A stretch of DNA of 33,996 bases from an uncultured Clostridia bacterium (GTDB lineage: Bacteria; Bacillota; Clostridia; Lachnospirales; Lachnospiraceae). A program made the translations under genes and the position numbers. Location of the stretch: the NCBI GenBank assembly GCA_946629525.1, contig CAMOXU010000022.1:1-33996 (forward strand), written 5' to 3'. Shown one piece after another: positions 1 through 33,996 of the stretch (position 1 is its first letter; each line of letters opens with the position of its first letter). Under the pieces are notes generated by a model that saw only the letters and a list, made by a program, of their open reading frames with translations, was not told the origin of the DNA and did not search any database.

Positions 1-90
1 TGCGGCGCAGCGATGTTTTCCGCACATGCAGGTGCCTGTCCTGTACGGAATGTTTTTTCTCACGGCTCCCGAAGAAAGGTGCGAGATCAG

Positions 91-130
91 AAAAAGCCTG
101 CCGAACGTTTCCCTTAACGCCCGGCAGGCC
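91..130 (-). terminator. Rho-independent terminator of the sugar ABC operon
   Basis: On the minus strand an 8-bp perfect GC-rich stem (GCCTGCCG with CGGCAGGC, 96-103 and 122-129), with an inner CGTT/AACG extension, is followed by a run of five T. It lies about 45 bases after the permease stop codon and closes the transporter operon. The bases from 1 to 90 hold no gene that I can see. Confidence 0.85.
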
Positions 131-173
131 TTTATCCGCAAAACATATTCTTTTGTTGTATCGGTCCGTATGA

Positions 174-1175
174 TCAGGCCGCCTTCCTGAATTTTTCTCT
201 GATCTGCGGTCCCGCTACCTGTACGAGGATGACCAGGATCAGAATGATTCCCTTGATCGCGTTGTTGATGAGAGAATCCATCTTCAGTGCGACGATGATC
301 TTGTCGACGATGGTGTAGGACATTGCACCGAACAGGACGCCCAGCATCTTGCCGCGCCCGCCGCTCATGGCGATGCCGCCGAGAACGACCGATGCGATCG
401 CATACATCTCATAGCTGCTGCCGGTCGTCGCCGGATCCGCACTTCCGTTCATGGCGATCCAGAGGAATGCGCCGAGGCCGGTAAGGATACCGCAGATCGT
501 GAACGCCGAAATCTTCATCATGCTCACGTTGATACCGCTCATCTTGGCTGCCTTCGCGTTGGAGCCGATGGCATAGATCTTCTTTCCGTACTTGGTCCAG
601 CCGGACAGATAAACGAACAGGGCTGTCATGAGGAGCATTACGATACCAACTGTCGGGATCGTCGCGATCTTTCCGTTTCCGAAGCCGAAGAGAGTCTGAT
701 AAGATGCTCTGGCTGTATCCATCTTGTAGACGCTGCTGCCGCCGCCGATCAGCGCCCGGTCAACGTGCTGGCAGAAATACTGGGCGAAGGACCGATAGAT
801 CAGCATCGTCGCAAGTGTGACGATGAAGGCCGGCATCTGCACGCCGCCGACCAGAAGACCGTTGACAAGTCCGCAGAGTGCGCCGAAGCAGAGCGCGAAG
901 AGCAGTGTAAGAAGGATGCTGCCCGTGCTGTTGAACACGATTACGGAGAATCCGGCTGTGAGAGCCAGCATGGATCCGACGGAAAGGTCGATCTCACCGG
1001 TCAGACAGATCAGGCCCATGCCCAGCGCGACTGTTCCGATGACCGCGCTGTGACGGAAGATATTCATCACTCCGCTCCAGGTAAGACCGGAGCTGGTGAT
1101 CGCATATACGATAAAAATGACGATCAGTACGAAGATGAAACTGTATTCTGACCATATTTTGCCAAGCTTTTTCAT
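174..1175 (-). CDS. Sugar ABC transporter permease (MMS/ribose-xylose type)
   Basis: This is the membrane subunit of a sugar importer of the branched-chain/ribose permease class (BPD_transp_2, as in RbsC, XylH and MmsB). The 333 residues are almost entirely hydrophobic, with about nine or ten membrane segments. They include the family's conserved GEIDLSVGSM stretch near residues 60-70 and the cytoplasmic GGIAMSGGRG loop near 267-276. Length is normal for the family. The start codon overlaps the stop of the ATPase gene (ATGA, 1172-1175), so the two are translationally coupled. An AGGAG site lies about 10 bases upstream. It forms the transporter with the ATPase and the lipoprotein at 2876-4018. 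The sugar carried cannot be read from the permease. In this locus a monosaccharide or a small glycoside is likely (inference). Confidence 0.9.
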   Translation of the reverse strand: MKKLGKIWSEYSFIFVLIVIFIVYAITSSGLTWSGVMNIFRHSAVIGTVALGMGLICLTGEIDLSVGSMLALTAGFSVIVFNSTGSILLTLLFALCFGALCGLVNGLLVGGVQMPAFIVTLATMLIYRSFAQYFCQHVDRALIGGGSSVYKMDTARASYQTLFGFGNGKIATIPTVGIVMLLMTALFVYLSGWTKYGKKIYAIGSNAKAAKMSGINVSMMKISAFTICGILTGLGAFLWIAMNGSADPATTGSSYEMYAIASVVLGGIAMSGGRGKMLGVLFGAMSYTIVDKIIVALKMDSLINNAIKGIILILVILVQVAGPQIREKFRKAA

Positions 1176-2686
1176 GACTGTGCACTCTCCTTCCCTGCGG
1201 CCTTCTCCGTGATGCCGACACTGTAAAGCATTACATCCTGTTCATTGATCTCTTCGTGCGCGAGCTCTTTGATCATGTGTCCGTCGTAGAAGACGATGCA
1301 CCGGTCCGCGACCTTCATGATCTCGGGGATCTCCAGCGTGTTGATGAGGATCGTCTTGCCCGCCTTCGCCAGTTCCAGGATCAGGCGGTAGATCTCCGCT
1401 TTCGCGCCGACGTCGATACCCTGCGTCGGATTGTCCAGGATCAGGATCTCCGCATCCGTGTTGAGCCATCTCGCGATAAAGATCTTCTGCTGATTGCCGC
1501 CGGACAGGGATGTGATCAGGTCTGTACTGTTCTGCGCTTTAATATTCAGCATCTGCTTGTATTCGTCATATCTTTTCTTATCTCTCCCCGCTTCCACCGG
1601 GAGCTTTGCCGCTGACAGCGTCTGCTCGGAGATCGCCATATTCTCCATCAGGGACAGATCGGGCAGAACGCTGTTCTCCTTCCGGTTATTGGGAAGCATT
1701 GCGATTCCCGCCTTCATGGCGCCGTGAATGGAATTGTGGGGGACCGTCTTCCCGAAAGCGGTCACTGTTCCGGCAACGGCTCTCGTCGACCCGAAGATCG
1801 CCTGCAGCATCTCGCTGCTGCCGCTCCCCTGCAGGCCGGTCATTCCGACGATCTCACCCTTCTTTACAGAGAGGTTTATGTCGTGGAAGCCGTCTCCCGT
1901 GAAGCCTTCGAGCTTAAGGACCTCCTCCCCGAGCTGCCTCTTTTCATAGACCTCCGCGTTGGAGTAGGACTCGCCGACCATCATGATCGTGACCTTCTCG
2001 GGCGTCGTCTCACTGATCTTTCCGTCCCCGATGAACTCACCGTTCCGGAAGACCGTATACCGGTCCGCCAGCGCGAAGATCTCCGGCATCTTGTGGGAAA
2101 TGAATATGAAGGACGTCCCTTCCGACTTCAGCTTTCTGAGGATCCCGAAGAGGTGATCCACCTCCTCGTTGTTCAGGGATGTCGTCGGCTCGTCGAGAAT
2201 GATGAGCTTTGCCTTGAGGTGCAGGGCCTTGCAGATCTCCAGAAGCTGCTTCTGGCTGGTCTTAAGATCCGAGACGACCGCATCGGGATCGATCTCCACG
2301 CCGAGTCTCTCAAAAAGCTCCCGGGCCTCTGCGCGCATACGCTTCTTGTCCAGCATGCCCATCCTGTTCGTGTACTCTCTGTTCAGGAACATATTCTCAA
2401 AGACCTTGAGATCATTGAACAGGTTGAGCTCCTGATGGACGAACGCGATCCCCAGCTTCTCGGACTGTGTGATCGTGATATGATGAAGCTCCTGACCGTC
2501 AAACCTGATCGTTCCGCCGTCTCCTGGCAGAACGCCGGTCAGGATATTCATCAGCGTAGACTTTCCCGCGCCGTTCTCTCCCAGAAGAGCATGCACTTCG
2601 CCCTTCTCTACCCTGAGCTGTACGCCCTTCAATACGGAGACGCCGCTGAACGATTTCCGTATGTCTTTCATTTCCAGCAGACTCAT
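1172..2686 (-). CDS. Sugar ABC transporter ATP-binding protein, tandem domains
   Basis: This is a double-domain ATPase of the carbohydrate-uptake type 2 family (RbsA, XylG, MglA). The first domain has Walker A GENGAGKS at about residues 36-43 and Walker B LIILDEPT. The second domain has a degenerate Walker A (GLQGSGSS), a full signature LSGGNQQK and Walker B ILILDNPTQGID. An imperfect second P-loop is usual in this family. I place the start at the ATG at 2686, giving 504 residues, because GAGAGG stands 8 bases upstream. An in-frame GTG at 2695 has no such site. The gene overlaps the permease by 4 bases and follows the binding-protein gene after a 189-base gap holding a strong hairpin, which is typical where the binding protein is made in excess. 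Confidence 0.92.
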   Translation of the reverse strand: MSLLEMKDIRKSFSGVSVLKGVQLRVEKGEVHALLGENGAGKSTLMNILTGVLPGDGGTIRFDGQELHHITITQSEKLGIAFVHQELNLFNDLKVFENMFLNREYTNRMGMLDKKRMRAEARELFERLGVEIDPDAVVSDLKTSQKQLLEICKALHLKAKLIILDEPTTSLNNEEVDHLFGILRKLKSEGTSFIFISHKMPEIFALADRYTVFRNGEFIGDGKISETTPEKVTIMMVGESYSNAEVYEKRQLGEEVLKLEGFTGDGFHDINLSVKKGEIVGMTGLQGSGSSEMLQAIFGSTRAVAGTVTAFGKTVPHNSIHGAMKAGIAMLPNNRKENSVLPDLSLMENMAISEQTLSAAKLPVEAGRDKKRYDEYKQMLNIKAQNSTDLITSLSGGNQQKIFIARWLNTDAEILILDNPTQGIDVGAKAEIYRLILELAKAGKTILINTLEIPEIMKVADRCIVFYDGHMIKELAHEEINEQDVMLYSVGITEKAAGKESAQS

Positions 2687-2815
2687 GTACCTCACCTCTC
2701 AAAATACAGTTATGAAGTCCGACCTAACGGCTTCGGATGACTATTTTGCAGCCGCTCATGCAAAATCGGCATTCGCGGGCAAAATATGTCTCCTTCCCCT
2801 CTCTGACGAATAATC

Positions 2816-2845
2816 GGGCGCGGCCGGCTCATCCGGACCGCGCCC
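2816..2845 (-). other. Intercistronic mRNA hairpin between binding protein and ATPase genes
   Basis: An 8-bp perfect stem (GGGCGCGG 2816-2823 with CCGCGCCC 2838-2845) carries an inner CCGG/CCGG helix and a 5-base loop. No T-run follows on the minus strand, so it is more likely a transcript-stabilising or processing hairpin than a full terminator. Such hairpins commonly raise binding-protein output over the membrane subunits. Confidence 0.65.
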
Positions 2846-2875
2846 TCTTTAAGTACTGGGAGCCGAATTCAGCTA

Positions 2876-4018
2876 TTAGTTGAATGCCTCGTAATTATTG
2901 ACGTTCTCGCTTGTAACGATCTCGCATGCAATGACGTGATCCTGCTCGACAGTCTGTCCGCCCAGATAGTCTACCATATCCTGGATAGCTGTCTTGATCA
3001 TGGACGGGCTATATGTAACGCTCATGATGCCGCCGAGCTGTCCGGAGATGTCTGCATAGTTCGTGCCCTTCAGGACATCATAGAACTCGCCGAGTCCGCC
3101 GCAGCCTGTGATCACCGGCTTGTTGCCGAGGAATGCCGTCTTTGTCGCATCGTCGATTCCGCCGCCTGCAAGTGCCTCAAGGATGCCCATGCCGAGCTCA
3201 TCGTCTTCCGCGTAGAACCACTTGATGTCTGTGTTTGCCTTGTCGCCCATCAGGGACTCGAAGGAGGACTTTGTATCGCTTCTGCTCCAGTTCATAGCGC
3301 CGGAGTATGTGATCGCCTTGAGATCATCCTCTGTCCACTTTGCGTCGTCAGCGATGGTCTTGCCGTCATACTCGACTGCGCCGGTAAGATAATCCGTGAA
3401 GCCCTGATCTCTCAGAGATGTAACGGAAGAGGTGTCGCCTTCATAGACATAAACTTTGTCGCCCGGCTTCAGGCCAAGGTCTACGAAATACGCTGCCGCT
3501 GCTGCGCCGATGCCTGCGTTGTCGCCCTTGACATTGGAGACTGCCGTGGACTCAAGACCGGAAATGATGCGGTCGAATGCAACATACGGGATCTTTGCGT
3601 CGACGATCTGCTGGATCGCGGACTGTACTGTGTCATCCAGTGGCTGTACAACGATCGCGATGTTCTTCTCGCCCTTGGAGATGATATCTTCGATGGTCGT
3701 GATCTGCTCTGCTGCGCTTGCCGATGTGATCAGCTCTGCCGAATAGGTGCCTTCCGCATTGACTTCCTCGACCTTGGCTTTTGCAAATGTTGCAACGGAG
3801 CCTGTCCAGCCGTGATCTTCAGAAGCTGTCAGAACGTAGATGTGTGTCTGTTCGCCGGAAGCTGCCGGAGCAGCCGCAGATTCCTTCGTGCTCTCTGCCG
3901 CAGGTGCCGCAGAACCAGCTGCCGATTCGGTCGTGGATCCTGAAGATGATCCGCCGCAGGCCGCAAGACCGAGTGCCATTAAACCTGCAAGAAGTGCTGC
4001 CATGATTTTCTTTTTCAT
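2876..4018 (-). CDS. Sugar-binding lipoprotein of the ABC transporter
   Basis: This is a periplasmic-binding-protein type I sugar receptor (ribose, xylose and galactofuranose receptor superfamily) that would be anchored outside the membrane. The signal peptide is clear: a KKK start, a hydrophobic core and the lipobox LAAC with the lipidated Cys at 21. An Ala/Ser/Glu-rich linker runs to about residue 55. The mature part has the family's two-lobe pattern, including the phrases VVQPLDD and PYVAFDRI, and ends near 380 residues, the usual size. The start is the ATG at 4018 with GGAGG upstream; an upstream TTG extension in the same frame lacks a signal-peptide start and is not used. The gene has its own regulated promoter (4123-4239) and heads the operon with the ATPase and permease. 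The ligand is unknown. Confidence 0.92.
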   Translation of the reverse strand: MKKKIMAALLAGLMALGLAACGGSSSGSTTESAAGSAAPAAESTKESAAAPAASGEQTHIYVLTASEDHGWTGSVATFAKAKVEEVNAEGTYSAELITSASAAEQITTIEDIISKGEKNIAIVVQPLDDTVQSAIQQIVDAKIPYVAFDRIISGLESTAVSNVKGDNAGIGAAAAAYFVDLGLKPGDKVYVYEGDTSSVTSLRDQGFTDYLTGAVEYDGKTIADDAKWTEDDLKAITYSGAMNWSRSDTKSSFESLMGDKANTDIKWFYAEDDELGMGILEALAGGGIDDATKTAFLGNKPVITGCGGLGEFYDVLKGTNYADISGQLGGIMSVTYSPSMIKTAIQDMVDYLGGQTVEQDHVIACEIVTSENVNNYEAFN

Positions 4019-4050
4019 AACTACCTCCATTTTGTAAAAAATGTTTTCCC

Positions 4051-4122
4051 TTTCGTACGGATACTTTTCGAGCTGCATTTCGTACTGCAATCTTTCGAAA
4101 CGATATCTTTCGTACCGTAGAT
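4051..4122 (-). repeat. Degenerate tandem repeat of about 15 bp in the binding-protein leader
   Basis: Five units begin with TTTCG on the plus strand at 4051, 4066, 4078, 4093 and 4108, at steps of 15, 12, 15 and 15 bases. Three of them read TTTCGTAC. The array lies between the predicted -10 hexamer and the ribosome binding site of the sugar-binding lipoprotein, so it would be part of the mRNA leader, where it reads GTACGAAA. No function is known to me. Confidence 0.55.
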
Positions 4123-4239
4123 ATTGTATCAGTCAGGTCCTTTCCGTTCTTTTCAATTGCTTCATACATAAAGCCGTCTGTTGCAATCTTGCCGGATCCC
4201 TTCCGACAAAATGCAATAGACGGCTTTCTTTTATTGCAT
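4123..4239 (-). promoter_or_regulatory. Regulon promoter A, upstream of the sugar ABC operon
   Basis: Read on the minus strand, with 5' ends given: ATGCAA at 4239, TTGCAT at 4216, TTGCAA at 4186, GAAAAGAAC at 4154, and the -10 hexamer TACAAT at 4128, preceded by TG as an extended -10. Spacings are 23, 30, 32 and 26, the same as in three other promoters of this window. The base pairs 17 upstream of the -10 do not resemble a -35, which fits an activator-dependent promoter. The first box touches the stop codon of the oxidoreductase at 4241. Boxes 2 and 3 also form the inner pairing of a hairpin (4170-4227). Confidence 0.75.
4170..4227 (-). terminator. Hairpin with terminator features upstream of the ABC operon
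   Basis: A perfect 10-bp stem (AAAGCCGTCT 4170-4179 with AGACGGCTTT 4218-4227) encloses a TTGCA/TGCAA helix (4181-4185 with 4212-4216) and a GCCGGA/TCCG helix. It probably ends the transcript of the oxidoreductase upstream, although the T-run on the minus strand is short. The inner helix is made of two operator boxes of promoter A. Confidence 0.55.
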
Positions 4240-4240
4240 T

Positions 4241-5311
4241 TCAGCGATTTTCCGGCACCGTCACGACCATTCCGATCTGGGAAGAGGCCAGCGCCGCAAA
4301 AATCACCCTCATCGACTTCAGAGCCTCCTCTCCCGTACATCTGCACTCTTTTCCGGTCAGAATACAGTCAACGAACTCATCGATGACCCCCGAGTTCATA
4401 GTCTTTCCGGTTCCGACCGTCTGGTCCGTATTGGTCAGCATATGCTCTGTCGCCAGAAAATTCTGTCTGCCGTCGTCTCCCTCCAGGATCAGGCTGTACT
4501 CTCTGTCGTCGTAGCAGCGGACAGCCCCCTTCGTTCCGTGGATGACGGTCGAATTATATTCCACGCCGTAGTCCGTCCAGCTGGCGTGCATGGTTCCGGT
4601 TATGCCGCTGTCCGTACGGTAAATGCACCATGCATTGTCCTCGACATCGATCAGACTTCCGTCCGGATACCGCTTGTCCAGCGTCGCGGTCTGTGCGTAC
4701 ACTTCCGTGATCGGCTCGCCGATCAGATAATGGACGAGGTCTGTCTTGTGGATCCCAAGGTCCGCCAGTGCGCCCATGCCGGCTGCATTCTTTCTGAAGA
4801 ACCAGGTATCCTCCGTCCCGGTCCATATCTCCGGTCCCATGTGTCCGAATTTAGTCTCAAAGGAGAGTACCTTCCCGATCGCCCCCCTTGCGATCAGATC
4901 ATGCGCCTCCTTGTGGGCAGCCGAGAACCTCTGGTTCTGCGCGATCATAAGGAGTTTTCCGGCCTTCTTTGCTTCCTCCACCATGGCAGTACACTTTTCG
5001 ATCGTCACATCCATGGGCTTTTCACAGAGTACGTGCTTTCCCGCCTGCAGTGCGAGGATAGTATCACGCGCATGCATTGCATTGGGCGTGCAGACGCTGA
5101 CAGCATCCAGATCCATCGCGACCAGCTCTTCGACGCTGTCACAGACCACGCCGCCGTACAGCTTCTGCATCTCTTCCGCTTTGCTCCTTGTGCGGTTATA
5201 GAGGGCTGCGATCTCAACGTTCTCATTCGCCGCATATTCCGGCAGATGTCTTCTCACGGAGATCGCGCCGCATCCTATCACACCAATTTTAAGTTTGCGT
5301 TTGGTTTCCAT
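4241..5311 (-). CDS. Gfo/Idh/MocA family oxidoreductase (first of three)
   Basis: This is an NAD(P)-dependent sugar oxidoreductase of 356 residues. The N-terminal Rossmann fold shows GVIGCGAIS (residues 10-18). The family's CEKP motif is at 96-99 with the catalytic Lys98. The C-terminal domain has DLGIH with Asp184 and His188, the usual acid/base pair. I choose the ATG at 5311, with AAGGAGA just upstream; a longer in-frame start at 5347 lacks a site. It follows two related genes in one direction (isomerase, oxidoreductase, this gene), probably on one transcript from promoter B. In C-glycoside pathways such enzymes oxidise the sugar at C3 or reduce the released 3-oxo-sugar. Which step this one performs cannot be decided from sequence. 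Confidence 0.88.
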   Translation of the reverse strand: METKRKLKIGVIGCGAISVRRHLPEYAANENVEIAALYNRTRSKAEEMQKLYGGVVCDSVEELVAMDLDAVSVCTPNAMHARDTILALQAGKHVLCEKPMDVTIEKCTAMVEEAKKAGKLLMIAQNQRFSAAHKEAHDLIARGAIGKVLSFETKFGHMGPEIWTGTEDTWFFRKNAAGMGALADLGIHKTDLVHYLIGEPITEVYAQTATLDKRYPDGSLIDVEDNAWCIYRTDSGITGTMHASWTDYGVEYNSTVIHGTKGAVRCYDDREYSLILEGDDGRQNFLATEHMLTNTDQTVGTGKTMNSGVIDEFVDCILTGKECRCTGEEALKSMRVIFAALASSQIGMVVTVPENR

Positions 5312-5384
5312 ATATTTCTCCTTGAACCCAATCCCGGCATCCTGCATACAGCACTAAAATGCATCTTTCCAGGATACAGCAAAG

Positions 5385-5407
5385 CGGCCGGAAGGAGCTT
5401 CCGGCCG
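5385..5407 (-). other. Strong hairpin between the two oxidoreductase genes
   Basis: A perfect 10-bp GC-rich stem (CGGCCGGAAG with CTTCCGGCCG) closes a 3-base loop. On the minus strand only three T follow, so it may attenuate or protect the transcript rather than end it. No promoter signal is visible in the 172-base gap around it. Confidence 0.6.
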
Positions 5408-5483
5408 TAGCTTGTTTACTTCAGTTTTGAAATACTGCAGGGCCAGACGCAGGGCATTCTGACCCGCAGTAGATGGACATTAT

Positions 5484-6764
5484 TTATTCCGGCTTGTACT
5501 CGTCGAAATCGTAGTGGATCGTTCCGAACGGAGTCTCCTGATCGCGGATCGCGATGGATTTAGCCATCTTCTTGATCTCGTCGACAGTTACGCTGCGGCC
5601 GAGCTCGCTCGAGAGAACAACGCCCTCGGAGAGCAGAGCTGTCTGCATAGCGATGTACGGGGAGTCGATTCTTGTCTCGTCGGTCAGGATGCCGCGAAGG
5701 TAGCTGTACCACTGCAGCTGGTTGTCGTTGTACATCTCCATCTCCGGATGGATCAGGAGCTCCTGCATTCCCGTCGTGTCGCCGATCGCGCAGTCGAGCT
5801 GTGTCTCAAAGAGCTGATTCTCGGAGTTGATGCCGTAGTATGTCAGTCTCGGCTTCTGAAGGTCGCCGCCGCCCATGATCTGGCCGCCTTCCGGAACAGC
5901 CATCGGGCCGCCGGTCTGGTCAACGTCTGTGAACTTCAGGCCGCCGAGGGAACCTGCGATAAAGCTGCATCCGATGTCTTCCATATGGATTGCCCAGTCC
6001 TCATAGATATCCATGCAGATGTCGCCCTTGAAGCGAGCCATACCGACACCGAGGTCTTCGACCGGAGCAGTGCGGTTCGTGATCTTATCAATAGCGGGAT
6101 GTGTCCAGTATCTGGAGCTCTGGAAACCATAGACACTCTCCAGCTCCGGCATGCCGAGGACATAGAGCATCTGGGCAAGGTGATAGATGCCGAGGTCGAA
6201 CAGCGGTCCGTGAACGCCGATGTTCGGGTCGATGAAGTCACGGCTGAAGAACGGCATATCATAGCCCGGACGGCCCTGACGTCTGTGGCCGACGCTGCGT
6301 ACGTGATAGATCTCACCGAGCTTGCCTTCTGCGATCATCTTCTTGGCGATACGTGTCTGCGGGTTGTAGATGGAGCTGATCTGGATCGCCAGCTTCTGGC
6401 CGTACTTCTTCTGTGCGTCATAGAGGATCTTGGCATCCGCATAGCTTGCTGCCATCGGCTTCTCGGAGTAGCACGGGAATCCTGCTGCCATAACTGCGGT
6501 TGCGACGGATGTGTGAAGGTTGTTGTGTACGCAGACTTCGACTTCGTCGATGTCATCTCTCTTGAGCATCTCACGGAAATCCTGATACAGGTTCTCTTCC
6601 GCAATGCCGTACTGCTTGCCCCATGCAAGGAGCTTCTCTTTGTCGATCTCAGCTGCTGCGACAACTCTGAGGTTCTGTCCGCGCTTGTTGAGGTTCTCGA
6701 TAACGGTCATGTGTCTGTGGGAGATCATTCCGCAGCCGATAATGGCGATTCTCAGTTCTTTCAT
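5484..6764 (-). CDS. Gfo/Idh/MocA family oxidoreductase, long form (second of three)
   Basis: This is a 426-residue member of the Gfo/Idh/MocA family, about 60 residues longer than its two relatives in the window. The cofactor motif IAIIGCGMIS is at residues 6-15. The EKP motif is at 101-103 with Lys102 (here SEKP rather than CEKP). The catalytic Asp190 and His195 lie in FDLGIYHL. The extra length falls in the C-terminal domain. AGGAAAGGAA precedes the ATG at 6764. It sits between an isomerase/epimerase and another oxidoreductase in the same direction, a set typical of 3-oxo-sugar pathways. A role in oxidising or reducing a glycoside's glucose at C3 is inference. Confidence 0.88.
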   Translation of the reverse strand: MKELRIAIIGCGMISHRHMTVIENLNKRGQNLRVVAAAEIDKEKLLAWGKQYGIAEENLYQDFREMLKRDDIDEVEVCVHNNLHTSVATAVMAAGFPCYSEKPMAASYADAKILYDAQKKYGQKLAIQISSIYNPQTRIAKKMIAEGKLGEIYHVRSVGHRRQGRPGYDMPFFSRDFIDPNIGVHGPLFDLGIYHLAQMLYVLGMPELESVYGFQSSRYWTHPAIDKITNRTAPVEDLGVGMARFKGDICMDIYEDWAIHMEDIGCSFIAGSLGGLKFTDVDQTGGPMAVPEGGQIMGGGDLQKPRLTYYGINSENQLFETQLDCAIGDTTGMQELLIHPEMEMYNDNQLQWYSYLRGILTDETRIDSPYIAMQTALLSEGVVLSSELGRSVTVDEIKKMAKSIAIRDQETPFGTIHYDFDEYKPE

Positions 6765-6841
6765 GATAGTTCCTTTCCTGAAATCTATATGTATTTATCT
6801 GTATCTGGTTCACTGTTCACGGTCCCGTCCGCGAGACCTGT

Positions 6842-6888
6842 CGGGGATCCGGGGCGGCATGAGCCGCCATTCCCGGATCGAATCCCCG
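6842..6888 (-). other. Long intercistronic hairpin
   Basis: A nearly continuous stem of about 17 bp has an inner helix GGCGGC/GCCGCC (6853-6858 with 6863-6868), a middle helix GATCCGG/CCGGATC (6846-6852 with 6873-6879) and an outer CGGG/CCCG, closing the tetraloop ATGA. A second small stem (GCGGC/GCCGC, 6897-6912) lies nearer the isomerase gene. No T-run follows on the minus strand. It is probably an RNA stabiliser or processing site between the isomerase and the oxidoreductase. Confidence 0.65.
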
Positions 6889-6927
6889 TATATCAGGCGG
6901 CATAAAAGCCGCTCAAAAGGTTCTTCT

Positions 6928-7767
6928 TTACCAGCCGAGGATCTTCAGATACTCGCGGCTTCTTCTTGCGCACTCCAGCGGATCCAGTTCATAGTGCTCA
7001 TCCTGCTCTACGATGACCCACTTGGATCCTGCCTCAAGACCTGCCTCAAGGATCGGCTCCCAGATCATCTGACCAAAGCCGACTGCGCGGAGACCGAAGT
7101 AGCCTGTGTCTTCTTCGGACTCTTCTTCGTCGATGCCGATCAGCTTGTACATGTTCTTGACCTCACCCTTCTTGATGTAATCCTTGAGGTGGATCACCGG
7201 GATGCGGCCTGTGTACTTCCTGATGAAGCCCGGAGCATCGCCCGTCGCGACGTCGCACCAGCATGTGTCAAGCTCAGGCATCAGGTTGTCGTGCGGGATG
7301 GATGCGAACATCACATCGTAGCCCCACTGTCCGTCTTCCATCTTGACGAACTCGAAGTCATGGTTGTGATACAGGAAGGTCATGCCTGCGTCGTGGATCT
7401 TCTTGCCGACTTCGTTCAGCATGGGAAGGAACTTCTTAAAGCCTTCCGGATTGACCGGGCGATACTCTTCTGCCATATAAGGCATTACCAGGAACTTAAC
7501 GCCGATCTTCTTGTAATCCGCGATGATAGTGTCGAGATCTTCCATCATCTCAGCGAATGCGACGTGTGCGCTGATCGGGATAAGGCCGATCTCGTCCAGC
7601 ACTTCTTTGACATACTCAGGAGTAAGGCCGTAGAGACCAGCCAGCTCAACGCCGTCATAGCCCAGATCCTTTACCTGCTGCATTACGTTCTTAAAGTTCT
7701 CCGGAGTATTCTCAAGGAGATCTCTGAGGCCGTAAACCTGGATTCCAACCGGAAGCTTCTTGCTCAT
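6928..7767 (-). CDS. Sugar phosphate isomerase/epimerase family protein (TIM barrel)
   Basis: This is a 279-residue xylose-isomerase-like TIM barrel (AP_endonuc_2 family). The putative metal ligands and active-site residues are in YHNHDFEF (133-140), Asp167 in LDTCW, His193 in HLKDY and Glu254 in VEQDEH. The YHNH and HLKD motifs are shared with YcjR- and IolE-like enzymes that act on 3-oxo- or inosose-type sugars. The start at 7767 follows GGGAGGAA; an upstream in-frame ATG (7854) would add 29 residues with no homologous character. It is first in a three-gene group with two Gfo/Idh oxidoreductases and is preceded by regulon promoter B. It differs from the two deglycosidase-type barrels in this window in that no DUF6379 gene is attached. 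A role in handling the released 3-oxo-sugar is likely but unproven. Confidence 0.85.
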   Translation of the reverse strand: MSKKLPVGIQVYGLRDLLENTPENFKNVMQQVKDLGYDGVELAGLYGLTPEYVKEVLDEIGLIPISAHVAFAEMMEDLDTIIADYKKIGVKFLVMPYMAEEYRPVNPEGFKKFLPMLNEVGKKIHDAGMTFLYHNHDFEFVKMEDGQWGYDVMFASIPHDNLMPELDTCWCDVATGDAPGFIRKYTGRIPVIHLKDYIKKGEVKNMYKLIGIDEEESEEDTGYFGLRAVGFGQMIWEPILEAGLEAGSKWVIVEQDEHYELDPLECARRSREYLKILGW

Positions 7768-7881
7768 TTTTAATTCCTCCCTTTCTACATGCATATTGTT
7801 CTTATACTGCGGATCCCGGCTCATTTGAAACTGTTCGGGCCCTTTCCGCTGCATCTTCGTATTGCTTTTGTTGCTGTATAT

Positions 7882-7998
7882 ATAGTATCTGTTTTTTTTA
7901 TTTCATTCTTTTCCGGGTTTTTAGTTTGCGGCACATCTCTTGCAGGTTCATAGCCCCATTTCAAGTCCCTTGCAATAAACAACCTTCTTTTATTGCGC
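7882..7998 (-). promoter_or_regulatory. Regulon promoter B, upstream of the isomerase-oxidoreductase group
   Basis: Minus-strand 5' ends: GCGCAA 7998, TTGCAA 7975, CTGCAA 7945, GAAAAGAAT 7913, -10 TACTAT 7887. Spacings are 23, 30, 32 and 26, identical to promoters A, C and D. Boxes 1 and 2 extend into an inverted repeat GCAATAAA/TTTATTGC. No good -35 hexamer lies 17 bases from the -10. Confidence 0.78.
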
Positions 7999-8011
7999 CT
8001 GTATTGCACAA

Positions 8012-8040
8012 GCCGACGCCCGGGAGGTTCCCGGGGCGGC
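8012..8040 (-). terminator. Hairpin downstream of the DUF6379 gene
   Basis: The arms CCCGGGA and TCCCGGG, extended by GCCG/CGGC, make a stable stem starting a few bases after the DUF6379 stop codon. The T-run behind it is poor (TTGTG), so termination may be partial. The rest of the 278-base gap holds regulon promoter B. Confidence 0.5.
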
Positions 8041-8045
8041 AGCTC

Positions 8046-8477
8046 TTATACGATGATCATCTTTTCCCTGGTGTATGTCCCTCCGTTGAAGGAACGGTCA
8101 TCGCCATCCTCGTCGAACTGATCGAGGAACGGCGGCATATAGGAGCAGCTGGCTGCAAATCGAACAGAGACATCGTGGAAGCCCTGCGCGAGACCGCCTT
8201 CCTTCATGATCTTCAGTGTGGCCACATCCGTGATCCTCCAGAAATCTTCACTTGCCTCCGCCAGCTCCTGCACGGTGTAATCCTTCCCGCCGATCTCCCA
8301 GATCACTTCCTCCTTGGGATAGGTGACGCCGTCGACGATTACCTTTCCCGGACGCAGCTGGGACAGCCAGATGCCGCGGTAATAGTCTGACCGGACACAG
8401 ATCTGGAAACCGACTGCTTTGCCGTCTTTTTCGATATTATGAAATCCTCTGTACTGAATAACATTTGATTCGAGCAT
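8046..8477 (-). CDS. C-glycoside deglycosidase beta-subunit family protein (DUF6379), copy 1
   Basis: This is a 143-residue protein of the DUF6379 family, the small beta-sandwich subunit of C-glycoside deglycosidases. It shares with the second copy in the window the motifs YYRGIWLSQLRPG (residues 32-44), GGLAQGFHD and SYMPP, and a C-terminal basic strand ending MIIV. In the characterised enzymes this subunit packs against the TIM-barrel subunit and helps shape the active site; alone it has no known activity. AAGGAGG precedes the ATG at 8477. It lies 72 bases after the matching TIM-barrel gene (8550-9413) in the same direction, as expected for two parts of one complex. The family call is firm. 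The substrate is inference. Confidence 0.87.
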   Translation of the reverse strand: MLESNVIQYRGFHNIEKDGKAVGFQICVRSDYYRGIWLSQLRPGKVIVDGVTYPKEEVIWEIGGKDYTVQELAEASEDFWRITDVATLKIMKEGGLAQGFHDVSVRFAASCSYMPPFLDQFDEDGDDRSFNGGTYTREKMIIV

Positions 8478-8549
8478 ACTTACCTCCTTGATTCTCTCCT
8501 GATCAAAGCGCCGTGCGCTGTTCTTCCTGCGTGTACCTGACTGTCCGGA

Positions 8550-9413
8550 TCAATATCCGAGAATACGCTTCATCATAACGTGCTGCTTGCGGAGCTCCTG
8601 GGAGACATATCCGGGAACATCCTTGTTTGCTCCCTCGTACTCGCTCAGAAGGTATCCTTCCCAGCCGTGCTCGACAAGGATCTTAAGAATTTCCGGATAC
8701 GGGATCGTCAGCTCGTTGAAGTCGTCGTCCATCTTGTTGAATTTGGCATGTATGCACTTTACATACGGAAGGAGTCTTATGATCTCCTCCGGCTCTGAGT
8801 GCTTGCAGTCCGGATTGAAGACCACGACGCCGGGAACGTCAAAACGGTTCTGGAAGACGGAGAGGTCAATGTTCAGTCCGAAATTCTTTGTGCCGGTCTC
8901 CTCGATAAAGTCCACATAATCCTGTACGAACTGATCTGCCAGTACGGTGGTCAGGTGGATCTCGGGACACATGATCACGTCATACTTCTCTGCCTCCGGC
9001 AGGACACTCTTAATGATCTCTCTCCAGTTCTCCACCGGGGCCAGCTCATCATTGATAACGCCCATCTTGGTGCGCAGGATCCTGAAGCCGAGGCGATGCG
9101 CGATCTTAAAGTCGTTGATCAGCTTCTCTCTGGCTTCCTCCAGAGACATGTCTCTGTTCTTATAGAGTCTTGTATCTATCCAGTGACCGTACTCGACAGG
9201 CTCGATCCCGTATTTATTGCAGAGATATTCCCACTTTGCCACATATTCCTCGGAGAGTTCCGGATAGCTGTCGATATGGGAATTTGCCAGGATCTCGATG
9301 CCCGTCGCGCCCATATCCTGCATATCCTTGAAGCAGTCCTCCAGGTTCATCGTGCGGCCGTATTCACCAGAATAGCTGTAGATGGCCACGCCCCTCTTTA
9401 CCTTTTTGTCCAT
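8550..9413 (-). CDS. C-glycoside deglycosidase alpha-subunit-like TIM barrel, copy 1
   Basis: This is a 287-residue xylose-isomerase-like barrel paired with the DUF6379 gene 72 bases downstream. Counted from the chosen start, the likely metal-binding set is Glu151 (CPEIH), Asp183 (LNIDLSVF), His222 (CIHAKF) and Glu258 (LSEYEG), all conserved in the second copy. In the DgpBC/CarBC complexes the barrel subunit uses a divalent metal to cleave the C-C bond of a 3-oxo-C-glycoside, releasing the aglycone and an anhydro-oxo-sugar. The start is the ATG at 9413 because AGGAG stands just upstream; the in-frame ATG at 9431 has none. It follows the esterase gene by 55 bases. The alternative, a plain sugar isomerase, is less likely given the attached beta subunit. 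Confidence 0.83.
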   Translation of the reverse strand: MDKKVKRGVAIYSYSGEYGRTMNLEDCFKDMQDMGATGIEILANSHIDSYPELSEEYVAKWEYLCNKYGIEPVEYGHWIDTRLYKNRDMSLEEAREKLINDFKIAHRLGFRILRTKMGVINDELAPVENWREIIKSVLPEAEKYDVIMCPEIHLTTVLADQFVQDYVDFIEETGTKNFGLNIDLSVFQNRFDVPGVVVFNPDCKHSEPEEIIRLLPYVKCIHAKFNKMDDDFNELTIPYPEILKILVEHGWEGYLLSEYEGANKDVPGYVSQELRKQHVMMKRILGY

Positions 9414-9468
9414 AACACTTCTCCTTTTCATTGCCGTTCATAACTATAAGTTTTTTCGATGTTTTCTG

Positions 9469-10503
9469 TCAGATATTTGGTATCTTCCCCAGCGCCTCAT
9501 TCATGGCGTCCAGTTTGTCCGTATCGATCCCTCTCTCAATCAGAAGATCCCGAAGCGTCATCTTGCCGAGTGCCTGCATCATATCGTCAAATGTCATTTC
9601 CGGTGTGAACGGCGTGATCTTCTCCCGCATTTTCGCTATCGTTCCCGAAAGCGCCTCCCTGGCTTTGGGATTTCCGTAAATGCGTGAGATACTGCAGTCA
9701 AGACTCAGCCATGCCAGGGCATCGTCATTGACATGGGCTCTCAGCGCAGGCTTCATCAGCCCTTCATTTCCGAAATCCCCGAAGAGGTCATGCAGCCAGG
9801 CGATGCTGTCCTCCACCCATCCGGATCCTCTTACCGGAAACCTTGTCTCGCAGCTCTGCACAGAGTGATCACCTGTGGAAAATCCATGCGGGCCGTACGC
9901 ATAAATATGGCACTCGAACGTCGTATGGTACCGGTTCAGGGCATCCAGCATATCGATCGTATTCTGAATCGGGACTACACTGTCCGTCCTTGTCGCGAAC
10001 AGAAAGCAGGGGCAGGTATTCTCATCCACACGCTCCGGAATTCCGGGCATAGCCTGCCCTATTTCCAGCGCTGTCTCCTCCCTGAGCACAGGATAACCGA
10101 GGATCGCCGCTGCCGGACGGGGCGTTCCCATCGTCGCGGCCGCACCGGCGAGATGACCGCCGGCCGAGAAGCCGACCACGGCGATCTTATCCGTCATCAC
10201 ATGCCATTCCTCCGCCTTCCCCGCAATATATTCCATCGCCTGTTCATAATCCAGGAGAGGCTGCGGCCACTTACTGTATTCTCCTACGGAGTAGCGGAGG
10301 ATAAACGCGTGGTATCCCGCCTTCATGAATGCGAACGCGACGGGATCCGCCTCCCGGTCAGAGCAGAACTGATATCCCCCTCCGGGGAGAACGAGTACCG
10401 CAGGTCTTGCGGTTATTCCGCGGAACTCTCCTCCGACTCCCTGGATCATTGCTGTTAAAGTTACGTTTCTCTCTTCGGACAGTGTAATAAATTCCTGATG
10501 CAT
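9469..10503 (-). CDS. Alpha/beta-hydrolase carbohydrate esterase
   Basis: This is a cytoplasmic serine esterase (BD-FAE/acetyl-xylan-esterase-like) of 344 residues. The oxyanion motif LPGGGY is at 39-44. The nucleophile is Ser113 in GFSAGG. The acid is Asp174 in TRTDSVVP and the base is His206 in GPHGFS, the complete triad in the expected order. A helical tail of about 100 residues (roughly 245-344) follows the hydrolase fold; I do not recognise it from a well-characterised enzyme. There is no signal peptide. GGAGG precedes the ATG at 10503. It lies between a Gfo/Idh oxidoreductase and the first deglycosidase pair. A job removing acetyl or other acyl groups from imported glycosides before oxidation fits this position but is inference. 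Confidence 0.85.
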   Translation of the reverse strand: MHQEFITLSEERNVTLTAMIQGVGGEFRGITARPAVLVLPGGGYQFCSDREADPVAFAFMKAGYHAFILRYSVGEYSKWPQPLLDYEQAMEYIAGKAEEWHVMTDKIAVVGFSAGGHLAGAAATMGTPRPAAAILGYPVLREETALEIGQAMPGIPERVDENTCPCFLFATRTDSVVPIQNTIDMLDALNRYHTTFECHIYAYGPHGFSTGDHSVQSCETRFPVRGSGWVEDSIAWLHDLFGDFGNEGLMKPALRAHVNDDALAWLSLDCSISRIYGNPKAREALSGTIAKMREKITPFTPEMTFDDMMQALGKMTLRDLLIERGIDTDKLDAMNEALGKIPNI

Positions 10504-10586
10504 ATATTTCCTCCGGTCACATCCTGATCACTGAAACTTCCCGTTATCTGCTTATCAAATTCCTGATTTATACCTGTGCACAATGA

Positions 10587-10622
10587 AAAGATCCCGGCCC
10601 CCGCGAAGGAGCCGGGATCTTT
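10587..10622 (-). terminator. Strong terminator-like hairpin between oxidoreductase and esterase genes
   Basis: A perfect 12-bp stem (AAAGATCCCGGC with GCCGGGATCTTT) closes a 12-base loop and runs into TTTTC on the minus strand. It begins 9 bases after the oxidoreductase stop codon. The esterase and first deglycosidase pair have no recognisable promoter of their own behind it, so partial read-through from promoter D is the simplest view. Confidence 0.8.
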
Positions 10623-10631
10623 ACCGGTCAA

Positions 10632-11702
10632 TTATTCGAAATCGATGGACTTTCCGGTCCTTCCGGACTCTCTCACCGCATCCATCAGGCGGAGTACGCG
10701 GCGTGTCTCGGAAATCTTTACAAGGAATTCCTCCTCGCCGTGCCATGCCTTCACATAGTTCTCGAAGTAATTTCTGTGGTTGGTGTCGACCTTCGGAAGC
10801 TCCTCCGTGAGGATCTTTCCTTCCGGCGGCGGTCCGAAAGATCTTGTCGGTCCTGCAGCCGTCATGGTGCGCTTGCCGCCGACGTTCTGCAGAAGGCCGT
10901 TCGTGCGGACGATCTTGCCCTCCGGGCCGAAGCCGTCCACATAGGCGCTTCCCTTGTTGCCGCCGATGAACCAGTGGCGCTCGAACCACTTGTCATGCAT
11001 CTTGTCCGTCAGGAAATAAGTGCCCAGCTCCAGAGTCGCTGTCACGCCGTTGTCAAAGCGCATCATGATCTGGAAATAGTCGTCGACTTCCGTATTGATG
11101 ACGTTCCTGATATCGGCAAATACGGATTTGAGCTTCGCGCCCGGGAACATCCAGCAGAACTGGTCCAGAAGATGTACGCCCCAGTCATAGAGCATTCCGC
11201 CGCCCTCGCTCACGAAGACATGCCAGTCATGCATGTTGCCGTTGAAGCCGTAGAGCATGCTCTTCACGCAGTAAACATCGCCCAGCGTGCCGGAATCATA
11301 GACAGCCTTGGCTGTACGGAAGTCCGGATCGAAGCGGCGCTGATGGTGCACGGTGAACTTCACGCCGTTTTCCTTGACGGCAGCTTCCATCTCATCGAGC
11401 TCCTCAAGGCTCATGGCGACGGGCTTCTCGCAGATGATATCCTTCTTCGCATTCGCAGCCTGAATGACCAGATCCTTGTGGAATCTGTTGTTCGCGGCAA
11501 TCAGGACGACGTCAACTTCGGGATCATTAATCAGCTCTTCGTTGCTGCTGTATCTCTTAAGGCCCTCCGTCACATCCTCAAGCTGCTTCGGATCGATATC
11601 CGCAAAGCCGATCAGTTTGATCCCCGGGAAATCCAGGAGCATTTTCTCGTGCTCATGGCCCATGAATCCATGACCGATGATCGCAATTCCGATGTCTTTC
11701 AT
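10632..11702 (-). CDS. Gfo/Idh/MocA family oxidoreductase (third of three)
   Basis: This is a 356-residue NAD(P)-dependent oxidoreductase. The Rossmann motif IAIIGHGFMG is at residues 6-15, CEKP at 91-94 with Lys93, and Asp173 and His177 lie in YDWGVHLLD. GGAGGG precedes the ATG at 11702. It is the first gene after regulon promoter D and is followed by the esterase and the first TIM-barrel plus DUF6379 pair. That makes it the best positional candidate for the enzyme that oxidises a glycoside's glucose at C3 before C-C cleavage, the role of DgpA in the known pathway. Position is the only basis for preferring it over the other two. Confidence 0.88.
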   Translation of the reverse strand: MKDIGIAIIGHGFMGHEHEKMLLDFPGIKLIGFADIDPKQLEDVTEGLKRYSSNEELINDPEVDVVLIAANNRFHKDLVIQAANAKKDIICEKPVAMSLEELDEMEAAVKENGVKFTVHHQRRFDPDFRTAKAVYDSGTLGDVYCVKSMLYGFNGNMHDWHVFVSEGGGMLYDWGVHLLDQFCWMFPGAKLKSVFADIRNVINTEVDDYFQIMMRFDNGVTATLELGTYFLTDKMHDKWFERHWFIGGNKGSAYVDGFGPEGKIVRTNGLLQNVGGKRTMTAAGPTRSFGPPPEGKILTEELPKVDTNHRNYFENYVKAWHGEEEFLVKISETRRVLRLMDAVRESGRTGKSIDFE

Positions 11703-11756
11703 GTGTTCCCTCCTTTTATATTGATTTTACGTGAATCGAATTTTTCTGATAGTACT

Positions 11757-11873
11757 ATTTTATTGAAAAGGCACTGTTTATTCTTTTCATAGATTTCCCT
11801 GATCATCACTTTCATTGCAAGCAGAGCGATGCAGGTATCTAATCGCGCAACAAATGATTATATCCCCTTGCAC
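11757..11873 (-). promoter_or_regulatory. Regulon promoter D, upstream of oxidoreductase-esterase-deglycosidase genes
   Basis: Minus-strand 5' ends: GTGCAA 11873, TTGCGC 11850, TTGCAA 11820, GAAAAGAAT 11788, -10 TAAAAT 11762. Spacings are 23, 30, 32 and 26. A further TTGCAA-like copy lies at about 11877-11882. The -10 sits about 55 bases upstream of the start codon at 11702. Confidence 0.78.
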
Positions 11874-12206
11874 ATGTTGCAAAACCATTCTGTCACGAAC
11901 CGATCCGCTCCATAAAAATCGCGTGCGCACTTCTATTTTTTGCAGTATTTGCAGACGTCCATGTCGGAAAGCAAAGATCACAGGCGGACAGGAGCCCCCA
12001 TGTCCCTCATTTACGATCACCGGAATTTCCTTCACGGCAAAAACGCGGACAGGAGCCGGCGATCCAAACGATCACCGGCTCCTGTATGCCGATCCGGAGC
12101 AGAAGCCCCGGCTGCGCTTCCCGGAACGGGCTGCGCCTTTCTTCGATTATGAGAACTGCTTCGCGAGCCCGATAATCTAAATCCGGATCGCTTCACAGCT
12201 TTCGTT
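11874..12206. other. Non-coding gap with a terminator and short direct repeats
   Basis: I see no convincing gene on either strand here: the open frames lack ribosome binding sites and recognisable motifs. The gap holds the terminator at 12050-12084 and a 13-base direct repeat GCGGACAGGAGCC at 11984-11996 and 12045-12057. Confidence 0.5.
12039..12084 (-). terminator. Probable terminator after the second deglycosidase pair
   Basis: On the minus strand a 15-bp stem with one G-T pair (12050-12064 with 12070-12084) closes a 5-base loop. Five T follow after a 6-base interruption, so the hairpin is strong but the tail is not ideal. It would end the transcript that begins at promoter E. Confidence 0.6.
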
Positions 12207-12228
12207 CAGGAACGCCTCGGCGTTCCTG
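12205..12228. repeat. Intergenic palindromic repeat, perfect copy
   Basis: TT is followed by arms CAGGAACGC and GCGTTCCTG around the loop CTCG, a perfect 9-bp stem. It lies 12 bases after the stop of the second DUF6379 gene. Matching copies are at 18491-18514, 28470-28493 and 28508-28531, all in the same orientation. Confidence 0.8.
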
Positions 12229-12239
12229 TCGTGACCTGA

Positions 12240-12683
12240 TCATACGATCAGAAGTCTTCTCTCGTTTACATGATGGCCGAACTCGGGCATGAATACCATG
12301 CTCTCCTGATCCGGATCAAGATGATCCTGGATGATGGGCGGCATATAGGAAGATGTGAAGCAGAAGCCGTACTTCAGGTCATGATAGCCCTGTGCGAGTC
12401 CGCCCGGCTTTTTCACCTTCAGAACAGCGGGGCATGTGACAGCCCAGTGTGTCTGGAAGTCCGTTCTCATCTCTTCATTCGTGAAATCCTCGCCCTTGAT
12501 GTTCCATACGATGTCGTCCTTCTCGATCTTCTCGCCGTCGACAAAGAGTGTTCCCGGACGGATCTGGGAGAGAAAGATCCCTCTGTAATAGGGAAGTCTG
12601 ACCTTGAACTGGAAGCCCGTGACATTTCCGTTCTCATCTTTAATATTTCTGAATCCTACAGACTGGATTACCTGTTTTTCCAT
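12240..12683 (-). CDS. C-glycoside deglycosidase beta-subunit family protein (DUF6379), copy 2
   Basis: This is a 147-residue DUF6379 protein, clearly related to copy 1 but divergent (roughly two in five residues alike by eye). Shared blocks are YYRGIFLSQIRPG, GGLAQGYHD and SYMPP. The region between SYMPP and the C-terminus differs most, and in the known complexes such differences could affect which aglycone fits. The start is the ATG at 12683 with GGAGG eight bases upstream; an in-frame TTG at 12698 overlaps that site and is rejected. It follows the second TIM-barrel gene by 91 bases and is the last gene before a repeat and a terminator. Confidence 0.86.
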   Translation of the reverse strand: MEKQVIQSVGFRNIKDENGNVTGFQFKVRLPYYRGIFLSQIRPGTLFVDGEKIEKDDIVWNIKGEDFTNEEMRTDFQTHWAVTCPAVLKVKKPGGLAQGYHDLKYGFCFTSSYMPPIIQDHLDPDQESMVFMPEFGHHVNERRLLIV

Positions 12684-12774
12684 ATTTTTTTCCTCCAAAC
12701 CGAAGTATTATTGATTCCCGCAAGACTTGCTGATGACTTTAAGTTCAAAAAATGGATTTCTCTGCTTTCACTCC

Positions 12775-13647
12775 TCAGTCACCGAGCAGATTCTTGAGCA
12801 TGACATGCTGCTTTCTCAGCGTCTGCCCTACTTCGTAGCCTTCATCATACTTGTCTGCGCCTTCATATTCGCTGAGGAGATATCCCTCGTAGCCGTTCTC
12901 CTGCATGACCTTGATGATCTCCGGATACGGGATCGTCGTCTCCTCAAAGTCATCGCTCATGTTGATGAACTTGGCATGGCAGCAGTAAATGTAGGGAAGA
13001 AGCGGGATGATGTCTTCGGGCTTGTTGGGCGTATAGTTGGGATCTCTCCACTCGCCCGGTGCAAACTCTGTACGGAATACGGAGAAGTCGATATTAAGGC
13101 CGAAGTTCTTTGTGCCTGTCTCCTTGATGAAGTCCACGAAATCCGAGACCAGCTTGCCCTTCAGGTTGGACGGTGTGTGGATCTCCGGGCACATCTGAAT
13201 GCCGAGCTCCTCTGCCAGCGGCAGAGCTCCCTTGATGATCTCTCTCCAGTTCAGGACCGGCTCGAGCAGATCGTTGATGACGGGCATCTTGGTTCTCATG
13301 ACAGTGAACCCGAGACGGTGTGCCAGGCGGATATCCCTCTTGAGCATCTCAACAGACTCCTCTGTCGTGAGATCTCTGTCGCCGAGAACATGAGAGTCGA
13401 TCCAGTTGCCGTACTCTACGGGAACGATCTCGTACTTGTCGCAGAGTCTGAACCAGTTCTCTACCCATTCGTCTGTCGGATACGGATAATTCTCGATATG
13501 TGTGTTGGCCAGGATCTCAATTCCATGGGCGCCCATATCATGGACATCTTCAAAGCAGTCTTCCAGTGTCTTTGTCAGACCGAATTCTGCAGAGTAGCTG
13601 TAGAGAGCCACACCACGCTTGGGTCCTTTTCTGTCATATTTATACAT
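12775..13647 (-). CDS. C-glycoside deglycosidase alpha-subunit-like TIM barrel, copy 2
   Basis: This 290-residue barrel is a paralogue of the one at 8550-9413; more than half of the aligned residues are identical by eye. Likely metal ligands are Glu155 (CPEIH), Asp187 (LNIDFSVF), His224 (CCHAKF) and Glu260 (LSEYEG). The conserved C-terminus [13 protein letters not shown] is also shared. AAAGGAGAGG precedes the ATG at 13647. Together with the DUF6379 gene downstream it forms a second two-subunit deglycosidase under its own regulon promoter (E). Two different pairs in one locus suggest different aglycones or sugar positions, which is inference. The reaction assigned is that of the DgpBC/CarBC family. 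Confidence 0.83.
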
Positions 13648-13725
13648 AAAACCTCTCCTTTCGTGGGACGCCCTTGCGGCGCCGGGAACTGAATAACATT
13701 GGTGTCTGTGTTGTTTCCAGCTATT

Positions 13726-13852
13726 ATTTTATGGGATTGACTGCTTTTATTCTTTTCAGCTGTTTTAGAAGAGGTGTCAATCTTTGCGAATCCCGATTGT
13801 CTGCGGCAATAAAAAAGCACAATCTGCAACAGACGAACAACATCAGTTGCAG
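13726..13852 (-). promoter_or_regulatory. Regulon promoter E, upstream of the second deglycosidase pair
   Basis: Minus-strand 5' ends: CTGCAA 13852, TTGCAG 13829, TCGCAA 13789, GAAAAGAAT 13757, -10 TAAAAT 13731. Spacings are 23, 40, 32 and 26. The 40 is exactly 10 more than in promoters A-D, one helical turn. Boxes 1 and 2 coincide with the two arms of the terminator stem at 13817-13859. Confidence 0.75.
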
Positions 13853-13859
13853 ATTGTGC
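13811..13859 (-). terminator. Rho-independent terminator after the GH106-like gene
   Basis: A perfect 14-bp stem (13817-13830 with 13846-13859) with a 15-base loop is followed by six T on the minus strand. It ends transcription from the GH106-like gene just before promoter E. The stem arms contain CTGCAAC and GTTGCAG, which are also operator boxes 1 and 2 of promoter E. Confidence 0.88.
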
Positions 13860-13921
13860 CGGTTTTCATGCGCGAAGCATCAGGAACGCCCTGATCTGCC
13901 TTTACCCCGAAGACTTCAGAT

Positions 13922-13952
13922 CTCTGACACGGGTCAGTATCCCATGTCAGAG
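13922..13952 (-). other. Hairpin downstream of the GH106-like gene
   Basis: The arms CTCTGACA and TGTCAGAG, with an inner GGG/CCC, form a stable stem without a T-run. It lies between the GH106-like stop codon and the terminator at 13811-13859 and may protect the transcript end. Together with promoter E these account for the 378-base gap. Confidence 0.5.
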
Positions 13953-14025
13953 AGAAGTTTCATTCTGCGCATTCATCTCACGATCGAAATCACGGGAATT
14001 CCGCGTCAGAAATCATAATCATGCA

Positions 14026-16662
14026 TCAGCCAAGCCAGATCCCGACTTTACCGCACATTCCGGTCGGCTCCAGGGCTTCATGGAAGAAGTCGAAGGGCGG
14101 CTGCGGATAAGAAGCCGCGTCACGGGCCGGCGTCGTCGCCACCTCGATCTCGATCGTGTTGGCACCGGGCTGGAGAAGCTGCCCGACAGAAATCTGATAG
14201 GGCGGTGTGAGGACTGCTCCGGCGTTTTTCCCGTTCACGAACACGCGCATGACCTCATAAACCTCTTCCGCCGCAAGATAGGCCTCCGCAGGCTGCCTCC
14301 CGATCTGCAGTTCCCTGCGGTAGCGGATCGTTCCCGAGAAGTCCGGATCCGCGTCACTGATGGGAGTGAGCTCCTGCATCTTTTTCCATTCTCCCGCCGG
14401 AGATCCCTTTCCGGATTTCGTACACTGCACTTCCCAGTCTCCGGAGAGATCGATGAATTCACCGCACTCCGCGATCCGTTCGCTGACGTCCGGATGTTCT
14501 CCGCGAACTGCGATTCCATCCCTCTTTTCCATGAGCAGACAGCTCTCCCCGGGCTGCAGCCGGATCCGGATCTTCACTTTCCCCTCATTCCCGCTGCACT
14601 GTGCCTCCTCATATCCGTCTTCCGCAGCATCGTAATACACAAAATCCTTATCCGATTCCACTTCAAGAGACCCATCAAAGGCATGTTGCGCCGACTCGTT
14701 CACGAGCATCAGGACCTGACCGTCTTTTTTATAATGGTAGACCGTGACGAAAGACGCAGCCGGTGTGAGCGTGAGCTTTCCGGCCCCGATCTCACGGAGC
14801 TTTTCCGCCAGAGTGTCGAGCGGAACGACCGGGATCCGGCCAAGCGCCTCCGTATCTTCCGCAGCTCCGCTCTCATCGCTCAGGATGCCAAGCGGTCTTC
14901 TGCCCGCGAACCAGACCGGGAATCCTTCCGCGGACTTTGCAAATGCAGGAAGTCCCTCAGGCACATAGTCCGCACCCGGTACGAGCAGTGCGTCAAATGT
15001 CACTCCGTTCATGACCAGCCTGCCGCCTTCGAGAGAGCCCTTGTATGCGGGCAGATCCCGGAGCATATCGAGGCATACGATATCGAACTCGATCTGATTT
15101 TCAGTGAGGACTCGGCATACTTTCTGCATGGGCATGCGGTCTCCCGTCCAGTCCAGTTCGCCGTCGTAGAGTACAGCGACGGATGCGATGTGCTCTCCTC
15201 CGTTCAGCTGATCGCACATCCTGTTCGCGTATTTCATGAGCTCCGCAAAATACGGGAACTCGGGATTGTTCCCCCTCGCATAGAAGTGCGGCGGACAGTC
15301 GGGATCAGGGAACTCCGCCATGGAAAAGGCGTGCGGGACCAGATGGTTAATTCCTCTCACGAGCAGATGATCCAGCAGATGCTTCATATCGCGCACGCCG
15401 AACCCCCAGCCGTAGGCTCCGAAGAGTTCGCACATCGTGCGGCCCTTTTTCTTCGGGTCCAGATGTCCTCCGGAAGCGCCCATTTTCCCGAGCGCATAGT
15501 GGAAGAACTCGCCGTCCCCTTCCGCCATCAGCTTCCGCTCCTCCTTCGGAGCTCCGAAATAGTACTGACCGCCGATCACGTCGATCCCTGCCATATCCTG
15601 GCCTTCCATAGCCCGGAACCAGTGCGCGGCGCCGAGACCCAGCCGGCTGTGAACGCCGTTGTCCTCCACGACGTGTCCGATGTACTCTACGCCGTGCGCA
15701 CGGCACCACTCTCCGATGGGACGGGCAAAATTCTGCGCATACAGTTTGGATATGCAATCCATATAGTCGTAGCGGATCTGCGGCTCAAGCTTTTTCTCCG
15801 CGCTCTCCGCAAAGAGGAACGGGAGAAGGGCGCGGTATTTTTCCCCGTACCGCTTTTCCAGCATCTCCTCCGCCTCATCGCTCCAGGGAAGCGGCATTTT
15901 CTTTTTGCCGAGCTTCGTATCGAAGCTCTGCTCGCTGATATTTCCGAACTGGGGCTCGTCGGAGAAGAATCCGGCGATCGTCTTCCCGAACTCCGATGCG
16001 TACCGGGCGTAGTGTGCTTCATAGACGCCCTCGATCTGCGTGTGGGCCGACACCCTGTCGATCATATTGATATAAGTCGGATCTCCGCCGTCCGTCCTCG
16101 TGCGGTAGACCACGTGAACGCGCCACTGTCCCTCGGGAAGCTTGAAAGAGACCTTTCCGTCCCTGCACAGATCTGTCAGATCCACCGTCTCCTCGTGGAA
16201 TACATGCCCCTCGTCATAGCGGAGCGCCACGACGGAAACGACCGTATTCCTCGCCTGCTCCGCGTAATCGACCGGATTGCCGATCTCCCAGAAGCCGATC
16301 GTGGGCTTCAGCATCCGCTTTATATTGAGCGTAAGAGGGCGGCTCATCCCGAAGAGATCAGCCGTGGTGCAGGCAATGTACTGCTTTTTCCGCTCCGGGT
16401 GCTGTTCGATCAGACCGTTCGCATAACCCGTGGGAAAATGCTTGTCGTCCAGGATCCATATCTTCATATCCCGCTTTTTCGCCTCATCGAGGACGATGTC
16501 CATATCATGCCACCATCCGGGACCGCAGAAGTCCTTGTGGGGCCTTGCCTCCACACAGATCGCCCGGATACCGCACTCTGCGATTTTTTCGATCTCCTCG
16601 CGGATCACCTCTTCCGGCTCACCGCGCATCCATAAGAAAGGAAAAATATAGTTGTTCTTCAT
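14026..16662 (-). CDS. GH106-like glycoside hydrolase, probable alpha-L-rhamnosidase
   Basis: This is an 878-residue cytoplasmic protein with the layout of GH106-type enzymes: an N-terminal TIM-barrel part, a long middle region and a C-terminal galactose-binding-like beta-sandwich (about residues 750-878). Acidic candidates for catalysis are in FFSDEPQF (Glu236) and VVEDNG (Glu332). The N-terminus begins directly with the barrel (FPFLWMRGE), with no signal peptide, unlike many exported GH106 proteins. GAGAGG precedes the ATG at 16662. It follows the GPH symporter gene beyond a terminator-like hairpin. Rhamnose-decorated flavonoids would be a natural substrate here, but I cannot exclude another unsaturated or deoxy-sugar specificity. 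The family call is moderately firm; the activity is inferred. Confidence 0.7.
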   Translation of the reverse strand: MKNNYIFPFLWMRGEPEEVIREEIEKIAECGIRAICVEARPHKDFCGPGWWHDMDIVLDEAKKRDMKIWILDDKHFPTGYANGLIEQHPERKKQYIACTTADLFGMSRPLTLNIKRMLKPTIGFWEIGNPVDYAEQARNTVVSVVALRYDEGHVFHEETVDLTDLCRDGKVSFKLPEGQWRVHVVYRTRTDGGDPTYINMIDRVSAHTQIEGVYEAHYARYASEFGKTIAGFFSDEPQFGNISEQSFDTKLGKKKMPLPWSDEAEEMLEKRYGEKYRALLPFLFAESAEKKLEPQIRYDYMDCISKLYAQNFARPIGEWCRAHGVEYIGHVVEDNGVHSRLGLGAAHWFRAMEGQDMAGIDVIGGQYYFGAPKEERKLMAEGDGEFFHYALGKMGASGGHLDPKKKGRTMCELFGAYGWGFGVRDMKHLLDHLLVRGINHLVPHAFSMAEFPDPDCPPHFYARGNNPEFPYFAELMKYANRMCDQLNGGEHIASVAVLYDGELDWTGDRMPMQKVCRVLTENQIEFDIVCLDMLRDLPAYKGSLEGGRLVMNGVTFDALLVPGADYVPEGLPAFAKSAEGFPVWFAGRRPLGILSDESGAAEDTEALGRIPVVPLDTLAEKLREIGAGKLTLTPAASFVTVYHYKKDGQVLMLVNESAQHAFDGSLEVESDKDFVYYDAAEDGYEEAQCSGNEGKVKIRIRLQPGESCLLMEKRDGIAVRGEHPDVSERIAECGEFIDLSGDWEVQCTKSGKGSPAGEWKKMQELTPISDADPDFSGTIRYRRELQIGRQPAEAYLAAEEVYEVMRVFVNGKNAGAVLTPPYQISVGQLLQPGANTIEIEVATTPARDAASYPQPPFDFFHEALEPTGMCGKVGIWLG

Positions 16663-16685
16663 AAGATACCTCTCTTATATAGAAT

Positions 16686-16713
16686 GAAAAAGAGCGGAGG
16701 GTCACTCCGCTCT
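16686..16713 (-). terminator. Terminator between the symporter and GH106-like genes
   Basis: A perfect 9-bp stem (AGAGCGGAG 16691-16699 with CTCCGCTCT 16705-16713) closes a 5-base loop and is followed by a run of five T on the minus strand. The GH106-like gene starts only 29 bases beyond the stem and shows no promoter of its own, so read-through or conditional termination is likely. Confidence 0.8.
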
Positions 16714-16781
16714 TCGTCATGTCAGATTGCTGAACAGCTGACCCAATGATGCTCTGATCTGTCAGAAATCAGCTTCTTATA

Positions 16782-18191
16782 TTACTGTTTGTCCCATGCA
16801 TGCTTGCCTGCCTCAAGGTCCTCACGGATCTCTGCGACGCGCTTGTCAGAAAGCTTGTACCAGATCAGCGGGATGCAGGAAACAAGTGCGAGGATAGCCG
16901 GAAGCATGTTGACCATGAAGTTGATGCCCATCTGAGTGGAAGCAGTCTGTGCCTGATTCGGAACATAACCGACAGCCTCAAGAAGAAGGACAACAGGAGC
17001 GCAGATCGCAGTCGCCAGCTTGACGCCGAAGCTCAGCATGGAAGCCGCAAGACCTTCCTGGCGCTTTCCGAGCTTCCAGTCGCCGTACTCGAGGGAGTCG
17101 CCGACCATGCCGTAGCAGATGGCGGGAGCTCCGAATCCGAGAGATCCGATGAAGGATGCGCCGATCAGGAATACGGGATTGCTGGTGGGATTGAGGAACA
17201 GTGCCACAAAGCCTGCTGCCATGACCACATTCATAATGATCATATAGTTGCGCTTGCCGAACATCTTGGTGCCCCACGGAACCGTAAGTGTGCCGCAAAG
17301 CTGACCGACTGTCATGGCGGTGAACATAGTAGCAATGTACTGCGGGCCGCCTACGACGTAGATAACATGATAGACAAGGATTCCGTAACGACCGGTAACG
17401 CAGATGGTACCAATGACAGTTGCGATGACGACCATGAGCAGCTGATCGTTCTGGAACAGGCCCTTCATGTTGTCGATAAAGGAAGCCTTCTCAGCGGGAG
17501 CGCTTCCGTGAAGATGATCTGTATAGGTCTCTTTGCAGATCGCTGCGCAGAGCCAGAAAACAGGGATCAGGATCAGGGAGAAGATCACCGTTGCCACGAA
17601 ATAGCCGTGACCGTCTGCCATCTTCTCTCCGTTCGCGTTAACAGCAGAACTGAAGTGAAGGATCAGGGGCATAGCGACCATCGAAAGGATGATGCCGATG
17701 ATGGATGCGCCGGTACTTCTTGCCGTGGCAAGGAGCTGACGGACTCTGGAGTCAACCGCGATAACGTTGAGCAGCGCCTGATAAGCGATGGAGCATGCTG
17801 TGTAAGCCATGCCGGCGCCGATATAGCAAAGGCCGCAGAGGATTACCTTGGCCAGGCCCTGCACCGGGAATACCGTGAAGGTCAAAATATTGAAGATCGC
17901 AAGGACAGGCGGTGCGAACATCAGATAGGGGCGGAACTTACCCCAGCGGGTATTGGTGCGGTCAGCAATCTGTCCCATCATCGGGTCGTTGATCGCATCC
18001 CAGATTCTGGCGATCAGGACGATCGTGGAGATCGCCGCGCCCGTAAGTCCTACAACGTCCGTGTAGAAAATGTTCAGATAGTTGTTGATCATGTACCAGC
18101 TCATCTGGCATCCGATCTCGCCGAGTCCGTAGCCCACCAGAAGCTTCGGGCTGGCTTTTTCCTGCACTGCTGCAGCTCTCTTTTCTTCCAT
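16782..18191 (-). CDS. GPH-family glycoside:cation symporter
   Basis: This 469-residue, 12-segment transporter belongs to the glycoside-pentoside-hexuronide:cation symporter family (MelB, XynP and relatives) within the major facilitator group. The family signature around residues 65-90 is present: DAINDPMMGQIADRT followed by RWGKFRPYL. Length is usual. AGGAGG precedes the ATG at 18191. Members carry mono-, di- and small plant glycosides with Na+ or H+. Its place beside glycosidase and deglycosidase genes suggests uptake of intact glycosides, while the ABC system may take sugars. That split is inference. Confidence 0.88.
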   Translation of the reverse strand: MEEKRAAAVQEKASPKLLVGYGLGEIGCQMSWYMINNYLNIFYTDVVGLTGAAISTIVLIARIWDAINDPMMGQIADRTNTRWGKFRPYLMFAPPVLAIFNILTFTVFPVQGLAKVILCGLCYIGAGMAYTACSIAYQALLNVIAVDSRVRQLLATARSTGASIIGIILSMVAMPLILHFSSAVNANGEKMADGHGYFVATVIFSLILIPVFWLCAAICKETYTDHLHGSAPAEKASFIDNMKGLFQNDQLLMVVIATVIGTICVTGRYGILVYHVIYVVGGPQYIATMFTAMTVGQLCGTLTVPWGTKMFGKRNYMIIMNVVMAAGFVALFLNPTSNPVFLIGASFIGSLGFGAPAICYGMVGDSLEYGDWKLGKRQEGLAASMLSFGVKLATAICAPVVLLLEAVGYVPNQAQTASTQMGINFMVNMLPAILALVSCIPLIWYKLSDKRVAEIREDLEAGKHAWDKQ

Positions 18192-18343
18192 ATTTCTTTC
18201 CTCCTTTGATTTGCGCTCCGGTTCTCCCCTTCCTGCGGCAGATCCCTTCGTCGGATCTGTTGTCCAAAGCGCGTGAAGATATCACTGTGCGGGTCATCGA
18301 CCCTTTTTTCGGAAACAACACAGGATACTTAACAACTGCATTA

Positions 18344-18431
18344 ATTATCTTTTTTTAAGCACTTTTCCGATACTGTTTAACTGCCACATTCTCTTCCGTT
18401 CCTTGCAAAAAAGGATGAAACACCGTTGCAT
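18344..18431 (-). promoter_or_regulatory. Partial regulon-type operator upstream of the symporter gene
   Basis: A 23-base-spaced pair, ATGCAA (5' end 18431) and TTGCAA (18408), matches boxes 1 and 2 of the six regulon promoters. A third box and the GAAAAGAAT box are not found at the conserved distances. A GATAAT hexamer at 18344-18349 could serve as a -10. It may be a degenerate regulon member or a different arrangement. More TTGCAA-like words lie at 18465-18470 and 18485-18490. Nothing else is visible in the gap from 18192 to 18490. Confidence 0.35.
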
Positions 18432-18490
18432 CGCGAAAGGAATAGACCTTTTTTCTGCTCTTTTTTGCAAACTGAAATTTCGTTCTGCAA

Positions 18491-18514
18491 TTCAGGAACG
18501 CCTCAGCGTTCCTG
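18491..18514. repeat. Intergenic palindromic repeat, perfect copy
   Basis: This is the same element as at 12205-12228: TT then arms CAGGAACGC and GCGTTCCTG, here with loop CTCA. It lies 24 bases beyond the stop of the GH43 gene, again just after a minus-strand gene end. Confidence 0.8.
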
Positions 18515-18537
18515 CCGTATCGCGCGATGAGGTGCGA

Positions 18538-20169
18538 TCAAAGGTCCTCATACTCCGACCAGCAAAACAGCGCGCTGTTTCCGGACTTTTCTCCGTTTCC
18601 GCTGGCAAAGAGCGCAAGAACTTCTCCCACCATGCAGCCCACTTTCTCGGGATTGATGACAGCTCCGTCCGCACAGGCGAGTTCACGGAGCCCGTCTTCC
18701 CCGCTGCCATAGCGGAAGACATAGCGGTTCTCGTGAAGTTCCGTCTCGAGGATGATCTCCTCTCCTTCAAACGGCGCGGACGCAAGGATCGTCCGGTTCG
18801 TCGTCGACGTAAAGCCCGGGAAATACGGCTGCAGATCGTAATCCGCAGTGAACTGTACCAGCCGGACGACGGTCTTTCCGTCTTCGCAGCCAAGCTCCAG
18901 ATGCAGCTGATGGTTCATGGCCTGTACGATCGCGATCCCCGCGCAATCCTTCCCCCGCGGCACAAAGCGCATCCTGCAGGCGAAACGGCAATTCGGCTCG
19001 AGGCGTCTTCTGCAGACGAAGGCAAGAGAGTTGTTTTCCGGTCTCTTTGTTTCCATGGACAGAGGGCGAAGCGGATCCTGCGGCGCTTCCGGAATGCACG
19101 GAAGTGCAATTCCTTCCTCCGTACGGATCAGATATTTTTCGCCGTCGCTCCCCCAGAAGGACCAGGCAGGGCCGAGCTTTTCGCCTTCAAATTCGTCGCG
19201 CACCGGCTTCTTTTCCACCGGGAACCACGCGCTGCCCTCAGGAAGGGGATATTCCCACTCCACTTTGCCGGTCTCCTGCGTAAAGAGCGGCCACTCATCC
19301 TCCCATACCACAGGTACGATGAAGGTCTCTCTCCCCAGATTCTTGCTGACACCGCCGATCAGGCGGGACGCAAGGAATACCGCATACCAGTCACCGGCAT
19401 CCGTGCTTACGAGATCTGCATGCCCGGCGTTCTGGATCAGGGCCTTTTTCCCCATGTGCCGCATGGTAAGGATCGGATTGGAGGGGTTTCCCTCGTAGAG
19501 ACCGAGCGCCGAACGGCTTCTCGCGATCGTGGCACTGTGATACATTTCCGTACCGCCCTCCGCGATCAGCAGATAATACCAGTCTCCGATATGATAAATG
19601 TGTGGTGATTCCGGCGAAGCGACGCCCGCCATCGCGCCTCCCCACAGGGCAGTCGGTTCGGAGATCAGGCGGAAGTTCTCAATATCATATTCGGCCGCCC
19701 AGATTCCCTGCCGCATCCCGCCTTTTCCGTCCGGCCAGATATCGGCCGTTCCCATGATGTAGCATTTCCCGTCCGTGTCAAAAAAGATCGATGCATCGAT
19801 TCCGGGCACGTCGTCAAGGAAATGAGGTGCCGACCAGGGTCCCGCCGGATCCTTCGCCGTGACGATGAAGTTGCCCCGGTCGCTGAAATTGCAGTTAATA
19901 ATGTAGAATGTCCCGTTGTAATAGCGGATCGTCGGAGCCATGACGCCTCCGTTGCCCGTATTCTTCTCCACATAGAAGCCATTCTGCGGTGTCAGCACAT
20001 AGCCCAGCTGCTCCCAGTTCGCAAGATCCTTGCTGTGGAAGATCGGAAGGCCGGGGCTCAGTTCAAAACTTGAGCAGACAAGATAATAATCATCTCCCGT
20101 CCTGCAGATGGACGGATCCGGATAGAATCCCGGGATGATCGGGTTTTTGATCGTCCTGCTCATTGTCAT
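18538..20169 (-). CDS. GH43 family glycosidase (beta-xylosidase/arabinofuranosidase type)
   Basis: This is a five-bladed propeller glycosidase of family GH43 with a C-terminal beta-sandwich, as in XynB-type beta-xylosidases. The three acidic residues are in place: Asp18 (FYPDPS, base), Asp125 (GIDASIFF, pKa modulator) and Glu187 (SPESPH, acid). Residues from about 330 to the end form the C-terminal domain. At 543 residues it has the normal length for this type. No signal peptide is present, so it acts inside the cell on imported oligosaccharides or glycosides. Two ATGs, 20169 and 20163, share an AAAGGAGAGG site and either could be used. It follows the GH3 gene, with a long hairpin but no promoter motif between them. 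Confidence 0.88.
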   Translation of the reverse strand: MTMSRTIKNPIIPGFYPDPSICRTGDDYYLVCSSFELSPGLPIFHSKDLANWEQLGYVLTPQNGFYVEKNTGNGGVMAPTIRYYNGTFYIINCNFSDRGNFIVTAKDPAGPWSAPHFLDDVPGIDASIFFDTDGKCYIMGTADIWPDGKGGMRQGIWAAEYDIENFRLISEPTALWGGAMAGVASPESPHIYHIGDWYYLLIAEGGTEMYHSATIARSRSALGLYEGNPSNPILTMRHMGKKALIQNAGHADLVSTDAGDWYAVFLASRLIGGVSKNLGRETFIVPVVWEDEWPLFTQETGKVEWEYPLPEGSAWFPVEKKPVRDEFEGEKLGPAWSFWGSDGEKYLIRTEEGIALPCIPEAPQDPLRPLSMETKRPENNSLAFVCRRRLEPNCRFACRMRFVPRGKDCAGIAIVQAMNHQLHLELGCEDGKTVVRLVQFTADYDLQPYFPGFTSTTNRTILASAPFEGEEIILETELHENRYVFRYGSGEDGLRELACADGAVINPEKVGCMVGEVLALFASGNGEKSGNSALFCWSEYEDL

Positions 20170-20318
20170 TCCTCTCCTTTCATTCTTAATGCGGCCGGTC
20201 AAGTGCGAAACTGTGTGCTGTATGATAATTGTGCTGCCATTCAAACAATTTCATTCCGCACAAAGTTCCGCAAATTCCGCCCTAATGTGACCGGTGATTT
20301 TACATCGCTTTCCTGATT

Positions 20319-20374
20319 GCGTGGCCGCGATCCGCCGGAGACTTTCATCTCCGGAGCGATTCGCTTCCCCACGC
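20319..20374 (-). other. Long imperfect hairpin between GH3 and GH43 genes
   Basis: GCGTGG (20319-20324) pairs with CCACGC (20369-20374), and the centre CCGGAG/CTCCGG (20335-20340 with 20349-20354) closes the loop. The middle is imperfect. No T-run follows on the minus strand. It begins 8 bases after the GH3 stop codon. The remainder of the gap to the GH43 start shows no regulon motif. Confidence 0.5.
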
Positions 20375-20381
20375 GGCAGGA

Positions 20382-22583
20382 TCAGAATTTTACGGTAATC
20401 TCCGCCTGCATCAGGTCTCTCGAGTTGCCGCCCGCGTAAATTCTGAAGAGACCGTCCTCCAGACGGTATTTTCCTTCATTGTCCCAGAAGCCCATCTCTT
20501 TTTTGGGAAGCGCGAAGAGGACCTCTTTTGTCTCTCCCGCAGAAAGATGCACTCTCTCGTATCCCTTGAGCTCTCTGACCGGACGCACGAGGCTCGCCGT
20601 GACATCCTGCATGTAGAGCTGGGCGACTTCAACGCCGTCCCGCTCACCTGTATTAGCCACTTTCACGCGGATCTCCAGGTGATCCTCCTTCTCCTCCACG
20701 GCGAGATCGCTGTAAGCGTATGTCGTATAACCGAGGCCGTATCCGAAGGGGAAGAGGGCTTCCGCAGGCGCATCCAGATATTTGGATGTGAATTTGCTCT
20801 TTCCCGCAGGTCTTCCCGTGGAAGGATGATTGTAATAGATCGGGCACTGTCCGTTCACATACGGGAAGGATGCGGAAAGCTTCGCGCTCGGCGCTGCATC
20901 CCCGAAAAGGATCCTTGCGACTGCATTTCCCATCTGTATTCCCAGATGCCAGGCCTCGACCATGACCGGGAGATGCTCCGCCTCCCACCCAAGAGCAAGC
21001 GGTCTTCCGTTCATGAACACCGTGACGACCGGCTTTCCGGATTCCATGAGCTTTGCGAGCATCTCTCTCTGTCTGCCGGGAAGCGTGATATCCGCTTTGG
21101 ATGAGGCCTCACCGGACATCGCCGTGGTCTCCCCGACGATCGCGACGATCACGTCGCCGTCCGCGCATGCTGCCGCCAGCTCCTCCTCATTCAGGTTCCC
21201 CTCCGGACCGCCGCAGGGATAATAAGCGATCTCCGCGCCGGAATTCTTAAAGCCGTCCAGGATCGTGACGCAGTCCTCTTTCTTCCATCCCATCGCCCAG
21301 GCGCCGGTCACCTCATCCGCGGAATTCGCCAGAGTGCCGACCAGGCTGATCTTCTTCTTTTTGTCAAGCGGCAGGATATTTCCCTCATTCTTCAGAAGGA
21401 CGACCGATTCCTCCGCCGCCCTGCGCGCCAGCGCCGCATGTTCGGCCGGGATTCCCTTTTCATAGGCTTCGATGACTTCCTCCGGCACGTAGGGATGCTC
21501 GAAGAGGCCCAGCCACACCTTGACGGAGAGGATCCTTCTGACTGCCTCGTCAATCACCTCCAAAGAGACCTTCCCGCTCTCCACCGCTTCCTTCAGGTGA
21601 TCCTTATAGATATGCGTTCCCATATCCATATCCATTCCCGCAATTGCCGCCTGTATGCCTGCGTCCGCATCGTCCGCCGCGATTCCGTGAATGACGCATT
21701 CCTTGATCGCGTTGGCGTCGCTCACGACGAAGCCGGAAAGTCCCAGCTCACCTTTCAGGACATCGCGAAGCAGATACTTATTCACCGTACAGGGGACCCC
21801 GTTCATATCGTTGAAAGCCGCCATTACCGTTGCGGCGCCTTCCTCCATGGCTGCCCGGAACGTCGGCAGGTAGACATTGTAGAGCTGCGACGTGGACATG
21901 GATGTCGTATTATAGTCCCGTCCGCCCTCGCAGGCACCGTAGCAGATGTAATGCTTGGTGCAGGCTGCCACATAGTTTTCCGCAGAGGAGGTATCCCCCT
22001 GCAGTCCGCGGATCTTGGCCCGGGCGAATCTGCTTCCCAGATACGTATCCTCACCGGGTCCTTCCGAGACGCGTCCCCAGCGGGAATCGCGGGCAACATC
22101 GATCATGGGCGCGAAATTCCAGCTGATGCCGTGCGCTCTGGACTCCTTCGCGGCCATGCGCGCCGTCTCCGTAAGCAGCTCGTCGTCAAAGGATCCTGCC
22201 TCCGCGATTGCAATGGGAAATACGCTGCGAAGACCGTGGATCACGTCAAATCCGATGATTAGAGGAATCCCGAGCCTCGTCTCTTCAACAGCGATCTTCT
22301 GCAGCTCGTTCGCTTTCCTCGGGTCATTGCCCATGACTGATCCGACCAGTCCCGCCCGGATCTCCTCCTCGTGAAAATCCTGTTTGGCCGTAGACATGAG
22401 CCGCTCAAACTCCTCCTGAGGAAGCCTTCCGTCCGTGAGCATCTCGATCAGCTCCGAGAACGGCACGTCAAACCCCCCCACGATAGAGGGAGATTCCTGA
22501 TTCATCTGCCCGATCTTCTCCTCAAGCGTCATCTGTGACAGGATCGATTCCACTTTTTCCCGCTGTTCATTCGTAAGCTTCAT
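20382..22583 (-). CDS. GH3 family beta-glycosidase (beta-glucosidase/xylosidase)
   Basis: This is a 733-residue, cytoplasmic three-domain GH3 enzyme of the BglX kind. The TIM barrel carries the nucleophile Asp289 in FVVSDANAIKE (Ala follows instead of the more common Trp) and the substrate-binding KHY at 210-212. The alpha/beta sandwich holds the likely acid/base Glu492 in SGEASS. A fibronectin-III-like domain (about 640-733) ends the protein. GGGGGAA precedes the ATG at 22583. It is the first gene behind regulon promoter F. It probably removes beta-linked glucose or xylose, for example O-linked sugars on a flavonoid or disaccharide. Exact specificity cannot be read. Confidence 0.9.
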   Translation of the reverse strand: MKLTNEQREKVESILSQMTLEEKIGQMNQESPSIVGGFDVPFSELIEMLTDGRLPQEEFERLMSTAKQDFHEEEIRAGLVGSVMGNDPRKANELQKIAVEETRLGIPLIIGFDVIHGLRSVFPIAIAEAGSFDDELLTETARMAAKESRAHGISWNFAPMIDVARDSRWGRVSEGPGEDTYLGSRFARAKIRGLQGDTSSAENYVAACTKHYICYGACEGGRDYNTTSMSTSQLYNVYLPTFRAAMEEGAATVMAAFNDMNGVPCTVNKYLLRDVLKGELGLSGFVVSDANAIKECVIHGIAADDADAGIQAAIAGMDMDMGTHIYKDHLKEAVESGKVSLEVIDEAVRRILSVKVWLGLFEHPYVPEEVIEAYEKGIPAEHAALARRAAEESVVLLKNEGNILPLDKKKKISLVGTLANSADEVTGAWAMGWKKEDCVTILDGFKNSGAEIAYYPCGGPEGNLNEEELAAACADGDVIVAIVGETTAMSGEASSKADITLPGRQREMLAKLMESGKPVVTVFMNGRPLALGWEAEHLPVMVEAWHLGIQMGNAVARILFGDAAPSAKLSASFPYVNGQCPIYYNHPSTGRPAGKSKFTSKYLDAPAEALFPFGYGLGYTTYAYSDLAVEEKEDHLEIRVKVANTGERDGVEVAQLYMQDVTASLVRPVRELKGYERVHLSAGETKEVLFALPKKEMGFWDNEGKYRLEDGLFRIYAGGNSRDLMQAEITVKF

Positions 22584-22633
22584 AAAAATTCCCCCTATGC
22601 GTCGTATTTGCTGCGGACAGCATTTCTGCTTAC

Positions 22634-22761
22634 ATTTTACAGAAGAACCATACCTGCATTCTTTTCAGCAGTTCTGAAAGGGACTCTATCATTTGCAACC
22701 GATGAGCCCTTTTTCAGATAAACAAAGAACGGCTGCAACAAACATTCTTACTTTGTTGCAG
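22634..22761 (-). promoter_or_regulatory. Regulon promoter F, upstream of the GH3 gene
   Basis: Minus-strand 5' ends: CTGCAA 22761, TTGCAG 22738, TTGCAA 22698, GAAAAGAAT 22666, -10 TAAAAT 22639. Spacings are 23, 40, 32 and 27. As in promoter E, boxes 1 and 2 are the arms of an upstream terminator stem and the second gap is 40 rather than 30. Confidence 0.75.
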
Positions 22762-22764
22762 CCG
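22717..22764 (-). terminator. Terminator after the AraC-GH39 gene
   Basis: A perfect 13-bp stem (22730-22742 with 22752-22764) closes a 9-base loop; on the minus strand TTCTTTGTTT follows. It lies about 150 bases beyond the AraC-GH39 stop codon, and its arms contain operator boxes 1 and 2 of promoter F. Confidence 0.75.
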
Positions 22765-22785
22765 CTTTCATGATTCTTATTTTGT

Positions 22786-22875
22786 TTTATCTCAGTGTGA
22801 GAAGCCCCCCACTTCATAAGTAGCAGTTTATGACCAATTTGTCTCAGTGGGGGTCCAATCTCCCGCTGAGATAAA
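22786..22875. repeat. Nested palindrome of about 90 bp, MITE-like or structured RNA
   Basis: Three concentric inverted repeats are present: TTTATCTCAG/CTGAGATAAA (22786-22795 with 22866-22875), CCCCCACT/AGTGGGGG (22806-22813 with 22846-22853) and TCATAA/TTATGA (22814-22819 with 22828-22833). A further CTGAGACAAA word on the minus strand lies near 22837-22846. It stands between the AraC-GH39 stop and its terminator. I cannot match it to a known element. Confidence 0.6.
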
Positions 22876-22914
22876 CGCTCCGCGAGGATGTGCAGGCGCT
22901 TCGCGATCGTCTGC

Positions 22915-25314
22915 TCAGTTTTTATAAATATGCAGCAGCACCACTTCCTGAGGATCCAGCTTCACCTTGAGAGCCATATTCCTCTGCGCATCCGTCGCCA
23001 CCCGCTCCATCTCGATCCGGGGCACGCTGATCGCCTGCAGATACTTGACATCATCCCGGTTCAGCTTCGTCTCATACCCCAGCCTTCCCCACTCATCCAG
23101 AACGCTTCCGCTCTGTCTGTTGAGAGATCTTTTCTTGATCGTATATTCTCCTTTTTCCGGCATCCCCTTCAATATAAATTCCATCTCCAGCCTCCGCTCG
23201 TCGTCAAAACGGATCTGCCGGATCCTGTCAAGACCGATCTCATCATTATTCTCGGCCCGATTCGGCTGGAACCAGCAGAAGTTAAAGCACAGAAGATAGA
23301 GGTCGCCGTTCCCCTTCTTGGTCAGAAGATAATGATCGCCCTTCGCAAGGAACTGGCTCCCCATGTGTTCTAAGAATGAAAATGCGTAGAATGCCGGCTT
23401 CGGGATCGTATCCTTGGTCAGAAGCCCGATGCCTCCGTTCAGGACCTTATTCGTATCGATGTGGCTGCTGACCCAGTCCGTTCCGCCCATGACGACCATC
23501 ATATCGGTCATGCCCCAGAGCTCCACGGTCTTCGCCGTCAGATAAGCGGACCTGAAGCAGCTGTCATTTAAGTAGTTCCTGTTCCCGATCGAATTGTTCC
23601 ACTCCGACAGGAACAACCTGCAGTCTCCCAGACCCACTGTCTCCATCAGCTTTTTCATCTGACGGACCCGTTCCTCCTCAAAGTGCAGGTCAGCCGCTGC
23701 GACCCTCTTCATCGACTCTCCCTGTGAATCGTTCACCGCCTCATACGGGTACAGGAAAAAGGATACGAAATCCGGGCGGTAATTCTCCTCTGTACATTTT
23801 TTAAAGAACTTCTCGGCAAAGTCCCGGTCCACTTCAATGACTGTCGAGATTCCTCCGAACAGCGCGCCGGGCACCTTCTCGCGAATCGCATCGTATGCGG
23901 TCTTCCAGGCGTCAAAGAAGTCATAATTATTGTCTTCGTAGAGTCCGTTCTCCTGTGTGTGGAAATCCCGCGTGAGTTCAAAGATCCACCCCGCGACTTC
24001 CTCGATCCCGTACCGGGTGATTACATTGTCGAGGAATGCCCGCAGGATATCCCTCCAGATCCTCGCAGAGGCAAAATGAATATATTCTTCTTTATAATAG
24101 ACTTCTTTTCCCTGGGCCCGGATCGCCGTATCCGGTCTTCTCCCCAGATCCAGGAAAGGTCTCAGGTGATGCACCACCATAAAGTCCAGCACCTGATTGA
24201 TCATGTCAAAATTATACTGTCCGAGCGTCTCTCCGTCCGAGACCAGCATCTTCTCGGAGAAAATATTCCATACTCTGATATACCTGTAATGCAGATGCTC
24301 CTGAAGATACATTACATGGAACTGTGTGTTGGCCCTGCCGAGCTCATGCAGGCTCCCGACATTGATGCACCGGTTCCAGACCGGTGTATAGGAGGCGGGA
24401 CTCAGCTCGCTCAGATTCAGGTCATATTCCTTCCTGTTGTCCTGCCGGCTGTACTGATATCCCTTTCTGCGCAGCTCTTCCCGGATCTCCTGCTCGTCCC
24501 GGATCTCCTTCTCCTCGTTCTCCTTTGAGACCTGATACTTTTTCCTGTATTCCGACGGCATCATGCCGGTCACTTTTTTAAAAGAGCGGTTAAAGGCAGC
24601 AGATGTCGAAAACCCGCAGTTCATGGCGATCTGCGTCAGATTCTGCTCCGATGTCCGCAGAAGCCCCAGCGATGTGCGGACTCGCAGACGCATCACATAG
24701 TCCGCAAAATACATGCCCGTGCTTTTCTTAAAGATCCTGGACAAAGTCGACGTCGATACATACATCTCATCAGCAAGGTCCGAGAGACTGATCTCATCGT
24801 GAATGTGGTTGATGATATACTGCATCATCTGCCGCATTCTCGCATCCGTGTCGTTCGCGTCCGCCTCGATCTGTCCCTGTCCCAACTGATAATTCTCGAT
24901 CAGGCAGTCCAGAAGTCTCAGCATCAGGCTGTCCATCGCTGCGCGCGTCTGGTGCGTATGCAGAATGTACTCTGCTGTCATTTCCTGCAGGATCTCACGG
25001 AGGTCATTGTAAGAATGATGAACGTCCCTGGCGGAATCCGCATACAGCATCAGGCTCTTCTTATCCATGATCTGTGAAATGATCCCGATAGAATAAGATG
25101 CCGTTCCGTAAATCGCTTCCCTGTAAGTGCCGATCCCGTATTCCATACCGGAATTGATCAGAAGGATATCATCCTTCTTCATGCGGATCTTATCCCCGTA
25201 GTATCTGACGCTCATCTCTCCTTCCAGAACATAGAGAACTACAGGATCCGTCTGCATAAAGCTTTTCTCCGAACCGGCCCTGACTATCTTGTATTCCAAA
25301 TGATTAAGTCCCAT
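22915..25314 (-). CDS. AraC-family regulator fused to a GH39-like domain
   Basis: This 799-residue protein has an AraC-type cupin sensor part (about 1-140), two helix-turn-helix motifs (about 171-260, ending PSEYRKKY), a charged, probably coiled-coil linker (261-285) and a GH39 xylosidase-like barrel with a beta-sandwich to the end. In active GH39 enzymes the acid/base Glu sits in FEVWNEP. Here the matching stretch is FELTRD (445-450), with Asp for Glu and Arg for Asn, while the nucleophile-like Glu571 in LSEWN is kept. The domain therefore looks like a sugar sensor rather than an enzyme. The start is ATG 25314 with GAGAGG upstream; an ATG at 25338 lacks a site. Regulon promoter C precedes its own gene, so it is the leading candidate activator, with autoregulation (inference). 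Confidence 0.87.
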   Translation of the reverse strand: MGLNHLEYKIVRAGSEKSFMQTDPVVLYVLEGEMSVRYYGDKIRMKKDDILLINSGMEYGIGTYREAIYGTASYSIGIISQIMDKKSLMLYADSARDVHHSYNDLREILQEMTAEYILHTHQTRAAMDSLMLRLLDCLIENYQLGQGQIEADANDTDARMRQMMQYIINHIHDEISLSDLADEMYVSTSTLSRIFKKSTGMYFADYVMRLRVRTSLGLLRTSEQNLTQIAMNCGFSTSAAFNRSFKKVTGMMPSEYRKKYQVSKENEEKEIRDEQEIREELRRKGYQYSRQDNRKEYDLNLSELSPASYTPVWNRCINVGSLHELGRANTQFHVMYLQEHLHYRYIRVWNIFSEKMLVSDGETLGQYNFDMINQVLDFMVVHHLRPFLDLGRRPDTAIRAQGKEVYYKEEYIHFASARIWRDILRAFLDNVITRYGIEEVAGWIFELTRDFHTQENGLYEDNNYDFFDAWKTAYDAIREKVPGALFGGISTVIEVDRDFAEKFFKKCTEENYRPDFVSFFLYPYEAVNDSQGESMKRVAAADLHFEEERVRQMKKLMETVGLGDCRLFLSEWNNSIGNRNYLNDSCFRSAYLTAKTVELWGMTDMMVVMGGTDWVSSHIDTNKVLNGGIGLLTKDTIPKPAFYAFSFLEHMGSQFLAKGDHYLLTKKGNGDLYLLCFNFCWFQPNRAENNDEIGLDRIRQIRFDDERRLEMEFILKGMPEKGEYTIKKRSLNRQSGSVLDEWGRLGYETKLNRDDVKYLQAISVPRIEMERVATDAQRNMALKVKLDPQEVVLLHIYKN

Positions 25315-25356
25315 ACAAACCTCTCTTCGCCCAAACATGATTCTTTCAGTTTATAT

Positions 25357-25473
25357 ATCATAGACTCTGTCCGCACTTAATTCTTTTCTGTCGTCCCCTT
25401 ATCCTCTTCATTCCGTGCAAAATATCCGGTCATCCTTCGAACATTTGCAACAAAAACCCCGCGTTTATTGCAG
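25357..25473 (-). promoter_or_regulatory. Regulon promoter C, upstream of the AraC-GH39 regulator gene
   Basis: Minus-strand 5' ends: CTGCAA 25473, TTGCAA 25450, TTGCAC 25420, GAAAAGAAT 25388, -10 TATGAT 25362. Spacings are 23, 30, 32 and 26, identical to promoters A, B and D. A regulon site in front of the regulator gene suggests autoregulation. Confidence 0.78.
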
Positions 25474-25511
25474 ACATCATTCTTCTGTGCTATATATCTG
25501 CACGAAATGTG

Positions 25512-25566
25512 AAAAAAACAGAGAACCTCAGACTGTGTAATCATTGAACACATTCTTCGGTTCTCT
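25512..25566 (-). terminator. Terminator after the GH35-like gene
   Basis: The arms AGAGAACC (25520-25527) and GGTTCTCT (25559-25566), with an inner TGTGT/ACACA helix, are followed by seven T after one G on the minus strand. The stretch from 25567 to 25706 shows no gene or strong signal. Confidence 0.8.
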
Positions 25567-25706
25567 TTTATAAGCCTTTCAAAATTTGAGGCTGCCCAGA
25601 GAAAACTTACATCTTCTCTGATTGACAGGAGTTATAGATGCATCGGGAAGAAAAGACGCTGAGCAAATTTTCTCCCCTTCGCGGCAGGAACGCCGGGCTG
25701 TCCTCA

Positions 25707-27248
25707 TCAGTACTGGTACAGATCCACCATCAGCGCACCCGGCATATCGCCGAAGCGCAGGTTCATCTTCTCGTCACCGTTCAGCACGCGGCCGCTCACC
25801 CATTCACCGTTCACTACGCGGCCATCTTCCATGCGAAGCATATCCAGCTTTTTGTTCACGCCGGGCTTATTATGGAAGGCAGGAGTGCAGTTGAGACCGA
25901 TCAGGAGGAACTTCTCCGGTGTCAGCTCGAAAGCGAGGCATGCACCGAGGGGCTTTCCGCTCATACGGGGACCGTAGGAGACAGCCAGGTCACATTCTGT
26001 AAAGCGAAGGAAGGCGCTGTAGTCGCACTCGCCGTGGCGCACGCAGGCCTGCTGGCTCTTCGTCCCGCGATAGCGAAGCATCAGGGGCTCCAGCTGCTTA
26101 AGGAGGTCATAGGTCGCCGCAAGGCATTCCTTGCTTCCCGTGATGTCAAACGCGGACGGGTCGATATTCAGAGCGATCATAAGATCCATCGGCGGCTTGT
26201 CCAGCTGATCCGGATCCAGTGCGAGATCTTCAATACCGAAGGGAGAGAAGCAGATCGCGTTCTTCTGTCCGAAGGCATACAGCGCATAGGAAGAAGCCAC
26301 AGCGTCTTTCCGGATCTCGGGAATAAAGAGAGGATTCTCCTCTGTCGCAAAAGAATCCATCACGTCCGCACAGTAGGGAACATAGATATCCGGGCCAAAA
26401 GCAAAGAGCGACGGAGCTGCCGCGCGCCAGATGTGCTGCACTCTCTCCACCGGACCGCCGGACGGATAAGATCCCGGGAACCAGGGACTCTGTCTGAGCC
26501 ATGCATTGGCGTAGCAGGGAAGATCGTATTCTGCTTTCCCGGAAGCGGCGATCGTCTCTACTGCGGAGGCAAAGTACCAGGCCATGAAAGCCTCTCCGGC
26601 ATCCTCCCCGTAGAGCTCTTCCCAGGTACCGGTCTTTCCGAGAGCCGCTGCCAGCGCTTCCGGGACAGACTCCGCAAATGCGGCATTTGCGGTCTCACTG
26701 TAATCCCTGTCAGTACCCAGAAGGCCGATCTCATTTTCCACCTGAATGACGATGACCGTATTCTCCTCAGAGTCGATCTCGCGGATGCGGCGCATCACGG
26801 CGGTAAATGCCTGACGGTCTTTCTCCACCGCGGCTTTGCACAGCGGGGAGATCGTATTCATTTTTTCTCCGGAGACCTTCTCCGTACGGAAATACTTTCC
26901 GGTATCCTTTTTCATCCATGCCGGAACATAGAAGGACTCGGCATTTTTCCAGAGTCCGAACCAGAGGAAGCAGAGCTTCAGGCCTTCGCGCCTTGCGGAG
27001 GCGATCATCTTCTCAAGCAGGGTAAAGTCATACTTTCCCTCTTCCGGCTCGATCAGCTCCCAGTAAAGGGGGGCGATCACGGAATTCATGTTCAGGCCGC
27101 GAAGAGCCGGCCAGAGATTCTTCTCAAGGAACTCCGCGTCGGATGCGCTGGAATTGTGTATCTCACCGCTTCTCATGAAGAATGGTTTGTCATGTACATA
27201 AAGTGTGGAAATGCCTCTCTCATCGCGTTTAACTACCGGAAGACTCAT
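25707..27248 (-). CDS. GH35-like glycosidase with C-terminal DUF5597
   Basis: This is a 513-residue clan-A (GH-A) glycoside hydrolase resembling GH35/GH42 beta-galactosidases. The acid/base Glu173 lies in QVENEIG, and the nucleophile candidate Glu311 is in FIPEIRKD. The N-terminus has the family phrase LYWELIEPEEGKYDF (61-75). The last 140 or so residues form a sandwich of the DUF5597 kind. No signal peptide is present. AAAGGAG precedes the ATG at 27248. It diverges from the AraC regulator gene at 27481, which probably controls it. It has no copy of the six-promoter motif, so it belongs to a different control unit. The sugar specificity is open. Confidence 0.8.
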   Translation of the reverse strand: MSLPVVKRDERGISTLYVHDKPFFMRSGEIHNSSASDAEFLEKNLWPALRGLNMNSVIAPLYWELIEPEEGKYDFTLLEKMIASARREGLKLCFLWFGLWKNAESFYVPAWMKKDTGKYFRTEKVSGEKMNTISPLCKAAVEKDRQAFTAVMRRIREIDSEENTVIVIQVENEIGLLGTDRDYSETANAAFAESVPEALAAALGKTGTWEELYGEDAGEAFMAWYFASAVETIAASGKAEYDLPCYANAWLRQSPWFPGSYPSGGPVERVQHIWRAAAPSLFAFGPDIYVPYCADVMDSFATEENPLFIPEIRKDAVASSYALYAFGQKNAICFSPFGIEDLALDPDQLDKPPMDLMIALNIDPSAFDITGSKECLAATYDLLKQLEPLMLRYRGTKSQQACVRHGECDYSAFLRFTECDLAVSYGPRMSGKPLGACLAFELTPEKFLLIGLNCTPAFHNKPGVNKKLDMLRMEDGRVVNGEWVSGRVLNGDEKMNLRFGDMPGALMVDLYQY

Positions 27249-27409
27249 AAGACTGCTCCTTTCTTAACTTATGTTATCAGGCATCTGCGAAGGTCTGTAC
27301 TCCATGCGGATCGCGTGAACATTCAAAAGACTTCCGCATTCGCCGATCCAGGGATCTGCTGCTTCACGTATCTGCAGCTCGTTACGATTACTTTTAAATT
27401 AATTTTAAC

Positions 27410-27439
27410 TTGACGGCAGATGCATGGCAATCTTAGTAT
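27410..27439 (+). promoter_or_regulatory. Predicted promoter of the stand-alone AraC gene
   Basis: TTGACG (27410-27415) and TAGTAT (27434-27439) are separated by 18 bases, and the start codon lies 42 bases further on. The surrounding gap (27249-27480) is AT-rich on this side and serves both divergent genes. I find no clear promoter for the GH35-like gene. Confidence 0.5.
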
Positions 27440-27480
27440 ATTAATAATCATATTAAATTCTTAATGTGGAGTGATCTGAT

Positions 27481-28308
27481 ATGTACTATACGTTCAATGT
27501 GACCAAACGTCAGAGGGAGAGAATTCCGCTGCTCCTCATAAATATCGGGCTCGACCATGTGCAGGAGCCGATCCGGCGGCCCGGCGGCTTTCCTCTTTGG
27601 CAGATTTTTTACTGTGTGTCCGGAATCGGAGAACTCTATCTTGACAATGAAAAAGCTGTGCTGAACCCTGGCCAGATTGCCATCCTGGAGCCGCACGTCG
27701 GACACATGTATCACAGCCTGGGCGGCGGCTGGGTCGTACATTTTATAGGATTTGACGGAGGCGCGTGTACAAAGATCCTGAGCTGCCTCAAACTGAGCCG
27801 GCAGGGTGTTTACACGCTCAGCACTCCCGGTCTTTTCCTGTCTCATCTCGATACGCTGAAGGACCTTGTATCAGAAGCAAAACCGCAGCCTTCGCTCTGC
27901 TCCGCGGAGCTGTACAGCCTGCTCCTTGATCTGTCCGGCGTTGTGCGCCGTCTCCCGATGAGTCAGGCTGCAAAAGAATCAGAGGTGGTCAGAGAGATCA
28001 TACTTTATCTGGAAGACCATTACGCAAGAGACCTCTCCCTGGATGACCTCTCTGCACAGTTCCACAGGACGCCGGAATATCTATGCACCGTATTCAGGGG
28101 TGTCACCGGGGAGACCATCATGCACTATCTGCGCGGCATCCGTCTCCATCATGCAAAAATACTTCTCATGGACGCTCCGGATCTGGGAATCAAAGAGATC
28201 GCCGGGAGCTGCGGATTTGCAAGTGCCAGCTATTTCGGCCGTGTGTTCAGGGAATCCACGGGCTATACTCCCCAGGGATACCGGCTTGGCATCAGGGTCT
28301 CGCCCTGA
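27481..28308 (+). CDS. AraC family transcriptional regulator
   Basis: This is a 275-residue AraC regulator: a cupin sugar-sensing part (about 1-140, with PGQIAILEPHVGH) and two helix-turn-helix motifs (about 175-272, ending in the usual GYTPQGYR). GGAG stands 9 bases before the ATG at 27481. It is one of only two plus-strand genes in the window and diverges from the GH35-like gene, the normal layout for a local activator of that gene. Whether it also acts on the C-glycoside regulon is unknown. Confidence 0.9.
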   Translation: MYYTFNVTKRQRERIPLLLINIGLDHVQEPIRRPGGFPLWQIFYCVSGIGELYLDNEKAVLNPGQIAILEPHVGHMYHSLGGGWVVHFIGFDGGACTKILSCLKLSRQGVYTLSTPGLFLSHLDTLKDLVSEAKPQPSLCSAELYSLLLDLSGVVRRLPMSQAAKESEVVREIILYLEDHYARDLSLDDLSAQFHRTPEYLCTVFRGVTGETIMHYLRGIRLHHAKILLMDAPDLGIKEIAGSCGFASASYFGRVFRESTGYTPQGYRLGIRVSP

Positions 28309-28422
28309 GCTGTTCCCACCCCCGACAGGCGGTATTTACATCGCAGAAGCGTACTCATAATAAAGACATGCTCCTCTTTGCGCGTATCTGTCGACTTAAG
28401 CCGCAGGCATTATGCGATAATG

Positions 28423-28466
28423 AAAAATGCGGAAGCCCTTTCTCTCAAAGGTTCTTCCGCATTTTT
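28423..28466. terminator. Bidirectional terminator between convergent AraC and alcohol dehydrogenase genes
   Basis: A perfect 12-bp stem (AAAAATGCGGAA with TTCCGCATTTTT) with an inner CCTTT/AAAGG helix gives a T-run in both directions. It serves the AraC gene on the plus strand and the dehydrogenase gene on the minus strand. Confidence 0.85.
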
Positions 28467-28533
28467 CTGTTCAGGAACGCCTCAGCATTCCGGCTGCATT
28501 TTTTCTGTTCAGGAACACCTCAGCATTCCAGCC
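28459..28533. repeat. Two tandem copies of the intergenic palindromic repeat
   Basis: A unit of about 37 bases starting GCATTTTT is repeated twice. Each holds a variant of the palindrome found at 12205 and 18491: TTCAGGAACGCCTC then AGCATTCCGG at 28470-28493, and TTCAGGAACACCTC then AGCATTCCAG at 28508-28531. The right arms no longer match the left arms perfectly, while the left part is conserved. Confidence 0.7.
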
Positions 28534-28586
28534 GCGCAGATCGTATTCTCTGCCTCGGAATTCCTGCATGGTGTGTGCCGTCTGTC

Positions 28587-29777
28587 TCAGACTTCCACGC
28601 CGTCCATCGCCATATGGTACATCTCTTTGATGCCTTCATAATCTACCGGCTTGATCTTCGTGATCGTGATCGTCTTGAAGTAAGAAGCCTCGAGAGCCAG
28701 CTGGTCAAGCTCCTCCTCGGAAGGATTAATGCCCATCTCCTTAATGGATACCGGCATGCCGATCTCCCGGAAGAAAGCGACCGTCCGGCGGATTCCCTCC
28801 TCCGAAGCCTTGATGTCATCCTCCTCCGTCACGCCCCATACCTTCCTTGCATATCTTGAGAATCGGGACGGGCAGTCTTTGTAGAGATACGCTGCCCACG
28901 CACTCCAGACGGCTGTCACGGTCGCGCCGTGCACGAGGTCGAACATACCGCCCATCTGCTGGCCAAGCTTATGTACCGAGAAATCCTTGCCTCTGCCGCA
29001 TTCTGTCAGATCGTTGTGGGACAGGGCTCCGGCCCACATGATCTCCGCATTGGCATCATAATCGCTGCGGTTCTCTTTCACGATCCTCGCGTTCTTAATG
29101 ACCGTGCGCAGGAGTCCTTCCGCGATCTCATCCGTCAGTTCACACTTGATGCCAGGGATGAAATAACGCTCCATGGTATGCATCATGATATCCGCGACAC
29201 CTGCGAAGAAATAATAATCCGGAACGGAGGGCAGGAGCTCCGGGTTCATGATGGCGAACCGGCAGCGGTTCAGCTCGGTGCCGAAGCCTTTCTTCTTGCC
29301 GTTCTCCTCATTCGTCAGGACCGCATCGGCGGACATTTCCGATCCGGCCGCTGCAATGGTCAGCACACAGGCGACCGGCAGGGATTCCGTGATCTTGACC
29401 TTCTTATACCAAATATCCCAGAGTGCTGCATCGGGATGGGATGTTCCGTGGGCGATCGCCTTGGCGGTATCGATGACGCTGCCGCCGCCTACGCCCAGAA
29501 TATAGTCCGCACCGAATTCCACGGCCCGGCGGACTCCCTCCTCAGCATGGGCAAGTGTGGGATTGGGCTTTACGCCGCCGTATGTCTTGACGGCAAGGCC
29601 TGCGTCCTCGATCGATTTTGTCACGCGGCCCAGCAGTCCGCTCTTTGCTGCGCTGCCGCCGCCATAGACTACGAACACACGGCTGCCGCCGTCCGCCTTG
29701 ATCAGGCTGCCCGCCTGCATCTCCGTGTCTTTGCCGAAAACTACTCTCGTGGGTGTGTACTGTACAAAATTATTCAT
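28587..29777 (-). CDS. Iron-containing alcohol dehydrogenase (BdhA/YugJ type)
   Basis: This is a 396-residue NAD(P)-dependent group III alcohol dehydrogenase. The nucleotide motif GGGSVIDTAKAI is at about 97-108. The metal site is Asp196 and His200 (ADIMMH), His269 (SVHKL) and His283 (LVHGA), complete for the family. The start is the ATG at 29777, which aligns with the family's usual N-terminus (NNFVQYTPTRVVFGK); a longer in-frame start at 29903 is rejected. The upstream ribosome site is weak and A-rich. It has its own ordinary promoter (29875-29903). It may reduce aldehydes such as butyraldehyde or lactaldehyde; the latter would fit rhamnose breakdown, but this is only a suggestion. Confidence 0.88.
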   Translation of the reverse strand: MNNFVQYTPTRVVFGKDTEMQAGSLIKADGGSRVFVVYGGGSAAKSGLLGRVTKSIEDAGLAVKTYGGVKPNPTLAHAEEGVRRAVEFGADYILGVGGGSVIDTAKAIAHGTSHPDAALWDIWYKKVKITESLPVACVLTIAAAGSEMSADAVLTNEENGKKKGFGTELNRCRFAIMNPELLPSVPDYYFFAGVADIMMHTMERYFIPGIKCELTDEIAEGLLRTVIKNARIVKENRSDYDANAEIMWAGALSHNDLTECGRGKDFSVHKLGQQMGGMFDLVHGATVTAVWSAWAAYLYKDCPSRFSRYARKVWGVTEEDDIKASEEGIRRTVAFFREIGMPVSIKEMGINPSEEELDQLALEASYFKTITITKIKPVDYEGIKEMYHMAMDGVEV

Positions 29778-29874
29778 ATTCTTTTTCTCTTTTCCTACTG
29801 ATCGAAATCTGCTCTGTTGTTCTTTCTTTGTACCCGGGACAGCATTGATTTTTCTGTTCCCGCGACCGGTCTTT

Positions 29875-29903
29875 AATATACTCGAATTTCCTGCGCTATG
29901 CAA
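29875..29903 (-). promoter_or_regulatory. Predicted promoter of the alcohol dehydrogenase gene
   Basis: On the minus strand TTGCAT (29898-29903) and TATATT (29875-29880) are separated by 17 bases, close to the housekeeping consensus. About 100 bases of leader follow. The rest of the 310-base gap up to 30087 holds the terminator at 30037-30076 and nothing else I recognise. Confidence 0.6.
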
Positions 29904-30036
29904 TATCTTTCGTCACCGTACAAGTGCACTCCCGCACTTCTCCCGACCCATCAGATTTCGCGGGTCGTTTCCACAGCAATACAGGCAGGGCCCCGGATGT
30001 TCCGCTTTATTCCTGAAGTCCGCCGAAACAGCATCC

Positions 30037-30076
30037 AAAAACGGAGCAGGTCCGAATACATCGAATCCTGCTCCGT
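30037..30076 (-). terminator. Terminator after the DUF1349 gene
   Basis: A perfect 10-bp stem (ACGGAGCAGG 30041-30050 with CCTGCTCCGT 30067-30076) is followed by four further T on the minus strand. It starts 12 bases beyond the DUF1349 stop codon. Confidence 0.85.
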
Positions 30077-30087
30077 AAAAGTACATC

Positions 30088-30687
30088 TCAGTCAGGCTGC
30101 TGGCCGTCATGCGCCTTCCACGCGCATTCCGTGATCTGCATGTCCGTGAAGACCGCCTTGAAGGAGGACTCTTCCGGACTGCAGGCATAGATGCCGAAAC
30201 GGATCGTTCCCCCGCCTTCCCACATGTGGCAGACCCTCATCTGCGTAAATTCCACGCCGTCCTTCGAGCATTCTATGCAATAGTCGTCCTCTCTGCGGCT
30301 CAGGCGGTACCACATGGTCTTTACGTCCGCCGGAATGGCGGTCGTCGCCCAATCGGAATACCCGTGGTTCGTGACGACGGACCCGAGGTGCTGAAAGGAT
30401 TCATTTTCATATTCCACAGAGCCCTTCAGCCAGTTCTCGGAATCCAGGTACAGGACGATTCCGCATTGGTCGAACCGGTGATGGCTTTCCGTAAAATCGG
30501 TCTTCACAATGAACGAAAAATACTTTTCGTCGGTCTCCATCTGCAGCACCGGCGCATTGTCATTGCGGAAATGATAATATGTCCGCTGCCACAGATCGGT
30601 ATGCGGAAGAGTCGTGATCTCCACGCGGTCGGGCCGGATCTTATAATCGGCCGGCTCTCTTGTCCATTTCATATCACAGATGTTCAT
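30088..30687 (-). CDS. DUF1349 domain protein (concanavalin-like fold)
   Basis: This is a 199-residue soluble protein made of one DUF1349 domain, a beta-sandwich of the concanavalin-like lectin/glucanase type. It is rich in aromatic residues, and the phrase MWYRLSRREDDYCIECSKDG is typical of the family. No catalytic residues can be assigned. AGGAGG precedes the ATG at 30687. Relatives often lie near carbohydrate genes and may bind or act on sugars, but no firm biochemical role is known to me. It stands alone between its terminator and a non-coding gap. Confidence 0.85.
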   Translation of the reverse strand: MNICDMKWTREPADYKIRPDRVEITTLPHTDLWQRTYYHFRNDNAPVLQMETDEKYFSFIVKTDFTESHHRFDQCGIVLYLDSENWLKGSVEYENESFQHLGSVVTNHGYSDWATTAIPADVKTMWYRLSRREDDYCIECSKDGVEFTQMRVCHMWEGGGTIRFGIYACSPEESSFKAVFTDMQITECAWKAHDGQQPD

Positions 30688-30864
30688 TTTTACCTCCTGC
30701 AGTTATTTGCTTTTCATTCTTCCGGCAGATGTATTTCCGGAATCCCGTTGACAAGGATGATATTGTGAAGCAGATCATTTTTCAGGAACGGCTCGGCGGC
30801 CTGCCGCGCCGCGCAGGTTGAGAATCACGTTCCCATTGGCAAAGCTGCGTTCCGCCGGAGGCTT

Positions 30865-31635
30865 TTAATCCAGGATCTTCAGCGGCTTCCACCGCAGGAA
30901 ATCGCCGGAGACCAGATGATACGTCCTTCCGCGATATTCCCCATGAATGCTGTCATGAAAGCGGCTCTCGCCATGACAGTGCGCGTAGATCACCTGCTCC
31001 GCACCGTATTCCTCAGCCATATCGATAAAGCCGCTGCGCCGTGCTTCCGGACCCTTGGCCAGCTCCTCCAGAATATTGGTAGGCGGATAATGCAGGAACA
31101 TGATATATTTCCTGAATCCGTCTGCCTTCGCCAGTTCAAAAGACTTCCGAAGGCGCTCAAGCTCCCGCTTCACGAGCTTCCGGGCACGGATCTCCGCCTC
31201 CTCGTCCCAGCCCGCGATCCGGCCCCGGCGGTCGAGGTAGAATGGGCCTTCAAAGGTAAACCCCTTTGTTCCGACAAGAGCGTAGTCCCGGTAGGATTCA
31301 TAGCTGTCCTGCAGAAATGTAAGCTCCGGCTGAAACATGGCATTCAGCTGTCCGGTCTTCTTCGCATCCCAGAACATGTCGTGATTGCCCCTCGTCAGGA
31401 TCTTCCGGCCGGGCAGGTCACGGATGTATTGCAGATCCGTCTCGCACTCCGCGAGCTTTTTCCCCCAGCTGTGATCCCCGACCAGAACGAGCGTATCTTC
31501 GTCCGTCAGGAGCTTCTCACAGTTCTTCCGGAACTTCTCCTCATGATTTTTCCATACCCGGTCATGAAGCTGTCCGGGCGCTTTCAGCACGGACTGATAA
31601 TGCAGATGAAGATCTCCGATTGCATAAAGTGCCAT
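30865..31635 (-). CDS. Calcineurin-like metallophosphoesterase
   Basis: This is a 256-residue two-metal phosphoesterase. The conserved blocks appear in order: GDLHLH (7-12), GDHSW (53-57), GNHD (83-86), FLHYPP and HCHGESRFH. Together they supply the usual metal ligands. In the second block His takes the place of the common Asn (GDHSW against GDxxD/GDN). The substrate could be a phosphoprotein, nucleotide or other phosphoester and cannot be told. GGAGG stands about 11 bases before the ATG at 31635. The context is housekeeping and not obviously tied to the glycoside locus. Confidence 0.88.
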   Translation of the reverse strand: MALYAIGDLHLHYQSVLKAPGQLHDRVWKNHEEKFRKNCEKLLTDEDTLVLVGDHSWGKKLAECETDLQYIRDLPGRKILTRGNHDMFWDAKKTGQLNAMFQPELTFLQDSYESYRDYALVGTKGFTFEGPFYLDRRGRIAGWDEEAEIRARKLVKRELERLRKSFELAKADGFRKYIMFLHYPPTNILEELAKGPEARRSGFIDMAEEYGAEQVIYAHCHGESRFHDSIHGEYRGRTYHLVSGDFLRWKPLKILD

Positions 31636-31816
31636 GTATAAATCAACCTCCGACCGGAAAAATCATACAATATTTTCTCCTCAGAAACGTACCCATTCAT
31701 GCTCCTCTCTGTTGCGTTTGTATTCTCAGGCGATTGCGAAAGTCTGTCTGAGAATCAGGAAAATCTGTGTCAAAGCTCTGCTCTCATGCACATCCCGCCG
31801 AATGGCTTCCGCGCTT

Positions 31817-32158
31817 TTATTTCCATGTTTTCCAGACATCGGGCTCATACCCGACAGTGGCCTGCCGGCCGTTCCGGACGATCGGCTGCCGGATGACGCT
31901 CTGGTTCTCCATTACCTTTTCCGCGCGTTCATCCGCCGAGATATATGTGACCAGCGCCAGAAGATCCTTATCCCTGCAGTTCCTGTCGATCATCGCGTCT
32001 ACACCGCCGACGGCCTGCATCACGGAATTGAATTCCCCCTTGCTGAGTCCCTTCTCCTTCAAATCAATCGATTGAAAGGGGATGCCGCGCTCCTTGAAGA
32101 AACGCTCCGCCTTGCGCGTATCGGAACTTTTCTTCGTTCCAAAGATCTGTATGTTCAT
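31817..32158 (-). CDS. ArsC/Spx-family protein lacking the active-site cysteine
   Basis: This is a 113-residue thioredoxin-fold protein of the ArsC/Spx/YffB family. The N-terminal strand MNIQIFGTKK is followed by SSDTRKAERFF, where family members carry a Cys in the first of these positions (GTKKC-DT-KA). Here residue 11 is Ser, codon AGT. The RKA motif and the C-terminal phrase SVIRQPIVRNG, with the conserved Arg and cis-Pro, are intact. The only Cys is at 61. The protein is therefore unlikely to be a standard arsenate reductase; a binding or regulatory role is possible. AAAGGAG precedes the ATG at 32158, and a good promoter lies upstream. Confidence 0.87.
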   Translation of the reverse strand: MNIQIFGTKKSSDTRKAERFFKERGIPFQSIDLKEKGLSKGEFNSVMQAVGGVDAMIDRNCRDKDLLALVTYISADERAEKVMENQSVIRQPIVRNGRQATVGYEPDVWKTWK

Positions 32159-32198
32159 TCACTTTTCTCCTTTGCAAAAGGCTGTTCTTCCGAAGTTT

Positions 32199-32227
32199 AT
32201 TCTAGCCGCTCTTTGGGTCGAAGTCAA
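32199..32227 (-). promoter_or_regulatory. Predicted promoter of the ArsC/Spx-like gene
   Basis: On the minus strand TTGACT (32222-32227) and TAGAAT (32199-32204) are separated by 17 bases, close to the housekeeping consensus. The start codon is about 40 bases downstream. Confidence 0.7.
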
Positions 32228-32364
32228 ACCGGCACAGCGCACGGCTTTGACCTCGTCGTTCCTCAATATGGACACCTTGACAGTTTTGATCATGTGCGTT
32301 TTTACATACGGTCAATATGGCTTGAAAAAATATGTTTTTGGCTATCCAAATTCCAAAAGCAGAC

Positions 32365-32370
32365 TATAAT
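32365..32370 (+). promoter_or_regulatory. Possible -10 element for the MATE gene
   Basis: A perfect TATAAT lies 168 bases before the MATE start codon; no good -35 stands 17 bases upstream. A TTGACA at 32277-32282 with TTTACA 18 bases on is an alternative. The 379-base divergent gap also holds an imperfect copy of the intergenic repeat (TTCAGGAACACC, from 32436) and no gene. Confidence 0.3.
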
Positions 32371-32537
32371 ATCATCGACCGAAATATGCTGTATCCTTCA
32401 AAAGCATGTCCGATGAAGACAGGCGTATTTCCGGGTTCAGGAACACCGGTGTCTTTCCGCTCCGCGAAACACCTTTTCATTTGCGAAGCTGCATTCTGCC
32501 GGATGCCTGAAAATGTTCAATTAGGGGAGTTCTTAAA

Positions 32538-33935
32538 ATGAAAAGTATGACGAAAGGAAAGCCCTTAAGGCTTATTCTTGGCTTTGCAATGCCGATCCTG
32601 CTCGGGAATCTTCTGCAGCAGCTGTACAATGTGGCGGATGCCTCCATTGTCGGGAAATTTCTGGGTTCCGAGGCCCTTGCGGCAGTAGGAGCCACAAGCA
32701 GCGTGCAGTTCCTGATCCTGGGCTTCTGCATAGGATCCTGCTCCGGCTTTTGTGTGCCGATCGCACAGAAATTCGGAGCGCGCGACTACGCTTCGATGCG
32801 CCGGCTGGTCTTCAACAGTGCCTTCCTCACCGCAGTGATCGCAGCTGTCTTTACCGCAGCCTGTGCCGTGCTGACTCCGCAGATCCTGCAGGTTCTGAAC
32901 ACGCCGGTCAACATCTGGGACGACACGTATATTTATATACTGATCATCTTTTTGGGCATTCCATTCACACTGCTGTACAACCTTACTGCAGGAATCCTGA
33001 GATCCCTCGGAGACAGCCGTACACCGTTCATCGTTCTGGCCTTCTCCACGATCGCGAATATAGTGCTTGACATCTTCTGTATCGCCGTCCTTCACTGGGG
33101 CTGTGCGGGAGCCGCGATCGCTACGATCGCTTCACAGGCGATCAGCGGTCTGCTCTGCCTGCTCGTTATCGTCGGTAAATATCCGATCCTGCGTCCTGAG
33201 AGCGGAGAGACGCGCATCAGCAGATCTTTGTGCGGCACGCTTCTTGCCATGGGGATTCCGATGGGACTTCAGTTCTCGATCACTGCCATCGGGTCCATGG
33301 TGATGCAGTCGGCCAACAATGCTCTCGGCAGTATGTATGCTACGGCCTTTACCGCAGCGGCGCGTATCAAAATGTTCGCCATGTGTCCGTTCGATGCCAT
33401 AGCCTCGGCAGTGGCTACCTTCTGCAGCCAGAATTACGGAGCAGGAAATGCCGATCGCGTCGTGACCGGATACCGCGTCGGAAGCATCGCCGCCGTCATC
33501 TACGGTGTTCTCAGCGGGATCGTCCTCGTTGTGTTCGGCCGAACAGCCTGCCTGATCTTTCTCTCGGCAGGAGAGACGGAGATACTGGATGCGGCAGCTT
33601 TATATCTTCAGGCGATCGGGTACCTCTTCTGGACACTCGGACTTCTTAACGTCAACCGCATCACCGTACAGGGTCTGGGATACTCCGGAAAAGCGGTTTT
33701 TTCCGGTGTGATGGAAATGGTCGCGCGTACTGCCACGGCACTTTTCATTGTTCCGCGTCTCGGCTTTATCGGGATTGCCATATCCGATCCGGCTGCATGG
33801 ATAGCAGCGGACCTCTACATTATTCCTCTGTGCCTTATTACCCTGCACAAAGTGAGGCTTACACTGGCCTCCGGTGAGCGCAGTGAAGAGGTGGAGAGTA
33901 CGACGCGCAAAGCACGCATGAGGGCGGCAGTATAA
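32538..33935 (+). CDS. MATE family efflux transporter
   Basis: This is a 465-residue, 12-segment exporter of the MATE (DinF/NorM-related) family, which removes drugs or metabolites in exchange for Na+ or H+. The family's opening PILLGNLLQQLYNVADASIVGKFLG (residues 19-43, taken as separate parts: PILLGNLLQQL and NVADASIVG) and the pattern GILRSLGDSRTP near 153 are clear. Length is normal. GGGGAG stands 8 bases before the ATG at 32538. It diverges from the ArsC-like gene. An export role for toxic aglycones would be attractive but has no support beyond proximity. Confidence 0.9.
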   Translation: MKSMTKGKPLRLILGFAMPILLGNLLQQLYNVADASIVGKFLGSEALAAVGATSSVQFLILGFCIGSCSGFCVPIAQKFGARDYASMRRLVFNSAFLTAVIAAVFTAACAVLTPQILQVLNTPVNIWDDTYIYILIIFLGIPFTLLYNLTAGILRSLGDSRTPFIVLAFSTIANIVLDIFCIAVLHWGCAGAAIATIASQAISGLLCLLVIVGKYPILRPESGETRISRSLCGTLLAMGIPMGLQFSITAIGSMVMQSANNALGSMYATAFTAAARIKMFAMCPFDAIASAVATFCSQNYGAGNADRVVTGYRVGSIAAVIYGVLSGIVLVVFGRTACLIFLSAGETEILDAAALYLQAIGYLFWTLGLLNVNRITVQGLGYSGKAVFSGVMEMVARTATALFIVPRLGFIGIAISDPAAWIAADLYIIPLCLITLHKVRLTLASGERSEEVESTTRKARMRAAV

Positions 33936-33961
33936 ATTCAGGAAGACATCTGCCATGAACC

Positions 33962-33986
33962 GCCCCATATTCGTAAAAGAAGGGGC
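33962..33986 (+). terminator. Possible terminator hairpin at the window edge
   Basis: GCCCC and GGGGC arms with a 15-base loop follow the MATE gene. The sequence ends before any T-run could be seen. Confidence 0.25.
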
Positions 33987-33996
33987 TGTCGCAGTA

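Follow-up and report, generated by a model that had tools for sequence, protein, structure and literature searches.

The window, that is, the whole 33,996-nucleotide stretch of DNA analysed here, lies on contig C22 of a metagenome-assembled Lachnospiraceae genome (G000; 2.73 Mb, 82% complete, 163 contigs). It contains genes for CGDB (C-glycoside deglycosidase beta), AP_endonuc_2 and GFO/IDH/MocA proteins, the glycosidase families GH3 and GH43, and ABC and MFS transporters, gene kinds that would point to the catabolism of C- and O-glycosides. The locus raises the question of how these genes are switched on. Probably this gut bacterium controls the whole gene set for plant-glycoside degradation through a repeated, rigidly spaced promoter pattern; we read it as a real, conserved regulon code and, with its well-supported candidate regulator, as a new variant of AraC-type control.

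Six promoters with one spaced architecture

Six sites on the minus strand consist of three boxes, a GAAAAGAAY element and a -10 hexamer. They are given below with the genes that they precede; operon extents were deduced from gene order and strand.

4123..4239, minus strand: promoter A; box 1 4239-4234, box 2 4216-4211, box 3 4186-4181, GAAAAGAAC 4154-4146, -10 TACAAT 4128-4123; precedes SBP-ABC-permease genes (4090 to 174, minus strand) with a sugar-type binding protein
7882..7998, minus strand: promoter B; box 1 7998, box 2 7975, box 3 7945, GAAAAGAAT 7913, -10 TACTAT 7887; precedes an AP_endonuc_2 TIM-barrel gene (6928-7854) and two GFO/IDH/MocA dehydrogenase genes, minus strand
11757..11873, minus strand: promoter D; box 1 11873, box 2 11850, box 3 11820, GAAAAGAAT 11788, -10 TAAAAT 11762; precedes a GFO/IDH/MocA gene (10632-11702), a BD-FAE esterase-like gene, an AP_endonuc_2 TIM barrel and CGDB, minus strand
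13726..13852, minus strand: promoter E; box 1 13852, box 2 13829, box 3 13789 (40-bp class), GAAAAGAAT 13757, -10 TAAAAT 13731; precedes AP_endonuc_2 (12775-13647) and a second CGDB gene (12240-12698), minus strand
18200..18440, minus strand: possible seventh, divergent site; box 3-like TTGCAAGGAACG and GATAAT, weak in the window
22634..22761, minus strand: promoter F; box 1 22761, box 2 22738, box 3 22698 (40-bp class), GAAAAGAAT 22666, -10 TAAAAT 22639; precedes GH3 (20382-22583) and GH43, minus strand
25357..25473, minus strand: promoter C; box 1 25473, box 2 25450, box 3 25420, GAAAAGAAT 25388, -10 TATGAT 25362; precedes the AraC-GH39 gene (22915-25338), minus strand

A first-pass annotation had proposed these elements and a fixed spacing of 23, then 30 (A-D) or 40 (E, F), then 32, then 26 (27 in F). 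In a direct coordinate check, the named element was present at 30 of 30 positions and all spacings were confirmed. The first eight letters of GAAAAGAAY, described as invariant, are identical at all six promoters, and boxes 1 and 2, described as an inverted pair, could be refined to a 27-bp palindrome, TGCAAYAAA-N9-TTTRTTGCA. The -35 region had been called poor, in agreement with a sigma-70 consensus scan of window positions 4000-14500 and 18000-26000, which called no promoter at any of the six sites. A riboswitch or other known RNA was rejected, as the whole window gave no Rfam match at the gathering threshold. The segments box 3...ATG and RAAAC...GAAAAGAAY lie about 21-23 bp apart and are not alike in sequence.

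All six promoters precede genes of the same catabolic locus, as annotated, but the genes to the right do not begin as housekeeping genes: the first of them (25707-27248) is GH35/42-like. The possible seventh site is located 5' of an MFS transporter gene (16782-18191) and is devoid of GAAAAGAA; the equivalent region of the related genome G446 (L066:8846) scores 35.9 bits and contains a palindrome.

Genome specificity and conservation in relatives

The strict pattern GCAA-N17-TTGC-N27..37-YGCA-N27-GAAAAGAA matched the source genome six times, exclusively at the window sites, against an estimated chance expectation of about 1e-4 (our own estimate); the reversed control of this pattern gave no match in the same genome. 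Box 3, GAAAAGAAY and TANNAT, with one mismatch allowed, yielded five matches, again all of them window sites, promoter F being missed because of its 27-bp spacer. As both patterns matched the window only and the reversed control was empty, chance does not account for the pattern, and within this assembly the regulon is local. The many equal matches elsewhere that the first-pass annotation had named as evidence against a regulon did not appear, and the genome scan thus favours its claim. Among 397 Lachnospiraceae genomes, a family draw with just two genomes of the genus, the strict pattern matched the source genome alone.

A relaxed search of 42 genomes of the genus, a contig scan, inspection of gene order and a weight-matrix scan together provided 25 sites with the full architecture in seven genomes, the source genome and six related Lachnospiraceae (G000, G412 and G455, six each; Oribacterium sp. 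KHPX15, three; G446, two; G454 and G456, one each). All six promoters have orthologues in both G412 and G455; besides these, A has one in G454, D in G456, and C and F in G446. With sites confined to the locus in the source genome and orthologous promoters kept, the annotated local, co-regulated catabolic regulon with activator-type promoters is supported. G412 is MAG RGIG5770 from sheep ileum and G455 is MAG RGIG4446 from roe deer omasum.

A TANNNT hexamer is positioned 58 or 59 bases past box 3 in 25 of 25 sites. The distance between boxes 2 and 3 is 30 (16 sites), 29 (2), 40 (6) or 41 (1); the two classes are one helical turn apart without intermediates, and orthologues stay in their class. 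Invariance at pattern positions results in part from the selection of sites by the pattern. Conserved columns outside the search pattern are TTTR before box 2, ATG at +9, RAAAC at +23 and the -10. Six of the 25 sites were not chosen by the exact pattern and came from gene order or a less strict scan; they have recognisable boxes 1-3 and TANNNT, and in four of them GAAAAGAA varies (GAAAAGCA, GAAAAGAG twice, GAAAATAT), so that the invariance claimed for this element holds across the six window promoters but not in relatives.

The pattern of the contig scan did not contain the -10, yet this hexamer is present at each of the six Lachnospiraceae sites of exact spacing that the scan added, and at none of five exact-spacing matches in other organisms. 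The scan returned 27 stretches, of which ten contain 13 accepted sites and 17 none accepted; TANNNT was at the right place in none of the eight inspected among these 17, and the other nine all have inexact spacing. The relaxed genus search returned 22 rows, 14 with full spacing and -10 (a doubtful site in G442 included) and eight without box 1 and -10 together. Among those eight, the G413 row has the 40-bp spacing, a poor box 3 and no -10.

In the scanned loci, weight matrices built from 19 sites scored the 25 sites and the G442 site at 31-85 bits, the next best match reaching 20.7; as training sites are among those scored, this demonstrates separation and is not an independent test. Three shuffles in two-base blocks (our own procedure; one strand only in this first matrix scan) gave nothing above 8 bits. 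The site in G442 (100% complete) has full spacing, scores 44.9 bits and is located at L067:16094 before FMN-reductase/FAD genes; it would be the 26th and was left out of the 25 as doubtful.

Could the six promoters be recent copies of one cassette, similar by descent rather than by constraint? Their occurrence as six copies in one locus, with some flanking words in common, would suit such an origin. However, the sequence between the boxes is mostly unlike among the six sites, with boxes and spacing kept, and in the aligned orthologous pairs (C and F with their G412 counterparts) divergence is greater outside the boxes. We consider this explanation very improbable. A second reading assigns GAAAAGAAY-N17-TANNNT to an alternative sigma factor as a promoter class of its own, with only the TTGCAA boxes serving an activator. 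The element occupies the -35 distance, and no other block is conserved as well, in part since it was included in the search pattern; yet it degenerates to GAAAATAT, GAAAAGAG or GAAAAGCA, or is absent, where palindrome, box 3 and -10 persist, and an alternative sigma factor is accordingly quite unlikely.

A third reading concerns boxes 1 and 2, which may merely be intrinsic terminators of the upstream genes, regulation being restricted to the stretch from box 3 to the -10. Since terminator scans with loops of 3-8 miss stems with long loops, single-strand folding was used. The RNA of the palindrome region folds into a stable hairpin at E (z -8.1), F (-5.2) and two Oribacterium sites (-6.2 and -7.4), and T-rich tails follow the hairpin at E, F and the Oribacterium AP2 site; some copies of the palindrome are fused with a terminator-like stem downstream of the preceding gene. 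In contrast, A (-1.0), B (-1.8), C (+0.4) and D (+0.6) fold near shuffles, yet they retain the sequences of the boxes, the spacing of the arms and the distance to box 3. As the palindrome is present where folding is unremarkable, it is kept as DNA sequence, and a role as terminator only is unlikely. Similar stems were seen by eye at promoter E of G455 and promoter D of G456.

The AraC-GH39 protein and its linkage to the palindrome

The first-pass annotation had named no regulator; two AraC-family genes have to be considered as its source.

22915..25338, minus strand: AraC-GH39 gene, coding for an 807-aa AraC-type protein with a C-terminal GH39 domain
27481..28308, plus strand: second AraC-family gene, the rival regulator, without GH39 domain

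AraC-GH39 consists of a cupin-like N-terminus (recognised by eye), an HTH_18 domain (188-266) and a GH39 domain (317-780). The HTH_18 match of 79.2 bits (cut-off 33.6) corresponds to the AraC/XylS double-HTH DNA-binding domain; the GH39 family match amounts to 131.6 bits for PF01229 and to an E-value of 8.4e-36 for 1px8. With regard to the catalytic pair of GH39, the W-N-E-P acid/base stretch reads T-R-D-F in the window protein and the nucleophile Glu is kept (SEWN), this position being Asp in 7 of 38 family rows. In an alignment of 39 rows, none of the 38 that reach the acid/base region has an aligned NEP, and several other positions are invariant across 18 family members. The acid/base column contains a Glu in one row, though not in the same surroundings, and for at least one row a different alignment is possible; in the family search, two of 32 rows were non-members and were dropped. 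The GH39 domain appears to be degenerate and catalytically inactive, and the loss of the acid/base residue alongside other invariant positions would fit a role as sugar-binding sensor.

In Oribacterium, three sites are situated within the gene run L130:4510-17502, in which the sole DNA-binding regulator is an AraC-GH39 protein (45% identical). Among ten further Oribacterium ORFs checked was one GntR gene, which has PTS and amylase genes as neighbours and lies about 6 kb outside the run. Genus-wide, the palindrome was searched as YGCAAY-N15-RTTGCR. Four genomes (G402, G408, G409 and G419) have a single genome-wide match each, at most about 70 bp from an AraC-GH39 gene whose product is about 26-34% identical to that of the window, and AraC-GH39 loci account for five of eight matches in G000, four of five in G412, two of five in G446 and one of four in G450. 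The palindrome is therefore linked to AraC-GH39 in eight of the 16 genus genomes that encode such a protein. The other eight have no match to the pattern at such a locus; two of these, G413 and G448, contain a variant palindrome that the pattern missed and that was seen by matrix or by eye, and six are without linkage. The 26 genus genomes without AraC-GH39 at threshold contain zero to seven matches each. Behind the palindromes of G402, G408, G409, G413, G419 and G448, a TGCAA-like box 3 follows at 27-30 and a -10 at 58-59 bases. The score of the G409 locus is within the shuffle range, and the G450 contig ends too early to show box 3 or -10.

The linkage bears on the question whether the sites are read by a different local regulator, the foremost candidate being the AraC protein encoded at 27481-28308, with AraC-GH39 as no more than a target. 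This protein belongs to the AraC family, has a ligand-binding domain, and has homologues beside the locus in G412 (69%), G455 (66%) and G374 (49%). On the other hand, no homologue was found in the Oribacterium stretches L130/L131, which hold three sites; a different conserved block is located upstream of its gene (window positions ~27392-27465); and the palindrome accompanies AraC-GH39 genes in G402, G408, G409, G419, G448 and G450. That AraC-GH39 is only a target is thus improbable; AraC-GH39 itself is likely the activator that reads the six promoters, and the position of promoter C ahead of its gene suggests autoregulation.

Relatives of AraC-GH39 were found in 38 of 397 sampled Lachnospiraceae genomes (E-value 1e-30 or better), with no more than two candidates being scored in each genome. 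When 39 AraC-GH39 proteins were placed in a tree, the 12 with a palindrome clustered inside a clade of 15 (support 100/97), and the palindrome label required three changes, compared to 10.5 in shuffles. The exceptions within the clade are the sister proteins G000:C2 and G455:C90, which have no palindrome in the stretches inspected, and G448:C62, which is cut by the contig end. The first recognition helix has the form xSxSxxSRxF in 15 of 15 members of this clade and is of the LSNGYLSRFF or PQY type in 21 of the 24 rows outside it. In the stretches inspected, no AraC-GH39 of the LSNGYLSRFF type has its own palindrome, and no palindrome exceeded 14 bits at the CGD loci in which AraC-GH39 genes are paired (L134-L139, together with the pair of L141).

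Five loci in five other genera, with proteins about 33-42% identical, have the architecture near AraC-GH39 in all five cases. A matrix model fixed beforehand found it in three of them: G230 (46.8 bits), G380 (41.7 and 35.5) and G374 (42.6). G380 has two sites, and the G374 match is without TANNNT. The sites in the other two, G029 and G322, were found by eye, the latter with the help of an additional pattern search; in both, the palindrome arms are spaced by 22 rather than 23, box 3 is at 29 and 30, and TATAGT is at +58. G322 also carries GAAAAGAAG. GAAAAGAA does not co-vary strictly with the second recognition helix, since G322 has the element together with a different helix. Of ten more distant loci, only L202 exceeds 27 bits (34.1). 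L035 (23.6) falls inside the shuffle range (maximum 25.2 in ten shuffles), and matches of the matrix on the opposite strand (e.g. plus-strand 25468 in the window and 9552 in L130) were set aside as artefacts of palindrome symmetry.

The co-occurrence of site and protein has gaps. G454 and G456 have a site in loci cut by contig ends, and AraC-GH39 was not found in them; nor was it found in the complete genome G442 with its full-spacing site. G448 (86% complete) gave no convincing GAAAAGAA site in a search aimed at that element; its partial AraC-GH39 is 60% identical with near-identical recognition helices.

A predicted AraC-type mechanism and its relation to known systems

We assign a probability of roughly 0.8 to the reading that the six sites represent sigma-A promoters which depend on an activator and make up one regulon, with AraC-GH39 as the protein that binds them and with the mechanism that follows. 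The analysis demonstrates the architecture, its conservation, its specificity within the genome and its linkage to AraC-GH39 genes; from these we infer the binding of AraC-GH39, the role of each box, the ligand and the loss of catalysis. Taking the transcription start at about seven bases after the -10, box 3 is predicted to begin near -70, RAAAC near -47, and GAAAAGAAY to extend from about -38 to -30; the palindrome would be centred near -109 or -119. A proximal element overlapping -35, a poor -35 and a sigma-A type -10 give a geometry of the araBAD-like class II, found in 25 of 25 sites relative to the -10. Box 3 (TTGCAA...ATG, at about -70) and RAAAC...GAAAAGAAY (about -47 to -30) would form two tandem AraC half-sites, arranged like I1 and I2 at araBAD, the proximal one substituting for the missing -35. 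The palindrome, located upstream by another three or four helical turns or so, would offer the same protein a second pair of half-sites, in inverted orientation, and may serve cooperative binding or keep the promoter off in the absence of ligand. Sensing of a plant glycoside or an oxidised product thereof would fall to the degenerate GH39 domain, the cupin-like N-terminus or both, the ligand would switch AraC-GH39 to activation, and promoter C would close an autoregulatory loop.

AraC accepts an extra helical turn separating its half-sites, and araBAD has further upstream operators. The I2 half-site of araBAD is located at -35 to -51 and overlaps the -35, according to PMC11434276, and AraC-type dimers can bind direct repeats owing to their flexible linkers (PMC9723621). 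Our system resembles AraC/araBAD of Escherichia coli in its AraC-family candidate regulator, a proposed proximal half-site over the -35 and a proposed distal half-site upstream. It differs from araBAD in its putative TGCAA half-sites, an inverted pair farther upstream at a distance of 29-30 or 40-41 bp, its six copies in one locus and the GH39 domain fused to the candidate regulator. Because of the I2 position, the flexible linkers and the tolerated helical turn, box 3 and GAAAAGAAY are proposed as the activating elements and the palindrome as an auxiliary one.

The long AraC-type proteins AryK and Rsp of Staphylococcus (NF047455 and NF033869) are similar to AraC-GH39 in this respect. NF047455 (AryK) is its best NCBIfam match (159.2 bits, residues 33-398), the cut-off of 850 not being reached. 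In contrast to AraC-GH39, the accessible portions of PMC3922988 and PMC7241556 mention no glycosidase-like domain for AryK or Rsp, and the Rsp paper reports no conserved sequence among the regions bound by Rsp. Organisms and targets also differ from those of AraC-GH39. The GH39 beta-xylosidases (1px8, 2bs9) share with residues 317-780 the family match and the nucleophile Glu; unlike them, AraC-GH39 has T-R-D-F in place of W-N-E-P and is fused to cupin-like and HTH parts. The DgpABC/CGD clusters of strain PUE and Catenibacillus comprise the same gene kinds (CGDB, AP_endonuc_2 and GFO/IDH/MocA). In the portions of the open-access literature that were available, neither a regulator or promoter for C-glycoside deglycosylation clusters nor an AraC protein fused to GH39 as regulator was found described, which is no proof of absence in print. 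According to the accessible text of PMC4730625, one GH39-labelled gene was annotated as an AraC regulator and surmised to be a possible enzyme.

It is reasonably probable that AraC fusions with a dead GH39 domain are recurring glycoside sensors of Lachnospiraceae, one clade of which reads a conserved code before operons for the uptake and deglycosylation of C- and O-glycosides. In that reading the code consists of the 27-bp TGCAA palindrome, at times merged with a terminator, followed by TTGCAA and the -10 at fixed helical distances. It offers a specific candidate regulator and a readable operator code for the deglycosylation of C-glycosides in the gut, and should mark operons for plant-glycoside catabolism in uncultured Lachnospiraceae.

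The available text of PMC11170127 reports 21 and 28 GH39 genes in Catenibacillus genomes, calls such numbers rare, and describes C. scindens as negative for activities including beta-glucosidase and xylosidase. If our reading is true, part of the puzzling abundance of GH39 in C-deglycosylating gut bacteria would represent regulators and not enzymes; the connection of the Catenibacillus numbers with AraC-GH39 regulators is our own interpretation of that source. Our reading also suggests that some of the GH39 enzymes listed in CAZyme surveys may be transcription factors.

Promoter-like regions

The region upstream of the MFS transporter is conserved across three species (window 18200-18440, L066:8824-8980 and L128:17690-17850), with TTGCAAGGAACG, GTTAAA, TATCG and GATAAT as common elements. 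The copy of the related genome G446 (L066) is located behind GH43, at the contig end. The region is a possible divergent seventh promoter lacking GAAAAGAA. In G442, another related Lachnospiraceae genome, a GAAAAGAAC site with all distances kept (G442:C145, L067:16050-16165) is followed by an FMN reductase/FAD-binding gene pair; AraC-GH39, the AraC-type protein fused to a GH39 domain, was not found in this genome.

Regulator genes

The genome of the window contains another AraC-GH39 (G000:C2, L033:12626-15109; 41%), with a first recognition helix nearly the same as in the window protein and Asp at the nucleophile position. No palindrome was seen nearby. Six further genomes from this genus (L134-L138, L141) carry two adjoining AraC-GH39-like genes beside genes for C-glycoside deglycosidase beta and TIM-barrel proteins. 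The second HTH helix of one member of each pair was not recognisable in the alignment, which might point to a heteromeric regulator.

One further block, of the pattern ATTAAGAATTT.A.ATG.TTATTAATAT.CTAAGATTG, is shared by the window with the related genomes G412 and G455:

27392-27465, conserved block with the GH35/42-like gene on one side and the divergent AraC gene 27481-28308 on the other

It is possibly the latter regulator's own operator.

The 878-aa protein

Window 14026-16662 encodes a protein of 878 aa, kept in the locus, with a sub-threshold GH106 match (19.6 bits vs a cut-off of 29). It possibly represents a rhamnosidase-like family.
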